From Athalassotoga saccharophila (GTDB lineage: Bacteria > Thermotogota > Thermotogae > Mesoaciditogales > Mesoaciditogaceae): a stretch of 64,000 nt of DNA. The stretch is from NCBI RefSeq assembly GCF_009936215.1, contig NZ_AP019551.1, positions 1,636,708-1,700,707 on the forward strand, written 5' to 3'. This document shows positions 1 through 64,000 of this stretch, one piece after another. Each line of letters starts with the position of its first letter. Positions within the stretch are counted from its first letter, which is position 1. The notes under the pieces are model-generated. The model was given only the letters and a program-made list of their open reading frames with translations, ran no database searches and was not told where the DNA came from. A program made the translations under genes and the position numbers.

Positions 1-407
1 ATCATGAAAAGATCATCGTATTTTTCCTGATTTGGCGCTATCAAGAGACCATCGACGCGCCTTTGGATAAGTGTTTGAATGGCCTTTACCTCTCTTTCAT
101 AACTTCTCGATGTGTTGGCAAGGATTATTTGGTATCCTTTCTCCTGAGCCTGAGATTCAACTCCCTTTAGAACCTCAGCCCAGAAAGGGTTGGCGTTGTC
201 CTCGATTATGACACCTATCGTGTGGGTCTTTTGAAATTTCAGAGACGCAGCAAATCTGTTTGGCACGTATCCAAGTTTTCTTGCCGTCTCCTCGATCCTT
301 TTTCTTGTCTCGGGACTTACATCCTGCCTTCCGTTGAGTGCCCTCGAGGCTGCGCTTAAAGAGACACCCGCCTGTTTGGCCACATCTTTTAAAGTTACGT
401 AACCCAT
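1..407 (-). CDS. LacI-family transcriptional regulator, N-terminal part (runs off the window)
   Basis: The frame is open from the ATG at 405-407 to the left edge, so only about 135 N-terminal residues are visible. They begin MGYVTLKDVAKQAGVSLSAA, a LacI helix-turn-helix, followed by the hinge (residues about 45-60) and the start of the periplasmic-binding-like core with IEDNANPFWAEV. A GGAGGC site lies seven bases before the ATG. It is clearly paralogous to the LacI protein at 32874-33860, sharing the NANPFWAEVLKGVES and RRVDGLLI stretches. The family binds a sugar ligand and represses a nearby uptake or catabolic operon, which here would lie to the left of the window. The ligand cannot be told from this fragment. 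Confidence 0.9.
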   Translation of the reverse strand, partial: MGYVTLKDVAKQAGVSLSAASRALNGRQDVSPETRKRIEETARKLGYVPNRFAASLKFQKTHTIGVIIEDNANPFWAEVLKGVESQAQEKGYQIILANTSRSYEREVKAIQTLIQRRVDGLLIAPNQEKYDDLFM

Positions 408-420
408 TTTTGCCTCCGCA

Positions 421-438
421 ATCGATACCGCAATCGTT
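421..438. promoter_or_regulatory. LacI-type operator upstream of the partial regulator gene
   Basis: ATCGATACCGCAATCGTT matches the perfect palindrome ATCGATACCGGTATCGAT found in front of the paralogous lacI gene (33874-33891) at 15 of 18 positions. It is also part of a 12-base direct repeat (418-429 and 430-441). It lies just downstream of the promoter -10 box, where a bound repressor would block initiation, so autoregulation is inferred. Confidence 0.6.
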
Positions 439-448
439 TCCGAAACAA

Positions 449-477
449 TTTATACAATTTATTTTAAAAATTGTCAA
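449..477 (-). promoter_or_regulatory. sigma-70-type promoter of the partial lacI gene
   Basis: On the minus strand TTGACA (472-477) and TATAAA (449-454) are separated by exactly 17 bases. The predicted start of transcription falls near 442, immediately before the operator and about 35 bases before the ATG. Confidence 0.65.
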
Positions 478-654
478 ACCTCGTTTAAGGTGATTTAAAC
501 CATTTAATGACGATTAAGCCTGAAAATAAGCGTTTAAATCAAAAAAGTTAAAAATACCCACGATTATCATCCAATATCTTTGGCAATTCGAAGATTAACA
601 TAGTGCATTTAGAAGGTAAAAGGAAATCTTGCGGAAGATTGTATTTATATTAGA
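478..654. other. AT-rich intergenic stretch
   Basis: No coding frame with a ribosome site, RNA gene or strong hairpin was seen here. It separates the leftward lacI transcription unit from the rightward rpsF operon. Confidence 0.5.
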
Positions 655-713
655 GTGACATGCTCCCACCACTTATAGAAGTGGGAGAATTCTTGCTTAA
701 AAGGACGTTAAAA
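655..713. repeat. dispersed hairpin repeat, copy 1 (possible IS200/IS605-type end)
   Basis: This 59-base stretch is 52/59 identical to 19367-19425. Its core is an imperfect hairpin (CCACTT, loop ATAG, AAGTGG with a GAG extension) followed by GAATTCTTGCTTAA and GGACGTTAAAA. The form resembles the terminal hairpins of IS200/IS605-type elements as I recall them. No transposase or TnpB frame is next to it, so it would be a remnant or a small non-autonomous element. Confidence 0.5.
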
Positions 714-773
714 GTAATCCCCTTCGAAAAGAAGATTCAAACTTCGAATTTCTATTTTATATGGACACCGATT

Positions 774-802
774 TTCAATTTTCAATTTTTATGTGTTATA
801 AT
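774..802 (+). promoter_or_regulatory. promoter of the rpsF operon
   Basis: A perfect TATAAT -10 box lies at 797-802. The -35 candidate TTCAAT (774-779, 17-base spacer) is weak. Predicted start near 809, giving a 5' leader of about 45 bases. Confidence 0.55.
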
Positions 803-808
803 GATTGT

Positions 809-828
809 ACCCGCCCTAAAATAGGGCC
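809..828 (+). promoter_or_regulatory. possible S6:S18-binding mRNA leader
   Basis: The short leader carries CCG (811-813) followed directly by a six-pair hairpin, GCCCTA (813-818) with TAGGGC (822-827) around an AAA loop. Ribosomal proteins S6 and S18 are known to repress rpsF-ssb-rpsR operons by binding a leader hairpin with a conserved CCG. The position and operon content fit, but the match to the family consensus was not tested. Confidence 0.35.
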
Positions 829-852
829 AAAATTGTCCATGGGAGGTAATTT

Positions 853-1263
853 ATGAGGATTTACGAAACGCTTTTCATCATCGATCCTACTCTTGAAGAA
901 GAGGCAAGGAACAAACTCGTCGATCGCGTTAAAAATCAGATCGAAGAGAAGATGGGGGGAAAGATAAGAAAGATAGACAGATGGGGAGTAAGACAGTTGG
1001 CCTTCAAGGTTCAAAAGTTCAATGAAGGCGATTATACAATCATCCTTTTCGATGCAGATCCTTCGAAGATCAGATCTCTTGAAGAACTTTACAGGGTTGT
1101 CCCAGAAATATTCAGACATCTTATCTTAAGAAGAGAAGATCTCGAAAAGCATCCAACGATTGAAAAGCAAGAAAAAGAAGAAAAGACCGAGGAGATTACT
1201 CCCGATCAAAAAGAAGAGACGGCCGAGGTTACGGTTTCGGATAATGAGGGAGAAAATTCGTGA
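853..1263 (+). CDS. rpsF: 30S ribosomal protein S6
   Basis: The product starts MRIYETLFIIDPTLEEEA and contains DRWGVRQLAF and VPEIFRHLILR, the standard S6 ferredoxin-like fold over residues 1-98. S6 binds 16S rRNA in the 30S platform together with S18. A GGGAGGT site sits six bases before the ATG. Residues about 100-136 form a long Glu/Lys-rich tail, longer than in many bacteria but common among extended S6 proteins. It is first in the operon rpsF-ssb-rpsR, and its stop codon overlaps the GTG of ssb by four bases, so the two are translationally coupled. Confidence 0.97.
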   Translation: MRIYETLFIIDPTLEEEARNKLVDRVKNQIEEKMGGKIRKIDRWGVRQLAFKVQKFNEGDYTIILFDADPSKIRSLEELYRVVPEIFRHLILRREDLEKHPTIEKQEKEEKTEEITPDQKEETAEVTVSDNEGENS

Positions 1264-1673
1264 ATTATAACAAGGTAATTCTCGTTGGAAGGATAACTCA
1301 AGATCCACAATTGAGAACGGGTATGAATGGTAATGTTGTCACTTTCAATCTTGCCGTAAACAGGAATTATTCAAAAGAAGACAAACAGGTAGATTTTTTC
1401 AGAATAGTATGTTTTGGAAAGAACGCCGAGTTTGTTGCTTCGTATTTGAGAAAAGGTCGCCTGATCTTGATAGATGGGAGTTTAAGAAATAATTCCTGGA
1501 CAGACAGGGATGGGAAACAACGTGTTACCACAGAGATAATAGCAAACAAGGTACAGCCGCTCGATAAAAAAGAAAGCGTGGAAGAAATCAGCGATTCATC
1601 CGGTGAGGAGATGCCTCCATCTTTTGATAGCGATATTCCGTCAGAAGATGAGGACAATGATGTACCATTTTAA
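1260..1673 (+). CDS. ssb: single-stranded DNA-binding protein
   Basis: A 137-residue SSB with the OB-fold over residues 1-105 (MNYNKVILVGRITQDPQLR, FNLAVNR, DFFRIVCFGKNAEF) and an acidic disordered tail that ends DVPF, the tip that recruits replication and repair partners. It coats single-stranded DNA during replication. The start is GTG, overlapping the rpsF stop as GTGA. The position between rpsF and rpsR is the classic bacterial arrangement. The length is close to that of Thermotoga SSB. Confidence 0.97.
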   Translation: MNYNKVILVGRITQDPQLRTGMNGNVVTFNLAVNRNYSKEDKQVDFFRIVCFGKNAEFVASYLRKGRLILIDGSLRNNSWTDRDGKQRVTTEIIANKVQPLDKKESVEEISDSSGEEMPPSFDSDIPSEDEDNDVPF

Positions 1674-1698
1674 TTTTAAAAATTGGAGGTTGATTTGA

Positions 1699-1953
1699 AT
1701 GGCTTACGATAAAGATAGTGGAAAAAAGGAAAAAACAGGTTTCAAAAGAAAGGCAAGAAAATGTTATTTTTGCATGAATGATATAAATTACATTGATTAC
1801 AAAGATACGAGAACTTTGAAGAAGTTCGTCAGCGATAAAGGGAAGATCTTACCAAGAAGGATCACCGGTACCTGTGCGAAACATCAAAGAATGGTGGCCG
1901 AGGCCATAAAGCGCTCGAGAGAAGCGGCACTCATTCCATACACTAAAGATTAA
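1699..1953 (+). CDS. rpsR: 30S ribosomal protein S18, zinc-ribbon form
   Basis: An 84-residue S18 ([38 protein letters not shown]). It partners S6 on the 30S platform. Cys22, Cys25, Cys59 and His62 make a CxxC...CxxH set, so this is the zinc-binding (C+) version rather than the cysteine-free paralogue found in many mesophiles. GGAGG lies upstream of the ATG with normal spacing. It is the third gene of the rpsF operon. Confidence 0.97.
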
Positions 1954-1973
1954 AGAGGCCACACGGCCTCTTT
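1952..1973 (+). terminator. hairpin between rpsR and rplI
   Basis: AAAGAGGCC (1952-1960) and GGCCTCTTT (1965-1973) form a perfect nine-pair stem with an ACAC loop. It is followed by GTGTT rather than a long T run, and by a second small hairpin (TTGTGT/ACACAA, 72-86 of the same region) just before the rplI ribosome site. It is probably a weak terminator or attenuator rather than a full stop. Confidence 0.5.
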
Positions 1974-1998
1974 GTGTTAAACACAAGGTGGTGATAAA

Positions 1999-2442
1999 AT
2001 GAAGGTCTTGCTTTTACAGGATGTTAAGGCACTCGGGAGAATGGGCGATATAGTCGAAGTTAGCGACGGATACGCAAGGAATTATCTTCTCCCTCGCAAA
2101 TTGGCAACTTTGGCAAATGAAAAGGTTATCGAACAGGTGAATAAAGAAAAAAAGGCCGAAGAGTTGAGAAAGAAAAAGGCAATGGAAGAGGCTGCAAAAA
2201 AAATAGATGAACTCATGAAGACCACGATCGTTGTGAAGGCTAAAGCAGGTGAGGGTAATAAACTTTATGGATCTGTAACCTCTTCAGAAATAGCCGAAAA
2301 ACTTTCAGAATACTTTGGAGAGCCTTTTGACAAGAAGAATATAGAGGTAGAGCCGATAAAGGAACTTGGTCTCTACGAAGCCAAAGTTAAATTTGGAAAT
2401 GGCCTATCCGGAAAAGTGAAAATCAGGGTTGAAAAAAGTTGA
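1999..2442 (+). CDS. rplI: 50S ribosomal protein L9
   Basis: A 147-residue L9. The N-terminal domain MKVLLLQDVKALGRMGDIVEVSDGYARNYLLPRKLA carries the family signature, then comes a long Lys/Glu-rich connecting helix (residues about 45-75), then the C-terminal rRNA-binding domain (AGEGNKLYGSVTSSEIAE). L9 spans the base of the L1 stalk and helps keep the reading frame. AAGGTGG precedes the ATG. The stop overlaps the TTG start of the next gene. Confidence 0.97.
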   Translation: MKVLLLQDVKALGRMGDIVEVSDGYARNYLLPRKLATLANEKVIEQVNKEKKAEELRKKKAMEEAAKKIDELMKTTIVVKAKAGEGNKLYGSVTSSEIAEKLSEYFGEPFDKKNIEVEPIKELGLYEAKVKFGNGLSGKVKIRVEKS

Positions 2443-3287
2443 ATATAATAATGTATTCCAAAGCGCTTTATTCTACATGGATGTACTATTCGCCAGACAG
2501 GATGCTTATAGATTGCGGAGAAGGTGCGAGCACTTATTTGGGAAATAAGTCTTTTGCAGTCCAGAGGGTTTTTCTGACACACGGTCATGCAGATCATATA
2601 GCGGGTCTGTGGGGACTTGTTAACACGAGAAACAACGCAATGGGAGATAAGGAAAAGGCACTCGAGATATATTATCCAAAGGGAAGCAAGTCGGTAGAGG
2701 AATTCCTTGATTTCATTTTGAAAGTCAACAACGATTTGAAATACGCGCTTACCATAAAGTCGCTTGATGTCGGAGAAGAGGTAATACTTCACAGGACTGG
2801 CGGAGTCAAGAGAGTCATAAGACCATTCAAAACCCACCATACGGTCAACGAGATCAGTTTTGGTTACAATATATTCGAAAGACGAAAACGTCTGAAAGAC
2901 AAGTACAGAAACTTGAGTCAGAATGAGATACTCGATCTTGTCAAAAAGTACGGAAGAGAAGAGATAACCGTAGATTACGAACAAAAGATATTGACGATAA
3001 GTGGAGACTCAACGCCGATAGCGGTCAAAGATGCCTATGAAACTGATTTGCTTATTCACGAATCGACATTTTTAAACGGTGATGATAGAAAGGGAAATAA
3101 TCATTCTTCGATACGTGAGGTTCTTGCTCTTGCCAAAGAGGCAAAAGTTAAGTCTTTGATACTTTACCATATCTCGACGAGATACGAAAGGAATATAAAG
3201 CGTTACGTGAACAAAGCGGTAGAGGAGATCGGAGTTGACTTTCCGGTAATGTACGTTCATCCTTCAAAGATTTTCACTTTGAAATGA
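2439..3287 (+). CDS. rnz: ribonuclease Z (tRNA 3'-processing endonuclease)
   Basis: A metallo-beta-lactamase-fold nuclease of 282 residues that trims the 3' trailer from pre-tRNA. The zinc signature HGHADH is at residues 48-53. Other ligands are His134, Asp190 (LTISGDS) and His244 (ILYHIS), and the HEST motif starts at residue 207. The N-terminus MNIIMYSKALYSTW closely resembles T. maritima RNase Z, an unusual Thermotoga type that cuts after the CCA. That similarity supports the TTG start at 2439, which overlaps the rplI stop, over the ATG at 2451. RNase Z enzymes that cleave after CCA fit genomes with encoded CCA ends; this was not checked here. Confidence 0.92.
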   Translation: MNIIMYSKALYSTWMYYSPDRMLIDCGEGASTYLGNKSFAVQRVFLTHGHADHIAGLWGLVNTRNNAMGDKEKALEIYYPKGSKSVEEFLDFILKVNNDLKYALTIKSLDVGEEVILHRTGGVKRVIRPFKTHHTVNEISFGYNIFERRKRLKDKYRNLSQNEILDLVKKYGREEITVDYEQKILTISGDSTPIAVKDAYETDLLIHESTFLNGDDRKGNNHSSIREVLALAKEAKVKSLILYHISTRYERNIKRYVNKAVEEIGVDFPVMYVHPSKIFTLK

Positions 3288-3300
3288 AGGGATGATAAAG

Positions 3301-3738
3301 ATGGTTTTAGTATTTTGGATATTTTTAGGGGCTTTAATGTGCATCACGGAGATCTTTATTCCCACTTTTTTCCTCTTTTGGTTCGGCCTCGGGGCTTTTG
3401 CGGCTGCTATCACCTCTCTTTTTGCCGATCTTATAATTCAAATAGTCGTCTTTATAGTCGTATCGGCAGTTCTTGTGATATTCACACGTCCAATAGCGCT
3501 GAAGGTCCTCCAAAGAAAGGATTCTCCAAGGCAAATAAGCATAGATGAGATAATAGGCAAAAGAGCCCTCGTTATAGAACCAATCGACGTTGAAAAGAAT
3601 ACGGGAAAGGTTAAGATAAATGGAGATGTATGGAGAGCCATTACGGTTGACAATTCAAAGGTTATGATAAATGATTATGTTGTCATCTTAAAGGTTGAGG
3701 GTACCAAACTTGTGGTAAGAAGGGAGGAAAATAAATGA
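3301..3738 (+). CDS. NfeD-like membrane protein
   Basis: A short NfeD of about 145 residues with two or three membrane segments in the first 70 residues ([39 protein letters not shown]) and a C-terminal OB-fold domain ([22 protein letters not shown]). NfeD proteins work with SPFH/stomatin partners in membrane quality control, and the SPFH gene follows with an ATGA overlap. An in-frame ATG at 3292 is also possible, but AAGGGAT at 3287-3293 gives good spacing only to 3301. No serine protease domain is present. Confidence 0.88.
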
Positions 3739-4658
3739 TACTCGGAATAATCATAGGAGTTATTATAGCGGCCTTCCTTATAATCGTTGCAATAACCGGT
3801 ATAAAGATAGTCAGGCCATTCCAAAGGGGGTTAGTCGAACGCCTTGGAAAATTTTCAAGGGAGGTTCAATCGGGACTGCATCTTATAATTCCTTTCTTTG
3901 AAAAGATGATTAAGGTGGACATGAGAGAACACTTCATAAACGTCCCGCCTCAAGAAGTTATAACGCGTGATAACGTCGTTGTTTCCGTTGACGCCATAAT
4001 ATATTACCAGGTTTCAGACGCATTCAAAGTCAATTACAACGTTAAGGCTTTTGAACCCGCCGCAACGATGCTCGCCCAGACGAACCTTAGAAACGTCATA
4101 GGAGAACTCGAACTTGATCAAACCCTGACTTCTCGTGAAATGATAAACGCAAAATTGAGAGATACGCTCGACGAGGCAACAGACAAATGGGGAGTAAGAA
4201 TAACAAGGGTTGAAATAAAGAAAATAGATCCTCCAAAGGATATAACGGAGGCAATGAGCCAGCAGATGAAGGCCGAAAGGACGAAGAGGGCCGCCATTCT
4301 TGAGGCCGAAGGTATAAAGCAATCGCAGATTCTTCAGGCTGAAGGACAAAAACAATCACAGATTTTGAAAGCCGAAGGAGACGCAACGGCAATTCAAAGA
4401 ATAGCCGATGCACAGAAATACAAATTTCAGACAGAGGCAGAAGGTCAGGCGGCGGCCATAAAGATCGTGTTTGATGCAATTCATTCAGGAAATCCAACGC
4501 CAGATCTTATAACAATAAGATATTTAGAGGCACTCCAACAAATTGCAAATGGGCAGGCCACAAAGATCTTTTTACCATTTGAAACTTCTGGTGTTCTTTC
4601 GAGCCTCGGCGCTATGGCAGAAGTTTTCAAAAACGGGGAGGGAAAGAGCAAGAGTTGA
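3735..4658 (+). CDS. SPFH/stomatin-like membrane protein (QmcA type)
   Basis: A 307-residue band-7 protein with one N-terminal membrane segment (residues 3-25), the SPFH domain ([42 protein letters not shown]) and a helical region with several AEG repeats (about 190-245) that forms coiled coils in oligomeric rings. Such proteins organise membrane microdomains and regulate membrane proteases. The start overlaps the nfeD stop (ATGA) and AGGGAGG precedes it. The nfeD-SPFH pair is a conserved two-gene module. Confidence 0.92.
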
Positions 4659-5215
4659 ATCTAATAACACTGTGGGTAACGGCCCTTGAAGTTGCGCTTA
4701 TAACTGTTGGAGGATTTTTACTTGCGTTTTGGTACGTAAGAAATCGGATAATAGAAAAAAAGCAACTTGGTACCTCCATTCTCAAATACTTTCAGGGACT
4801 TTTCCCTGTCGGTGTGATGTTTTTTGGAATTTACGTCATTCTCTCTTTCAATCACGCAATAGGATCTTTGATCATGGTGCTTGCGACGTTTTTTTACATA
4901 GTATCAAGTGTAACTTACACCATCGACAAATACGATAGCGTTCATCGGGCCACTATTCTTTCTCTCGGATACACGCGTCAGGAGTACGCAATAAGGTATC
5001 TTTTCAAAAGTTCTTTAAGCACATGGATAATAGCGGCCCTTAATTTTTTCGTTGCCCAATTCATCGCGCTTGTATTCATCCAGATCATGGCAAATTACGA
5101 AATAAGCACATTTGAAAATGATTTGCTCTACGCTTCTCTTGCGCTTATGCTTGGAGGATTTCTTCTTTCGATATTCAAAAGTTCTGACATTTTGGAGGTA
5201 AAACGCAAAGAATGA
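4655..5215 (+). CDS. unknown four- to five-helix membrane protein
   Basis: I do not recognise a family with certainty. The 186 residues contain about five hydrophobic segments (residues 5-27, 48-66, 70-90, about 120-145 and 158-176), with a basic loop [19 protein letters not shown] between segments three and four that is reminiscent of the coupling loops of ABC-type permeases. The start is a TTG overlapping the SPFH stop, and the stop overlaps the next ATG (ATGA). It is therefore translated together with NfeD, SPFH and the following exported protein, which suggests an envelope role. Confidence 0.7.
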
Positions 5216-5844
5216 AAAGATATTTTTTCATCCTTTTGATATTTGGACAGATGGCCTTCGCATTGCCTATATCGATGACTATTTCAAATCAGGAAGTCTC
5301 GTTAGGATTGGTTGCCACACCGATCGAGATGAATATGGGATATCCGCAATCTTCAATATCTTTTCAACAATTAGCCGGAATAAATGTGGCAGTCTCAACG
5401 CCACTTTTTAATCCCTACCTGAATTTCAACATTTACAATTACAGATTCCTCTCCTTCTTTGCCGGCACAAATTTCGAATTTGGAAATCTCCCGCAGGCTT
5501 TCAAAAGTGAAAAGATAAACGAATACGGCAGAATCTTTTTGGATCTTTCGGCTTCTGCCAATCTAAAAGACCTTTATTTTTTTGTCAATTACGAAAGGCT
5601 TATTTCAAGTGTGGATCTAAACGTTTTGAATAACATTTTCTTTATCGCGCCGCCAAATCCCTACTATCCTCCGAATGCGCTATACCTTTACACCTCGTAC
5701 GATTTCGACTGGTTTAAAGACGAAAAGGTGATTTTTCGAATCTTTGGAGACGTTAACTTGAACTTCTCCGATGGTTTTATCTTTTCAACGCCTTCGATAG
5801 AGTTGGGAATAAGAATTCTTACCAACACTTCCATTCTTAATTAA
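5212..5844 (+). CDS. unknown exported protein, possibly an outer-membrane beta-barrel
   Basis: A 210-residue protein with an N-terminal signal peptide ([19 protein letters not shown]). The mature part has alternating polar and aromatic strands (FFAGTNFEFGNLP, YFFVNYERL, VIFRIFGDVNLNF) and ends in a strand (IELGIRILTN), which looks like an outer-membrane barrel of the Thermotogota envelope. No family name can be given. It is the last gene of the rpsF-led strand and converges on the pyrE-like gene with a four-base overlap of stops. Confidence 0.65.
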   Translation: MKRYFFILLIFGQMAFALPISMTISNQEVSLGLVATPIEMNMGYPQSSISFQQLAGINVAVSTPLFNPYLNFNIYNYRFLSFFAGTNFEFGNLPQAFKSEKINEYGRIFLDLSASANLKDLYFFVNYERLISSVDLNVLNNIFFIAPPNPYYPPNALYLYTSYDFDWFKDEKVIFRIFGDVNLNFSDGFIFSTPSIELGIRILTNTSILN

Positions 5845-6419
5845 GAGCCTTTTTCTGAACAAAGATTCTTATAATTCTTAAGAGGCATTCCTTCTTTGCA
5901 CATAGGACATTCTTCAGGTTTATAAATTTGCGCCGAGACATTCAAAAGGGAAACTACCTGAAGGCCTTCTATTTTGTCAAAATGTCCGATCTTCACTATT
6001 GATGAGATGCCTATTGCCGAACTATCGAACTCTTCGAGGGCATTTAGAATGTCATGAATTATCTTACCGTCCCTTACGATATCTTCAACTATGAGTATAT
6101 TTTTGAACATTGATGGATTCATGCAATGTGTGAACGAAAGACGATCACCATCTTCTTCAAGATAAATAAATGGAATATCCATATTTCTCGCCACTTCGTA
6201 TCCTATTATCATGCCATTTTTAGTTGCGGATATAATACAGTCTGGGGCAAATCTTTGAGATTTCAAGGCTATTTCTGCCCCTATCTCCTTTGTCCTCCAT
6301 GTGTATTGAAGGATTTTCCCACATTCGACATATGTATCAGAATGTTCATGCGATCTCAATTCAAAATGCCCTTTAAAGATGGCATTCGATTCGGTTAAAA
6401 TAGATTTTACATCTATCAA
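5841..6419 (-). CDS. pyrE: orotate phosphoribosyltransferase-like protein
   Basis: The 192 residues follow the short PyrE form: GHFELRSHEHSDTYVECGK near the N-terminus, IIGYEVAR at residues 71-78 and a CPMCKEG(M)PL tail typical of Thermus/Thermotoga PyrE. OPRTase makes OMP from orotate and PRPP. The PRPP loop is unusual: residues 108-121 read ILIVEDIVRDGKII where the family has VEDVxTTGGS, and SATKNGM replaces the usual GPALGG. It may be a diverged paralogue acting on another base. The start is TTG, eight bases after AGGGGC. No other pyr gene is nearby. Confidence 0.7.
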   Translation of the reverse strand: MIDVKSILTESNAIFKGHFELRSHEHSDTYVECGKILQYTWRTKEIGAEIALKSQRFAPDCIISATKNGMIIGYEVARNMDIPFIYLEEDGDRLSFTHCMNPSMFKNILIVEDIVRDGKIIHDILNALEEFDSSAIGISSIVKIGHFDKIEGLQVVSLLNVSAQIYKPEECPMCKEGMPLKNYKNLCSEKGS

Positions 6420-6433
6420 AATAATCGCCCCTT

Positions 6434-7645
6434 TCAGTTGCGCGATATGATGTTTATGACGGCCTCCAAAGCATCATTTGTCGCGGCACGTCTCACGTCG
6501 TCTCTATTTCCTCCGTATATTCTCTTCCAGTTTCTCTTTAGATTTTTCGATGAAAAGCCAAACCATACCGTCCCGATCTTTTTATCTTCGACTGTCGACG
6601 GCCCTGCGATTCCCGTCGTTGCGATGCCTATATCCGTATTAAAGAGACGCCTTACACCATCTGCCATCTCAGATACACATTCCTCAGATATGGCACCCTT
6701 TTCTTTTATAGTTTTTTCGCTAACACCGAGTACTTTTATTTTGGATTCATTCGCGTATGCGATAACTCCACCCGCAAAAACAGATGAAATGCCGGCCACA
6801 TTGACGAGTTTATCAGAGATCATCCCACCAGTAACGGATTCGGCAACCGAGATCGTCATGTGCTTTTCACTTAAAATTCTGTAAACAACATGCTCTAAAC
6901 TTTCATCTAACCCGATAACTTCCTTTGGAAATCTTTCGAGTACGCGCCTTTTTAAATCATCGAGTATTCTAATTGCTTCTCCTTCATCCTTTCCCTTTGC
7001 CGTCATTGAAATTTCTATCCATCCCTTTTTCAAAAAGGTCGATATCGTTGGATTTGAAGATCGTGCAAGATCATGGATTCTGTCTTCAACCTCCGATTCT
7101 CTCATTCCGACGATCTTTATGAAATCATTCTTCGTGTATCCATTTCCGAATTTTCTTAAAAAGTCTTCGAGGCCATTCCTTATTATCGATCTTATCTCGT
7201 CAGGAGGGCCCGGAAGGAGAATAAGATACTTTCCATCTTTTTGAATTATTATCCCCGGAGCAACGCCGGCCGTGTTTTCGATCGTAGATGATCCCCTCGG
7301 AATAGAGGCAAAAGATTGGGCTATCCTTTCGGGCACCTTTTGACTTAGAAGATATTCATAGATCTTTTTATCTACCTCGAGTGGAATGCCGACTGCTATA
7401 GATGCGGCCTGTTTTGAAAGATCGCTTCCAGTGCCGCCAAGTCCTCCCGTCGATAAAACGATCTCTGCCCTTCCAAGGGCCTCTTTGTAAGATTGTGCTA
7501 TCCTTTCGATGTTATCACCGACTGTTGTATATCTGTATATGTCTATACCGCATCTTGCAAGCAATTCACAAAGAATTCTCGCATCTTCATTGCAGTTTTT
7601 CCCAAGTAGAAGTTCTGTCCCCGTCGATACTATCTCGGCCTTCAT
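6434..7645 (-). CDS. cinA: CinA: nicotinamide-nucleotide amidase / ADP-ribose pyrophosphatase-type protein
   Basis: A 403-residue two-domain CinA. Residues 1-170 form the MoaB/COG1058 domain (AEIVSTGTELLLGKNCNED, STGGLGGTGSDL, LLPGPPDEI). Residues about 250-403 are the PncC amidase domain (VAESVTGGMISDKL, ATTGIAGPS, GTVWFGFSSK). It converts NMN to nicotinate mononucleotide in NAD salvage, and the N-terminal domain hydrolyses ADP-ribose in studied homologues. The ATG overlaps the stop of the upstream Nudix gene, itself a probable ADP-ribose pyrophosphatase, so the two likely share a pathway. Confidence 0.93.
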   Translation of the reverse strand: MKAEIVSTGTELLLGKNCNEDARILCELLARCGIDIYRYTTVGDNIERIAQSYKEALGRAEIVLSTGGLGGTGSDLSKQAASIAVGIPLEVDKKIYEYLLSQKVPERIAQSFASIPRGSSTIENTAGVAPGIIIQKDGKYLILLPGPPDEIRSIIRNGLEDFLRKFGNGYTKNDFIKIVGMRESEVEDRIHDLARSSNPTISTFLKKGWIEISMTAKGKDEGEAIRILDDLKRRVLERFPKEVIGLDESLEHVVYRILSEKHMTISVAESVTGGMISDKLVNVAGISSVFAGGVIAYANESKIKVLGVSEKTIKEKGAISEECVSEMADGVRRLFNTDIGIATTGIAGPSTVEDKKIGTVWFGFSSKNLKRNWKRIYGGNRDDVRRAATNDALEAVINIISRN

Positions 7646-8178
7646 AAAAGTCCCATTCTCCTTGCCCTGAAAAAAGCCGCTATGGTCTTTGAATCGGTGA
7701 TCTCATTTTTCATTATCATCTCTTCGACCTCTTCGGTCTTGAAATATTTTATTTCAAGGAACTCATCTTCATCGAGATGTCTAACGCCATTCGAAATTCC
7801 AGAGGCAAAGTAAAGGTGTATTTTTTCGTCTGAAAAGCCTGGCGTTGTGTATATATAACCGATTTTTTGCCATTTCAAAGCGCTGATACCGGTCTCTTCG
7901 AGAAGTTCTCTCTTTGCGCATTCGAAAGGATCTTCATCCTTATCGAGTTTTCCGGCAGGTATTTCCCAAAGTATTTCGTTTATTGGATATCTAAATTGCC
8001 TCTCTAAAACTATTTGCCCATCGTCTAAAAGCACGATTACCGCGGAGGCTCCTGGATGTCTTACGACCTCTCTGAAGGACTTATGACCATTTGGAAGTTC
8101 AACCTCGTCAACGTAAAGTTTAAGAATCTTTCCCTCGAATTTCTTTGAAGAATTCAAAACCTTTTCGGATAAATTCAT
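7642..8178 (-). CDS. Nudix hydrolase, ADP-ribose pyrophosphatase type
   Basis: A 178-residue protein with a full Nudix box: Gly76, Glu82, Arg90-Glu91, Glu94-Glu95 and Gly97 (GKLDKDEDPFECAKRELLEETG). QFRYPINEILWEIPAG just before it is typical of ADP-ribose pyrophosphatases, and the GFSDEKIHLYFA segment follows. It hydrolyses ADP-ribose to AMP and ribose 5-phosphate. AAAGGAGG immediately upstream sets the start at the ATG at 8176-8178 rather than the longer frame to 8211. It overlaps cinA by four bases. Confidence 0.9.
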   Translation of the reverse strand: MNLSEKVLNSSKKFEGKILKLYVDEVELPNGHKSFREVVRHPGASAVIVLLDDGQIVLERQFRYPINEILWEIPAGKLDKDEDPFECAKRELLEETGISALKWQKIGYIYTTPGFSDEKIHLYFASGISNGVRHLDEDEFLEIKYFKTEEVEEMIMKNEITDSKTIAAFFRARRMGLL

Positions 8179-8189
8179 ATTTTCCTCCT

Positions 8190-8699
8190 TTAAAATGGTT
8201 CTATAAGGCAAAGAGAAAAGTAAGGGGTACTCTTATCAAAAAATATGTTGGCTATTAAATAATCGACGAAATGATACTGACCACTTGAGAAAAAGTACCA
8301 CACGTTGAAAGCGTAATTGAAGTTATTTGAGTTGATGTCACGCATAACAGAGGCGCCAAATCTCCAGGGCCCAAAGTAATATTGTCCGTACAATCCGGCA
8401 GAAAATGTTGCCTGATTTGTTATAACGGCTCCAAGGACAGGTCCTATTCTAAAGCCTTCATTGAGATCATTTCTTCCGAGTATGGGTATATAGGCCTTCA
8501 CATTGTAAAGCATTGATTGAGAGGTCGATGCGGGAGTAAAGATGTTAAGACTCAATTCATCGTTGAAATGATTCATCGCCCCAAGATTTACAACCCAACT
8601 TCTTGAAGGATCGTATCCTATTCCAAAGATGTAATTCATGGCATAAGCGGAAAGAGGTATGGAAAGGACAAAAAAGATTATAAAAACATTTCTTGACAT
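8190..8699 (-). CDS. unknown exported protein, probable outer-membrane barrel
   Basis: A 169-residue protein with a signal peptide (MSRNVFIIFFVLSIPLSAYA). The mature part is Gly- and aromatic-rich with short alternating strands (FRIGPVLGAVI, ATFSAGLYGQYYFGPWRFGASV, YAFNVWYFFSS) and ends in Phe (LCLIEPF), as beta-barrel outer-membrane proteins do. No family is recognised. AAGGTGA five bases upstream favours the ATG at 8697-8699 over the one at 8717. It is first in the leftward unit with Nudix and cinA. Confidence 0.65.
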   Translation of the reverse strand: MSRNVFIIFFVLSIPLSAYAMNYIFGIGYDPSRSWVVNLGAMNHFNDELSLNIFTPASTSQSMLYNVKAYIPILGRNDLNEGFRIGPVLGAVITNQATFSAGLYGQYYFGPWRFGASVMRDINSNNFNYAFNVWYFFSSGQYHFVDYLIANIFFDKSTPYFSLCLIEPF

Positions 8700-8776
8700 A
8701 TTCTTCACCTTCTTCATGGTAAAATTTCAAATGGTCAATAACTATTTTATCATCTAACTCTTAACTGGAGATGAAG

Positions 8777-10330
8777 ATGAATCTAAAGCGTAAAATAGGT
8801 TCTCTGATCCATTCAAGGCAAAATATGTCCCAGGCAATACTTTTAATAACCATCCTGACACTTGTTTCGAAAGCGATGGGTTTTGTAAGAGATATATTCA
8901 TAGCGTATTTTTTTGGGACGGGAAGTGTCATGGATGCTTACCTTGCCTCTCAAAGTCCTCTCGGCCTTATAAATGGAATCATAACGGGGACGATTGTAGC
9001 GGCCTTTATCCCACTCTTTGTAAGGGTTATGAAAAGCAAAAAAGAAGAAGAAGCCAAACATTTCTCGGCCACGATCTTTTACTCGACAACGTTAATGCTT
9101 GCTGCGGCGGTAATTCTTATCGCGATCTTTGCGCCTGAAGTAACGAATCTTTTCTTTCCCGGCTTCGGGAAGGCAGATCACGATATGACCGTTAACTTCA
9201 TAAGGTGGATGAGTTTTGCAACTGTAATAGGTGCGATGCTTAGTTTCGTCAACGGACTTTTACAGAGCGAGAAAAAATTTCTTGCATATCCGCTTGTTGG
9301 ACTTAGTTTTGATTTCATAGTTATAGGAACGCTTTTTGCCACAAAGCATCTTGGAGCGATTTCTCTTGCCCTTGCATGGACGCTTCCACCTACTTTTATT
9401 TTCATTGTGCTTGGCTTTGCGGAAAGAAAATATTTAAATCCATTTAAGATAAAAAGAAAGATCCCAGAGACAAAAGATCTCTACAAAATGATATGGCCGC
9501 TCTTCTTTTCAAGCGCTTTGGGAATGTTAAACACGATAGTGGACAGGACCTTTGCCTCTACACTCGAGACAGGCGCGATAAGTTCCCTCTCTTACGCAAA
9601 CAGGATAACGAGTGCCGCCAACGGAGTTCTTGGAACTCCCGTAACACAGGTTACATACCCTTCCGTCGCATCAAGGGCTGCAGAAAATGACATAAGAGGG
9701 CTCACAATAACGACTAAAAGGGCGATGAAATTGCTTGCCTTCTTTTTGATTCCGGTAACCTTTGCGCTTTTCCCTCTTGCCAAACAGGTAATAACCCTTA
9801 TCTTTCAACGCGGGAGTTTTACATCTGAATCAACAATGCTGACATATCCGCCTCTTATTGCCTTTTCCCTTTCTTTGTTTACCTCCTCACTCGGAGCGGT
9901 GCTCGTGCAGATCTACTATTCTTTCAAAAACACAAGAACGCCTATGATCTTTGGAATGATAGGGCTTGGCATAAACATAGGGCTCAACTTTCTCTTTATA
10001 TCACATCTCAAACAAACAGGCCTCGCGCTTTCAACCTCTATATCTTCTATATATTTCGTGATAGCGATGCTAATTTCTTTGAGAATAAAATTCAAAGTGT
10101 GGTTTTTCGACCTTTACTACTTCATAAAAGTCATAATCGCATCAGCGATAATGGACGTGATCATATACCTTGCTCTTTCACTCTTGAGGGGAAAGATAAG
10201 AGATTTTGTAGCGATCTTTGCCGGGATGGCAGTTTACTTTTTGATCTCATGGTTGATCAAAACACTGCCAAATCGCTTCTGGAGATTTCTTAAATTCAAA
10301 AAAACTCCCGAAGAAAATGAAAAACTATGA
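8777..10330 (+). CDS. murJ: lipid II flippase MurJ (MviN)
   Basis: About 517 residues with some 14 membrane segments. The MATE-like MurJ signature is present: LVSKAMGFVRDIFIAYFFGTG near the N-terminus, AFIPLFVRVM, VDRTFAS and GAISSLSYANRI, and the LIFQRGSFT loop around residue 340. MurJ flips lipid II across the inner membrane for peptidoglycan synthesis. The CTGGAG site at 8765-8770 points to the ATG at 8777; the ATG at 8771 is in frame but too close. The 3' end overlaps the convergent dam gene by six bases. Confidence 0.93.
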   Translation: MNLKRKIGSLIHSRQNMSQAILLITILTLVSKAMGFVRDIFIAYFFGTGSVMDAYLASQSPLGLINGIITGTIVAAFIPLFVRVMKSKKEEEAKHFSATIFYSTTLMLAAAVILIAIFAPEVTNLFFPGFGKADHDMTVNFIRWMSFATVIGAMLSFVNGLLQSEKKFLAYPLVGLSFDFIVIGTLFATKHLGAISLALAWTLPPTFIFIVLGFAERKYLNPFKIKRKIPETKDLYKMIWPLFFSSALGMLNTIVDRTFASTLETGAISSLSYANRITSAANGVLGTPVTQVTYPSVASRAAENDIRGLTITTKRAMKLLAFFLIPVTFALFPLAKQVITLIFQRGSFTSESTMLTYPPLIAFSLSLFTSSLGAVLVQIYYSFKNTRTPMIFGMIGLGINIGLNFLFISHLKQTGLALSTSISSIYFVIAMLISLRIKFKVWFFDLYYFIKVIIASAIMDVIIYLALSLLRGKIRDFVAIFAGMAVYFLISWLIKTLPNRFWRFLKFKKTPEENEKL

Positions 10331-11140
10331 AAAATTCCTTATGACAACCTCGTCGATCGTGCCACGACCATTGACCTTTGAATTTATCCGTCTTGTAGCC
10401 CTTACCACGCGGATATCGTATCCTTTGTAAAGAGACCTTACGAAGTCCGTGTTTGAATTGCTTAACATTACAAAGGCGCCGATTCTGTCCAATTCTCTAA
10501 AGCATTCTGAAAGCCTTATTTGATCCTTTTCGTTGAATGTTCCAGAATACGATGTAAAATTCGAAGTCTTTGAAAGTGGATAATACGGAGGATCCATGTA
10601 GATAAAATCACCATTCTTTGCGTATTGAAGCGCTATTGTGAAATCACCAGAGATGATTTTGATGTTTTTGAGTGCAAGACTTACTCGCCTTATATTTTCT
10701 TCATCAAAGAGGCGGACATTTTTGTGCCTCCCAAATGGAACGTTGAATATTCCCTTTTTATTAGTCCTCCAAAGACCATTGTAAGAGGTTTTATTAAGGT
10801 AAAGAAAACGGGAAGCACGATCTAATGGACTCAACTTTGAAGGATCGAGATCGCGCATTTTGTAATAATAATCACTTTGATTTTTGTGGACCTTTAAACT
10901 TTCTATGAGATTTTCAACATCATCCCTTACAACAGTATAAAAATTAATGAGTTCGGTATTCAGATCTATCAATATGGCATCTGAAGGTAAAAGGTGAAAA
11001 AATAAGGCACCTCCACCCACAAATGGCTCTATATACGTTGAAAAATTTAACGGCAAAAGTTCATCAAATTGATCGAGTAACTGGGTCTTCCCACCAGCCC
11101 ACTTGATCGGCGATTTCACCTTCAATTTCACACACCTCAT
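10325..11140 (-). CDS. dam: DNA adenine methyltransferase, Dam type (orphan)
   Basis: A 271-residue N6-adenine methylase of the D12 class: SAM-binding PIKWAGGKTQLL and YIEPFVGGGALFFHL near the start, the LNKTSYNGLWRTN region and the catalytic DPPYYPLS motif around residue 180. Such enzymes methylate adenine in GATC. No restriction gene is adjacent, so it is an orphan. The start is uncertain: ATG at 11138-11140, or a TTG at 11123-11125 that has GAGGTG seven bases upstream. The ATG at 11155 is less likely because it overlaps the putative TATACT -10 box. Confidence 0.9.
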   Translation of the reverse strand: MRCVKLKVKSPIKWAGGKTQLLDQFDELLPLNFSTYIEPFVGGGALFFHLLPSDAILIDLNTELINFYTVVRDDVENLIESLKVHKNQSDYYYKMRDLDPSKLSPLDRASRFLYLNKTSYNGLWRTNKKGIFNVPFGRHKNVRLFDEENIRRVSLALKNIKIISGDFTIALQYAKNGDFIYMDPPYYPLSKTSNFTSYSGTFNEKDQIRLSECFRELDRIGAFVMLSNSNTDFVRSLYKGYDIRVVRATRRINSKVNGRGTIDEVVIRNFS

Positions 11141-11176
11141 TTTCAAGTATACCAAATGGATTCAAATTTCGAACAA

Positions 11177-11205
11177 TTGACAATATTGGACTTTTATGGT
11201 ATACT
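11177..11205 (+). promoter_or_regulatory. sigma-70-type promoter of the DUF981-like gene
   Basis: A consensus TTGACA (11177-11182), a 17-base spacer and TATACT (11200-11205). Transcription would begin near 11212 and reach the AAGGAGG site at 11228-11234. Confidence 0.75.
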
Positions 11206-11239
11206 TTTAAGTGAAAAAAATCACTTTAAGGAGGCAGGT

Positions 11240-11809
11240 ATGTTCATAGATTACGTAACTATTCAATTGATAGCGGCGGCATCTGGTTTGCTTTTTGCCG
11301 GTATTTATATTCTCAAATTCGATGGTGGAAAAACGAATTCTTCGTGGATTTACGGTTTTTGGATGACGGGATTTATCCTGCTTGTAACTGGACTTGAGAT
11401 GATTTTTACATGGCCTTTGCCCGGATCGTACAACATAATCTTTGGAGAGCCTTCTGTATGGTTCGGAATACTTCTTATATTCATAGGTCTGGCAGTAAGA
11501 AATGGATCTGATCTTCTTCCTTTGACCATTCTTTCTTCTGCCGGTGGCCTGATAAATATCGTTATATCCATCGACGTATTGATCTACAGTATGACGCAAA
11601 GTCCAATCATAGCCTTTGGAGGTTTTATAACCTCTGGCCTTGGCGCATTGATGGCACCATTGGGTCTTAAATCTAAGAGTATTCGATGGATTATATTCAT
11701 ATTGCTTGTCCTTTCAGCCCTTGCCTTTGCGGTAACTGGATATGGAGCGTATTACCAGCATGCCTCGGATTTCGCACATTATCTTCCTCCAACGATAAAG
11801 GGAAAATGA
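11240..11809 (+). CDS. DUF981-like integral membrane protein
   Basis: A 189-residue protein with about six membrane helices (from residues 8, 35, 70, 96, 125 and 150). Features such as IFGEPSVWFGILLIFIGLAVRNG and the short polar C-terminus resemble DUF981, a family of unknown function in archaea and thermophilic bacteria. AAGGAGG places the start at the ATG at 11240; the frame is open further upstream to 11156, but that part lies before the predicted transcription start. It stands alone between dam and the SDR gene. Confidence 0.7.
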   Translation: MFIDYVTIQLIAAASGLLFAGIYILKFDGGKTNSSWIYGFWMTGFILLVTGLEMIFTWPLPGSYNIIFGEPSVWFGILLIFIGLAVRNGSDLLPLTILSSAGGLINIVISIDVLIYSMTQSPIIAFGGFITSGLGALMAPLGLKSKSIRWIIFILLVLSALAFAVTGYGAYYQHASDFAHYLPPTIKGK

Positions 11810-11847
11810 TGTGCTAAAATTGTACAAAGAAGTAAAAGAGGTGAATT

Positions 11848-12621
11848 ATGGATTTAGGGTTGAACGGGAAGATCGTATTCGTCGGAGGAGGCTCTAAGGG
11901 AATAGGAAAGGCCGTGGCCGAAGAATTTGCCAAAGAGGGTGCTGTAGTTCACATCGTCTCGCGCCATAACACCGATGAGGTCGCAAAGGAGATCTCTTCC
12001 AAATACGGATCGAAGGTTACAGGTCACAATGCGGATCTTTCAATTGAGAAGGATGTAAAGCGTCTCTTTAAAGAGATCGGAAATGTCGACGTGCTGTTTA
12101 TAAACACGGGTGGACCGAAACCGGGTGATCTTGAAGATCTGACAGATGAGGACTGGCACATCGCTTACGATCTCACGATGATGAGCGCGGTGAGATTGAT
12201 AAATGCATTTTTGCCCGGTATGATCTCAAAAAAATGGGGACGCGTCATTGCATCGACCTCTGTTTCCGTTTATGAACCTATACCCCGCCTTTTACTCTCA
12301 AATTCAATAAGGATGGCCGTTATTGGTCTGATGAGAAGTCTTTCTCAGGAACATGGTGCCAAAGGCATAACATTCAACTGCATAGCACCGGGGTACACGC
12401 TTACAGAAAGAATAAAAACGCTTTTTGAAGATACGGCCAAAAAAAGAGGAATAACCTTCGAAGAGGCAAGTAAAAGTATAGTCGAAAAGACAGACATCAA
12501 AAGGCTTGCAAAGCCGGAAGAAATAGCGGCAATAGTCGCCTTTCTCGCGTCTGAACGCGCCTCCTACATAACAGGTACCACTATAAGGGTAGATGGCGGT
12601 TACGTTGCCTCAACCTTGTGA
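11848..12621 (+). CDS. short-chain dehydrogenase/reductase family protein lacking the catalytic Tyr and Lys
   Basis: A 257-residue Rossmann protein similar to FabG: GGGSKGIG at residues 13-20, NADLS, FINTGG (85-90), NCIAPGYT and the C-terminal YITGTTIRVDGGY. The catalytic serine position is kept (Ser138), but where YxxxK should follow 13 residues later the protein has SNSIR (151-155), so Tyr becomes Ser and Lys becomes Arg. Homologues with a similar LLLSN...R stretch exist among SDRs named 3-oxoacyl-ACP reductase. It precedes the fatty-acid operon but is separated by the convergent THEP1 gene. Reductase activity should not be assumed. Confidence 0.85.
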   Translation: MDLGLNGKIVFVGGGSKGIGKAVAEEFAKEGAVVHIVSRHNTDEVAKEISSKYGSKVTGHNADLSIEKDVKRLFKEIGNVDVLFINTGGPKPGDLEDLTDEDWHIAYDLTMMSAVRLINAFLPGMISKKWGRVIASTSVSVYEPIPRLLLSNSIRMAVIGLMRSLSQEHGAKGITFNCIAPGYTLTERIKTLFEDTAKKRGITFEEASKSIVEKTDIKRLAKPEEIAAIVAFLASERASYITGTTIRVDGGYVASTL

Positions 12622-13025
12622 ATCTCAAATTCAATACCTTCAATTTCCCCTCTGAGAGGGGAATTTTCTCTTACCACAATGATTCCATCTTGCGATCTTC
12701 TAATGAGTTTTAGCAAAGCATCAACGAATTTTTCAGAGACAACTTCTACATATCCTATCTCATCTATGAAAAGCATTTTACCCGTTGTATCGATGTCATC
12801 GAGATATATTGCAAGATCGTCGAGGGTGTTTTTTATTCCGACCATCTTTCCATCCCTAAAGGCTATTTTGTATTTTGAACCATTCAAAAATTCAAGGTAG
12901 AGTGAATTCCTCAAGTCTTCGAAATACGTTCTAAAGCCTACGATCTCCCTTTGCGAAAGATTGACAATAGCACTCGCGAGTGTACTTTTTCCGCTTCCTA
13001 TTTCCCCGGTTATTTTTAATATCAT
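12600..13025 (-). CDS. THEP1-type nucleoside triphosphatase
   Basis: A 141-residue P-loop protein: Walker A GEIGSGKST at residues 7-15, a Walker B LFIDEIGYVEVVSEKF region, and the overall short alpha/beta form of the THEP1 (NTPase_1) family. Family members hydrolyse NTPs slowly and their cell role is unclear. GGAGGG just upstream sets the ATG at 13023-13025; the frame is open to 13094 without a better site. The last 22 bases overlap the end of the convergent SDR gene. Confidence 0.78.
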   Translation of the reverse strand: MILKITGEIGSGKSTLASAIVNLSQREIVGFRTYFEDLRNSLYLEFLNGSKYKIAFRDGKMVGIKNTLDDLAIYLDDIDTTGKMLFIDEIGYVEVVSEKFVDALLKLIRRSQDGIIVVRENSPLRGEIEGIEFEIHKVEAT

Positions 13026-13183
13026 TATACCCTCCAAAATCTGGATACCAAAGTATCTTAACAATTCAAAATTTAGACGATCATATCTTACCACTTTTCG
13101 TAAAATGACTTAAAAATAAGGCAAAACGATCTTGGCACGAATGTTGCTAAAGCGATTTTGGATCAAGAAAGGAGAATTTGAGA

Positions 13184-14413
13184 ATGAGAAGAGTTGTTGT
13201 CACAGGTATAGGAATAATAGCCGCAAGCGGGACCGGAAAAGAAGAATTTTTCAATGGAATGCTTTCTGCAAAGAGTTTTGTCGGAAGGATAAGCAGTTTT
13301 GATCCGTCTGAATTTAAATCCCAGGTTGCCGCCGAAATCAAAAATTTCGATCCCGCAAAATATATGGAACCAAAAGAAGTAAGGCATCATGACAGGTACA
13401 CCCAACTTGGTCTTGCGGCCGCAAAGGAAGCCGTTGAAGACGCCGGACTTTCAAAAGAACTTCTTGAAAAGGCCGGAGTTATAGTAGCCTCTGGAATTGG
13501 TGGCATAAAATCTTTAGAAGCAGAACTTGAAGTTATGATCTCAAAGGGACCTTCAAGGGTAAGTCCTTTTCTTGTTCCGATGATGATAGCAGACACGCTC
13601 TCTGGAACGATTGCAACAGAATACGGATCGAAAGGGCCAAATTTTGGTACGGTCAGCGCGTGTGCATCGAGTGCCCATGCGATCGCTGTTGCCTATGACA
13701 TGATAAAGCATGGAATAGTAGATACGATGATAACCGGAGGCGCCGAGGCGGCGATATGTAGAATATCGATAGCGGGATTTGGAAATATGAAAGCGCTGTC
13801 AACAAGAAATGACGACCCCGAACACGCTTCAAGGCCTTTTGATAAAGAAAGAGATGGTTTCGTGATGGGAGAGGGAGCAGGAATAATAGTTCTTGAATCT
13901 TTGGAATCGGCAAAGAAGCGTGGATCAAAGATCTACGCCGAAATTAAAGGTTATGGCATGAGCGATGATGCATATCACATGGTTCAGCCAGACCCCGAAG
14001 GATCTGGCGCTTACGCGGCCATGAAGATGGCCATAGAAAGTTCAAAGGTCAAAATAGAGGATATAAACTACGTCAATGCCCACGCTACATCGACGCCGGT
14101 TGGAGATGCTGCGGAGGCAAAGGCGATAAAGCGTATCTTCGAAGAAAGGGCTGACAAGATCTTTGTCAGTTCGAATAAGGGTGCTATAGGCCATACACTC
14201 GGTGCGGCTGGAGCGATAGAATTCATAGCCTCTGTGCTCGGAATGAAAGAGTCCTTTATCTTCCCAACAGTGAATCTTGAAAATCCTGATCCGCAGATAA
14301 CCCTAAATTGTGTACCGGGTAAGCCTTTGAACGTGAAGGTCAAAAATTTCATCTCTAACTCCTTTGGCTTTGGAGGACATAACGTATCTTTGATCGCTGG
14401 AGAGGTTGAATGA
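13184..14413 (+). CDS. fabF: beta-ketoacyl-ACP synthase II
   Basis: A 409-residue KAS II that condenses malonyl-ACP with acyl-ACP in chain elongation. It starts MRRVVVTGIGIIAASGTGKE. The catalytic triad lies in VSACASSAHAIA (Cys), NAHATSTPVGD (His) and KGAIGHTLGAAG (His). AAAGGAG at 13168-13174 favours the ATG at 13184 over the TTG at 13178. It opens the fab operon; its stop overlaps the next ATG (ATGA). Confidence 0.96.
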   Translation: MRRVVVTGIGIIAASGTGKEEFFNGMLSAKSFVGRISSFDPSEFKSQVAAEIKNFDPAKYMEPKEVRHHDRYTQLGLAAAKEAVEDAGLSKELLEKAGVIVASGIGGIKSLEAELEVMISKGPSRVSPFLVPMMIADTLSGTIATEYGSKGPNFGTVSACASSAHAIAVAYDMIKHGIVDTMITGGAEAAICRISIAGFGNMKALSTRNDDPEHASRPFDKERDGFVMGEGAGIIVLESLESAKKRGSKIYAEIKGYGMSDDAYHMVQPDPEGSGAYAAMKMAIESSKVKIEDINYVNAHATSTPVGDAAEAKAIKRIFEERADKIFVSSNKGAIGHTLGAAGAIEFIASVLGMKESFIFPTVNLENPDPQITLNCVPGKPLNVKVKNFISNSFGFGGHNVSLIAGEVE

Positions 14414-15156
14414 AGATACTTGTCGATGATTCTGTTGATGTAGAAGGCATTGAAAAGATACCGCTGTACATAGACTGGAAGGGAAGAAAGATAAGGGTCT
14501 CAGACATAGATCGCCCTTCCTATTTCGCACTTAACAAAAAGAGCGTGATAAGCCTTCCAACATACGACGAGATTAGCAGGATCATCTCAGGGCATATTCC
14601 CGTTACAGTACTTCTGCCTTCAAGATCTTTTAGTTTTTTAAAGGATGAATTGAACTTTTTATCCTCCCTTTCCGAGGGCATAACATTGATAGAAGAAAAG
14701 ATGGACTCAGTGGCACTTGCACTTTTCTTAAACAGCGGAAAACCTCTGAGTGAAGACAAAAAATTCGCACAGAGAGCAACTACTTATTTGTTATTTTCCG
14801 ATCTTTCATTTTTGAGGAAAAATGATGTCATCTCCGAAAAGAAAGAATCTGTTATCCTCACCAAGATGATAAATGTCGTAAAACTCGGATTTGGAAGAAC
14901 GATGGTAAAAAGCATGTGGAGTTTGAAAAGTGCTGTCTCTATGGTAATAGAAGACATAAAGGGAACTCCATCGATGATAGCCTTTAGGTATAGCGGAAAG
15001 AAAAAAATCGTAGATTCAATAGTAAAAGAATTTTCTGCGAGATTTCATTCAAATATCTCAATAGACTGGATGAATCCTGTACTGGCCTCTCTTTATGGCC
15101 ATGATACTTTGACTATAACCGTGATTCTGGAGGACAACAATGGACAAAATAACTGA
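14410..15156 (+). CDS. DegV-like (fatty-acid-binding fold) protein inside the fab operon
   Basis: A 248-residue protein without a strong textbook motif. Its outline follows DegV/FakB lipid-binding proteins: an N-terminal MKILVDDSVDVEGIEKIPLYIDWKGRKIR strand set, a VISLPTYDE segment where DegV has LPTTSQP, LLFSDLSFLRKNDVISEKK like the DegV LDDLxYLKKGGRI region, an ILTKMINVVKLGFGRTM region, and a C-terminal WMNPVLASLYGHDTLTITVI where DegV has GPVIGTHxGPG. It is shorter than typical DegV (about 280). It overlaps fabF by four and fabZ by 17 bases, so a fatty-acid-carrying role is a reasonable inference. Confidence 0.55.
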   Translation: MKILVDDSVDVEGIEKIPLYIDWKGRKIRVSDIDRPSYFALNKKSVISLPTYDEISRIISGHIPVTVLLPSRSFSFLKDELNFLSSLSEGITLIEEKMDSVALALFLNSGKPLSEDKKFAQRATTYLLFSDLSFLRKNDVISEKKESVILTKMINVVKLGFGRTMVKSMWSLKSAVSMVIEDIKGTPSMIAFRYSGKKKIVDSIVKEFSARFHSNISIDWMNPVLASLYGHDTLTITVILEDNNGQNN

Positions 15157-15541
15157 CATTCTTCCACACCGTTATCCCTTTTTGATGGTAGACGGAATTA
15201 TTTCGAAAGGTGAAAAAGAGATCGTTGCATTCAAAAATGTGAGTTACAATGAACCGCAGTTTCAGGGACATTTTCCGGATAATCCAATTATGCCCGGAGT
15301 TTTAATACTCGAGGGTATGGCCCAGGCCGCCGGCCTTATAACTTTGGTACCGGGGAAGACCCCACTCTTTGTTGGGGCCGACAAGGTCAGATTCAGAAGA
15401 CCGGTAAGGCCCGGAGATAGACTGATCTACGAGGTAAAGATAGTCGGAGAACATCTTGGAATGATAAGTGCAGAGTGTGTCGCAAAGGTCGACGATAAGA
15501 TCTGCGCAACTGCGACTTTGCTTTTAGGGATGGAAAAATGA
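15140..15541 (+). CDS. fabZ: 3-hydroxyacyl-ACP dehydratase
   Basis: A 133-residue hot-dog-fold dehydratase: LPHRYPFLMVD at residues 8-18, and the active-site stretch GHFPDNPIMPGVLILEGMAQ with His44 and Glu58. It removes water from 3-hydroxyacyl-ACP in fatty-acid elongation. GGAGG precedes the ATG, which lies inside the 3' end of the DegV-like gene. The stop overlaps fabH (ATGA). Confidence 0.96.
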   Translation: MDKITDILPHRYPFLMVDGIISKGEKEIVAFKNVSYNEPQFQGHFPDNPIMPGVLILEGMAQAAGLITLVPGKTPLFVGADKVRFRRPVRPGDRLIYEVKIVGEHLGMISAECVAKVDDKICATATLLLGMEK

Positions 15542-16452
15542 TCTTTTCGAGGGTTCTTGGCGTTGGAGGATACCTTCCACAAACTGTTATAGAAAACGAA
15601 GAAATAGAGAAACTTCTTGGGGTAAATGACTGGATCTTTGAAAGAACCGGTATAAAAAGAAGACATGTAACGCACGAGAGCGCCGTTGAGATGGCAGTAA
15701 AGGCTTTAAGAGATGCCTTTAAAAATGCCGGATCGGACGATTTTGAGTATCTTATAGTCGCATCAAACACTCCCGATACGCTTATTCCGGGCATGTCCGG
15801 TCAGATCCAAAGATTCTTTGACAAGAAAATAGGTGGAATAGATATACAGGCTGGATGCTCCGGATTCATTCAGGCGATGGAAATAGCGGATTCCATGATA
15901 AGATCTGGCAGTTTTTCGAAGATAGCAATAGTTGGCACCGAAAGATTGTCGAGGATTGTAGATTTCAAAGACAAATCCGTTGGACCGCTTTTTGGCGACG
16001 GTGCCGGAGCAGTGATAATGGGAAGATCGGACAAACCTGGAATAATGGCAAATTACTCGCGAATTCAGGGCGAAGGTTATGAATCTATAGTTCAAAAACA
16101 CGGCGAGAATTTGGAAATGGATGGCAAGGCTGTTTTCAGATTCGCGATCGACGCTATAGTTGAGGCGATAGATGAAGTTTTAAAAAAGGCAAATATGAGA
16201 TTGAAAGACGTGGATCTTTTTGTACCACATCAATCAAATTTGAGAATAATTTCAAAAGTTGCCGAAAAACTCCAAATACCCATAGAAAAATTCCAAATTT
16301 CAATAGAAGATCACGCGAACACGGCCGCCGCATCCATACCCTTGGCAATAAAAGATGCCATGGACTCTGGAAAAATAAAAGAATCAAGCGTCATTTTGAC
16401 GGTGGGATACGGCGCAGGGCTTGGAATAGCCTCAAATATCTTCAAGTTATGA
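15538..16452 (+). CDS. fabH: beta-ketoacyl-ACP synthase III
   Basis: A 304-residue KAS III that starts fatty-acid synthesis from acyl-CoA and malonyl-ACP. Catalytic Cys107 is in QAGCSGF. The His is in LFVPHQSNLRI and the Asn in DHANTAAASIP (usual YGNTSAAS). GVNDWIFERTGIKRRHV and the C-terminal VGYGAGLGIAS are typical. The length is slightly below E. coli FabH (317). It is coupled to fabZ by an ATGA overlap. Confidence 0.96.
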   Translation: MIFSRVLGVGGYLPQTVIENEEIEKLLGVNDWIFERTGIKRRHVTHESAVEMAVKALRDAFKNAGSDDFEYLIVASNTPDTLIPGMSGQIQRFFDKKIGGIDIQAGCSGFIQAMEIADSMIRSGSFSKIAIVGTERLSRIVDFKDKSVGPLFGDGAGAVIMGRSDKPGIMANYSRIQGEGYESIVQKHGENLEMDGKAVFRFAIDAIVEAIDEVLKKANMRLKDVDLFVPHQSNLRIISKVAEKLQIPIEKFQISIEDHANTAAASIPLAIKDAMDSGKIKESSVILTVGYGAGLGIASNIFKL

Positions 16453-16467
16453 ATAGGAGGTAAGTAG

Positions 16468-17415
16468 ATGTTTTCGAGAGTGTGCGAGATTTTAGGAATA
16501 GAATATCCGATAATTCAAGGGGGAATGGCTCAAGTGGCCACCGCCAAACTTGCCGCAGCAGTCTCTGAAGCGGGAGGCTTCGGAATAATAGCGGCCGGCG
16601 GAAGAGATCCCGAATGGTTGAGAAATGAGATAAGAAAGGCAAAAGAACTTACAAGTAAGCCATTTGGAGTTAACGTGATAGTCTACGAAAAAATGGCAGA
16701 TGAACTCGTGAACGTCATCATCGAAGAGGGTGTGACGGCAGTAACATTTGGTGCGGGTAACCCGTCTAAGTACATTGAACCGTTGAAATCTCATGGCATA
16801 AAGGTCATACCAGTTGTTGCATCTGAAGCCTTTGCAAAGAGACTCGAATCCTACGGTGTCGATATGGTAATAGCCGAAGGAATGGAGTCAGGAGGTCATA
16901 TAGGAGAGGTAACAACAATGGTACTTGTGCCGGCAGTTGTGGATGCCGTCGAGATTCCAGTTATAGCGGCAGGAGGAATTGCACGTGGAAGTCAAATAGC
17001 CGCTTCTTTTGCGCTCGGTGCTGAAGGTGTCCAGATCGGGACAAGATTCGTCGCAACACAGGAATGTGAGGTACACGTTAATTACAAGGAGAAAATTCTC
17101 AAAGCCTCAACGCGCGACACGCTTGTAACCGGAAGAGTTACAGGTCATCCGGTAAGAGCGTTGAGAAATCCACTGACAAACGCACTTTTAAAGATAGACG
17201 AAAGAGGCGGAAAGCCTGAAGAGGTCGAACAACTCGGAAGAGGCGCTTTGAGGGCAGCCGTTAACGGTGACTTAGACAAGGGCTCATTTATGGCAGGACA
17301 ATCTGCTGGACTTGTCGATGATATTCCAACCGTTAAAGAACTCATGAAAAGATTGTGGAATGAAACACTTGAAACAATAGATGCTTTTCGATCTATAGAT
17401 GTGGAGGTGAAATGA
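16468..17415 (+). CDS. fabK: enoyl-ACP reductase II (FMN-dependent)
   Basis: A 315-residue FMN TIM-barrel of the nitronate monooxygenase/FabK class: YPIIQGGMAQVATAKLAAAVSEAGGFGIIAAG at the start, GMESGGHIGEV in the middle, VIAAGGIARGSQIAASFALGAEGVQIGTRF for phosphate binding. FabK does the last reduction of the elongation cycle in place of FabI. AGGAGGT precedes the ATG. Its position between fabH and fabD is the FabK-type cluster known from streptococci and Thermotogae. Confidence 0.94.
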   Translation: MFSRVCEILGIEYPIIQGGMAQVATAKLAAAVSEAGGFGIIAAGGRDPEWLRNEIRKAKELTSKPFGVNVIVYEKMADELVNVIIEEGVTAVTFGAGNPSKYIEPLKSHGIKVIPVVASEAFAKRLESYGVDMVIAEGMESGGHIGEVTTMVLVPAVVDAVEIPVIAAGGIARGSQIAASFALGAEGVQIGTRFVATQECEVHVNYKEKILKASTRDTLVTGRVTGHPVRALRNPLTNALLKIDERGGKPEEVEQLGRGALRAAVNGDLDKGSFMAGQSAGLVDDIPTVKELMKRLWNETLETIDAFRSIDVEVK

Positions 17416-18350
17416 TGAACGCTTTGATCTTTCCAGGACAAGGATCACAAAAATTGAATATGATGAAAGATTTCTACGATGAATATCCTCAGGCAAGGGA
17501 AGTTATGCATCGAGCGTGCGATGTACTGAATTTCGATTTAAAGGGCCTCATTTTCGGAAATGATGAACACGAACTGACAAAGACCTACAATGCCCAGCCT
17601 GCACTTCTTACGACTTCGATGATGGTCTTCGAGGTTATAAAATCGAAGGGCATAAATTTCGACGTTGTTGCAGGACATAGTCTTGGAGAGTATTCGGCAT
17701 TAGTGGCGGCCGGAGTACTTTCTTTCGATGATGCGATCAGAGCCGTAAGATTGCGCGGTGAATTGATGGAAAATGCCGTGCCGAGCGGAGCGGGATCGAT
17801 GATGGCAATTCTCGGACTTTCTCCCGAAAAGATAGAGGAGATAGTCGGAAACTTAAATGGCGTCTACATAGCAAATTACAATTCACCGTTGCAAACAGTT
17901 GTAAGCGGTGAAGTCACCGCCCTTTTGAGCGCCGTTGATATCTTCAAAAATGCCGGTGCAAAACGTGTCGTTCAACTCAACGTTTCCGGACCATTCCATT
18001 CGCCATTGATGGCACCCGCCAAAGAAAAACTCTCTGAATTCATAAACAAAATCGAATTTAGAAGGCCAAATGTACCGGTTGTCTTCAACGTGACAGGTAA
18101 GGTCGCAGGTACTCTCGAAGAGATGAGAATGAATTTGATAAATCAACTCACATCGCCTGTCAGATGGACAGAAAGCGTAAAGACAATGGATGAGATGTGC
18201 GTGAACAAATACATAGAGGTCGGATCTGGAAATGTACTTTGTGGTCTTGTGAAGAAAATTGTCAATGCAGAAGTCTACTCAACAGATTCAATCGATGAAA
18301 TGGATAAACTGGAAGGAGTGGTAAAGAATGCCGAAATTGCAGAGTTCTGA
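17412..18350 (+). CDS. fabD: malonyl-CoA:ACP transacylase
   Basis: A 312-residue transacylase: FPGQGSQ at residues 7-13, the nucleophile in GHSLGE (Ser90), and the catalytic His within SGPFHSPLM. It loads malonyl groups onto ACP. GGAGGTG allows either ATG at 17412 or 17415. It overlaps fabK by four bases and the acpP start by 23 bases. Confidence 0.95.
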   Translation: MMNALIFPGQGSQKLNMMKDFYDEYPQAREVMHRACDVLNFDLKGLIFGNDEHELTKTYNAQPALLTTSMMVFEVIKSKGINFDVVAGHSLGEYSALVAAGVLSFDDAIRAVRLRGELMENAVPSGAGSMMAILGLSPEKIEEIVGNLNGVYIANYNSPLQTVVSGEVTALLSAVDIFKNAGAKRVVQLNVSGPFHSPLMAPAKEKLSEFINKIEFRRPNVPVVFNVTGKVAGTLEEMRMNLINQLTSPVRWTESVKTMDEMCVNKYIEVGSGNVLCGLVKKIVNAEVYSTDSIDEMDKLEGVVKNAEIAEF

Positions 18351-18576
18351 AGTTTTAGACGAGGTGAAAAAAGCCATAGCAAATCATCTCGGAGTAAGTC
18401 TTGATTCGATAAAGGAAAGTTCTAAACTCGTAGACGATCTGGGTGCAGACTCACTCGACCTCGTTGAATTGACGATGGATCTGGAAGAGAAATTTGGAAT
18501 AAAGATCCCCGATGAAGATATTTCCAAATTGACAGATGTAAAAAGCGTTGTCGATTACATAGTCTCAAAACAGTAA
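18328..18576 (+). CDS. acpP: acyl carrier protein
   Basis: An 82-residue acidic four-helix ACP. The phosphopantetheine site is Ser42 in GADSLDLVEL. It carries the growing acyl chain for the Fab enzymes encoded upstream. AAGGAG lies before the ATG inside the fabD 3' end. A strong terminator follows. No canonical fabG or acc gene is present in the operon. Confidence 0.97.
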   Translation: MPKLQSSEVLDEVKKAIANHLGVSLDSIKESSKLVDDLGADSLDLVELTMDLEEKFGIKIPDEDISKLTDVKSVVDYIVSKQ

Positions 18577-18594
18577 AATCAAATGACAAAAAAG

Positions 18595-18623
18595 AGGCTT
18601 CGTGGCGAACACGAAGTCTTTTT
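18595..18623 (+). terminator. rho-independent terminator of the fab operon
   Basis: A ten-pair stem AGGCTTCGTG / CACGAAGTCT (one G-U pair) with a GCGAA loop followed by TTTTT. Confidence 0.85.
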
Positions 18624-18682
18624 AATTTGTAGAAAAAGTAGTATTATTATTTTAGATGATTGAATTGAAGGGAGAACTTTAG

Positions 18683-19318
18683 ATGGATAACAATTACGTA
18701 ATAACTATCAGCCATATGATAGGCTGCGGCGGGGCTGAAGTTGGGCAAAGACTTTCAAAGGAATTATCCATACCTTTTGTCGATAGAGAAATTTTGAAAA
18801 AAGTTGCCGATTACCTTAATATTCCAGAATCAGATCTTAAAGAAAGAGAAGAAAAGTTGGTCTCTTTTTGGGAACAGTTCTTCATATCTGGACCGGTAGG
18901 AACTTTGACGGTGACCGGTGGAGAAAAGTACCTGCCAAGCGATAGAGAACTCTTTGAACTTGAATCTAAATTCATAAAAGAAATCGCACAAAAAGGATCT
19001 GCTATATTCCTTGGAAGAGGCGCTATTTACATATTGCGCGATTTTCCAAGAAGATTTAGCATCTTTGTTTATGCTGATATGGAAGATAGAATAAAAAGAG
19101 TTTCTCAACTTTACAACATCTCAAGAAAAGAAGCCATCGATATGATAAACAAAAATGATCGTGATAGAGAAAATTACATGAAGACCTTTGTAAAAATTCC
19201 ATGGCTCGATCCAAGAACGTACGATCTTTGCGTCAATACCTCTCACGTAGGCTTTGACAACGCGGTCAAATACGTTATCGATGGAATAAATCATAAATTT
19301 AAAATACACTCACTTTAA
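18683..19318 (+). CDS. cytidylate-kinase-like family protein
   Basis: A 211-residue P-loop-type kinase of the cytidylate-kinase-like (AAK6/Ck-like) family: VITISHMIGCGGAEVGQRLSKEL at the N-terminus with a relaxed phosphate loop, VDREILKKVAD, IFLGRGAIYIL, and a C-terminal RDRENYMKTF lid. The family is widespread in anaerobes and its substrate is generally unknown. GGGAG precedes the ATG. It appears to be a single-gene unit between two hairpins. Confidence 0.8.
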   Translation: MDNNYVITISHMIGCGGAEVGQRLSKELSIPFVDREILKKVADYLNIPESDLKEREEKLVSFWEQFFISGPVGTLTVTGGEKYLPSDRELFELESKFIKEIAQKGSAIFLGRGAIYILRDFPRRFSIFVYADMEDRIKRVSQLYNISRKEAIDMINKNDRDRENYMKTFVKIPWLDPRTYDLCVNTSHVGFDNAVKYVIDGINHKFKIHSL

Positions 19319-19323
19319 CGAAA

Positions 19324-19348
19324 GGCAGGATATCGAGAGTATCCTGCC
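19324..19348. terminator. nine-pair hairpin downstream of the kinase-like gene
   Basis: GGCAGGATA (19324-19332) pairs perfectly with TATCCTGCC (19340-19348) around a TCGAGAG loop. No T run follows on the plus strand. It could end transcription from either side inefficiently or protect the 3' end. Confidence 0.5.
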
Positions 19349-19366
19349 GGAGTCAATACTTAAAAA

Positions 19367-19425
19367 GTGACACGTCTCCATCACTTATAGAAGTGGGAGA
19401 ATTCTTGCTTAAAGGGGCGTTAAAA
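19367..19425. repeat. dispersed hairpin repeat, copy 2 (possible IS200/IS605-type end)
   Basis: This 59-base copy matches 655-713 at 52 positions. The right arm, loop and following GAATTCTTGCTTAAA are unchanged, while the left arm carries most of the differences. It lies in the gap between the kinase-like gene and the last gene of the arabinose operon, with no transposase near. Confidence 0.5.
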
Positions 19426-19430
19426 TTGAA

Positions 19431-20969
19431 CTATTGATCGAAGATCGAAGAAACTTTTTCCATTGCATCTTTTGTTTTTTCGTAGAGTGCTTTGTATATT
19501 TCGTAATATTTTTCGTAAACTGCTTTGTTATTCTCATCAGGATCTATTTCTGTTCTGAACTTTACCCAATCTTTTATTCTCTCTGGTTTATCTATAACCT
19601 TTGTTCCAAGTCCCGCGAGGAAAGCATCTCCAAATGGAGCCTCCACATCGTTGGCAAGTCTTTTCATAGAAAAGCCCGTGACATCTGCAAAGATCTTAAC
19701 CCAGTATTCGGATTTTGCGACGCCTCCAACTATCCAGCAATCGCGATTCAGTTTTATTCCAGATTTTATGGCAACTTCCATGTTATGTTTCAGAGAATAG
19801 GCAGCCGCTTCTAACATCGCTTTGTACACATGAGATCTCGTGTGATACAAACTCAATCCGAAGATAACCCCTCTCGCGTCCGGATCCCATATAGGCGATC
19901 TCTCGCCCATGAAGTAAGGAAGGACGATAACTCCATCGCTTCCAGCAGGAATATGCTTTGTCTCCAATTCGAGTAAAGTGTACGATGGAATCCCTGTCTT
20001 ATCGCTTACCTCTTTTTCGTACTTTCCAAAGTTATCCCGAAACCATCTTGCAAGTTCGCCAGACGTTGCTCCTCCTCCGAATGTGTAGATCAACCTATCA
20101 TCGTAAACAACGTAGGGATAACTAACAAGTTCTGGCGTGAGATATTTCCCATCGTGGACCGTTCCCCAGCACATTGAGGTTCCGGCCATGGCCACATGTT
20201 CTCCTTCGAACAAAGCACCGGCACTTAACTGGGCAACGGGTGCGTCTATTCCTCCGGCAATAACCGGTGTTCCCTCCAGCAAACCTGTCAGATCGGCATA
20301 TTGTTTGTTCAAATAACCCATGACATCGGAAGATTTGAAGATCTTCTGAGGCAGTTTATGTATGTCTATTCCAAGAATTTTGCCCATCTCTTCCGACCAT
20401 GTTTTTCTTCTTATGTCAAAAACTCCTCCGAGGTTTCCGGCAGAGGTGTAATCGGTGCCGAGCGTTGCGGTCATCTGGTATATCACAAAATCCTTTGGCG
20501 TCACAAACTGGTATGTCTTTTTCCACACATCGGGAAGGTTGTCCCTTATCCACATTATCTTCGTAAATCCAAAGTAAGAATCGACGTAATTGCCGGTTAT
20601 GCCAAAGATCTTATCCTTCGGAACGTTGTCTTTGACCCACTTTGTCTCCTTTTTTGCACGTCTGTCCATCCATATAAGACACGGATAAAGCGGCTCGACA
20701 TTTTTATCCACAGGTATTCCAGAACCACCGTAAAGGCCACTTATCGCTATTCCGGCTACCTCTTTTGGAGAGATATTCGCCCTGGAAAATGATTCTTTTA
20801 CCGTCTCTATGACGGCCTTAACCCAAACGCCTGGCCATTGTTCGGCCCATGATGGGCGAGGGGTTATAACCTTGTATTCTCGAAAACTCTCGGATATCAA
20901 CTTGCCCTTCTCATCGACGACTATCGTCTTCGTTCCTTGAGTTCCTATGTCCGTTCCCATCAAATACAT
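19431..20969 (-). CDS. FGGY-family carbohydrate kinase, probable L-ribulokinase
   Basis: A 512-residue FGGY kinase: MYLMGTDIGTQGTKTIVVDE at the start, CLIWMDRRAKKE, AGGIDAPVAQLSAGAL, MGERSPIWDPDARG and WIVGGVAKSEYW. Phosphorylation of L-ribulose is inferred from its place directly after araD in an arabinose operon that also has araA; by sequence alone xylulokinase or another FGGY sugar kinase is possible. AGGTGA five bases upstream fixes the ATG at 20967-20969 rather than the GTG at 20978. It is the last gene of the locus; the repeat copy follows. Confidence 0.82.
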   Translation of the reverse strand: MYLMGTDIGTQGTKTIVVDEKGKLISESFREYKVITPRPSWAEQWPGVWVKAVIETVKESFSRANISPKEVAGIAISGLYGGSGIPVDKNVEPLYPCLIWMDRRAKKETKWVKDNVPKDKIFGITGNYVDSYFGFTKIMWIRDNLPDVWKKTYQFVTPKDFVIYQMTATLGTDYTSAGNLGGVFDIRRKTWSEEMGKILGIDIHKLPQKIFKSSDVMGYLNKQYADLTGLLEGTPVIAGGIDAPVAQLSAGALFEGEHVAMAGTSMCWGTVHDGKYLTPELVSYPYVVYDDRLIYTFGGGATSGELARWFRDNFGKYEKEVSDKTGIPSYTLLELETKHIPAGSDGVIVLPYFMGERSPIWDPDARGVIFGLSLYHTRSHVYKAMLEAAAYSLKHNMEVAIKSGIKLNRDCWIVGGVAKSEYWVKIFADVTGFSMKRLANDVEAPFGDAFLAGLGTKVIDKPERIKDWVKFRTEIDPDENNKAVYEKYYEIYKALYEKTKDAMEKVSSIFDQ

Positions 20970-20974
20970 TATCT

Positions 20975-21613
20975 TCACCTCTGTCCGTAATGTGTATGGT
21001 GATACTCGTAAAGTCTTTGAGCCTCCTGAGAGTCCAGAGGCTCGGGCCTTCCCATTGTCCTTGCCAAATATGCGGTCTTTGCAACCTCTTCCAAGAAGAT
21101 GGCTTCTCTTAGAGTACTTTTGAGATCCTTTCCAAAGACAAGTACACCGTGTTTGGCAAGCAAGACGGCTCCAGCTTTATTTGCAACCTTTAGAGCCGCC
21201 TTCCCTATAGCCTCAGATCCAACGGGTGCGTATTCAGAGACCGGAATCTCAACTCCGAAAACATCGGCATGGGCGGTGCTGTAGACCGGCAAAGGTTCAT
21301 TTAAAATGGCAAAGGCAGATGCGTACGGAGAGTGAGTATGAATTATGCATCCGATATCAGGCCTGTTTTTGTAAATGTAAAGATGAGTTGCAGTGTCAAC
21401 AGATGGCTTTAACTTTCCATCTATGACTTTGCCATCCAAATCGACGACGACAAAATCCTCCGGTCTTAACTCATCGTAAGGGACGCCGGATGGCTTTATA
21501 ACGACATGATCGCCGATTCTCACGCTTATATTTCCACTTGTGTACATCACAAGACCGTAATTTTCGAGATTCATGTGGGCACTGTGAAGCATTCTTTTGA
21601 TATCTTCGTACAT
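20975..21613 (-). CDS. araD: L-ribulose-5-phosphate 4-epimerase
   Basis: A 212-residue class II aldolase-fold epimerase. Zinc ligands line up as Asp73 (PSVDTATH), His92 and His94 (IHTHSPYA) and His155 (LAKHGVLV). MYTSGNIS and KPSGVPYDELRPEDFV are the family phosphate-binding signatures, and the HHTHYGQR tail is typical of AraD. It turns L-ribulose 5-phosphate into D-xylulose 5-phosphate for the pentose phosphate pathway. It overlaps nothing but ends only six bases from the kinase start. Confidence 0.9.
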   Translation of the reverse strand: MYEDIKRMLHSAHMNLENYGLVMYTSGNISVRIGDHVVIKPSGVPYDELRPEDFVVVDLDGKVIDGKLKPSVDTATHLYIYKNRPDIGCIIHTHSPYASAFAILNEPLPVYSTAHADVFGVEIPVSEYAPVGSEAIGKAALKVANKAGAVLLAKHGVLVFGKDLKSTLREAIFLEEVAKTAYLARTMGRPEPLDSQEAQRLYEYHHTHYGQR

Positions 21614-21626
21614 TTAATCACCTCTA

Positions 21627-22472
21627 TCAATATTTTACCGCACCAAATGTGAGACCTCTTATCAAATACCTCTGGAATATTATTCCAAAAATTATAACTG
21701 GCAACATCGTTATAAGTCCCGCAGCAGAAAGTGCACCCCATGCGATATTATAACCTGTTATGAACCTTCCCAAATAGACCGGCAATGTTTGTGCCGCCGA
21801 GTTACTGGTAAGAATAGTCGCAAGCAGGAATTCGCTCCACGTTTGAATGAAGGTCAAAACCATGACTGCCGCAAAACCGCTTAAACTCAATGGTAATATG
21901 ATATGCGTAAAGGTTTGCAAATTGGAAGCACCGTCTATTTTTGCCGCTTCATCGAGTTCTTTTGGAATTTGATTTATGAATGTAATTAGAATCCATACAC
22001 CAAGCGCTATTGCCGGAACAAGATATATGAGAATTAACCCGGTCCATGTGTTGAGCAAATTCACCTTTGCGTATATCACGTAAAGGGGTATTACTATGGT
22101 AACGGGAGGAAGCATTCTCATTGATATTATCCACCCGGCAAGACCCATACCACCAGTTTTAAACCTTGCTATCGAGTAGGCGGCAAGAAGCGCTATTACA
22201 GCCGCAATCACCGCAACCGCAGTTGACACGACTAAACTGTTCCTTAAAAATGGCAAAATTCCCTCAATTGAAGAAACTGAACTTCCACCGAAGAAATTGG
22301 AAAGCGTTGGATGGTATGGCCAAAAATGAGGCGGCCATGCATTCCATTCAGAAGACGGCTTAAAGGCCGTAATCGTTATCCAGTAGGCCGGAAATAAGAA
22401 AACTACCAATATCAAAATTGTAAAAATGTACCTCACAGAATTCACAATTCTTCTTTTTGTTTTTGGTCTCAC
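21627..22472 (-). CDS. sugar ABC transporter permease (MalG type)
   Basis: A 281-residue permease with six membrane helices. The EAA loop is DEAAKIDGASNLQTFTHIILPLS, which docks onto the ATPase. The C-terminal RGLTFGAVKY is typical of MalG-like subunits. The start is GTG with AAAGGAGAG upstream. It pairs with the MalF-like permease and the binding protein upstream; no ATPase gene is in the cluster, so a shared MsmX/MalK-like ATPase elsewhere is expected. Confidence 0.9.
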   Translation of the reverse strand: MRPKTKRRIVNSVRYIFTILILVVFLFPAYWITITAFKPSSEWNAWPPHFWPYHPTLSNFFGGSSVSSIEGILPFLRNSLVVSTAVAVIAAVIALLAAYSIARFKTGGMGLAGWIISMRMLPPVTIVIPLYVIYAKVNLLNTWTGLILIYLVPAIALGVWILITFINQIPKELDEAAKIDGASNLQTFTHIILPLSLSGFAAVMVLTFIQTWSEFLLATILTSNSAAQTLPVYLGRFITGYNIAWGALSAAGLITMLPVIIFGIIFQRYLIRGLTFGAVKY

Positions 22473-22488
22473 TTTATCATCTCTCCTT

Positions 22489-23379
22489 TCAGGCCTCTTT
22501 TGAAATGCCGAGTTGTTCTCCGAGATTTAAGAATCTTATGAGTATGTTGACAAGAATTGTACTAACTATGAGCAAAATAACGGCAAGTGCAGAGGCATAT
22601 CCTATATCCCATCCGTAAGAAACGCCAACTTTGTATATGTAAAAGGACCATGAAGAGGTGGCAGTCCCCGGTCCTCCCCATGTGGTCATGTAAATCTTTC
22701 CGAATATCTTCAAAGCATCTATTATCCTTATTATCAAAGCGACATAAATCAAAGGCTTCAGAGTCGGAAACTCAACGTGCAAGAAGGCCTGCCATCCATT
22801 TGCACCATCTACCTTTGCCGCATCTATCAAATCCTGCGGAACTGATAGAAGACCGGCATAAATTATCAAAAAAACAAATGGTGTCCATTGCAAAACATCC
22901 AAAAATATTATCACAAACTGGGCCGTCGCAGCCTGACCAAGCCACGCTACGGGTTGAATCCCCAAAAATGAAAGAAAATAATTTGCGGCACCAAAAAGAT
23001 AATTGAAGATCATCTGGGCTGCTATACCAAAAACGATTCCGGGAATCATCATTGGAATGAGAAAGAGAGTTCTAAAGATCTTCTCTCCCTTTAGGCCTCT
23101 TATAAGATAGGCAAAAACGAGGCCCAAAATCATCTCAACCGGAACCGCTATGTATATGACCATGGCAGAAAAGTCTATAGAAGATAAAGCCAGTGGATCC
23201 TGAAATATGGCAAAATAATTGCTCAGCCCAATAAATTGACCGGAATGCGGTATTGTCAAATTCAAATTCGTGAATGACTCGTATACCATGCTTACAAACG
23301 GATAAATAGCCATCACAAGGTAGAAAATTATAACGGGCAATATGAATAAAATCGCTATTTTTCTACTTGATTTGCTCAT
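22489..23379 (-). CDS. sugar ABC transporter permease (MalF type)
   Basis: A 296-residue permease with six membrane helices (first FILPVIIFYLVMAIYPF). The EAA loop reads DAAKVDGANGWQAFLHVEFPTL. GGGGTGAT precedes the ATG. It follows the binding-protein gene after a stable hairpin. It forms the import channel with the MalG-type partner for an arabinose-containing sugar, by context. Confidence 0.9.
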   Translation of the reverse strand: MSKSSRKIAILFILPVIIFYLVMAIYPFVSMVYESFTNLNLTIPHSGQFIGLSNYFAIFQDPLALSSIDFSAMVIYIAVPVEMILGLVFAYLIRGLKGEKIFRTLFLIPMMIPGIVFGIAAQMIFNYLFGAANYFLSFLGIQPVAWLGQAATAQFVIIFLDVLQWTPFVFLIIYAGLLSVPQDLIDAAKVDGANGWQAFLHVEFPTLKPLIYVALIIRIIDALKIFGKIYMTTWGGPGTATSSWSFYIYKVGVSYGWDIGYASALAVILLIVSTILVNILIRFLNLGEQLGISKEA

Positions 23380-23397
23380 TTAATCACCCCATTGGAA

Positions 23398-23419
23398 GGG
23401 GAGATGTTTCCATCTCCCC
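23398..23419 (-). terminator. intercistronic hairpin after the sugar-binding protein gene
   Basis: GGGGAGATG and CATCTCCCC pair perfectly over nine bases. Read on the minus strand, the loop is GAAA, a stable GNRA tetraloop. No T run follows. It lies between the binding-protein stop (23429) and the permease start, a place where such hairpins usually stabilise the upstream mRNA or reduce downstream transcription. Confidence 0.6.
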
Positions 23420-23428
23420 GTCTAATTT

Positions 23429-24772
23429 TTATTGACCACCGGCAAGCACTTTGTTCCACTGGTCTGCGAGACTTTGCAACGATTGAATGGTCATTGGAAT
23501 TGTGCCGCTAAGCATCTTCGAGAAGTAAACATCTGTTATACTTTCGAGTTGAGGTTCTTGAGGTATTCTCGGTCTGAAGGCTTCGGTTTGGTATATAGAT
23601 GGAAGGGCCGCTACCCATGGAATCGCAGCCTGAGCCTCTGGACTATCGAGAATCGATTCTCTGACTGGCGCTATTGCGAATTGCTTCAAAACGGCCATTC
23701 CAGATTCTTTGGTCGTGCAGAAAAGAATGAATTTGACGGCCGCTGCCTGTTTTTCTGGAGATATATACTTGTTGACTCCCAAAGCCCAGTTTCCGGCAAC
23801 TGACACACCGGGCATCGGTGCTATTCCTATCTTCTCACTCGCAGGCTGAAGAGCCGGAGAAGACGCGAATTGTAAGTACGGATTTGTCCACTGCGGGCAC
23901 ATTGCCACCATTCCTTGGGCAAAGTACTCTATTGTCTGACCGTAATCTGAACCGAGAGGATCGGGTGCGTAAGGCATTAAAGCCTTCATGTCTTCGAGAG
24001 CCATAAGACCATACTGATTTGCAAATGCAGGTTTTCCATCTGACGTAAAGTAAGTTCCGTAATCGAAATTCACAGGTCCAAACTCCCTTATGCCATCCGT
24101 GCTTGTTCTGTACGGTCCAAAGAAGAGCGGGAACATGTAGAACATCGTATGAGTCGTCGGGAACATAAGGGCTATGCCATACCTTGTCGGTGATTTTGGA
24201 TTGTATGCCTGCGTGAAGAATCTTGCCACATCGACGGCCTCTGCCCATGTTGTAGGCACTCTTAAAGGCCTTCCAAACATCTGATAGAATTGTTGCTGGT
24301 AGGTGGGATTGTTGAAAAGATCCTTCCTGTAATAGAAGAGCATCGTGTTGTTGTAGTAGGGTAATCCTATTAAATCTCCATTCCACGTGCCAAGTTTGTA
24401 AGCAAGAGGAAGCAAATCATTCATGTCATATCCGGAAGGGATCACATCGGGATGATCCTTGAAGTACTGGGTGAGGTCAAGACAGCCACTGTGCATCGCG
24501 CCGGCCGTCATGACGTCCCATGTGAACGCATCGTAAACGCCCGTTTTAGATGTTAAATCAGCAAGTAGCCTTGGATAAAGCGTTTCCCAGGAAATGATGG
24601 TGACATCCACTTTGATATCAGGATTCTGCTGCATGAATTGCTGGGCAAGGTATTGAATGGATGGCCCATTGTCAGGGGAAACGACAACACTTATAGTCGT
24701 CACCGCTAACGCCGCAAATGTCATCACGGCGATCATCGAAATTACCAACAACAGCACACGATACTTACCCAT
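23429..24772 (-). CDS. sugar ABC transporter substrate-binding protein
   Basis: A 447-residue family-1 solute-binding protein with a signal peptide (MGKYRVLLLVISMIAVMTFAALA) and no lipobox Cys, as is usual in Thermotogota. Features: IQYLAQQFMQQNPDIKVDVTIISWETLYPRLLADL, DAFTWDV, YKLGTWNGDLIGLPYYNNTMLFYYRKDLF and a C-terminal FILFCTTKESGMAVLKQF. GGGGAGGTG lies upstream. It delivers substrate to the two permeases downstream; arabinose oligomers are a guess from context. Confidence 0.9.
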   Translation of the reverse strand: MGKYRVLLLVISMIAVMTFAALAVTTISVVVSPDNGPSIQYLAQQFMQQNPDIKVDVTIISWETLYPRLLADLTSKTGVYDAFTWDVMTAGAMHSGCLDLTQYFKDHPDVIPSGYDMNDLLPLAYKLGTWNGDLIGLPYYNNTMLFYYRKDLFNNPTYQQQFYQMFGRPLRVPTTWAEAVDVARFFTQAYNPKSPTRYGIALMFPTTHTMFYMFPLFFGPYRTSTDGIREFGPVNFDYGTYFTSDGKPAFANQYGLMALEDMKALMPYAPDPLGSDYGQTIEYFAQGMVAMCPQWTNPYLQFASSPALQPASEKIGIAPMPGVSVAGNWALGVNKYISPEKQAAAVKFILFCTTKESGMAVLKQFAIAPVRESILDSPEAQAAIPWVAALPSIYQTEAFRPRIPQEPQLESITDVYFSKMLSGTIPMTIQSLQSLADQWNKVLAGGQ

Positions 24773-24850
24773 TTTTGCACCTCCCCTAAAAGATGGAAAT
24801 ATTTTAATTTTTATTTGCTGATCAATTAATATTTTATCACATTGATGATT

Positions 24851-26116
24851 TTATACATCCAATCCGATATCCTCTGCCAACCTTAAAATAGTGTATCTTT
24901 TTCTTATTTCTTTGGCATTTTTAACGATCTCGTCCAAATTCATTTTAACGTTAATATCTTTTAAAGCCATCGGGGCACCGATTGATTTTAACAATTCCTT
25001 TATTCGGTAAGGCTCAGGGACATTTTCACGAACCCAGTTTTTCAAATAATCCCACTTTTCTACTATCTGCTTTTGCCTTTTCTCTCTTTCGAAATTATCG
25101 AAATAAAATTCTCCAACTTCCTCAAAGATTTCATTTGAGATCGGTCCGTAAACACGCTTTATCCTTTCTACGTATTCCTGTCGTGATTCAAATTTCGCTT
25201 TAGCGATCATCTTTTGAACCTCATTACGATCCAATGAAAAAACCTTATGGTAAATCTCAGTAGCGATTACCTCTGCAACGCCGACTGAACTGCCGTGAAG
25301 GGGAGGAATTTGTCCGTTCATAAGGGCCTTTATTTCGATGTAGTGAGCGATGTGATGCTCCAATCCTGACGCAGGTCTTGAATTTCCGACCTTCAGCATG
25401 GCTATTCCAGAAAGTACAAGCGCATCCATGACATTTTTGACGACCGATTCGTTTCTGCTTTTAATTCCTTCTACATTCCTGACGCATCTTTCAATTGAAT
25501 TTCTGACTATATTCGCGATATCTTCCGAAAATTTTTCTCCGTTTACAATGTTACTTACCATCCAATCGGCAAGAGAGGTGTACTTCCCGATAATGTCTCC
25601 AAAGCCAGAAGTTATCATATCGTAAGGAGCACGCGATATTACCTCGAGATCTCCGACTACGAATTGCGGATAACCCGCGTTGTACGTCCGCTTGAATCCA
25701 TTCACTATTAAAGGAGAAACTGACGATGTGTACCCATCCATCGATGGAGCCGTCGCAACGATTCCATAAGGTATCTTCGTTTTGAAACTTACAAATCTTG
25801 TAAGATCATTTATCGTGCCAGACCCGACAGCACACAAAAACTCGCTTTGATGATTCATTTTCAAGATCATCTCACCAATCGATCTCTCATCTGGAACAAG
25901 ATGGGCCTTATCGAATTTGCAAAGCGTAACATCAAAATCTTTCAAATATTCAATGACTTCCTTTCCTGCGGCCTCGTAAGTATTTTGATCGCAGATAACG
26001 GTTATATTTTCCCTTACGCCCAAATCTTTGAGAATGTAAGGCACTTCTTTTAAAACATTTTCATCGATTAGGATATGTCTTATGGGATCTATTTTGATTC
26101 CTTCGAATGATTCCAC
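24851..26116 (-). CDS. araM: AraM-like glycerol-1-phosphate dehydrogenase family protein
   Basis: About 421 residues of the AraM/Egs iron-type dehydrogenase fold: VITVICDQNTYEAAG-like Rossmann start, CAVGSGTINDLTRFVSFKTKIPYGIVATAPSMDGYTSS for NAD binding, and metal-site regions SGFGDIIGKYTSLADW, SGLEHHIAHYIE and PLHGSSVGVAE. B. subtilis AraM is an NADH-linked, Ni-dependent G1P dehydrogenase in the ara operon; its job in arabinose use is unclear. AAAGGAG supports the GTG at 26114-26116, right after the mutarotase stop; the frame continues to 26176. Confidence 0.82.
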   Translation of the reverse strand: MESFEGIKIDPIRHILIDENVLKEVPYILKDLGVRENITVICDQNTYEAAGKEVIEYLKDFDVTLCKFDKAHLVPDERSIGEMILKMNHQSEFLCAVGSGTINDLTRFVSFKTKIPYGIVATAPSMDGYTSSVSPLIVNGFKRTYNAGYPQFVVGDLEVISRAPYDMITSGFGDIIGKYTSLADWMVSNIVNGEKFSEDIANIVRNSIERCVRNVEGIKSRNESVVKNVMDALVLSGIAMLKVGNSRPASGLEHHIAHYIEIKALMNGQIPPLHGSSVGVAEVIATEIYHKVFSLDRNEVQKMIAKAKFESRQEYVERIKRVYGPISNEIFEEVGEFYFDNFEREKRQKQIVEKWDYLKNWVRENVPEPYRIKELLKSIGAPMALKDINVKMNLDEIVKNAKEIRKRYTILRLAEDIGLDV

Positions 26117-26117
26117 C

Positions 26118-26543
26118 TTATACAACTCCTTTTTTAAGCAAGACATTCGCGTACAGTGCTCTTTCTCCACTTGCAACTATCGCATAACTCTTCGCCGCTA
26201 CATCGTAAAATTCAAGTCTTGGCACTTTTTTTATCTTAACCGTTTCACCAGATGATTTAAGTATTTGATCGTATTTTTTCCATATATCAGGCTCACCTTT
26301 CTCGGGCATCATCAAAACAACGTTGTAATCGACATAGGTATCAAGCGGAAATAATTTCATTATCGCCTCAAGTAAAGCCGGTATACCTATTCCGTCCGCC
26401 CTTATGACGATGGATCCATTTCTTTTTCCTGCCGATTCGGCGGGATAATTTCCGTCCGCAAGCAATATCTCGTCTCCATGACCCATCTCATCGATAATTT
26501 TTAGCAATTGAGGAGAAATAATTGGATCTATACCTTTGAGCAT
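26118..26543 (-). CDS. RbsD/FucU-family sugar mutarotase
   Basis: A 141-residue FucU-like protein: MGHGDEILLADGNYPAES with the catalytic His, MPEKGEPDIWKKY in the middle and the C-terminal SYAIVASGERALYANVLLKKGVV. These enzymes interconvert alpha and beta anomers of pyranose sugars, feeding isomerases. In this operon the likely substrate is arabinose or its oligomer hydrolysis product. AAGGGATGA lies upstream of the ATG. It is the first gene after the 233-base gap within the locus. Confidence 0.88.
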   Translation of the reverse strand: MLKGIDPIISPQLLKIIDEMGHGDEILLADGNYPAESAGKRNGSIVIRADGIGIPALLEAIMKLFPLDTYVDYNVVLMMPEKGEPDIWKKYDQILKSSGETVKIKKVPRLEFYDVAAKSYAIVASGERALYANVLLKKGVV

Positions 26544-26598
26544 TCAAATCATCCCTTTCTGTCAAAAAGCCATCGGTCTGAAAGCATAATTTCATGCG

Positions 26599-26655
26599 GG
26601 TAGCGTCCTGTAACGAAGGAGGGAGGATCGTTTCACAAAATAATTGGACGCTACC
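26599..26655. repeat. nested inverted repeat in the gap inside the arabinose locus
   Basis: GGTAGCGTCC (26599-26608) and GGACGCTACC (26646-26655) are perfect ten-base arms around 37 bases. Inside is a second pair, AACGA (612-616) and TCGTT (628-632), enclosing the purine block AGGAGGGAGGA. On the transcribed (minus) strand that loop is TCCTCCCTCCT. It could be an RNA regulatory structure, an operator or a decayed mobile element. Confidence 0.5.
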
Positions 26656-26686
26656 GGCAAAATGATCTGTTTAATTATGAACAAGT

Positions 26687-26700
26687 TGAAGAATTCTTCA
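26687..26700. promoter_or_regulatory. 14-base perfect palindrome, possible operator
   Basis: TGAAGAATTCTTCA is perfectly symmetric and lies in the same 233-base gap, between the binding-protein stop and the nested repeat. A regulator site or a small hairpin are both possible. Confidence 0.3.
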
Positions 26701-26777
26701 TTGAACCTACAAACTCTCTCAATCGGACTTCAGTATCTTTTACCTAAAAAATATGATGCTAACTGATACAAGATTTT

Positions 26778-28100
26778 TTACAAAACACCTTGACTCGACA
26801 ATTCATTTAACTTAGAGTATAACCAATTAGCAGTTTCATTGACAGTGCTAACGTTGTATATAACCATATTTATTGCTGTTGTTATATCTTTTTGAACTGG
26901 CGCCCAATTTACTGGTGCGAGACCAACACCGTAAGCCATTTGTTCTTCAAAACCTTCTACCCACCATCCAAATCCATGTTCATCAGCATATTGTTTATAA
27001 ATTTCAAAAGAATCTTTTCTTGCAGGTAGGAATCCAGATTGCTCAGCCCATCTTGCCATTGCATCTTTTGAAACTATAAACTTAAGTAGAGCCCAGTCTG
27101 CATCTTGATATTTGCTGAATTTGTTTATCATTATTGGCTTAACCTCAAGATAAGATGCATGAACACCGTCGGAAGGAATTGGTAATGCAGCAATTCCAGT
27201 ATCGCTTGCAAGTATTGTATGGGCAAGTTCATTGTCGTTAAGACGTCCCCAGAGCCACGGTCCCATTGGCACCATTGCATATTGTCCCGATACGTATCCT
27301 AAATCTTCTTGTGTGTAATTATCCCCTCTATCTTGAGGATTAACTGCAGAATAACCATCATTGGTAGAATAAATTAGATCGTGGTATAATTGAAGAACTT
27401 TAGCCAATTGAGAAGCCGTTGCAGTTACAACCCAAGTTCCATTTACATTTTTAAACATTGGGTTCTTATCGCTTGCCTGGAAATACCATGACATGAATTC
27501 TTGGAAAGCTCTTGGATCATTTACAGCACTGCTGAAATTGAATCCGTAAATTTTTCCACCTGTAAGTTTTGTAATAGAAGCTGCTGTTGTCACAAGTTCT
27601 GACCACGTCTTAGGAACTGACAAACCATATTTCGCAAATATATCTTTTCTGTACAGCAAAACGCGAACATTTGTATTATATGGTAATGCATATATATTTC
27701 CATTTATAGTTACAGCATCAATAGTACTTTTGACAAATTCATCCTTTTGATCCCAATTATTGAACCAATTATTGAGGCTTGATAGCAAATTCATTCTTGT
27801 GTAAACTGTGAGATTTTCAATTAGACCTTCAATGACATCTGGCTTGCCAGTTTTTGCCTGTAATATGAAATTGTTAAGCATGGGAGTATAAGAACCTGGG
27901 CCGAAATAGTGAGAAACAGTAAAACCTGCAGGAAGTGCCTGATCAACGTTTGCTTCCCACCAATTAACATATTCCTGAGTAACTTCACCAGTGTTAAATG
28001 GAGCATTCCAGAAAACCAATTCAGTTGTACCAAAAGAAAATATTCCAACAGCTGCTAACAAGATTGATGCCATCAAAAGAACTTTGAATCTTCTTTTCAT
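26778..28100 (-). CDS. sugar ABC transporter substrate-binding protein
   Basis: A 440-residue family-1 binding protein with signal peptide (MKRRFKVLLMASILLAAVGIFSFG). Core features: LVFWNAPFNTGE, YGPGS-like FGPGSYTPMLNNFILQAKTGKPDVIEGL, YALPYNTNVRVLLYRKDIFAKYGLSVPKTWSEL and MVPMGPWLWGRL. AAGGAGG before the ATG at 28098-28100 fixes the start. The gene is clearly more AT-rich than the other ABC set. It follows its two permeases, the reverse of the other importer. Confidence 0.9.
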   Translation of the reverse strand: MKRRFKVLLMASILLAAVGIFSFGTTELVFWNAPFNTGEVTQEYVNWWEANVDQALPAGFTVSHYFGPGSYTPMLNNFILQAKTGKPDVIEGLIENLTVYTRMNLLSSLNNWFNNWDQKDEFVKSTIDAVTINGNIYALPYNTNVRVLLYRKDIFAKYGLSVPKTWSELVTTAASITKLTGGKIYGFNFSSAVNDPRAFQEFMSWYFQASDKNPMFKNVNGTWVVTATASQLAKVLQLYHDLIYSTNDGYSAVNPQDRGDNYTQEDLGYVSGQYAMVPMGPWLWGRLNDNELAHTILASDTGIAALPIPSDGVHASYLEVKPIMINKFSKYQDADWALLKFIVSKDAMARWAEQSGFLPARKDSFEIYKQYADEHGFGWWVEGFEEQMAYGVGLAPVNWAPVQKDITTAINMVIYNVSTVNETANWLYSKLNELSSQGVL

Positions 28101-28168
28101 AACTTGATTCCTCCTTCTTTCAAAAATTTGTAAATCTTTCAACGAAGCCCGATTGAGTAGACCTTAAT

Positions 28169-28996
28169 TTATCCTTTAACTGCTCCCGCAGTCAAACCAC
28201 TCACTAACCATCTTTGAACAAAAGAAAACAATACTATGATAGGTATGATTGTCACGACTGTTGCAGCAGAAATCTTTTGCCACTCTATCATTAATCCTGA
28301 ACTCAAATTATGAAGAGCAAAGGGAAGTGTTTCGACTGAACTTCCTTCTATTAACACGGAAACCATTGTGTAATTTCCCCATGAGACTGCAAAAGAATAA
28401 AATGCAGCCACTAAAACTCCCGGTAAAGCAACGGGTAAGATTATTTTTTGAATAAGACTTAAAGTAGAACATCCGTCTATCTTAGCTGCCTCATCAAGAT
28501 CTTTAGGGATCCCATCAAAATATCCTTTAAGCATCCATGTTGAAAATGGTAAAGTTAAAGCACTTTCAGCTATCATAATACCTTGGAACGTATTTATTAG
28601 GCCATAATCATAAAAAATATTGAACAACGGTATTAAAAGCAAAACTGGAGAAATTAGTTGGGCTGCAAATATAAGCAATAACATTATATTTCCGTACTTT
28701 ATGTTAAATCTACTCAATCCATATCCCGCAAGCGTTGCAAAAAAAACAGTGAATACAGTGACAGAAGTTGCTATTATAAGTGAATTACGAAAATAGAGAA
28801 GGATATTTTCAGTATTGAATATGCTTATATAATTTTTTAAAGACAATTTATCTAATCCACCAAAAATATTACTTGTAAATATGGCTGATGAATTTCTAAA
28901 AGATGTATAGAAAATCCAAATTATAGGTATCAAGAAAAAAGAGAAGAAAATTATCAACAAAATATAATCAACAATAGTTAAAATGTGTTTTCGCAT
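28169..28996 (-). CDS. sugar ABC transporter permease (MalG type)
   Basis: A 275-residue permease with six helices and the EAA loop DEAAKIDGCSTLSLIQKIILPVA. The tail GLTAGAVKG is typical of the MalG subunit. AGGAGTGAT precedes the ATG. It is AT-rich like its two neighbours and works with the MalF-type subunit at 29002-29874; no ATPase is encoded nearby. Confidence 0.9.
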   Translation of the reverse strand: MRKHILTIVDYILLIIFFSFFLIPIIWIFYTSFRNSSAIFTSNIFGGLDKLSLKNYISIFNTENILLYFRNSLIIATSVTVFTVFFATLAGYGLSRFNIKYGNIMLLLIFAAQLISPVLLLIPLFNIFYDYGLINTFQGIMIAESALTLPFSTWMLKGYFDGIPKDLDEAAKIDGCSTLSLIQKIILPVALPGVLVAAFYSFAVSWGNYTMVSVLIEGSSVETLPFALHNLSSGLMIEWQKISAATVVTIIPIIVLFSFVQRWLVSGLTAGAVKG

Positions 28997-29001
28997 TCAT
29001 A

Positions 29002-29874
29002 TCACTCCTGTTGAAATAATTTCATAAATACCAAGAAAATCGCTGCTAATATTATCAGCATTACAACTCCGATAGCGGATCCATACCCAATTGAGTAATT
29101 AGACCAAACTTGATCATAAATATAAACAGGTAAAACCATAGTTGTGTTGACAGGTCCCCCATCTGTTGCCAAGTAAACAATCGAAAATTGATTAAATGTC
29201 CATGCTATATGAATTGTCATCATTATTATTGCCATATACTTTATACCAGGTACAGTAATGTGCCAAAATTGCTTGATAGAATTAGCTCCGTCGATACTTG
29301 CCGCTTCGTACAATTCTTTAGGTATCGATTGCATGGCAGCCAAGAGTGCTATTCCGTAAAACGGAACATTTCTCCAAAGATGTAAAATTATTATGAAAGG
29401 AAAAGCAAATGTTGTACTTCCGAACCAATAAGTAGTATATTTACCCAAACCAATAAAAGATAAAATCACGTTTATTAATCCATAGTTTGGTTCGGACATA
29501 AACTGAAACATTATAACTGTTGCGACAATTGGCATTGTCCAACTAATCATAGCTGTACTTTTGAAAAACCCTATCGCAGGTAGTTTTTTATTCAATAGAA
29601 GAGCTAAAGCAACACCTAAAATTAACTGTAATGCCACCACAACCACTGTGAGTACAATTGAATGTATAAATGCATTCCAAAAAGATCCATCCGAAAAAAG
29701 CCGTAAATAATTCGCAAATCCAATATATTTGGACGTTGGATTGAGTAAATTAAGATTTGTGAAAGATAATCTTATAAGTTCTTCAAGTGGAAAAAATGCT
29801 ATCAAAGCAATTATTATCAAGGTTGGTAGCACAAGATAATAACCTGTCAGTTTTTTTAATTTTAAAAGCAGCAA
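29002..29874 (-). CDS. sugar ABC transporter permease (MalF type)
   Basis: About 290 residues with six helices (first YYLVLPTLIIIALIAFFPL) and the EAA loop EAASIDGANSIKQFWHITVPGI. A TTG start at 29872-29874 is placed nine bases after TTGGAGG; the longer frame begins at 29895, inside that site. It lies directly after the arabinofuranosidase gene, so arabinan fragments are the likely cargo. Confidence 0.9.
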   Translation of the reverse strand: MLLLKLKKLTGYYLVLPTLIIIALIAFFPLEELIRLSFTNLNLLNPTSKYIGFANYLRLFSDGSFWNAFIHSIVLTVVVVALQLILGVALALLLNKKLPAIGFFKSTAMISWTMPIVATVIMFQFMSEPNYGLINVILSFIGLGKYTTYWFGSTTFAFPFIIILHLWRNVPFYGIALLAAMQSIPKELYEAASIDGANSIKQFWHITVPGIKYMAIIMMTIHIAWTFNQFSIVYLATDGGPVNTTMVLPVYIYDQVWSNYSIGYGSAIGVVMLIILAAIFLVFMKLFQQE

Positions 29875-29906
29875 TTTTTCAAACCTCCAATTCAAAAATT
29901 CCTACT

Positions 29907-32857
<2,951 letters not shown>

Positions 32858-32873
32858 CACTCCAATCTATTTT

Positions 32874-33860
32874 TCAAGCACTTTCTCTGATTACAAGGTC
32901 TGAGTGAAGCACGACTTCATCTTTGTTTTGTTCATTCGAATCAAAAAGCATCTTAAACGCAATCTCACCTATTTCGAATTTCTTCATTCTCATCGTCGTT
33001 AAAGATGGACATATAAATGACGAGTAGGAAATGTCATCGTATCCTATAACTTTAACCTCTTCCGGAATTTTTATCTTCAATTCTTTTAAAGCCTTTATAA
33101 CTCCCAAAGCCATTAAATCGTTGTAGACGAAGATGCCATCGAATTCCGTATGATTTGCGACCAGGTCCATAACCGAATTATATCCACCCTCTATTTCTAT
33201 CCCGCCAGTTTTTATGAGATCATCCTTTACACTCATGCCATTTTTTTGAAGTGCTTTTTTATAACCTTGACATCTTTCAGATGAGGCTGTATTGTAAGGC
33301 TGGGCACCGATAAAGGCTATTTCTTTACATCCTTGCTTTATCAAATATTCGGTCGCAATGCTACCACCTCTTATTCCATCATCGTAAACCATAGGGGCAT
33401 CTAAACCTTCAACATGCCTTCCCATTATCGCGAAGGGGATTTCGTATTTTTTAAGGTTCAGAATATCATCGTATTTCTCCTGAACCGGAGAGATCAAAAG
33501 GCCATCAACGCGCCTTTCGATAAGCATTTTTATTCCTTCGGCCTCTGTTTCATAATTTCGAGCGGTGTTTGCAAGAATAACATGATATCCATACGCCTTT
33601 GCCGTAGATTCAACACCTTTCAACACCTCGGCCCAAAAAGGGTTTGCATTGTCTTCGATTACGACTCCGACAATGTAACTCTTTTGTCTTTTAAGCGAAA
33701 GCGCAGATCTGTTCGAAATATAGCCTAACTTTTTTGCCGCCTCAAGCACCTTCTTCTTTGTTTCCTCATTTATGTCAGGCTTACCGTTCAACGCGCGAGA
33801 GACTGTATTCACCGAAACTCCGGCAACTTTTGCTATGTCTTTAACAGTAACGTAACTCAT
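32874..33860 (-). CDS. LacI-family regulator of the arabinose locus
   Basis: A 328-residue repressor: HTH MSYVTVKDIAKVAGVSVNTVSRALNG, hinge to residue 60, then the sugar-binding core with IEDNANPFWAEVLKG, MGRHVEGLDAPMVYDDG, FVYNDLMALGVIKAL and VIGYDDISYSSFICPSLTTM. It is the first gene of the leftward arabinose unit and has a perfect palindrome 14 bases before it, so control of itself and the ara genes is inferred; the effector is probably arabinose or an arabinose oligomer. AGGAGGG favours the third of three adjacent start codons, the ATG at 33858-33860. Confidence 0.9.
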   Translation of the reverse strand: MSYVTVKDIAKVAGVSVNTVSRALNGKPDINEETKKKVLEAAKKLGYISNRSALSLKRQKSYIVGVVIEDNANPFWAEVLKGVESTAKAYGYHVILANTARNYETEAEGIKMLIERRVDGLLISPVQEKYDDILNLKKYEIPFAIMGRHVEGLDAPMVYDDGIRGGSIATEYLIKQGCKEIAFIGAQPYNTASSERCQGYKKALQKNGMSVKDDLIKTGGIEIEGGYNSVMDLVANHTEFDGIFVYNDLMALGVIKALKELKIKIPEEVKVIGYDDISYSSFICPSLTTMRMKKFEIGEIAFKMLFDSNEQNKDEVVLHSDLVIRESA

Positions 33861-33873
33861 CATCACCCTCCTA

Positions 33874-33891
33874 ATCGATACCGGTATCGAT
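33874..33891. promoter_or_regulatory. LacI operator, perfect 18-bp palindrome
   Basis: ATCGATACCGGTATCGAT is identical to its reverse complement. It lies between a TATAAA box (33903-33908, minus strand) and the lacI ribosome site, the same geometry as the related operator at 421-438. Confidence 0.75.
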
Positions 33892-34258
33892 ACCGAACAT
33901 ATTTTATAATATCAAATTAAAATATACGAACCCGTTTTCAGACGATTTTGAACAATTTTTGGCTATTTCTGGCGTTTAAGTTCAGACAAATTTAGATATC
34001 ATATAATATTGACGATTATCAACAAATTAATAGAACCAACATGTATCAATGACCACACAAATGGAAATAGATGAATGTTTGTAATAAAAAAAGACAAATT
34101 TTCATTTTGGAAAGATGTTTTTGACGAATTCATAATAATTTGTCCGCTATGTTACACGCAATTCGTGCTTATTGAAAGAAAAACTCCATGCCGGTTAGAT
34201 ATAAAGATGTAGCGCCGGGTATTTGCCCAAAATCGGTTATAACTACCAATAAAAGCAT
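33892..34258. other. AT-rich divergent intergenic region
   Basis: This gap of about 370 bases separates the leftward lacI-ara unit from the rightward murQ unit. Apart from the lacI -10 candidate near 33905 and a GTTATAAC palindrome at 34235-34242, no gene, RNA or strong hairpin was seen. Confidence 0.5.
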
Positions 34259-34287
34259 TTGATGATGTATGTAAACATATATATAAT
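34259..34287 (+). promoter_or_regulatory. sigma-70-type promoter of the murQ unit
   Basis: TTGATG (34259-34264), a 17-base spacer and a perfect TATAAT (34282-34287). Predicted start near 34294, about 37 bases before the murQ TTG. Confidence 0.7.
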
Positions 34288-34295
34288 TTATGAAT

Positions 34296-34311
34296 AGTTG
34301 TATATATAACT
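34296..34311. promoter_or_regulatory. candidate operator at the murQ transcription start
   Basis: AGTTGTATATATAACT is a near-perfect 16-base palindrome (14 of 16 symmetric). Its core TTGTATATATAA differs by one base from TTGTATATACAA, the type of site bound by HutC-class GntR regulators. The only such regulator seen in the island is at 50764-51498. Confidence 0.45.
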
Positions 34312-34330
34312 TTCAGGGGAGGTATATGAT

Positions 34331-35239
34331 TTGCCTAAATTCGAAGAAATAGAAGCGCTTGAAACGGAGCAATCAAATCCCAAAACCGCAGAAATTGACA
34401 CAATGGATTCCATCGAAATTGCCAAAATCATGAATGATGAAGATAAAACCATAGCGTTGGCCGTGGAAAAAGCACTTGTTCCGATATCCCAACTTGCAGA
34501 AAAGATATCAAACGCAATAAAAAATGGTGGAAGATGTGTATATGTCGGAGCCGGCACCTCCGGTCGTGTTGCTATGATAGATGCGGTTGAGACGGTACCA
34601 ACATTCAATTTACCATTTGGAACGTTTATAACAATCTTAGCCGGAGGACCGGAGGCGATGGTAAGATCGCTTGAAAATGTTGAGGACGATTGGGGAGGTG
34701 GTGCGCAAGAGATTTTGAAAAACAATGTTTCTTCCAAAGATGTGGTGATAGGCATCTCGGCAAGTGGAAGAACGCCTTTTGTAATAGGGGCAATTGAAAA
34801 GGCAAGACAACTTGGGGCATTAACTGGATCTATATCCAACGTTCACAACGCTAAATTGTCTTCTATGGTCGATGTACCGATAGAAGTCGTGACCGGGCCA
34901 GAGGTTGTAACGGGATCAACAAGACTTAAGGCTGGAACGGCACAAAAGATGGTCTTGAACATGTTAAGCACGATCTCGATGATAAAACTTGGCAAGGTTT
35001 ACAAAAATCTCATGGTCGATGTTACTCCAATAAACGAAAAATTAGTCATAAGGGCTATAAACATAATCGTAAGCGCAACGGGCATTTCCAAGTCAAGGGC
35101 GGAAGAATTGCTGAAAGCCTCTGGAATGAGGCCAAAAGTAGCCATAATAATGGCTTTAACCAATTCTTCTGTAAAGAAGGCGGAAGAATTGCTTGAAAAG
35201 AGCGGTGGCAATGTGAGAATGGCTATAAGCAAAGTTTAA
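34331..35239 (+). CDS. murQ: N-acetylmuramic acid 6-phosphate etherase
   Basis: A 302-residue SIS-domain etherase that cleaves MurNAc-6-phosphate to GlcNAc-6-phosphate and D-lactate. MurQ signatures: EQSNPKTAEIDTMDSIEIAKIMN, YVGAGTSGRVAMIDAVE, VVIGISASGRTPFVIGAI, EVVTGSTRLKAGTAQKMVLNMLST and YKNLMVDV. The start is TTG with GGGGAGG eight bases before; the ATG at 34326 is out of frame. It has its own promoter and opens the peptidoglycan-salvage island. Confidence 0.96.
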   Translation: MPKFEEIEALETEQSNPKTAEIDTMDSIEIAKIMNDEDKTIALAVEKALVPISQLAEKISNAIKNGGRCVYVGAGTSGRVAMIDAVETVPTFNLPFGTFITILAGGPEAMVRSLENVEDDWGGGAQEILKNNVSSKDVVIGISASGRTPFVIGAIEKARQLGALTGSISNVHNAKLSSMVDVPIEVVTGPEVVTGSTRLKAGTAQKMVLNMLSTISMIKLGKVYKNLMVDVTPINEKLVIRAINIIVSATGISKSRAEELLKASGMRPKVAIIMALTNSSVKKAEELLEKSGGNVRMAISKV

Positions 35240-35272
35240 TTTTTTATTTTTCACTTGAATGGAGGGATAAAG

Positions 35273-37048
35273 ATGGGTAAAAAGTTTTTAGTAATTATGG
35301 CGATTTTGTCAGTACTTTCTTTTATCGTTTTTGCGGCTTTACCACCGGATCCTTTTACCGAAGCATCTAATCTTTTTCAAGGACCTGGAAAATACGGAGG
35401 AACTTTGTATTTAGTACTTGGCTCTGAACCACAATCTTGGAACTATTACGGGACGTTATCATCGGCAGCCTATACAGTTGATGGCCAACTTTTTAGTCCT
35501 CTTGTTCAGGCCAATCCTATAACAAATGAAGTTGAGCCCGCACTGGCATCAAGTTGGGAAGTCTCTCCTGGAGGAACTGAAGTTATATTCCATCTTCGCC
35601 ATGTTTTGTGGTCAGATGGAGTGCCATTTACAGCCGATGATGTGCTTTTTACTTTTAACGATGTTGTTATGAATAAACATGCATTGGGAAATGAATGGGA
35701 CAGGTTCACAGTCGATGGGACTCCCATTAAATGGATAAAAATAAACGATTATACAGTTGCAGCATTACTTCCGAAACCTTACGGAGCTTTTTTCACAGTT
35801 CTTGAACCAGCATATATCTTGCCAAAGCATATACTTGCCAACTACTTACCTAAATACAATCCAAAAGTTACCGATCCATCTTATTATAACCAGGCTTGGA
35901 CTGTAAATACACCACCAGATCAGATCGTTGGAACAGGACCTTATGTACTTTACAAGTATATCCCGGGTCAGGAAGTTATTTTAAAAAGGAACCCAAATTT
36001 CTGGGAAGTAGACCCATACGGAAATCAACTACCGTACTTTAACGAATTGGACTTTTTAATTGTCAAAGATCCACAAACGCAACTTGCCATGTTCCAGTCT
36101 GGACAAATAAGTTGGCTTGGGATAAGTGCTTCTCAATTTCCATATCTAAAACAAAAGCAATTGGCAGGATCTCCTTTCAGTGTCTACAATACACTTTCAA
36201 GCGGTCAAGCAACCCCACATCCATTTATAACTTTCAATTTTGACGCTAAAAATCCGGATTTAAGATCGCTATTTAGAAATTTACAATTCAGAGAGGCAAT
36301 GGAATACGCCTTAGATAGAAATGAGATAATAAATGAAGTTTATAATGGACTTGCAAATTTTACCGGCGATATACCGGCAGTTCTTCCAGGAAATGTTTTT
36401 TACGATCCTGAGGCATCATCACTTGCAAGAAACTTTAATCTTCAGGCGGCAAATGGCATACTTGATTCTCTTGGACTCAAAATGGGTCCAAATGGGATAA
36501 GGCAATTCCCAGATGGTCAACCTGTGGAATTCAATCTTCTTACATGGAGTAATAGTCCTACAATGTCAGGAATAGCCGTAATATATCAAAAAGATTTACA
36601 GAAAATAGGAATAAAACTAAATCTTCAGATTTTGGATTTGAGTGTTGCGTATCAAATGGCAATGGCTGGAAATTTTGATGCTGCTTTGTTAAGTTGGGGA
36701 GATCAACCCGATCCAGCCTTAAGAACTCCTATTTGGAGTCCAGGATATCCGCTTTACATAGTTCACTTGTCAACTATGGATTCGAAAACACAACAACCTT
36801 TATTTGATCATATGATGTGGTGGGAAAAGATCGTTTACAACGATTTTGCTCAAGGACAAGCCCAGATGACTCTTGCCGAAAGATTAAAGTATTACTATCA
36901 ATGGGAAGAAATTTATGCAACTGAGATTCCATTTATTTTCGTTGCCGTTCCAAATACTCTAATTGCGGTCCAAAATAATATAGGTAACTTCTTTGTAGCG
37001 CCAAATGGTCAACTTGCTTTCACGACTTACACAACATTTTTAAAATGA
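35273..37048 (+). CDS. oligopeptide-type ABC transporter substrate-binding protein
   Basis: A 591-residue family-5 binding protein with signal peptide (MGKKFLVIMAILSVLSFIVFAAL). Signatures: KYGGTLYLVLGSEPQSWNYYG, WEVSPGGTEVIFHLRHVLWSDGVPFTADDVLFTFNDV and GTGPYVLYKYIPGQEVILKRNPNFW. GGAGGGAT sets the ATG at 35273; the TTG at 35255 is in frame upstream. In Thermotogota this family often binds oligosaccharides rather than peptides. Next to murQ, muropeptides or disaccharides are plausible cargo. Confidence 0.9.
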   Translation: MGKKFLVIMAILSVLSFIVFAALPPDPFTEASNLFQGPGKYGGTLYLVLGSEPQSWNYYGTLSSAAYTVDGQLFSPLVQANPITNEVEPALASSWEVSPGGTEVIFHLRHVLWSDGVPFTADDVLFTFNDVVMNKHALGNEWDRFTVDGTPIKWIKINDYTVAALLPKPYGAFFTVLEPAYILPKHILANYLPKYNPKVTDPSYYNQAWTVNTPPDQIVGTGPYVLYKYIPGQEVILKRNPNFWEVDPYGNQLPYFNELDFLIVKDPQTQLAMFQSGQISWLGISASQFPYLKQKQLAGSPFSVYNTLSSGQATPHPFITFNFDAKNPDLRSLFRNLQFREAMEYALDRNEIINEVYNGLANFTGDIPAVLPGNVFYDPEASSLARNFNLQAANGILDSLGLKMGPNGIRQFPDGQPVEFNLLTWSNSPTMSGIAVIYQKDLQKIGIKLNLQILDLSVAYQMAMAGNFDAALLSWGDQPDPALRTPIWSPGYPLYIVHLSTMDSKTQQPLFDHMMWWEKIVYNDFAQGQAQMTLAERLKYYYQWEEIYATEIPFIFVAVPNTLIAVQNNIGNFFVAPNGQLAFTTYTTFLK

Positions 37049-37055
37049 TTTTAAA

Positions 37056-37078
37056 GGGGCGAGTATGATGCTCGCCCC
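37056..37078 (+). terminator. intercistronic hairpin after the binding-protein gene
   Basis: GGGGCGAG (37056-37063) and CTCGCCCC (37071-37078) pair perfectly with a TATGATG loop. No T run follows, and the permease gene begins 28 bases later, so partial termination or mRNA protection is more likely than full termination. Confidence 0.6.
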
Positions 37079-37105
37079 TATGTTCTTTAGAGAAGAGGTG
37101 AAAGA

Positions 37106-38077
37106 ATGCTTTCATATATAATTCGTAGAATACTTATAATGATTCCAATGATGTTTATAATTTCTGTGATATGTTTTACAATTATAAAACTTCAACCTGG
37201 AAGTTATATAAGCCAGTATCTTGAAAATGCGAGAGTTTCTCCTCAAACCGTCATTATGCTGAAACAAACACTCGGGCTTGACAAACCGGCAATAGAACAA
37301 TATTTTTATTGGCTTGGAAATATAATTTTCCATGGCAATTTCGGATATTCATTTGCTTATCAAATGCCAGTTACAGCTCTTATATGGCAATACATGGGAT
37401 GGACAGTTGCTGTATCTTTGCTTTCTATGGCATTCACTTGGCTTATTGCAATTCCACTTGGAATTTACTCTGCACGTCATAGATATGGTGTGGGAGATTA
37501 CACGGCTACTTTTTTGGGGTATATTGGCATGTCAATACCTGATTTTTTCCTTGCATTGCTTTTAATGTATTTGGCTTTATCTTTTGGAAGTAGATCCGTT
37601 GGAGGCCTTTTTTCAGCTCAATATATCGGTGCTCCATGGTCGATGGGAAAATTCATAGATCTATCCAAACATTTGTGGATACCAATGATAGCGATAGGTG
37701 CCGGAGGCATCGGAGGGCTTATGAGGATTATGCGTGGTAACATGATGGATGTGTTGAATTCTCCAATGATTCTATCGTTAAGGGCTCGCGGAATAGGTGA
37801 GAAAAATGTCACATGGAAGCATGCCGTCAAAAATGCAATAAATCCTTTGATAACAATTGCTGGAATGTCTCTACCAGGAGTTTTTAGTTCAACGATAATT
37901 GCTTCTATAGTTTTAAATATACCAACAATGGGTCCTTTTTTCTACAGTGCTCTTCTCAATCATGATCAATACCTTGTTATGGCTTATCTTTTGATGCTTG
38001 CCTTGCTTCTTCAAATTGGTAATTTACTCGCTGATATAGCACTTGCCCTTATAGATCCACGCATAAGATATACATGA
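37106..38077 (+). CDS. oligopeptide-type ABC transporter permease (DppB/OppB)
   Basis: A 323-residue permease with six helices: MLSYIIRRILIMIPMMFIISVICFTIIKLQPGS at the N-terminus, LGLDKPAIEQYFYWLGNIIFHGNFGYSF, and the EAA-like loop LRARGIGEKNVTWKHAVKNAINPLI. AAGAGGTGA precedes the ATG. It forms the channel with the DppC-type partner, which starts ten bases on. Confidence 0.93.
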   Translation: MLSYIIRRILIMIPMMFIISVICFTIIKLQPGSYISQYLENARVSPQTVIMLKQTLGLDKPAIEQYFYWLGNIIFHGNFGYSFAYQMPVTALIWQYMGWTVAVSLLSMAFTWLIAIPLGIYSARHRYGVGDYTATFLGYIGMSIPDFFLALLLMYLALSFGSRSVGGLFSAQYIGAPWSMGKFIDLSKHLWIPMIAIGAGGIGGLMRIMRGNMMDVLNSPMILSLRARGIGEKNVTWKHAVKNAINPLITIAGMSLPGVFSSTIIASIVLNIPTMGPFFYSALLNHDQYLVMAYLLMLALLLQIGNLLADIALALIDPRIRYT

Positions 38078-38087
38078 GGTGAAGCAC

Positions 38088-39203
38088 ATGAAAAAGGATA
38101 CTGAAATAAAGAAAGAAGAAACAGACTTTCAAAGAATGTGGAAAGTACTTACAAAAAATCCTTTTGGTGTGGCGGGAATGGTAATACTTATAATCATGTA
38201 TCTAATGACACTTTTTGCCCAATTTATATCTCCTTATAATTTCACAGATTTACATTCAAAATATACTTATCTCCCTCCCACTCCCATACATTGGATTGAT
38301 TCCGAAGGTCATTTTCATATAATTCCTTTTGTTTATGGAATAAAAGAGGAAAGAAATCCGGTAACTTATGCCATGGAGTACGTAGTCGACAAGCAAGAGA
38401 TATACCCAATACATCTATTTGTGCAAGGTGAGAGTTATAGTTTTCTCGGATTATTTAAAACAAACGTACATCTATTCGGTATAAATCGAGATGCTCATGG
38501 AATGCTTGCGCTTTTTGGTACAGATCAATACGGAAGAGATCTCTTTTCACGCACAATAGTGGGAGGACAGGTATCGATGACAGTTGGACTCCTGGGAATA
38601 GCAATAAGTTTTGCAATAGGAATAGTAATAGGTTCCTTATCTGGTTTCATAGGAGGAACTTTTGATCTTATAATACAAAGGCTTATAGAGGTTTTAATGT
38701 CCTTTCCGACATTACCATTATGGCTTGCCTTAAGTATGATAATTCCCCCAAGTTGGCCATCAACATGGGTTTACTTTGGCATAGTGACCGTACTTTCCGT
38801 TTTGGGATGGACAGGCCTTGCAAGAGTTATAAGAGGAATGACTCTTAGCATAAAGGAAAAAGACTTTATTTCAGCGGCAAAACTTGCAGGGCAGACTAAA
38901 TTGAAAATAATAATACACCATATTTTACCTAACATAATGTCTTACGTTATAGTGGTTGCAACATTATCTATTCCAGGAATGATTTTAGCTGAAAGTGCTA
39001 TGAGCTTTTTAGGACTCGGTATAAAGGAACCTATGACAAGTTGGGGCTTATTGTTAAGTAGCGCTGAAAGCCTTGAATCGATAGAACTTCACCCTTGGTT
39101 TTTAATACCGGGAATATTCATAATAGTTGCTGTGCTATCATTTGTTTTTGTTGGAGATGCACTGAGAGATGCGTTTGATCCATATCAATATGAAAGAAAG
39201 TAG
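38088..39203 (+). CDS. oligopeptide-type ABC transporter permease (DppC/OppC)
   Basis: A 371-residue permease. After the first helix (FGVAGMVILIIMYLMTLFAQFISPY) there is a long periplasmic insert of about 90 residues, then ALFGTDQYGRDLFSRTIVGGQVSMTVGLLG and the EAA loop SAAKLAGQTKLKIIIHHILPNIMSYV. It is longer than usual DppC (about 300) because of the insert, which may touch the binding protein. TGAGGTGA favours the ATG at 38088 over the GTG at 38079. Confidence 0.92.
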   Translation: MKKDTEIKKEETDFQRMWKVLTKNPFGVAGMVILIIMYLMTLFAQFISPYNFTDLHSKYTYLPPTPIHWIDSEGHFHIIPFVYGIKEERNPVTYAMEYVVDKQEIYPIHLFVQGESYSFLGLFKTNVHLFGINRDAHGMLALFGTDQYGRDLFSRTIVGGQVSMTVGLLGIAISFAIGIVIGSLSGFIGGTFDLIIQRLIEVLMSFPTLPLWLALSMIIPPSWPSTWVYFGIVTVLSVLGWTGLARVIRGMTLSIKEKDFISAAKLAGQTKLKIIIHHILPNIMSYVIVVATLSIPGMILAESAMSFLGLGIKEPMTSWGLLLSSAESLESIELHPWFLIPGIFIIVAVLSFVFVGDALRDAFDPYQYERK

Positions 39204-39211
39204 GATATGTT

Positions 39212-40201
39212 ATGACATTACTTGAAATCAAAAATCTTACAATTACCTTCAAAACGAGTAATGATAGTCTGATAGCTGTTGATAACGTTTCTTTTCATGT
39301 TGACAAGGGAGAAACAGTTGGAATAGTTGGCGAAACCGGATCTGGCAAAACAATAACTTCTTTGTCTATAATGAGATTACTTCCTTCTAACGCCAAAGTA
39401 TCCGGAGAGATCTTTTTCAACGGAAAAGATCTGCTCAAAATTTCTGAAAAAGAAATGGACGAAATAAGGGGAAAAAAAATATCAATGATATTTCAAGAGC
39501 CAATGACGGCTTTTGATCCACTATATACGATAGGGGATCAATTTTCTGAGGTGTTATTTAAGCATGAAAATGTAAGTAAGTTGGAAGCAAAGAAAAGATC
39601 TATCGAAATGTTAAAACTTGTCGGAATACCAGAACCAGAAAAGCGCTTTTATCAATACCCTCATGAATACAGTGGTGGAATGATACAAAGGGCGATGATA
39701 GCACTTGCTTTACTTACAAATCCAGAACTTGTCATAGCAGATGAACCGACAACGGGACTTGATGTTACAATCCAAATGCAAGTTTTAAATCTCATCAAAA
39801 GAATTCAAAGATCATCTAATCTTTCTATGATATTCATAACCCACGACCTTGGAGTAATATCTAAAATGGCAAACAGAATTATTGTCTTATACCTTGGAAA
39901 AATATTTGAGGTTGGGAGCGTCAAAGATGTCATTTTTTCTTCAGTTCATCCTTATACAAAGGGGTTAATAGCCTCTGTACCAACGTTGAAAACCAGTAAA
40001 TCTCAAAAACTCTATTCGATTCCGGGAAATGTACCTTCATTGAAAGAAATAAAAAGTGGATGCAGATTTTATTCCCGCTGCCCAGTTAGAATGGATATAT
40101 GCAAAGATAATGATCCAAAACTTTTTGAATATACTCCGGGTCATTTTGTATCATGCTGGGCCGTTGATCCAAATAGGAATCTGGTGAATACTTATGAATG
40201 A
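39212..40201 (+). CDS. oligopeptide-type ABC transporter ATPase (DppD/OppD)
   Basis: A 329-residue ATPase: Walker A GETGSGKT, Q-loop FQEPMTAFDP, signature YSGGMIQR, Walker B LVIADEPTTGLDV, switch His in THDLG. The C-terminal oligopeptide domain contains the Cys cluster CRFYSRCPVRMDIC that in this family holds an iron-sulfur centre. It powers the importer with its DppF partner, whose start overlaps by eight bases. Confidence 0.94.
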   Translation: MTLLEIKNLTITFKTSNDSLIAVDNVSFHVDKGETVGIVGETGSGKTITSLSIMRLLPSNAKVSGEIFFNGKDLLKISEKEMDEIRGKKISMIFQEPMTAFDPLYTIGDQFSEVLFKHENVSKLEAKKRSIEMLKLVGIPEPEKRFYQYPHEYSGGMIQRAMIALALLTNPELVIADEPTTGLDVTIQMQVLNLIKRIQRSSNLSMIFITHDLGVISKMANRIIVLYLGKIFEVGSVKDVIFSSVHPYTKGLIASVPTLKTSKSQKLYSIPGNVPSLKEIKSGCRFYSRCPVRMDICKDNDPKLFEYTPGHFVSCWAVDPNRNLVNTYE

Positions 40202-41195
40202 AAATATAATAAAAATAGATAACTTGAAAGTATATTTTCCAATCAGACGTGGGATTTTTCTTCAGACTTTCGGTTATATAAAAGCAATTGATGGTATTAA
40301 TATCGAGATAAATAAAAATCAGGATATCTCTGTGGTTGGAGAAAGCGGAAGCGGAAAAACAACGCTTGGTAAGTCAATGGTTGGTCTTATAAAACCTACA
40401 GGTGGAAAAATTCTCTATAATTTTAACGGAAAAACGTTTGATATGTCCAAACAATTACCAATAGATGTAAGGCAAAGTATCCAAATGATTTTTCAAGATC
40501 CATTTTCTTCGCTTAATCCAAGGTTGAAAATCATAGATACTTTGAAAGAACCTCTTGAAATAAGAAAACTTTTTAGATCAAAAAAAGAAATGATTGATTA
40601 TCTTGGAGAACTTCTCGAAAAGGTAGGACTTAAACGTGAACACTTATACAGATATCCACATGAATTCAGTGGAGGCCAAAGACAAAGGATTTCCATTGTT
40701 AGGGCAATTTCCATGAAACCAAATGTAATCGTTCTCGATGAACCAACATCTTCTTTAGATGTTTCAGTTCAATCTCAGGTTTTAAATTTACTTCAAGATA
40801 TAAAGAAAGAGTATAATTTAACTTATGTTTTTATAACTCACAACATTTCTGTTGCAAAGTATATGGGACAAAAGATAATTGTCATGTATTTAGGGAAGAT
40901 CGTCGAGATAAATGACGCAGATAAGTTAATAGAAAAACCTTTCCATCCTTACACACAATTATTGTTGTCTACGGTAGTCGAAATTAAGTCAGAACATGCT
41001 GAAAAAGAGGTAAAAATAGGTGAACCCCCAAGTCCGGTAAATATACCGTCTGGTTGTAGATTCAGAACAAGGTGCCCCTTTGCGATGGAAATATGTGCAA
41101 AAAAAGATCCTCCACTTAGCGATCATGAAGGATCTCTTGTAGCATGTCATTTGTACTCTAATCAGAAAAAAGAGATTTCAGTCAATAATTCTTGA
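40194..41195 (+). CDS. oligopeptide-type ABC transporter ATPase (DppF/OppF)
   Basis: A 333-residue ATPase: Walker A GESGSGKTT, Q-loop FQDPFSSLNPR, signature FSGGQRQR, Walker B VIVLDEPTSSLDV, switch THNIS. The C-terminal domain has CRFRTRCPFAMEIC. It is the last gene of the five-gene AT-rich transporter set. A TATACT box lies just after its stop, so the next gene probably has its own promoter. Confidence 0.94.
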   Translation: MNENIIKIDNLKVYFPIRRGIFLQTFGYIKAIDGINIEINKNQDISVVGESGSGKTTLGKSMVGLIKPTGGKILYNFNGKTFDMSKQLPIDVRQSIQMIFQDPFSSLNPRLKIIDTLKEPLEIRKLFRSKKEMIDYLGELLEKVGLKREHLYRYPHEFSGGQRQRISIVRAISMKPNVIVLDEPTSSLDVSVQSQVLNLLQDIKKEYNLTYVFITHNISVAKYMGQKIIVMYLGKIVEINDADKLIEKPFHPYTQLLLSTVVEIKSEHAEKEVKIGEPPSPVNIPSGCRFRTRCPFAMEICAKKDPPLSDHEGSLVACHLYSNQKKEISVNNS

Positions 41196-41203
41196 AGTTA
41201 TAG

Positions 41204-41209
41204 TATACT
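41204..41209 (+). promoter_or_regulatory. -10 box upstream of the leader ORF and MFS gene
   Basis: TATACT at 41204-41209 lies within the palindrome AGTATACT. The -35 region 17 bases before it (GTCAAT) is poor, so the promoter may need an activator or may be weak. Confidence 0.35.
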
Positions 41210-41266
41210 GAAACAGGCGTATATAAAAAAGAATTCTAATTTTTGAAATAGAAAGGAGTGTTCTAA

Positions 41267-41317
41267 ATGAAAAGGGTTTTGTTATTCATCATCTTTAATT
41301 TAAGGAGGTTAAAATGA
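41267..41317 (+). CDS. 16-residue leader peptide coupled to the MFS gene
   Basis: The ORF reads MKRVLLFIIFNLRRLK and has a strong GAAAGGAG site eight bases before its ATG. Its TGA stop overlaps the ATG of the transporter gene (AAAATGA), and the transporter ribosome site AAGGAGG lies inside the ORF, where it encodes the two adjacent Arg codons AGG AGG. This is the layout of a translational-coupling or attenuation leader. The first residues also look like the start of a signal peptide, so a remnant of a lost binding-protein gene is possible. Confidence 0.45.
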   Translation: MKRVLLFIIFNLRRLK

Positions 41318-42618
41318 AAGGTGAAAATTCTAAAAAATTAGAAGAACACTGGACTCATACGGATACGCTTGCCTTTTGGTCATTTGCGCTTGGAATGCTT
41401 TTGGAAAATTACATTTTCAGTCTTGCCGCTATAGCCACCGGTTGGGTTGAAATGCCGAAATTTTTGCAATCCTTGTTGTTATCCTGGTCTCCTTTGTGGT
41501 TAATAATAGGAATAGCCTTTGCAGGTCCTCTTTCCGATCATTTCGGACGGAAGAATACCTTTTACCTTACCATGATTCTTTACGCAATAGGTGCAATTGG
41601 TTTGATTTTCAGTTATTCTTATGCTTTGATTCTCATTTTTCTTGCCATAATGCTTTTTGCAGCAGGCGGAGAGATGAACACCATAATGGTAGCCTCTCAT
41701 GAGATGATGCCAAACAAACACAGAAGCAAGGCCATGTTCATGGAATTGAATTTCATAAATGTTGGAGGGCTTTTGCTCGCAATTGTATCACTTTCCAGCG
41801 CTTACAATTCTGTTGCTTTTCAGCGCGGAATGATCGCTGCCGCATTTTTAGTCGTCCTTGCAATATTGTTCTTCACAAGAACGAAGTTGCCTGAATCCAT
41901 TAGATGGCTTGAAAGTAAAGGACAACATGACAAGGCAATGGAAGAGATAAAGAAATACTATGGTGAAGATGAATACAACGCGAGACAGCAGATCATCAAA
42001 TCTTCTATAACTGACAATCATGTAAATTCAGTGTCGACCTTTGTAAAACTTTTCGCAACAATTACAACGGCATTTGCAGGCGCTGCCGGTTTTGGATTAC
42101 TCACTTACGTGTTAGGACCAAATTATTTTAAATCCGCGACGGCATGGATTATATTGGTCACAATGGCAGCGGAATTCGGGATTGGTTTTGTTGGGTTAGG
42201 TGCTGACAGATGGAGCCGAAAAAATCTTTTGCTTATAGGATATGCAGGCACATTTGTGATGACGTTGATAGCTTATTTGACAGTTGGAATATGGTCAAAA
42301 GAACTCATGTTTTTCTTTGTCTTACTTATAATTTTAAATGCCTTTAATGGCATAGGATATCTTACAGAAGACACTTTAAAGGGCGAGGTGTGGCCAACAA
42401 AGGTTAGAGGAACATATACGGCCATAGTTCGTTTTGTAAGTATAGGTCTTTACATCGTTACAATTTATCTAACACAAAATTTGAATCTTTCTCAATACAT
42501 GTTGTTCAATTTGCTGGTATGGGGTATCGGCCTTGCCGGTGCAGTGGTTTGGTTTATATGGGGAAATGAAACTGGAAAGAAAACAATTCTAGAGGTTGCC
42601 TCAGGTGAGAGTAAATAA
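41314..42618 (+). CDS. MFS transporter, possible muropeptide/aminosugar carrier
   Basis: A 434-residue major facilitator with 12 helices. The loop 2-3 motif is GPLSDHFGRKN and LPESIRWLESKG follows helix 6, as in sugar/metabolite:proton porters; GADRWSRKN is the second-half counterpart. The substrate is unknown. Its position between the oligopeptide-type importer and namZ suggests uptake of MurNAc, GlcNAc-MurNAc or anhydro forms, doing the work of AmpG, which it does not resemble closely. A coupled leader ORF precedes it. Confidence 0.85.
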   Translation: MKGENSKKLEEHWTHTDTLAFWSFALGMLLENYIFSLAAIATGWVEMPKFLQSLLLSWSPLWLIIGIAFAGPLSDHFGRKNTFYLTMILYAIGAIGLIFSYSYALILIFLAIMLFAAGGEMNTIMVASHEMMPNKHRSKAMFMELNFINVGGLLLAIVSLSSAYNSVAFQRGMIAAAFLVVLAILFFTRTKLPESIRWLESKGQHDKAMEEIKKYYGEDEYNARQQIIKSSITDNHVNSVSTFVKLFATITTAFAGAAGFGLLTYVLGPNYFKSATAWIILVTMAAEFGIGFVGLGADRWSRKNLLLIGYAGTFVMTLIAYLTVGIWSKELMFFFVLLIILNAFNGIGYLTEDTLKGEVWPTKVRGTYTAIVRFVSIGLYIVTIYLTQNLNLSQYMLFNLLVWGIGLAGAVVWFIWGNETGKKTILEVASGESK

Positions 42619-42780
42619 AAGTCCGAATTTAGAAAGGATGGAACCATCAAGGTCTTCAGAGGTTTCTGAACTTGTCAATAGGGTATTTCAATGAGAATAA
42701 ATTTTCTCTTTGTTAAAAGACAAATGCCCATGATATTTGTTTATTGAGGAAAGTAAAAAGCCATTATCGAGAGGGGTAAT

Positions 42781-43917
42781 ATGAGAGTAAACATTGGTAT
42801 AGACAATCTTGAATTTGCAAAAATAAAGGATTCGCATGTCGCTCTTCTTACCAATTCTACCGGCATTTCGGGTGATATGAGAATGGATCTCGATGTGATG
42901 ATCGAAAACGGGATAAAGGTAGTCAAAATCTTTGGTCCAGAACATGGTATCTGGGGTGCTGCTGCCGATGGAATAAAGGTTGAGAACGAAGTGGATCCGA
43001 GATATAAAATCCCCATTTACTCTCTCTATGGCAGTAACCTAAGGCCGACGGATGAGATGTTAGACGGAATAGATCTTATGATATACGATATGCAGGATGT
43101 TGGCCTTAGGTTTTATACCTATATATACACACTTGCCTACACGATGGAGGCGTGCGGAAGACATGGAATAAAATTTATAGTACTTGACAGGCCAAATCCT
43201 CTTTCTGGCAAGATCGAAGGACCTTTAATAAAAAAGGATTTAGAATCATTCGTTGGAGGATATGGGTTGCCTTTGAGGTATGGTCTTACGGTCGGTGAAC
43301 TTGCAAGATATTACAATGATGTTTTTAAAATGGACGTGGACCTTGAGATCGTGAAGATGAGTGGCTGGAATCGGGATATGTATTACGATCAGACGGGTCT
43401 TTTTTGGAATACACCATCTCCAAATCTTCCCTCTCTCGAGCACACAATTCTTTACGAAGGGTTCTGCCTCCTCGAAGGCGTAAATGTCTCGGTTGGAAGG
43501 GGTACGGTCCATCCTTTTAAATACATAGGCGCTCCATGGATAGACGATAGAATATACGATGAGATGAAAAAAATTCCGCATCCCGGCGTTGAGTTTAGAA
43601 AAAGGGTTTTTGTACCTTTGACTTCAAAATATAAAGATAAAAGATGCAACGGTCTTGAGTTTTTTGTGACAGACAAAAACAAAATAAAACCTCTGGAGAT
43701 GACATTTGATTTTATCCGTCTTCTTAAAAATCTTTACAAAGAAGATTTTGAATGGGAATTCGATGGAAGGTACCATTTCGATCTTTTGATCGGCGATGAA
43801 AGGTACAGAAAGGGCATCGATGAGGGACGAAGTGGCACAGAATTATCAAGCCTATGGGTTGATGAAGTTAAAAAATTTAAAGATATCGCTTCGAAGTATT
43901 TCATTTACAGAAGGTGA
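42781..43917 (+). CDS. namZ: exo-beta-N-acetylmuramidase NamZ (DUF1343)
   Basis: A 378-residue DUF1343 protein: ALLTNSTGIS at residues 21-30, FGPEHGIWGAAADG with the probable catalytic Glu54, YGSNLRPTDEMLDGIDLMIYDMQDVGLRFYTYIYTL, NTPSPNLPSLEHTILYEGFCLLEGVNVSVGRGT and APWID. B. subtilis NamZ releases MurNAc from the non-reducing end of wall fragments outside the cell. Here no signal peptide is visible, so it should act in the cytoplasm. GAGGGG precedes the ATG. It starts a tight rightward run of nine genes. Confidence 0.9.
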   Translation: MRVNIGIDNLEFAKIKDSHVALLTNSTGISGDMRMDLDVMIENGIKVVKIFGPEHGIWGAAADGIKVENEVDPRYKIPIYSLYGSNLRPTDEMLDGIDLMIYDMQDVGLRFYTYIYTLAYTMEACGRHGIKFIVLDRPNPLSGKIEGPLIKKDLESFVGGYGLPLRYGLTVGELARYYNDVFKMDVDLEIVKMSGWNRDMYYDQTGLFWNTPSPNLPSLEHTILYEGFCLLEGVNVSVGRGTVHPFKYIGAPWIDDRIYDEMKKIPHPGVEFRKRVFVPLTSKYKDKRCNGLEFFVTDKNKIKPLEMTFDFIRLLKNLYKEDFEWEFDGRYHFDLLIGDERYRKGIDEGRSGTELSSLWVDEVKKFKDIASKYFIYRR

Positions 43918-43920
43918 TGT

Positions 43921-45243
43921 ATGGACTTTTTGAGTGTGCTTTTGCCCGAAGAGATAAGACGAGAAGAAAGTTTGGGGAATTTTGAGATTGCCAAAAAAAT
44001 TGTAGAAGAAAGGCTTTCTAAAAAATTACCTTCACTTTTGAAAAAGAGGCTTGAATATGAACTTGAAAGGATAAAGCGGGTTATCAAAAATTATCCCTAC
44101 GATGAGGAAATGGCAAGGTCTGTCTTTGAAAAATCCATAAAGGATTCATCTCAAGATGAATTCGATCTGCTTCTCCAAAATGGCATGTTAGATTACATTT
44201 TAATCGACAAAAAAAGATTCTTCGAAAAAAGATTCTTACAAAATCTTACCTTTAAAGATGAATCGTACGCGAAAAGATATGAAAATGTAAGGGGCAATGT
44301 ACGCGAAATTGTCAACAAAAGAATTCTCGAAATTTTAGATGGAGATGTACCCAGAAGTTATAAGGTGAAGGCAGAGGTGTCTCTGACTTTAAAAAGAGAT
44401 TTCGATGCAGAGGTTTTAAGATGCTGGCTACCATTTCCGAAGAACGCGTATCCTGTCAAGAATGTAAGATTACTCGAATGCGATCACGAATACAGATTGT
44501 CTTCGAATTCAGAAAATCTAACTTTGTACATGGAAGACAAGCCAAAGGCGGGAACGCATTTTACGGTTAGATTCGAATACACCATAACAGAGCAGATTTC
44601 ATTTGTAGATCCATCAAAAGTTTTAAACTCTCGCATTTCAAAATATCTCAAAGAGGTACCGCCACATATCGTTTTTAGTCCTTACGTTAAAAACATAACT
44701 TCAGAGATCATCGGTAAAGAAGAAAATCCATATTTCAAAGCAAAGAAAATTTACGAATGGATAACCGAAAACATAAGGTACTCATACATGCACGCGTATT
44801 CGACACACGATACTTCTTTCGTCGATTTCGCATTATCGAATCTAAAGGGTGATTGCGGCGTTCAGGCATTGACCTTTATAACGATGTGCAGAAGTTGTGG
44901 CATACCCGCAAGATGGGAATCTGGATGGTTTATAAACCCGATAGACGCAAGTCCACATGACTGGGCATACTTCTACGTCAAACCCTACGGATGGATTCCT
45001 GTAGATCCTTCATTCGGAGGATCGAGAATGGGCAAATTGAGAGACTTTTATTTTGGAAACATGGACGCTTTCAGGATGATCGCAAATGAGAATTTCATGG
45101 TTGATTTCGATCCGCCAAAAAAATTCGTGAGATCCGATCCTTACGATAATCAAGAGGGAGAGATTGAAACAGAAAAAGAAAATATCTACTACGATGATTT
45201 CGAAACAAAGATAAATGTCATCTCTTTTCAAAAATTGAATTAA
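43921..45243 (+). CDS. transglutaminase-fold (cysteine hydrolase-like) protein
   Basis: A 440-residue cytoplasmic protein. The N-terminal half is Lys/Glu-rich and helical (1-130), then a beta domain (RCWLPFPKNAYPV), then a transglutaminase core with Cys in KGDCGVQALTFITMCRSCGIPAR, His in ASPHDWAYFYV and Asp in IPVDPSFGG. Bacterial members are usually peptidases or amidases. Next to NamZ, NagZ and AmiE, cutting stem peptides is an attractive guess but unproven. The start is two bases after the namZ stop with GAAGGTG. Confidence 0.8.
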   Translation: MDFLSVLLPEEIRREESLGNFEIAKKIVEERLSKKLPSLLKKRLEYELERIKRVIKNYPYDEEMARSVFEKSIKDSSQDEFDLLLQNGMLDYILIDKKRFFEKRFLQNLTFKDESYAKRYENVRGNVREIVNKRILEILDGDVPRSYKVKAEVSLTLKRDFDAEVLRCWLPFPKNAYPVKNVRLLECDHEYRLSSNSENLTLYMEDKPKAGTHFTVRFEYTITEQISFVDPSKVLNSRISKYLKEVPPHIVFSPYVKNITSEIIGKEENPYFKAKKIYEWITENIRYSYMHAYSTHDTSFVDFALSNLKGDCGVQALTFITMCRSCGIPARWESGWFINPIDASPHDWAYFYVKPYGWIPVDPSFGGSRMGKLRDFYFGNMDAFRMIANENFMVDFDPPKKFVRSDPYDNQEGEIETEKENIYYDDFETKINVISFQKLN

Positions 45244-45255
45244 GGAGGGTAAAAA

Positions 45256-46956
45256 ATGAAGAAAGTATCTGTGTTCCTTGCTTTGGCGGTATTACTTGCA
45301 TTTTCGATCTTCGCGTCTAGCTGGATGTTAGATCAAACCACAGGCGGGATCATGCCGACAGACAGTTCTTACAAATACGGAGGAACCGTCGTCGTTGTTA
45401 ACTCAGGGTTACAAACTCCATTTAGCATCAATCCATTGTCTCCTCAGGCACAGTTGCCGGTCGTTCCCGAGATTTACGAATCTCTTTTCTACATAAACAC
45501 GATAAGTGGCGAGATAACGCCGCTTCTTGGTGTAAATTACAAATGGGAAGATAACAATTTGAAACTCGTCGTTAAAGTAAGAGATGGCGTCAAATGGTCA
45601 GATGGAACGCCATTTACCGCGAATGATGTGGCCTTTACATTTAACCTTGTCAAAAAATACCCTTCATTTGACACGAGCGGTCTTTGGAAAAATTCAGGTC
45701 TCAAAAGTGTAGAGGCATCCGGCGATACCGTCGTGTTCAATTTCGACAAGCAAAATACGCCTTTGTTTTTGAACATAGCAAGCCAGTACATAGTGCCCGA
45801 ACATATATGGTCAAACATAAAAGACCCTACAACATTTACAAACACGACAAATCCCGTCGGAACTGGACCATTTTTGTTCAAAAGTTATTCTCCAGACAAT
45901 CAAACGACGATCATAGTTAAAAATCCAAATTACTGGATGAATGGTAGACCTTACGTTGATGAGGTAGAAATACAAAATGTCAATTCGAACAACACAACCC
46001 TTCTTATGATGCTAAAACACGAGGCAGACTGGGGATCTTCCTATTTTCCGGATATAATGAACATATGGGTGAACAAAGATCCACAAACAAACAAAATCTA
46101 CTGGCCGGTTAACAATTTCAACGCGCTCTATCTCAATACCCAGAAATCTCCATTTGACAATCCGGTCTTTAGAAAGGCAATTTCAATCGCCATAGACAAA
46201 AATGATCTCGAACAGAAAGCATATTTCGGAATAGGTGGCGTTGCCAACCCAACCGGCATTGTTCCGGCCCAACTTAAGGAATGGTTAGATCCAACCTTGA
46301 CGGCTCTTGCGTCTGAATTGAACACTTACGATCCACAAAAGGCCCAGACATTACTCGCATCGATAGGATTTACAAAGAATTCGGCCGGACAACTCACAGA
46401 TCCAAATGGAAAAGTATTGCCAACATTCAAGATCCTTGTCGGTGCCGGCTGGACCGACTTCATAACGCAGGCGCAGATAATTTCCGAAAACCTTTCGAAA
46501 CTTGGGATAAGCACGATCATAGATCAGGCTCCATGGTCTGCTTACATTTCATCTTTAATGAGCGGAACGTATGACATGGCGATATGCTGGGGAGTTTCAG
46601 GTCCAACGCCTTATTACGTCTATTACCAAAGATTAAATCCAGCCTTCTCAGCCTCAAAGATCGGCGAATCGGCCCTTTCAGATTACTCAAGGTACACGAA
46701 TCCTCTAATAACGAATGCGCTTGAAGTTTACGCAAGTACAAGCGATTTGAGACTTCAAAAGCAGGCAATGTATACGATAGAGCGAATAGTGCTCGATGAT
46801 GTACCATTCATCCCTCTAACAAATAGAACAAACTTTTCAAATTTCAGTGCCGCAAAATTCGTGGGATGGCCTTCAGATTCTAATCCATATTGTGCCGGTG
46901 GAGCGACGAATGGACAGGGTGGAGAGATCATACTTTTGAATATTCATCTAAAATAG
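45256..46956 (+). CDS. second oligopeptide-type ABC substrate-binding protein (no permeases of its own)
   Basis: A 566-residue family-5 binding protein with signal peptide (MKKVSVFLALAVLLAFSIFA). Signatures: KYGGTVVVVNSG, VRDGVKWSDGTPFTANDVAFTFNLV and GTGPFLFKSYSPDNQTTIIVKNPNYW. AAGGAGGG sits before the ATG. No permease gene is next to it, so it probably shares the importer at 37106-41195 and widens its substrate range. Base composition matches the salvage enzymes rather than the AT-rich transporter. Confidence 0.9.
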   Translation: MKKVSVFLALAVLLAFSIFASSWMLDQTTGGIMPTDSSYKYGGTVVVVNSGLQTPFSINPLSPQAQLPVVPEIYESLFYINTISGEITPLLGVNYKWEDNNLKLVVKVRDGVKWSDGTPFTANDVAFTFNLVKKYPSFDTSGLWKNSGLKSVEASGDTVVFNFDKQNTPLFLNIASQYIVPEHIWSNIKDPTTFTNTTNPVGTGPFLFKSYSPDNQTTIIVKNPNYWMNGRPYVDEVEIQNVNSNNTTLLMMLKHEADWGSSYFPDIMNIWVNKDPQTNKIYWPVNNFNALYLNTQKSPFDNPVFRKAISIAIDKNDLEQKAYFGIGGVANPTGIVPAQLKEWLDPTLTALASELNTYDPQKAQTLLASIGFTKNSAGQLTDPNGKVLPTFKILVGAGWTDFITQAQIISENLSKLGISTIIDQAPWSAYISSLMSGTYDMAICWGVSGPTPYYVYYQRLNPAFSASKIGESALSDYSRYTNPLITNALEVYASTSDLRLQKQAMYTIERIVLDDVPFIPLTNRTNFSNFSAAKFVGWPSDSNPYCAGGATNGQGGEIILLNIHLK

Positions 46957-46980
46957 ATATGGGGGCTATCCCCCATATCT
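46955..46980 (+). terminator. intercistronic hairpin after the second binding-protein gene
   Basis: AGATATGGGGG and CCCCCATATCT form a perfect 11-pair stem with a CTAT loop, starting within the stop codon. Only TT follows, then AAAAAGAGG, the nagZ ribosome site. It is the third binding-protein gene in the window with such a hairpin. Confidence 0.65.
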
Positions 46981-46997
46981 TTAAAAAGAGGTGCAAT

Positions 46998-48578
46998 ATG
47001 TCTGAAAAAGTTGAAAATCTTTTAAAGTCTATGAGTAACGAAGAAAAGATAGGACAGATAATGATATGCGGCTTTGATGGCAAAAATCCTTCCGAAAACA
47101 TACAAAAACTTATAAAAAATTACCATTTGGGAAATGTCATTCTTTTCAAAAGAAATATAGAAAGCCCAGATCAGGTTAAAAAATTAACATCAGAATTGCA
47201 ACGCATGTCGAAGATTCCACTCACGATAGCAGTTGATCAGGAAGGTGGGATAGTCACGCGTCTGACAGAACCATTTACGGTCTTTCCGGGCAACATGGCA
47301 ACGGCCGCAACTAATGATCCACACAACGCGTATTTAACAGGACTTGTTATGGCAAAAGAGATGCGTGCCGTAGGGATCAACTGGAATCTTGCACCGGTCG
47401 TCGATGTGAATGATCTGCCAGAGAATCCCGGCATAGGCGTTAGGAGTTATTCGGACGATCCGAGAATCGTTGCAAGATATGCATCTGAATTCGTGAGAGG
47501 ATTGCACGACGGCCATGTGGCGGCATGTGCAAAACATTTTCCCGGTAAAGGACACAGCGCAAAGGATGCACATTTTGAAATGCCTGTTGTAAACAGAGAA
47601 TTGGACGATCTTGTAAGGATAGAACTTTATCCATTCAAAGAATTGGTAAGAGACGGTATCGATTCGATAATGCCGTCCCACGTTTATTATCCGGCACTTT
47701 GTGAAAGTGAAATTCCGGCAACGCTTTCTCATGCCGTTATGACAGGGCTTCTTAAAAAAGAGATGAATTTCGATGGCGTAACCGTTACAGACGATCTTGA
47801 GATGGGAGGAATAACGACAAATCTTGAACCATCTGAAGCCGCGTGGAGATCCTTGATGGCAGGCGCCGACATGATTATGATCTGCCACACCTTCGAAAAG
47901 CAGATAGGATCAATCGAGAATTTGATCCAAATGGTCAAATTCGGTGATATCCCCATCGAAAGACTAAATGATGCTGTCAGACGCGTATTGAATATGAAGG
48001 AAAATCTTGGTCTTTTAGATGGACAGATCGTGATAGACTCCACGATAGGATCTAAAGAAAATTCGGACATCGCATACGGTATAGCAAAAAAATCAGTAAC
48101 GCTTGTCAGAAACATGGATAGTTTGATCGAAAAAATCCCAAATTCAAAGATCTTTTTGATCTTTCCAAAAGATCTTGCACTTACAAACGTTGAAGAAAAT
48201 GCCGGAGGCATGTCTGAAATAGAAAAACTATTCAAAGAAAAGGGAAAAGGCATAGAAAGTCTTTACGTTTCTTCAAAGCCCAGCGAGTCCGAGATAGAAG
48301 AGGTTACCAAAAAAATTAGCAATTTCAACGGCATCGTCATCATCGGTACGTTAAACGCTCATCTAATAGCGGAGTGGAAAAAACTGGTAAACGCCGTCAT
48401 GAATGTGCGAAATGACAATGTCCTTATCCTTGCCCTTAGAAACCCGTACGATTGTGTTATGGACGGTGTCAGAAATTCAGTCGCACTTTACAGTTATTCG
48501 AAGGTTTCTCAAAGGGCCTTTTCCGAGATGGTTTTGAGTGGTGAAAGATTTACCGGAAAGGCTCCGGTGAAATTATGA
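46998..48578 (+). CDS. nagZ: beta-N-acetylglucosaminidase NagZ, GH3 (two-domain)
   Basis: A 526-residue GH3 enzyme that removes GlcNAc from GlcNAc-(anhydro)MurNAc muropeptides. The catalytic Asp-His dyad is Asp190-His192 in KHFPGKGHSAKDAHFEMP, and the nucleophile is in TDDLEM (264-269). The usual KHFPGHG reads KHFPGKG here. Residues about 350-526 form the extra C-terminal domain seen in Bacillus NagZ but not in E. coli NagZ. There is no signal peptide, so it is cytoplasmic. AGAGGTG sets the ATG at 46998; the upstream frame belongs to the preceding gene region. Confidence 0.94.
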   Translation: MSEKVENLLKSMSNEEKIGQIMICGFDGKNPSENIQKLIKNYHLGNVILFKRNIESPDQVKKLTSELQRMSKIPLTIAVDQEGGIVTRLTEPFTVFPGNMATAATNDPHNAYLTGLVMAKEMRAVGINWNLAPVVDVNDLPENPGIGVRSYSDDPRIVARYASEFVRGLHDGHVAACAKHFPGKGHSAKDAHFEMPVVNRELDDLVRIELYPFKELVRDGIDSIMPSHVYYPALCESEIPATLSHAVMTGLLKKEMNFDGVTVTDDLEMGGITTNLEPSEAAWRSLMAGADMIMICHTFEKQIGSIENLIQMVKFGDIPIERLNDAVRRVLNMKENLGLLDGQIVIDSTIGSKENSDIAYGIAKKSVTLVRNMDSLIEKIPNSKIFLIFPKDLALTNVEENAGGMSEIEKLFKEKGKGIESLYVSSKPSESEIEEVTKKISNFNGIVIIGTLNAHLIAEWKKLVNAVMNVRNDNVLILALRNPYDCVMDGVRNSVALYSYSKVSQRAFSEMVLSGERFTGKAPVKL

Positions 48579-49624
48579 AAAGAATCGATGAGATCTTTGC
48601 TGAGGCGATAAAAAGTGGCACATTTCCGGGAGGGGTCCTACTTGTTGGCGATCACGAAAAGGTGATCTTTGAAAAATCTTACGGTACTTTGTCCAAAGAT
48701 TCAAAAGAGCCTGTTTCAAATGACACGATATACGATCTTGCATCTATGACAAAGGTTGTGGCAACAACTCCCGCGATAATGAAGTTAATCGAAGATGGAA
48801 ATTTACGCCTATACGATCCGATAAGTTTGTTTTTGGATGAATTCAAAACGGACGAGAAAAAAGAAATAAGGATCTTTCATCTTCTTACACACACATCTGG
48901 ACTCCCGTCTTATTCCGAAGGATGGAAGTATACCCGAGGAAAAGATTTGATGAAGGTTATAAATTCAACGCCCCCGATAAATCCTGTAGGGTCAAAGTAC
49001 CTGTACTCATGTCTCAATTTCATAACCTTAATGGAAATAATCGAGATGGTAAGCGGGAGAAGATTTGACGAATTTACAAGATCTGAAATCTTCGAGCCTC
49101 TCGATATGTTTCATACAGCCTTCAGACCACCAAAGGACTGGAAAATAGCGCCAACGTCCCAAAGAGATGGAAGAACTTTGCAAGGCGATGTCGATGATGA
49201 ACTTGCCTATTATCTTGGAGGGATAAGCGGCAATGCCGGACTTTTTTCAAATGTGACGGACCTTTACAATTACGCAAAGATGTACCTTAACCAGGGCAAA
49301 CACAAAGATCGAAAGATCTTTTCCAAAGAAACGATAGAGTCTTTCACGTGCGAGGCTTTCAACGATGGCCAGAATCGCAGAACTTTGGGATGGGACATGA
49401 AAGGTTTCGCATGCTCTTGCGGTGATCTGATGACAAAATATGCCTTCGGTCATACGGGCTTTACTGGCACATCTATATGGATAGATCCACGAATAGACAT
49501 AGCGGTAATTCTACTCACAAACAGGGTAAACATCTCAAGAAGGGAAAATCAGGACAAGATAATAAGATTCAGGCCACTACTTCATAATTACATCGTCGCA
49601 AATAGGGGGTCTTTGGGTGAATGA
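48575..49624 (+). CDS. AmiE-like serine amidase (class C beta-lactamase family)
   Basis: A 349-residue serine hydrolase. The SxxK motif is Ser57-Met-Thr-Lys60, the second motif is Tyr144-Ser-Cys (YxN position), and HTGFTG replaces KTG. In B. subtilis the related AmiE (YbbE) removes the peptide from MurNAc in the same operon as NagZ, NamZ and MurQ, and the neighbours here are the same. No signal peptide is seen. Its ATG overlaps the nagZ stop and it overlaps anmK by eight bases. Other esterase or D-peptidase roles remain possible. Confidence 0.8.
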   Translation: MKRIDEIFAEAIKSGTFPGGVLLVGDHEKVIFEKSYGTLSKDSKEPVSNDTIYDLASMTKVVATTPAIMKLIEDGNLRLYDPISLFLDEFKTDEKKEIRIFHLLTHTSGLPSYSEGWKYTRGKDLMKVINSTPPINPVGSKYLYSCLNFITLMEIIEMVSGRRFDEFTRSEIFEPLDMFHTAFRPPKDWKIAPTSQRDGRTLQGDVDDELAYYLGGISGNAGLFSNVTDLYNYAKMYLNQGKHKDRKIFSKETIESFTCEAFNDGQNRRTLGWDMKGFACSCGDLMTKYAFGHTGFTGTSIWIDPRIDIAVILLTNRVNISRRENQDKIIRFRPLLHNYIVANRGSLGE

Positions 49625-50753
49625 GATAGATGTGCTTGTGGAAACTTTGAAAAAACCTGAAAGGAAAATTCTCGGTATGATGTCTGGAACGTCGGCCGAT
49701 GGTGTCGATCTGGTATTGACTATAGTTAACGGATGTGGCAGATCGACGAAATGCTCCGTCGAAAGGGCCGAACATTTTGATTATCCAGATGATCTGAAAA
49801 GAGAAATTCTTGACTCCATGAAGGTAAAGGCCTTGATGAGAGACGTATGTGTGCTTGATTTCAAAGTTGGAGAATTTTTCGGCGATTGTGCGAAAAAATT
49901 TCTTGGAGATGAAAAAATAGATCTTATAGCAAGTCACGGCCAAACGATTTTTCATAATCCTCCGAGCAGATCATCTCATCCATGCACACTTCAAATCGGG
50001 GATGGCGACATAATAGCGATGAGATCTGGAGTTATAACGGTCTCAGATTTCAGAATAAAGGATATCGAGGCCGGAGGAGAGGGAGCGCCTTTAGTCCCAC
50101 ATGTCGATTACATACTTTATTCAAGAGAAAATGAATCGATATCTCTTAACAATTTGGGCGGCATCTCAAATCTTACCTATATTCCAAAAGGCGCAGATGA
50201 AGAAGATATTTTAGCCTTTGATACGGGGCCGGCAAATGCCTTGATAGATTTAGTCGTAAGAAGGTACTTTGATCAGCCTTACGACAAAGATGGCATCTTG
50301 TCGTCAAAGGGAAAGGTAAATACATCACTTTTAGAATTTCTTAAATCCAAAGAAAAGGATTACCTTTTGAAAAAACCTCCAAAATCGACGGGAAAGGAAG
50401 TGTACAACGAAGATTACCTTCCCACTCTTTCTCTTGATCCGGCCGATATTTTGAGGACCGTTGTGGAGTTTACATCCTGGAGCATATACGAGTCTTACAA
50501 AATGTACGTTATACCTAATGGCCTTGACAGAGTTATCCTGACTGGTGGCGGATGTATGAACAAAACGCTTGTCGAATCGTTAAGAAGGTATTTTGGAAAG
50601 ATTCCCGTCGAGATAGCAATTGATTGGCAATGGAGAGAGGCAAAGGCCTTTGCGATTTTGGCAAATGAACTTTTTTGCGGTAAACCCGCGAATGATCCCA
50701 AGGTTACAGGCGCAAAATCAAAAGTTTTGCTCGGTAAAATTTCATTACCATGA
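49617..50753 (+). CDS. anmK: anhydro-N-acetylmuramic acid kinase
   Basis: A 378-residue AnmK that opens and phosphorylates 1,6-anhydroMurNAc to MurNAc-6-phosphate, the substrate of MurQ. Signatures: GMMSGTSADGVDLVL (phosphate binding and catalytic Asp), SHGQTIFH, VSDFRIKDIEAGGEGAPLVPHVDY, LNNLGGISNLTYI and TGGGCMNKTL. The start is GTG inside the amiE-like gene. Its presence implies lytic-transglycosylase products are recycled. Confidence 0.95.
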   Translation: MNEIDVLVETLKKPERKILGMMSGTSADGVDLVLTIVNGCGRSTKCSVERAEHFDYPDDLKREILDSMKVKALMRDVCVLDFKVGEFFGDCAKKFLGDEKIDLIASHGQTIFHNPPSRSSHPCTLQIGDGDIIAMRSGVITVSDFRIKDIEAGGEGAPLVPHVDYILYSRENESISLNNLGGISNLTYIPKGADEEDILAFDTGPANALIDLVVRRYFDQPYDKDGILSSKGKVNTSLLEFLKSKEKDYLLKKPPKSTGKEVYNEDYLPTLSLDPADILRTVVEFTSWSIYESYKMYVIPNGLDRVILTGGGCMNKTLVESLRRYFGKIPVEIAIDWQWREAKAFAILANELFCGKPANDPKVTGAKSKVLLGKISLP

Positions 50754-50763
50754 AGGTGGTAAA

Positions 50764-51498
50764 ATGAAAATAGACAGAAAGGATCCAACTCCCATTTACC
50801 ATCAAATATACATGGATTTAAAGAAAAAAATAGAAAAAGATTTCAAACCCGGTGAATCTCTCCCTCCAGAAGAAGAACTTGCAAAGATTTACGGTGTAAG
50901 CAGACTTACAGTCAGGCAATCTTTAAAAAATCTTTTGGAAGATGGATTAATAGAAAAACAAAGGGGAAGAAGATCAAGAATAGCCGAAGGAAAAAATATA
51001 CAAAATCTCTCTGAATTGCGCGGATTTACCCAGGAGGCATTATTGTTAGGTCATACTCCTTCTTCGATTGTCATCGCAAATAAATTGGTCAATGTCCCCG
51101 AAAACATAGCGGAAAGATTCAGAATCAGGACCGGCACAAAGGTCATATTTCTAAATAGGTTAAGATTGCTTGATGGCGTTCCCTATGCTATAGAGTTCAC
51201 TTACGTGAATATATCGATCGACTTCAAACTTTTAGATATCCTCGATATGGACATGTCCAAATCCTCTCTTTACAACTTTTTCCGGGAAAATGCCGGTATA
51301 AAACTCGAATATGCCGATGAAACGATAGAGGTTGTTCAGGCAAGTGGAGAAAATGCGAAATTGTTAGGAATTCAAAATGGAAGTTGTATCCTGCTCAGGA
51401 ACAGATATACATATACCTCTAACGGTGATTGCATAGAATACGTTCAATCTTATTACAGAGGAGACAAATACAAATTCACGGTAAGAATAAGATCCTAA
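50764..51498 (+). CDS. GntR-family regulator, HutC/NagR subfamily
   Basis: A 244-residue regulator: winged HTH at residues 8-72 (PIYHQIYMDLKKKIEKDFKPGESLPPEEELAKIYGVSRLTVRQSLKNLLEDGLIEKQRGRRS in outline) and a UTRA ligand-binding domain after residue 90 (FLNRLRLLDGVPYAIEFTYVN). The Bacillus homologue NagR (YvoA) responds to GlcN-6-P or GlcNAc-6-P. Here it is the likely regulator of the island, with a candidate site at the murQ promoter. AAGGTGGT sets the ATG at 50764; a long upstream in-frame extension lies inside anmK. Confidence 0.9.
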   Translation: MKIDRKDPTPIYHQIYMDLKKKIEKDFKPGESLPPEEELAKIYGVSRLTVRQSLKNLLEDGLIEKQRGRRSRIAEGKNIQNLSELRGFTQEALLLGHTPSSIVIANKLVNVPENIAERFRIRTGTKVIFLNRLRLLDGVPYAIEFTYVNISIDFKLLDILDMDMSKSSLYNFFRENAGIKLEYADETIEVVQASGENAKLLGIQNGSCILLRNRYTYTSNGDCIEYVQSYYRGDKYKFTVRIRS

Positions 51499-51510
51499 GG
51501 AGATGAAAAG

Positions 51511-52404
51511 ATGATAGCGGTGGGAATAGATGGAGGAGGGTCAAAGACAGAATTTTGCCTGTATGACGGAAGAATAATAAGGTCTATTTTGATAGAAGAG
51601 CCTTCGAATTACCATCTTGTCGGTATAGAAAAGGTGAAAGAGGTCATATCGCGGGGAATAAAAAAGGTATCGGAAGGATATACCTTTGACGTCGTTGGAG
51701 CGGGATTGAGCGGCGTTGACAGGGAGGCGGACAAAAAACAAATAGAAAGAATTTTCAAAGAGATAGGAATAAAAAATTTCTTCATTCAAAATGATGGCAT
51801 TGCCGCATTGTGGGGTGCGACAGGCGGAACGGGTATACTTCTCATAGCCGGAACTGGATCGATAGTCGTCTCAAGAAATGAAGACGGAGAGATAAACAGG
51901 GCCGGAGGGTGGGGATATGCCTTTGATGAATATTGTGGAGGATACTGGTTTGTCACACAAGCGATAAAGCATCTTTTGGATTACAGGGACAGAGGAATAT
52001 ACATCCCGTTCGGAGAAGAGTTGACGAGATTTTTTGGATTCGAAAGGGTTGAGGATCTTATATACCTTTATTATTCCGGAAATTTCGATAAATCAAGGAT
52101 ATCTTCGGCCGTTAGCATCGTTTTTCAAGCGGCAGAAAGAGGTGAAGAATTACCGCTTTTAATATTGAAAGAAGGCCTCGAAAATGTGATGCGCATGATA
52201 GGAATCGTCAAAAAGCGTGGAAGGTTCAGAGAAGATTTCACCTTCTCCTACACCGGCGGGCTTTTCAAGTCCGAATACTTTCTCAAAAGATTCAAGAGGG
52301 TCTTTGAAGTGTACTTCCCAAAGGCAATATTTTTAAGTCCTCAAAATAGTCCCGCTGTGGGATCGGCAATAATGGCAATCTATGAAATGGAGAGAAGGAA
52401 ATGA
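51511..52404 (+). CDS. BadF/BcrA-type aminosugar kinase (GlcNAc/MurNAc kinase)
   Basis: A 297-residue ASKHA kinase: phosphate-1 GIDGGGSKTEFCLYD, GAGLSGVDREADKK, phosphate-2 LLIAGTGSIVVSR, GGWGYAFDEYCGG. It belongs to the BadF group that includes GlcNAc kinases and Clostridium MurK, which phosphorylates both MurNAc and GlcNAc. Next to NamZ and NagZ it would turn the released sugars into GlcNAc-6-P and MurNAc-6-P. AAGGAGA precedes the ATG; the stop overlaps the next start (ATGA). Confidence 0.85.
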   Translation: MIAVGIDGGGSKTEFCLYDGRIIRSILIEEPSNYHLVGIEKVKEVISRGIKKVSEGYTFDVVGAGLSGVDREADKKQIERIFKEIGIKNFFIQNDGIAALWGATGGTGILLIAGTGSIVVSRNEDGEINRAGGWGYAFDEYCGGYWFVTQAIKHLLDYRDRGIYIPFGEELTRFFGFERVEDLIYLYYSGNFDKSRISSAVSIVFQAAERGEELPLLILKEGLENVMRMIGIVKKRGRFREDFTFSYTGGLFKSEYFLKRFKRVFEVYFPKAIFLSPQNSPAVGSAIMAIYEMERRK

Positions 52405-53387
52405 AAGAAAATGAATTTTTTGAAAAGGTAAATTCTTTACTCGATAAAAGACTGTGCGCTTACGGATTTAAAATAATTCACGAAGGCCAATTCAGAGTAA
52501 TTGGCTTTATAGACACAAAAGATTCGATGAACCTTTTAATTCAAAATTTTAAAGATATAATCTTCGATCTTACAATACTCGATGAGACGATTCCTTTCCA
52601 AATCAGATATGGGGTTGTAAATATCCCGGTAATCGATATGAGGCGAGACCCTCGCTTTAGAAGCGAACGTATTCACCAGTTGATCTTTGGAGAGATCGTA
52701 AAGATCCTAAGATTTGAGAATGAATATATTCTGGTAAAGGACATAAGAACAAACTATACAGGGTATATAAAGGGATCTCAAATCGATCTCATATCTTTCG
52801 ATCAAATCGAAAAAATGAAGAACGAGTTCGAAGAAGGAGTTGTGAGTGAAAGATTTGCACGGGTAAAGTGTGGTAATGATGAATTTTTTGTGCCATTTGG
52901 ATCGAGGATTCCCGGTCACAAGATCGGTAACAAATGGAAGGGAATGATCGGAGATAAAAGGGTTGAATGTCAATTCACAGACGTAAAGGTCCAGCGATCT
53001 TTTAAAGACATTGAAGAAAAATGGATCCTGTTTTTAGGCACACCTTATTTGTGGGGGGGCGCCTCCTCTTACGGTTATGACTGCTCCGGATATGTCGGGA
53101 GGCTTTACGATTATGCCGGAATAAAGATTCCGCGCGATGCCGATCTTCAGCAGAGATTTTCTTTAGAAATAGAAGAAAAAGATCTGAGATTTGGCGATCT
53201 TATCTTCTTTCCGGGCCATGTTGGAATGTACGTAGATGGACGGATGGTTCATGCGAATCTCACACAGGGTGGAGTCGGGATTTCACACATAACAGATCCT
53301 TCCAACGATTACGAAGAAGATTTGAGAAAGAGTATTTTAAAATTCGGAAGGATACATTCTACAAATATTAAAGAATTTGACTTTTGA
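52401..53387 (+). CDS. NlpC/P60 endopeptidase, YkfC-like
   Basis: A 328-residue protein with SH3-like domains over residues about 60-190 and a C-terminal NlpC/P60 domain: Cys in SYGYDCSGYVGRLYDYAG, His in FFPGHVGMYV, then MVHANLTQGGV. The layout and the lack of a signal peptide match cytoplasmic YkfC, which cuts gamma-D-Glu-diaminopimelate in recycled stem peptides. It overlaps the kinase by four bases and is the last gene of the salvage run. A promoter for the ribosomal operon lies at its stop codon. Confidence 0.87.
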   Translation: MKENEFFEKVNSLLDKRLCAYGFKIIHEGQFRVIGFIDTKDSMNLLIQNFKDIIFDLTILDETIPFQIRYGVVNIPVIDMRRDPRFRSERIHQLIFGEIVKILRFENEYILVKDIRTNYTGYIKGSQIDLISFDQIEKMKNEFEEGVVSERFARVKCGNDEFFVPFGSRIPGHKIGNKWKGMIGDKRVECQFTDVKVQRSFKDIEEKWILFLGTPYLWGGASSYGYDCSGYVGRLYDYAGIKIPRDADLQQRFSLEIEEKDLRFGDLIFFPGHVGMYVDGRMVHANLTQGGVGISHITDPSNDYEEDLRKSILKFGRIHSTNIKEFDF

Positions 53388-53411
53388 AATAAAAATTTTT
53401 TATGGTACAAT
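53384..53411 (+). promoter_or_regulatory. promoter of the rplU operon
   Basis: TTGAAA (53384-53389), a 16-base spacer and TACAAT (53406-53411). The -35 box overlaps the stop codon of the NlpC/P60 gene. Predicted start near 53418. Confidence 0.6.
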
Positions 53412-53423
53412 ACCTTAGACACA

Positions 53424-53463
53424 TGATCCGGGTATCAAGATGGTAAATCCACACCTTGGATCA
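53424..53463 (+). promoter_or_regulatory. leader hairpin upstream of rplU
   Basis: TGATCCGGG (53424-53432) and CTTGGATCA (53455-53463) can form nine pairs, two of them G-U, around a 22-base loop. It lies in the roughly 75-base leader before AAAGGAGGTG. It could be the autoregulatory site for L21, but the match to known L21 leaders was not tested. Confidence 0.4.
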
Positions 53464-53494
53464 GTGATTTCTTTGAGAAAAGGAGGTGCGCTAA

Positions 53495-53809
53495 ATGTAC
53501 GCCATACTCGAAATAGGGGGGAAGCAGTACAAAATCTCAGAGGGAGAGGCTTTCAAGACCGAACTCGTCAAGAATGCCAAAGAGGGTGAACAAATAGTTA
53601 TCGACAAAGTTTTAGCGGTAAAGGACGATAAAGATCTCAAGATAGGCTCTCCTTACCTCGAAGGCGCGAAGGTTACGGCCACACTTGTTGAAAATGGCAG
53701 ATACAAAAAGGTCATAACTGTCAAGTTCAGAAGAAGAAAAGGCTATCGAAGGGTCAAAAATCACAGACAATGGTATTCTTTGCTAAAAGTTGAAAAGATC
53801 GAAGCATGA
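53495..53809 (+). CDS. rplU: 50S ribosomal protein L21
   Basis: A 104-residue L21: MYAILEIGGKQYKISEGE at the start, VTVKFRRRKGYRRVKNHRQ (23S rRNA binding) and YSLLKVEKI at the end. AAAGGAGGTG precedes the ATG. The stop overlaps the prp start. This gene begins the conserved rplU-prp-rpmA order. Confidence 0.97.
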   Translation: MYAILEIGGKQYKISEGEAFKTELVKNAKEGEQIVIDKVLAVKDDKDLKIGSPYLEGAKVTATLVENGRYKKVITVKFRRRKGYRRVKNHRQWYSLLKVEKIEA

Positions 53810-54126
53810 CACGATGTGAGTTCTTTTTGAATGAAGGTGTTTTTGAGGGTTTTAAAATAACCGGACATGTTGGAATAGACGTAAAGGGAAAGGATGTAGT
53901 CTGTGCGGCAATAAGTGCTCTTTCTCAATCGACATTGATAGGATTAAAAGAGGTAATGCATCTTAACGTTGATTACGAATTGAAAGATGGTCTTTTGAAG
54001 TGCCATCTTAGAGATAAAAATGAATGCGCGCACACGATGATAAAAACTCTTTACGAGACACTGCTTCAGTTATCAAAGCAATACCCTAAAAATGTATCTG
54101 TTCGAGAAACGGAGGTAAAGAAATGA
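53806..54126 (+). CDS. prp: ribosomal-processing cysteine protease Prp
   Basis: A 106-residue Prp (YsxB): catalytic His21 in [13 protein letters not shown] and Cys33 in [11 protein letters not shown]. In Firmicutes Prp removes the N-terminal extension of L27 before ribosome assembly. The gene lies between rplU and rpmA, and the L27 here has the matching extension, so the same maturation is expected. Start codon overlaps the rplU stop; the stop overlaps rpmA. Confidence 0.93.
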
Positions 54127-54395
54127 AAATAGAGATTCAACTCTTTGCCACGAAAAGTACCGGAGTTGGTAAAAATGGAAGAGACAGCAATCCAAAATAT
54201 CTCGGTACAAAGGTTGGAGATGGCCAGATAGTAAGAAGTGGAAATATACTTGTAAGACAGCGCGGCACAAAAATATGGCCGGGTGAAAATGTTGGCCTTG
54301 GTAAAGATTTCACCCTTTTCGCCATCAAGGATGGCAAAGTCAAATTCGAAGTACGCAACGGAAGGAAATACGCAAAGGTGGAGGTCAATCAGTGA
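54123..54395 (+). CDS. rpmA: 50S ribosomal protein L27 with Prp-cleavable extension
   Basis: A 90-residue L27: [40 protein letters not shown]. It begins [14 protein letters not shown]; cleavage after Phe8 would give an ATKS N-terminus, in line with the Firmicutes QFF/A site. The mature N-terminus reaches the peptidyl-transferase centre. It overlaps prp by four bases. Confidence 0.96.
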
Positions 54396-54973
54396 GCAAG
54401 GCAAAGCAAATATCTATAATAGGGATCTTCTCGGCACTTGCGACCCTTTTGATGCTTCTTGAAATCCCGATGCCGCAACTTGTGGGATTCAAGTACGATG
54501 GAAGTGAGATAGCCACTTTGATGGTCGGATTCATGATCGGACCATGGGCTGGCATTTTGACCGAGATAATCAAAGATTTGCTTTACTTTGCGATAAGAGG
54601 GACAGATATCATTGGTATATTGATGAATCTTGCCGCAGGAATCATCTTTGTGGGAACGGCATCGTGGATATACAAAATACACAAAACAAAGGTCAGAGCT
54701 GTCTTTTCAATGATCGCTGCAAGTCTTGCCACGACTGTCGGAATGGCAGGATTGAATCTCCTTGTTTATCCACCGTATTTGCATGTTTCTTACATTTTTA
54801 TATTGAAGGATTATCTTTGGATAATAGTGTTGTTTAACCTTCTTAAGACAGGCATAGACAGCACGGTCGTCTTTTTGGTGTATAAGAAAATTTCCACATT
54901 TTTCAAGGTTGAAAATTGGGAAGGTAAAAAATTTGTGGAGGGAAAATATGAGTCAAAAAACTTACCTCGCTAA
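54392..54973 (+). CDS. ribU: ECF transporter S component, riboflavin type (RibU)
   Basis: A 193-residue protein with about six membrane helices. [20 protein letters not shown] at the start, [38 protein letters not shown] and the GxxGxxxNxLAA-like [13 protein letters not shown] match RibU. The T. maritima riboflavin S component lies in the same place between rpmA and rplM. It captures riboflavin and uses a shared ECF energy module. GTG start overlapping the rpmA stop. The last 26 bases overlap rplM. Confidence 0.88.
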
Positions 54974-55388
54974 GCCAGGAGAAGTTGAGAAAAAATGGTA
55001 CGTCATCGACGCTGCCGGCAAACCGGTAGGGCGTCTTGCAGTTGATATAGCAAGAATTTTGATGGGAAAAAATAAGGCAACATACACTCCCCACGTGGAC
55101 AACGGAGATTTTGTGATCGTGATAAATGCAGACAAAGTGATCTTGACCGGCAATAAACTCGACGATAAAGTTTACAGACGCCATTCAGGGTATCCCGGCA
55201 GGCTAAAAGAGATAAAGGCAAGGGATATGCTTGCAAGTCATCCCGAAAGAATGATAGAAATAACGGTCAAGGGTATGATGCCCAAAAATGTTCTTGGAAG
55301 GCACATGCTGAAAAAATTGAAAGTCTACAGTGGTTCCGAACATCCTCATATGGCTCAAAAGCCTCAACCTTTGTCCATCAATTTATGA
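54948..55388 (+). CDS. rplM: 50S ribosomal protein L13
   Basis: A 146-residue L13: [67 protein letters not shown]-like [19 protein letters not shown] and [17 protein letters not shown] five bases upstream sets the ATG at 54948; the frame is open back to 54909 inside ribU. It starts the rplM-rpsI pair. Confidence 0.96.
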
Positions 55389-55405
55389 AAGGAAGAGTGA
55401 ATTAA

Positions 55406-55816
55406 ATGGCCTCTACGTCTAACATCGTCTTTTACGGGACTGGAAGAAGGAAAACGGCCGTTGCGAGGGTTTATTTAAAGCCCGGGAGCGGGAAGATAGT
55501 TATAAATGAAAAAGAGTACCCATCATTCAAAGATTACCTCAAAAGTGAGGTACTCGAAATCATAACGAATTTGCCATTCACTGTTACAAATACGGTCAAC
55601 CAATTTGACATATTTTGCAGGGTAAACGGCGGAGGTCTTGAAGGACAGGCCGGGGCATTACAACTTGGTATAGCGAGAGCCCTTCTGAATTTCAACGAGA
55701 ATTTGAGATCACCTCTGCGCGCGAACAACCTGCTGACAAGAGATCCACGAATGGTCGAAAGAAAGAAATACGGAAAGAAAAAGGCAAGAAAGAGTCCGCA
55801 GTATTCAAAACGCTGA
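55406..55816 (+). CDS. rpsI: 30S ribosomal protein S9
   Basis: A 136-residue S9: FYGTGRRKTAVARVYLKPGSGKIVINEKE, VNGGGLEGQAGALQLGIARALL, and the C-terminal DPRMVERKKYGKKKARKSPQYSKR whose basic tail contacts P-site tRNA. GGAAGAG lies before the ATG. It follows rplM as in nearly all bacteria. Confidence 0.97.
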   Translation: MASTSNIVFYGTGRRKTAVARVYLKPGSGKIVINEKEYPSFKDYLKSEVLEIITNLPFTVTNTVNQFDIFCRVNGGGLEGQAGALQLGIARALLNFNENLRSPLRANNLLTRDPRMVERKKYGKKKARKSPQYSKR

Positions 55817-55819
55817 TTT

Positions 55820-57511
55820 GTGAAAAGTCTCGAGGAATTCAAATCGCAGTGCGACATAGTAAAAGTTGTGTCGCACTATGTTGTGCTTGAAAAAGCGGGA
55901 TCGAATTACAGAGGATTGTGCCCGTTCCACGAAGAAAAAACTCCTTCATTTTATGTCAATGCGGAAAAGGGCTTTTTTCACTGCTTTGGCTGTGGTGCAA
56001 GCGGTGATGTCATAGAATTTGTAAAAAAAATCGAAAATCTTTCATTTGGCGAAGCCGTTCAAAAGGTTGCCGATCTTTGCGGGATAGAATCTCCGCTCAC
56101 CGGTAAAGATGACGAATTCTCAAAATACGTCAAATTCACCCAAATGCTTTCGAAAACTTATACGGATATGATCTTTTCTCCAATTGGTAAGAATGCCCTT
56201 TCCTATCTTTTGAATGAAAGAAAGATGTCAATGGAAGATTTGAAGGAATTCGAAATAGGTTATGCTCCTCCAAATTCAACGGTGACAATTTCTGTTGCCA
56301 AAAAAGTTGGATTCGAGGAACAGAAATTATTTTCTTACGGTTTTTTGTCCCGCGGAAAGAATGGATCAACCTATGAATTTTTCAGAGACAGAATAATCTT
56401 TCCAATTAAAAACTCAAGCGGCAAAATAGTAGCCTTTGGTGGAAGGGCGATAGGTAATGTAGAGCCTAAGTACTTGAATTCACCAGAAAATAGGTATTTT
56501 TCTAAGTCAAAGGTGCTTTACCTTTTTGACAGGGCGAAAGAAAAGATGAAAAGTTTCGATTTCGCCATAATATGTGAGGGATACATGGACGCGATAGCCT
56601 TTCACAAAAATGGATTCGTCAATTCAGTTGCAGTACTCGGGGTAAACCTCACCGAAAATCACATAGAAAGCATAAAGAATTTCACCAAAAATCTGTTATT
56701 AGTGCTTGACAGTGATAGGGCCGGGGTAAATGCAATGGAGAAACTTTCCAAAGTCCTCTCAAAGTACGACTTAAACGTTAAGGTCCTTACCTTCACAGAC
56801 GCAAAAGATCCCGATGAGTATTTCAGAGTTCACAACAGAGATGATTTCAAAAAGACCCTCGACGGTGCGCTCGATTACTGGGAGTTCTATGTTAGAAGTA
56901 TAATAGGAAATACGGTTGATCTTCCAAAGGCCGTCAAAAAATTTGCCGATGCAACTAAGTGGATAGAATCTCCAATTCTTAAAAATACCCTATCAAGAAT
57001 AGCGGCCAAAACCTTGATGATAGACGAAAAGGAAATGATGTACGAGATGAAAACTATATATTCGAACAATTTGACACCTGAGAAAGTCAAAATAGAGCGA
57101 ATGAGTTTTGAGGATTCTATCGTGTATCTGCTTTTTGCCGGAGATGAGGTTAGATCTCGTCTGATCTCTGAAATAGAAGACAATTATCTTTCGAACTTCA
57201 CCAAAAAGATCTTTGATCTTGTCAAAGATGGTCATACCTCTCCACAGGAAATAATAAAGATGCTCGACGAAAATGAAAGCAAAAGGTTCTTCAAGATCAT
57301 AACTTACGATCCAAAGATTCAAAACATGGATGAAGCCGTAAATATGATAATTGTAAGGTTAAGGGAAAGGAAGATAAAATCCGAAATTGCAAAACTCGAA
57401 AGTGAGATGAAAAGCACGGAAGATTCCCAAAAGAAAAAGATTTTACAAAATAAGATGCTTTCTCTTTACGCCGTTTTGAAAGGAAAGCGAGGTGATATCG
57501 ATGGCCGATAG
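55820..57511 (+). CDS. dnaG: DNA primase
   Basis: A 563-residue DnaG that lays RNA primers at the replication fork. The zinc ribbon uses Cys34, His37, Cys55 and Cys58 ([22 protein letters not shown]). The core has [22 protein letters not shown], and the TOPRIM part holds [15 protein letters not shown] and LVLDSDRAG. The start is GTG three bases after the rpsI stop, with no clear ribosome site, so it is likely coupled to rpsI. Residues about 400-563 are the helicase-binding region and are less conserved. Confidence 0.95.
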
Positions 57512-58670
57512 CAACGCCGTAATAACTAAGAAAAAAATAGAGGCTTTGATCCAAAAGGGTAAGAAAAATGGTTACGTAACATACGCCGACATAGACAGCG
57601 CCATCCCCAATGATGAAGAATTAGATTCAAATCTGCTTGAAAAAATATACGAAATGCTCGAGAAGGAAAATATCGAGATTCACGATGAAGGTGAAGACAT
57701 CACAGATGAGGGTGAAGCCTACGTAGACACAGAAAGTTCTGAAGTCAAAAGATATCTCACGTATCTCGATGGCCAGCAGCCTTCCGTTTACGACAACGCC
57801 AATTTGAAAGATCCGGTCAAACTTTACCTCAAAGAGATAGGAAAGATACCTCTTCTTTCTCCAAGCGAAGAAAGAAAACTTGCCAGAAAAGCGGCGGCCG
57901 GCGACGAAAAGGCAAAACAAAAGTTGGCCGTTGCGAATTTGAGGCTGGTCGTTAGCATAGCGAAAAAATACATGGGCCGCGGACTGTCCTTTCTCGATCT
58001 GATACAGGAAGGAAACATAGGTCTTTTAAGGGCTGTAGACAAATTTGACTGGAAAAAGGGATACAAGTTCTCAACCTATGCCACATGGTGGATAAGGCAG
58101 GCAATCACACGTGCTATAGCGGATCAGGCAAGAACGATAAGGGTACCAGTCCACATGGTTGAGACGATAAACAAGATGAACAAGGTTATAAGAAATTACA
58201 TGCAGGAATATGGGACATATCCGACGATAGATGATCTGGCGCGTGAGATGGGAAAGCCGAAGGAGAAGATAAATGAGATTTTAAAAGCCGCAAGAGAGAC
58301 TATCTCTCTTGAGTCAACGGTTGGAAATGATGATGAATCAACGGTTGGAGATTTCGTCGAAGATCCGAATGTCCTCTCTCCAGAAGATGCGGCAGCCCAG
58401 ATGATACTTCATGAACAGATCGACAAAGTTCTCAACACGCTTAGTCCTCGTGAAGCCATGGTGCTCAAAATGAGATATGGTCTCATAGACGGTAAGGCAA
58501 AGACGCTTGAAGAAGTTGGTCAGTACTTCAACGTCACAAGAGAAAGAATAAGACAGATAGAGGTAAAGGCTTTAAGAAAATTAAGACATCCAAGCAGAAG
58601 CAAACATTTGAAAGTTTTCATGGGACTCGATGATGAATCAGAAGTAACGCAGAGTACGCAAGAAAAATAA
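57501..58670 (+). CDS. sigA: RNA polymerase primary sigma factor
   Basis: A 389-residue sigma-70: region 1.1-like N-terminus ([24 protein letters not shown]), region 1.2 [17 protein letters not shown], region 2 [47 protein letters not shown] in outline, region 3, and region 4.2 [38 protein letters not shown] sets the ATG at 57501; the GTG at 57492 is in the ribosome site. It overlaps dnaG by 11 bases and ends the operon. Confidence 0.97.
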
Positions 58671-58697
58671 AAAAGGTGGATAAAATCCACCTTTTTT
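58671..58697. terminator. bidirectional terminator between sigA and the convergent nucleotidylyltransferase gene
   Basis: AAAAGGTGGAT (58671-58681) and ATCCACCTTTT (58685-58695) form an 11-pair stem with an AAA loop, flanked by A and T runs that make it work on both strands. Confidence 0.9.
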
Positions 58698-58698
58698 A

Positions 58699-59769
58699 TT
58701 ATCCCAATTTGATCGAACTGTAATCTCCTATTATGAAATTGTGAACCTTTGGCTTTTTGTCTATGCTCGATACATTCGCATTTTTTCCTATGATGCTTGC
58801 GTCTATTCTTACACCCACATTTCTTACAACGGCATTTTCAAGAAGAATCGAATTTTCCACTTCGGCGTTTTCGATTATCACGTTTTTGCCTATGGATGTG
58901 TAAGGACCTATGTAGGAATTTATTATCGTCGAGTTTTGATCTATCGAGACCGGACCGCGAATCACAGAATTCACTATTTCAACGCCTTCTTCTATGACTA
59001 TATGGCCTTCTATTTTTGTACCTCCATTTATTACTCCCATCTTCTTTGAATGTTTTACATTTTCGAGGATCCTTCTATTTGCTTCGAGAAGATCTTCGGG
59101 GCGGCCCGTATCCTTCCACCATCCGTATATTATATGGCCTTGAACCTTGTAATTATGCTCTATAAGGTATTGGATGGCATCCGTTATCTCGTACTCTCCT
59201 CTCCACGATGGCTTTATATTTGCTATACCATCGAAGATCGAAGAGTCAAAGATGTAGACTCCTATTATTGCAAGGTTGGACGGCGGATTTTGTGGCTTCT
59301 CAACGACTCTCGATATCGTATTTCCATTGACAACGGCAACGCCAAACCGTGAGGGATCGTCGACGGGGGTAAGAAGGATCGAAGCGTTCAACTTCTCTTT
59401 TTCAAAGTCTTTAACAAAGGTTACAAGATTTTCCTGAATAAGATTGTCTCCAAGGTACATCAAAAAAGGCTCTCCGTCGAGAAAATCCTTGGCCGTGCTA
59501 ACGGCATGGGCAAGGCCTTTGGGATCTGCCTGAATTATGTATGAAAGTTTTGCACCAAAGTTAGATCCGTCTCCGAGAGTTTCCTGAAAGGCCTGAATAT
59601 TTTCTGTGTTAACTATCATTCCTATTTCATTTATACCCGCTTCCTTTATCTTTTCTATGCTGTAAAGGATAACCGGTTTGTTTGCAACGGGTATAAGTTG
59701 TTTGGCACTTGTGAAAGTGAGAGGACGCAAACGCGTCCCCTTTCCGGCACACAGTATTATCGCTTTCAT
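58699..59769 (-). CDS. glucose-1-phosphate thymidylyltransferase, long form
   Basis: A 356-residue nucleotidylyltransferase: KAIILCAGKGTRLRPLTFTSAKQLIPVANKPV at the start, YLGDNLIQENL, GVAVV...RVVEKPQNPPSNLAIIGVYIF, GWWKDTGRPEDLLEANR. Residues about 245-356 are a left-handed beta-helix of hexapeptide repeats, as in the archaeal-type long RmlA. It makes dTDP-glucose for surface sugars; UDP- or other NDP-sugars are possible. The ATG overlaps the stop of the upstream flavoprotein gene. No other rml gene is nearby. Confidence 0.88.
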   Translation of the reverse strand: MKAIILCAGKGTRLRPLTFTSAKQLIPVANKPVILYSIEKIKEAGINEIGMIVNTENIQAFQETLGDGSNFGAKLSYIIQADPKGLAHAVSTAKDFLDGEPFLMYLGDNLIQENLVTFVKDFEKEKLNASILLTPVDDPSRFGVAVVNGNTISRVVEKPQNPPSNLAIIGVYIFDSSIFDGIANIKPSWRGEYEITDAIQYLIEHNYKVQGHIIYGWWKDTGRPEDLLEANRRILENVKHSKKMGVINGGTKIEGHIVIEEGVEIVNSVIRGPVSIDQNSTIINSYIGPYTSIGKNVIIENAEVENSILLENAVVRNVGVRIDASIIGKNANVSSIDKKPKVHNFIIGDYSSIKLG

Positions 59770-61118
59770 TTTTCTTTACAATTCAACTTTGCGTACGCGT
59801 CCAAGGCCGCCGTTATCAAAGGATAGACAACTGGCGAGGCCGTAACAAGCGGATGGGTACCTATTTGCAAAGTTGTTAAATCGGCAACGGTCATTCCACC
59901 TTGAATTGCCGTGCCAACAACGTTTATCATTTCTCCCACTGACTTTCCACCCATCATCTGGCAACCTATCAAAACACCGCTGCTCTTTGAAAAGATCAAT
60001 TTCACCTTTACCTTGCTCGTGTCTGGAATCGTTGCAGGGTGTCTGTCCACGGAGTTTGCAATCCCTATTTCAACATCAAAACCGCCATTTCTGGCATCTG
60101 TCTCATCGAGACCTGCAGCGGCAAAGATGAATCCTCCCACAGATGTTGAAAAGACGCTTAGATCTCCCTTTACCTGGCGTATCAATTTGAGATTGTAAAG
60201 ATTGGCAGCCGCGATTCTTGCATCAAAGGCCGCGACAGATGCAAGCATTAACTTGTTTGCACGCCTCGTAAAGAAATCTTTGTGCTCGGCGCAATCTCCT
60301 ATCGCAAAGACATCCATTTCGCTCGTTCTCATGTATTCATCGGTCCAAATTCCACCGCTTATACCAATAGAAAGGCCTGCTTCTTTGGCAAGGGTGCTCT
60401 CTGCCCTGTATCCTATCGAAAGAATCACAACTTCTGCGTCTACGCGTTCCCCGGATTCCAAAAGCACGCCTTCAACCTTTCCATGTCCCACGATTTCCTT
60501 TACTTTGCTCGAAGTCTTTATCTTTATGCCTTCATTCTCCATTATTTTTCTCGCCTCTTCGGAAAATTCCGGATCGAAGGCAACCGGTAAGACTCTATCG
60601 AGAGCCTCTATTATAGTTACGTCTTTTTTCGCCCTTCTCAGTTCATCGCTTACTTCCATGCCTATAAATCCAGCGCCGACTACTACCACTTTCTTTGAAT
60701 TGGACAGCGCTTCCTTAAGATTTTTTATCTGATTTATATCTTTTGGGACTGTAAAGACGTTTTTGAGATCGACTCCGGGAATCTTTGGCACTATTGGATT
60801 TGATCCGGTCGCAAGGACGAGTTTGTCGTATTCGAATTCCTTTCCAGAAGACGTAAAGACCTTTTTGGATTTCGGATCTATTCTTGTGACGACGTCATTC
60901 AAAACTTCGGCTCCGGCACTTTCTATTCCCTTTGTCGACATGATATCGCTTTCGACCTTGTCTAACGTGCTTATCGTGTAGGGAATACCACACGGCACCA
61001 AGGTGTCCTTTTCCTTTTTGATCATAAGAATTTTTTTCTTTGGGTAGGTAGCCAAAGCGGTGGAAACAAAACCTATTCCGGCCGCTCCTCCTCCAACTAC
61101 AACTACATCGTACTTCAT
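59766..61118 (-). CDS. FAD-dependent NADH oxidase / CoA-disulfide reductase-like protein
   Basis: A 450-residue flavoprotein: FAD motif VVVGGGAAGIGF, single redox Cys43 in LVPCGIPYTIS, LVLATGSNPIVPKIPG, NAD motif VVVVGAGFIGMEVSDELR, FAIGDCAEH, and the dimerisation domain HPATIPDTSKVKVKLIFSKSSGVLIGCQMMGG. The single Cys type includes CoA-disulfide reductases, NADH oxidases and NADH-dependent sulfur reductases of Thermotogales and Pyrococcus. The exact acceptor cannot be told. It overlaps the next gene by four bases. Confidence 0.88.
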   Translation of the reverse strand: MKYDVVVVGGGAAGIGFVSTALATYPKKKILMIKKEKDTLVPCGIPYTISTLDKVESDIMSTKGIESAGAEVLNDVVTRIDPKSKKVFTSSGKEFEYDKLVLATGSNPIVPKIPGVDLKNVFTVPKDINQIKNLKEALSNSKKVVVVGAGFIGMEVSDELRRAKKDVTIIEALDRVLPVAFDPEFSEEARKIMENEGIKIKTSSKVKEIVGHGKVEGVLLESGERVDAEVVILSIGYRAESTLAKEAGLSIGISGGIWTDEYMRTSEMDVFAIGDCAEHKDFFTRRANKLMLASVAAFDARIAAANLYNLKLIRQVKGDLSVFSTSVGGFIFAAAGLDETDARNGGFDVEIGIANSVDRHPATIPDTSKVKVKLIFSKSSGVLIGCQMMGGKSVGEMINVVGTAIQGGMTVADLTTLQIGTHPLVTASPVVYPLITAALDAYAKLNCKEK

Positions 61119-61134
61119 TTACAACATCTCCTTT

Positions 61135-62946
61135 TTACTTTAATATGATAAGTAGAAGCCCAATTAATACCAAAATTCCACCGATTATCACGATCTCTTT
61201 GAGAAAAGTGTAATGACCCTTTTCTATGACAACGTTAGTTTGCGCCGTCATTGTTTGACCATAACTTTCGACCGTTGCAACGACCTTGTAGACTCCGTCA
61301 GGCAATATCTGGCCATCTAAAGACTTACCGTCCCACGTAACACTCGACACCCCGTATGAGGCATCGTAATTTCTGTACCATACAAGCGTGTCTCCGGAAT
61401 AAACACTTATCTGAACATATCCGTTCCTGCTTAAATTAACGTAAAAGTTTGTTGTATCCTCAAACCAGTCCCCATTTGGACTGAAGGGATTGGGCTGGGC
61501 TTTCAAAGAAATCTCGAGCGGTTTCAGAGTCAAACTCGCATTTAAAGTCGTCGTCTGCTGAAAATTGAATGCCATCGTCGATTTGTAGGGCATATACTGT
61601 GGATTGGATATTTCTACTTCGTGTGATCCAACGGGCACGAAGATTCCCTTGTTTGGATTTTCTATCTTTCCATAAGATTTACCGTCTATTCTGACATCGA
61701 TGGGATAAACATTTGAGTTGACCATCAACATTCCAGCCTGAGAAAGGTTAACGGAAAGGAAATTGTCTCCAGAAATGAGATTGTAATTCATAGTCTGGCT
61801 TATGTACCATTCTTTCGAGAATCTCAACTCATGATATCCCACAGGAATTCCCGTTATGTAAGCATAACCAAGATAGCCCGTTCCTCCGGCGTAGACTCCG
61901 TCGATGTATATCTGAACGTAAGGCTGAGAATATACGTAAAGGTTCCCGGCAAGCGGTACAAGGTTAACATTAAGATAGGTTGTCTGTCCGGGATTAACAA
62001 GGACCATCGAATTGTAATAACTCTCGTAACCATTCAAAGTCACCGAAACGTTGTGGTATCCACTGCTTAAGGTTAGAGTTTGATTCCCGTTTCCGACAAA
62101 TTGACCGTCGACATATACATTGGCAGATGAAGGATTGACACTTATCGAAAGAGTACCATTTATCTGTTGCTGAATTGGAACAAGGGGAATGTTGATATTC
62201 TTTTCCTCGCCAATGCCTATATAAATTTCCCCGTTCCATGGCTGATAACCGTTCATCGAGATCGAGAGGTTATGGTATCCGGCAGATACGCTAAAAGCAA
62301 CAGGGCTATTTCCCGAATACTTTCCATCCAAAATCACATGTGCCCCAGACGGAACCGTTTGAACATTTAGCAAAGTCTTGACTCCGGCGTTAAGATAAAA
62401 GTATGTCCATGCAGTCCATTTTTGGGGGGACACAACAATCGATTTGACGATTGCCTCCTTGAATTTTACAAAATCTTCCTTTTGAACTGTTTCGAATTCC
62501 AAAAAAGGATTTTTCTCTGACAAAGTTCCTCCGAGTTCCAAAGGCTGCGATGAAAGTACAAATTCCACAAGTTCTATACCGGATCGCGTGCCAGATACCG
62601 TCAACGTGTAAGAAGATCCGGAAGGTATTTTGTAAGTTCCGGGTTTAAAGAAATTCTCTTTTTGGTAGTAATTTGGGAAGATCTGGGTTACATTACCGTA
62701 CTGTGGCATATCAAATATGTAAAGGTACCCTTCCTTCTTTAATTTGACCGTGAAATAGATCTTCTCGCCAGATTTGTACTCACTTCCTTCAGGCTTATTC
62801 ATCGAAACGGCTATAACGTCATTCGGTTCCAAAGTTATCAATTTTGCCGAAGCGAGAGATTCTACCTCGGATGGTATCTTCGCCTCTGCCGCTATCATGA
62901 TCCCCCCGATCAACAGCAGAAAAGACAGTAAAAATATCTTTCTCAT
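61135..62946 (-). CDS. envelope protein with DUF4384-like, PEGA-repeat and Ig-like domains
   Basis: A 603-residue exported protein: signal peptide (residues 1-20), a DUF4384-like domain (about 40-125; VIAVSMNKPEGSEYKSGEKIYFTVKLKKEGYLYIF), then several PEGA repeats (about 195-470; VPSGAHVILDGKYSGNSPVAF, NPSSANVYVDGQFVGNGNQ, QPYVQIYIDGVYAGG, YPIDVRIDGKSYG), an Ig/FlgD-like domain (PNPFSPNGDWFEDTTNF, LPDGVYKVVATV) and one C-terminal membrane segment (581-602) ending in a single Lys. It is likely anchored in the inner membrane and may bind cell-surface glycan. Its start is preceded by AGGAGG. Confidence 0.85.
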   Translation of the reverse strand: MRKIFLLSFLLLIGGIMIAAEAKIPSEVESLASAKLITLEPNDVIAVSMNKPEGSEYKSGEKIYFTVKLKKEGYLYIFDMPQYGNVTQIFPNYYQKENFFKPGTYKIPSGSSYTLTVSGTRSGIELVEFVLSSQPLELGGTLSEKNPFLEFETVQKEDFVKFKEAIVKSIVVSPQKWTAWTYFYLNAGVKTLLNVQTVPSGAHVILDGKYSGNSPVAFSVSAGYHNLSISMNGYQPWNGEIYIGIGEEKNINIPLVPIQQQINGTLSISVNPSSANVYVDGQFVGNGNQTLTLSSGYHNVSVTLNGYESYYNSMVLVNPGQTTYLNVNLVPLAGNLYVYSQPYVQIYIDGVYAGGTGYLGYAYITGIPVGYHELRFSKEWYISQTMNYNLISGDNFLSVNLSQAGMLMVNSNVYPIDVRIDGKSYGKIENPNKGIFVPVGSHEVEISNPQYMPYKSTMAFNFQQTTTLNASLTLKPLEISLKAQPNPFSPNGDWFEDTTNFYVNLSRNGYVQISVYSGDTLVWYRNYDASYGVSSVTWDGKSLDGQILPDGVYKVVATVESYGQTMTAQTNVVIEKGHYTFLKEIVIIGGILVLIGLLLIILK

Positions 62947-62968
62947 GGATACCTCCTTTCTTTACATA

Positions 62969-64000
62969 TCATGCCCCGTATTTTTCAAGTCTCATGGCGT
63001 TTGCCATAAGCAAAGTCATGATATGCTTTGCCTCTATGGTACCGAGAGATCCGCGCGCACAGGATTTCTCATCGAACCTGTCGGCAAGACCATACCTTGA
63101 ATATTTCGAATGAATCAGCAATGGCACCGGATGCCAACTGTGGCCACCAACAAGTGAAGGAGTTGAGTGATCGCCGGTTATCGCTATCACATCGGGCTTG
63201 AGCGACATAATCTGCGGTATGGCTCTGTCAACTATTTCTATAACATCCACCTTTGCAAGGAAATTCCCGTCCTCCCCGTAAGAATCCGTGTGTTTTACGT
63301 GGAAATAAAAGAAATCGTATTTGTTGTAATTTTGTCTAAGTACTTTTATTTCTGCCTCCAAACTTCCCTCTTCATCATCCACGTGTGGCACGTCGAGTAT
63401 ATCCATACCAACCAATTTCGCGAGTCCTCTGTACATTGGATAAGTCGCTATGGCCGCACTTCTCAATTTGTAAACTTCCGGAAATTTCGGTAGAATCGGA
63501 TGCTTTGAAAAGCCTCTTACAAGGCATCCAGTTATCTTTCCATTGTCTTTCAAAAGTTCTGCAACCTGCTTTATGAATTTGTTGACGATATCGGACGTTT
63601 TCTTGGCTTTTGGATCTGTGACGGTGGTATAGACCATCTTTTCTCCGTCTTTTTGGGGATCGGCATCTGTGAGTTCATCTGAAAGTCCTTCACCAGTCAA
63701 CTTCAGGACGAACCTGTGCTCGATGCCCGGATAGACATGTACCTTTACGCCGTCTATTTCTTTTATGTTTGCATTTATCTTTTCACATGCCTTGACATTT
63801 TCCTCTGTTGCAGGCCTTCCTGCCCTTCTGTCAACGACAATATCGCCTTTAAAGGTCGCAAAATTTCCCCTTGCCACGACATCTTTTTCGGACACATCGA
63901 TGCCTATTCCGAGCGCTTCAAGAATGCCTCTTCCTATTTGATATTTCACCGGATCATATCCAAATAATCCGAGATGGCCCGGGCCACTTCCGGGAGTTAT
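62969..64000 (-). CDS. apgM: 2,3-bisphosphoglycerate-independent phosphoglycerate mutase, archaeal type (start cut by window edge)
   Basis: The frame stays open to the right edge, so the N-terminus with the nucleophilic Ser is missing. Visible at the edge is ITPGSGPGHLGLFGYDP, then GRGILEALGIGI, VARGNFAT, RRAGRPATEENV, FVLKLTGEGLSDELTDADPQ, FKHTD-like FHVKHTDSYGEDG and the metal site ITGDHSTPSLVGGHSWHPVPLLI. It interconverts 3- and 2-phosphoglycerate in glycolysis, using two metal ions. This ApgM type is shared with archaea and T. maritima. About 344 residues are present of roughly 400. Confidence 0.93.
   Translation of the reverse strand: MTPGSGPGHLGLFGYDPVKYQIGRGILEALGIGIDVSEKDVVARGNFATFKGDIVVDRRAGRPATEENVKACEKINANIKEIDGVKVHVYPGIEHRFVLKLTGEGLSDELTDADPQKDGEKMVYTTVTDPKAKKTSDIVNKFIKQVAELLKDNGKITGCLVRGFSKHPILPKFPEVYKLRSAAIATYPMYRGLAKLVGMDILDVPHVDDEEGSLEAEIKVLRQNYNKYDFFYFHVKHTDSYGEDGNFLAKVDVIEIVDRAIPQIMSLKPDVIAITGDHSTPSLVGGHSWHPVPLLIHSKYSRYGLADRFDEKSCARGSLGTIEAKHIMTLLMANAMRLEKYGA

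Follow-up and report, generated by a model that had tools for sequence, protein, structure and literature searches.

The question raised by this locus of the thermophilic bacterium Athalassotoga saccharophila (Thermotogota) is whether the genes found from murQ to a YkfC-like gene form a pathway for the salvage of peptidoglycan fragments without a PTS, and what part a transglutaminase-fold protein may have in it. The window, which is the whole stretch of 64,000 nt analysed, contains a probable salvage island of 16 genes, all of them on the + strand, in a run of approximately 19 kb (34331-53387). Each gene matches its named family in profile searches, and the gene list of the original prediction, from murQ to the YkfC-like gene on one strand, was found complete, with the predicted coordinates and families. 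The likely start codons of the first binding protein gene (35273), nagZ (46998) and the GntR gene (50764) differ from those of the longest ORFs, which begin elsewhere. The - strand cluster adjoining the island is an arabinan-type catabolic system. The features of the island and its upstream region are as follows:

34259..34287, + strand: candidate island promoter, TTGATG-17-TATAAT (consensus scan, 10/12)
34297..34310, strand not assigned: candidate GntR operator GTTGTATATATAAC, directly 3' of the -10 (near-palindrome comparison)
34331..35239, + strand: murQ, MurNAc-6-phosphate etherase (TIGR00274, 343.8 bits, cut-off 302)
35273..37048, + strand: substrate-binding protein 1 of the ABC importer, predicted secreted (SBP_bac_5; hydrophobic N-terminus)
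37055..37079, + strand: strong stem-loop in the gap between binding protein 1 and the permease (11 pairs, 7 G-C)
37106..38077, + strand: ABC permease B, Opp4B-like (BPD permease profile match)
38079..39203, + strand: ABC permease C, Opp4C-like (BPD permease profile match)
39212..40201, + strand: ABC ATPase D (oligo_HPY match)
40194..41195, + strand: ABC ATPase F (oligo_HPY match)
41314..42618, + strand: putative MFS carrier (Sugar_tr / MFS_1)
42781..43917, + strand: namZ, exo-beta-N-acetylmuramidase family, without signal peptide (NamZ_N and NamZ_C, full length)
43921..45243, + strand: transglutaminase-fold protein gene (Transglut_core, PF01841, 3.8e-24)
45256..46956, + strand: substrate-binding protein 2, predicted secreted (SBP_bac_5; hydrophobic N-terminus)
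46955..46980, strand not assigned: strong stem-loop in the gap between binding protein 2 and nagZ (11 pairs)
46998..48578, + strand: nagZ, two-domain GH3 N-acetylglucosaminidase, without signal peptide (PRK05337, 240 bits, cut-off 207)
48575..49624, + strand: AmiE/PBP4B-like beta-lactamase-fold protein (PF00144; best NCBIfam PBP4B, below its cut-off)
49617..50753, + strand: anmK, anhydro-MurNAc kinase (AnmK profile, 393.5 bits, cut-off 387)
50764..51498, + strand: GntR/UTRA (HutC-type) regulator (GntR and UTRA domains)
51511..52404, + strand: BadF-family sugar kinase, MurK/NagK-like (BcrAD_BadFG; best PDB 8zo3)
52401..53387, + strand: predicted YkfC-like NlpC/P60 gamma-D-Glu-diamino acid endopeptidase, without signal peptide (NLPC_P60, weak SH3)

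The sequence surrounding the candidate promoter is kept 5' of murQ in the relative locus L104, and near-palindromes related to the candidate operator, TTGTACATACAA and TTATACATACAA, are located at the same position before murQ in L036 and L106. The promoter and terminator scans gave hit totals no higher than in shuffled sequence, and the operator pattern shows one exact match genome-wide, which equals the control level and supports it weakly. By domain search, the island regulator contains GntR and UTRA domains and is not a MurR (RpiR-SIS) protein; it is likely the repressor of the island.

The closest PDB structure of NamZ is 4k05 (E 3.7e-70), and the protein is 38-77% identical to 16 Thermotogota homologues. 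NagZ is closest to two-domain GH3 N-acetylglucosaminidases (PDB 6k5j, E 1.6e-97; B. subtilis NagZ/YbbD, 3bmx, E 1.8e-73), and the identity of AnmK is backed by a profile match above the cut-off and a relative of solved structure. The AmiE-like protein shows S57 and K60 of the SxxK motif, Y144-S-C and HTG, invariant in 14 homologues, with YSC in place of the YxN motif. The PF00144 family also covers esterases and peptidases; from its broad fold and the gene context, a MurNAc-L-Ala amidase is proposed here. The NlpC/P60 protein shows 3h41 (BcYkfC) as best PDB match, followed by 3npf and 3pvq (dipeptidyl-peptidase VI, DPP VI); its Cys-His-His triad and the preceding Asp (D227-C228, H273, H284) are invariant in four homologues, and R245-D246 aligns with R255-D256 of BcYkfC, which includes the acidic residue for recognition of the free L-Ala. 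Asp256 and the SH3b Tyr118 are among the signature residues of YkfC (PMC2954226). The SH3b tyrosine of the window protein (NYTGY) aligns with the 3npf tyrosine, and two of the four close relatives have Phe at this position.

Within the island, only the two binding proteins show export-signal-like N-termini, which are missing from NamZ, NagZ, the AmiE-like protein, AnmK, the BadF kinase, the NlpC/P60 protein and the transglutaminase-fold protein. Because of this distribution the hydrolases and kinases are predicted to be cytoplasmic, and the dismantling of imported wall fragments in the cytoplasm, as originally predicted, is supported, the relatives of the kinase, the NlpC/P60 protein and NagZ also fitting it. 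The replacement of the PTS (MurP) by ABC and MFS carriers agrees with the lack of any PTS_EIIC match in the genome, whose estimated completeness of 91.6% limits this and all other gene absences, none of them being final. Elsewhere the genome contains NagA, NagB candidates, a dipeptide epimerase and an SLT transglycosylase, the last of which is able to supply anhydro-MurNAc; no S66 LD-carboxypeptidase was found in this 91.6% complete genome.

Judged from these genes, the island is very probably an operon-like set for the salvage of peptidoglycan fragments, which would be imported and dismantled in the cytoplasm without a PTS. One or both of the secreted binding proteins would capture GlcNAc-MurNAc(-peptide) for import by the Opp-type ABC complex; NagZ would then remove GlcNAc, and NamZ MurNAc, from non-reducing ends, and the AmiE-like enzyme would separate MurNAc and stem peptide. 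The BadF kinase may phosphorylate MurNAc (and GlcNAc), giving MurNAc-6-P, which AnmK would form from anhydro-MurNAc, and MurQ would convert MurNAc-6-P to GlcNAc-6-P and D-lactate, the sugar being passed on by NagA and the NagB candidate. On the peptide side, the YkfC-like enzyme would cut between gamma-D-Glu and the diamino acid, the dipeptide epimerase would convert L-Ala-D-Glu, and the transglutaminase-fold protein may be a further cysteine hydrolase acting on wall peptides.

NamZ is present in 52 of 103 Thermotogota genomes. In the search of other Thermotogota, as suggested with the original prediction, at least one of murQ, nagZ, amiE, anmK and badF was found in 23 of 40 NamZ-centred stretches, five of which hold all five. 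The control consisted of 20 stretches with the transglutaminase-fold gene at their centre; 13 of them come from families other than that of the window, and these 13 all lack the salvage enzymes, so the clustering with namZ exceeds chance (23/40 versus 0/13). The island is a phylum-level variant of the known MurQ-type wall recycling, with the same design in many Thermotogota. A literature search, which left most subscription papers outside, found no description of peptidoglycan recycling in Thermotogota as such.

Parts of the proposed pathway have alternatives. The importer could serve general peptide or oligosaccharide uptake and be a chance neighbour of the wall-recycling enzymes; own fragments would then enter through a different carrier, for example the MFS protein, whose gene also lies beside namZ in the own-genus loci L034 and L035. 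SBP_bac_5 is a broad family, and sequence does not reveal which ligands its members bind; the importer subunits score below every specific Opp cut-off, and a sugar-type ABC importer occupies that place beside namZ in many relatives. General uptake is nevertheless quite unlikely, given that the importer genes are embedded between murQ and namZ in the window, that binding proteins of type 1 are found again at the NamZ loci in several families, and that an Opp system of this type is beside namZ-nagZ-murQ-gntR-badF in L047, L049, L050, L056, L057, L061, L066 and L067, which belong to other families. Regarding the BadF protein, it could use GlcNAc only, so that MurNAc-6-P would come solely from anhydro-muropeptides via AnmK and the MurNAc released by NamZ would be a minor side route. 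It scores far under the NagK equivalog cut-off, a weak match counted in favour of GlcNAc, as is the Asn before the catalytic Asp (QND), found in GlcNAc kinases and replaced by Thr in T. forsythia MurK. However, its best PDB match is 8zo3, a dual MurNAc/GlcNAc kinase (E 2.6e-29) which shares its GGWG and xND motifs, with the catalytic Asp aligned, and without a MurNAc kinase or a PTS the MurNAc freed by NamZ would have no route to MurQ, which makes a GlcNAc-only kinase unlikely. It is also somewhat unlikely that predation on foreign walls, or their scavenging, is the purpose of the island in place of own-wall recycling: two binding proteins, the capacity for complete breakdown to GlcNAc-6-P and amino acids, and the adjoining - strand arabinan-type cluster would suit that use, but the island is without a secreted muramidase or amidase, and AnmK and the SLT transglycosylase fit own-wall turnover. 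Own and foreign sources of the fragments cannot be separated from sequence.

The original prediction was silent on the phylum-wide spread, on the pathway genes outside the island and on the transglutaminase-fold protein as the most unusual piece of the island. This protein, of approximately 440 residues, shows a triad of Cys312 (44854-44856), His346 (44956-44958) and Asp362 (45004-45006) which is invariant in 24 homologues. The best PDB fold match of its predicted structure (pLDDT 92.8) is 3isr (Z 20.1, rmsd 3.2 over 254 residues), and the pseudomurein endoisopeptidases PeiW (Z 8.3) and PeiP (Z 8.2) match in a middling range, far under 3isr. The transglutaminase-like superfamily also holds hydrolases, PeiW and PeiP among them. 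A separate model of the N-terminal domain, which spans residues 1-145 (pLDDT 88.9), shows no PDB match at E <= 0.001; the only informative match in a viral fold library search was the pseudomurein endoisopeptidase of phage psiM2 (E 0.022). The gene has the dipeptide epimerase gene as immediate operon neighbour in 44 of 71 genomes, and in separate lineages its immediate operon neighbours encode LD-carboxypeptidase, DAP decarboxylase, MurA, an NlpC/P60 peptidase and Opp. The LD-carboxypeptidase among them is of the S66 type and comes with an M55 D-aminopeptidase and a DAP-epimerase-family gene, and the relative locus L152 shows the operon Opp, transglutaminase-fold gene, epimerase. No work joining a transglutaminase with a dipeptide epimerase was found in the literature search.

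From its triad, fold and operon neighbours, the protein is proposed to be a cytoplasmic wall-peptide hydrolase of an unstudied type. With the chances for and against evenly balanced, it may define, as founding type, a new family of enzymes that hydrolyse murein peptides in the cytoplasm and are spread over Thermotogota, Firmicutes and further phyla. Its partners would be the Opp importer, the dipeptide epimerase, the LD-carboxypeptidase and the D-aminopeptidase, and its target would be the bond between gamma-D-Glu and the diamino acid, as in the YkfC/MpaA step, or else the isopeptide bond of the cross-link. A possible though somewhat less probable reading is a cytoplasmic peptidase of general function, or an enzyme that modifies proteins, whose position in the island would be incidental. 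This reading agrees with the homologues of DHVE2/Aciduliprofundum archaea, encoded beside homoaconitase small-subunit and homoisocitrate dehydrogenase-like genes, and with several Mesoaciditogaceae (L107-L110), where the gene is among unrelated genes. For the T. maritima epimerase, which has been characterised, the preferred substrates are L-Ala-D/L-Phe, Tyr and His (PMC5808125); these are not wall-specific, and for this reason an epimerase as neighbour does not prove that wall peptides are involved. Against the general enzyme stand the wall-peptide genes named above, from the epimerase to Opp, which adjoin it in separate lineages. Two simpler roles of the protein were rejected: a plain replacement of YkfC is not supported, since 31 of the 71 genomes holding it encode a YkfC-like protein as well and the pair tends to co-occur, and it is not a general replacement of LdcA, since S66 adjoins it in G006 and G007. 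In Thermotoga, which shows neither YkfC-like nor S66 matches, it may yet stand in for YkfC.

Among known systems, the B. subtilis cluster murQ-murR-murP-amiE-nagZ-namZ(ybbC) (PMC5061867) also has MurQ, NamZ, a two-domain NagZ and a PF00144 AmiE-type protein together. The families of this enzyme set, plus AnmK, a sugar kinase and a predicted stem-peptide endopeptidase, were found in the island as originally predicted, with AmiE as a proposed assignment from PF00144 and context. In B. subtilis, NagZ and AmiE act extracellularly, and MurNAc enters through MurP (PTS), which also phosphorylates it, under MurR (PMC5061867), whereas NagZ and the AmiE-like protein of the island are without a hydrophobic N-terminus, and the island has Opp-type ABC and MFS carriers, a BadF kinase, AnmK, a YkfC-like peptidase and a GntR-UTRA regulator, with no PTS EIIC gene found. 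MurK of Clostridium acetobutylicum (Reith et al. 2011, cited in PMC5790795) is likewise a MurNAc/GlcNAc kinase for wall sugars, compared here by kinase type alone. Tannerella forsythia murTKQ (PMC5790795) is a PTS-free MurNAc route of transporter, MurNAc kinase and MurQ, with the sodium symporter MurT and uptake of free MurNAc in contrast to the ABC/MFS carriers and predicted intracellular glycosidases of the island. In Agrobacterium, of a different phylum, the ABC importer YejBEF and its dedicated binding protein YepA bring whole muropeptides into the cytoplasm (PMC9790009); the permeases and ATPases of the island importer score closer to Opp/Dpp-type models than to Yej (microcin C) models. 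B. subtilis ykfABCD, beside dppB-E (PMC2954226), combines a YkfC-type endopeptidase, a dipeptide epimerase and an Opp/Dpp importer, and the L152 operon follows the same logic with the transglutaminase-fold protein in the place of YkfC, whereas the window genome has both proteins, with the epimerase elsewhere. PTS-free use of MurNAc and ABC import of muropeptides have precedents in Tannerella and Agrobacterium, and most of the kit is known from other bacteria.

For the Thermotogota, in which wall recycling is hardly described in the literature searched, the island would provide a concrete cytoplasmic, PTS-free salvage pathway which is testable with heat-stable enzymes. The transglutaminase-fold family, unstudied, widely distributed and encoded beside the well-known dipeptide epimerase of T. 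maritima, is a candidate for a missing wall-peptide hydrolase.

The island at 34331-53387 contains sixteen genes, all on the + strand and most of them overlapping or abutting, and in family searches each gene fits the family to which it had been assigned from sequence alone. Probable starts other than those of the longest ORFs are found at 35273 for the first binding protein, 46998 for NagZ and 50764 for the GntR regulator. The window corresponds to G000:C1:1636708-1700707 of the source genome (G000), which has 2.04 Mb in three contigs; its closest named relatives belong to Mesoaciditoga and other Mesoaciditogaceae, within the Thermotogota. The neighbouring loci are:

28169-33866, - strand: divergent cluster with a sugar ABC importer, an arabinosylfuranosidase (ArfA-like), an L-arabinose-isomerase-family protein and a LacI regulator
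53495-54395: rplU, a small ORF similar to Prp (ribosomal-processing protease), and rpmA

The former is an ordinary arabinan-type catabolic cluster. The rpmA product shows an N-terminal extension, recognised by eye, of the type that Prp removes in Firmicutes.

By a hydropathy check, rather than a trained predictor, only the two substrate-binding proteins begin with a hydrophobic stretch resembling a signal. Leaving aside the permeases and the MFS protein, which are membrane proteins, this check found no such stretch in NamZ, the transglutaminase-fold protein (43921-45243, + strand, between namZ and the second binding protein), NagZ, the AmiE-like protein, AnmK, the BadF-family kinase and the NlpC/P60 protein. 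The absence of signals predicts that these enzymes would encounter their substrates inside the cytoplasm, and fragments would therefore have to be imported with their glycan in place. In contrast, muropeptides in B. subtilis are degraded outside the cell by NagZ and AmiE (PMC5061867). A precedent for their import is Agrobacterium YejBEF-YepA, an ABC importer that takes up muropeptides and has its own dedicated binding protein (PMC9790009). The original prediction, of wall fragments imported and dismantled in the cytoplasm, was correct in its observation, and we infer with good support that its interpretation holds.

In the sugar branch, NamZ contains its two Pfam domains and shares 38-77% identity with 16 homologues from Thermotogota. 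The closest relatives of NagZ are two-domain GH3 N-acetylglucosaminidases, among them B. subtilis YbbD. A search of the genome gave no PTS EIIC gene, which makes a kinase necessary, as for the kinase-dependent MurNAc route of T. forsythia murTKQ (PMC5790795). Among solved structures, the BadF kinase has its best relative in a MurNAc/GlcNAc kinase (E 2.6e-29); the catalytic Asp and the GGWG motif align. Work on T. forsythia named the positions at which space is created for the lactyl group (PMC10465942); the BadF kinase shows a glycine-rich AGGWG near them, and because Asn precedes its catalytic Asp, dual specificity appears more likely than strict MurNAc specificity. AnmK would act on anhydro-MurNAc, which an SLT transglycosylase encoded elsewhere in the genome could supply, and the MurQ step would then yield GlcNAc-6-P and D-lactate. 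NagA is encoded elsewhere (G000:C1:1226512-1227498), and NagB candidates were found.

In the peptide branch, the NlpC/P60 protein best matches BcYkfC (3h41) and dipeptidyl-peptidase VI (3npf, 3pvq), and carries the residues defining the YkfC subfamily: Asp-Cys, Arg-Asp and two His. The SH3b Tyr is also present; at this site two of the four close relatives have Phe. This protein would cut the gamma-D-Glu-diamino acid bond in free-L-Ala peptides, once an amidase has acted. A dipeptide epimerase gene (G000:C1:1834090-1835109) adjoins a sugar-type ABC importer and a class IV aminotransferase gene; no S66 LD-carboxypeptidase was found in the genome.

NamZ is present in 52 of the 103 Thermotogota genomes searched. 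Among 40 NamZ-centred stretches from relatives (L numbers), 23 contain at least one further gene among murQ, nagZ, amiE, anmK and badF, and five contain all of them; none occurs in 13 control stretches centred on the transglutaminase-fold gene outside the window's family. The gene order that was to be sought in other Thermotogota is reshuffled between families, but the gene content recurs, and the best argument for importer and enzymes working together comes from this conservation. The block namZ-nagZ-murQ-gntR-badF adjoins an Opp operon whose binding protein resembles the first of the island in L047, L049, L050, L056, L057, L061, L066 and L067, while in other stretches namZ is adjoined by a sugar-type ABC importer. 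The cluster also includes NagA in L045, L046, L049 and L050.

A GNAT acetyltransferase gene, absent from the window, lies directly before namZ in L034:8686-9699, L035:17821-18858 (after the MFS gene in both) and L063:1204-2232; it is reminiscent of the C. acetobutylicum glucosamine N-acetyltransferase. In other Mesoaciditogaceae this place is occupied by a PHP-domain-like protein named by eye (L036:8651-9592, L037, L064:671-1609). Family f8 (L051-L055, L062, L072, L073) shows a DUF362/ferredoxin-type protein, also named by eye, directly after namZ, and in most cases a sugar-type ABC importer before it. Genus g13 genomes (G022, G023, G024, G026-G029) contain two namZ copies, one adjoining a sugar ABC importer and the other in a different context (e.g., L047, L048).

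A candidate promoter lies upstream of murQ, with the near-palindrome GTTGTATATATAAC just after its -10; TTGTAYATAYAA-like sites are in the equivalent place in L036 and L106. Since the genome-wide count of this pattern is at control level, the candidate operator is a lead only. A strong stem-loop follows each binding-protein gene, a common arrangement for making binding protein in excess of permease.

The transglutaminase-fold protein has about 440 residues, is 87% identical to that of Mesoaciditoga sp. ARK-11, and shows a Cys312-His346-Asp362 triad invariant in 24 homologues. In its confident predicted structure (pLDDT 92.8) the catalytic half matches the putative cysteine protease 3isr (Z 20.1 over 254 residues), with weaker matches to TgpA (Z 10) and, at Z of about 8, to PeiW and PeiP, which are pseudomurein endoisopeptidases; the N-terminal 145 residues have no confident match in the PDB. 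Of the 71 Thermotogota genomes in which the gene is clearly present, 70 contain a dipeptide epimerase, directly downstream on the same strand at 8-69 bp in 44; these counts are not independent events, since relatives inherit a context from their common ancestor. Both this gene and the epimerase gene look split in Marinitoga lauensis (L194), and the transglutaminase-fold gene at G040:C13:33187-34521 has many in-frame stops, through decay or sequencing error. Mutual exclusion with the YkfC-like protein is ruled out, as both occur together in 31 genomes.

Homologues about 40% identical occur in DHVE2/Aciduliprofundum archaea (L158, L161, L166, L176, L179, L184), several adjoining a homoaconitase small-subunit-like or homoisocitrate-dehydrogenase-like gene; archaea should be without murein. 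The L118 epimerase is in essence the one from T. maritima (PDB 2zad). The high activity of the T. maritima epimerase on L-Ala-D/L-Phe, Tyr and His (PMC5808125) means that wall peptides are not necessarily the substrate of its neighbour. A wall-peptide role is pointed to by each of the following contexts, which come from separate lineages. The gene lies within the muropeptide island in Mesoaciditoga-like genomes and G015; after DAP-epimerase-family, M55 D-aminopeptidase and S66 LD-carboxypeptidase genes in G006 and G007; between an RpiR regulator with Opp importer and an epimerase with class IV aminotransferase in L152; between an NlpC/P60 gene (after Opp genes) and DAP decarboxylase in L202 (Firmicutes); before DAP decarboxylase and DAP epimerase in L188; and often one or two genes downstream of MurA in Sedimentibacter-like genomes. 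Comparable genes are B. subtilis ykfABCD beside dppB-E (PMC2954226). We propose that the protein is a wall-peptide hydrolase, with the chances about even.

As a variant of the known MurQ-type wall recycling, the salvage system is spread across the phylum and not peculiar to this genome. To have the full set together in a single cytoplasmic, PTS-free island is unusual within the literature searched, with precedents for the individual parts; new biology is most likely to lie in the transglutaminase-fold protein.
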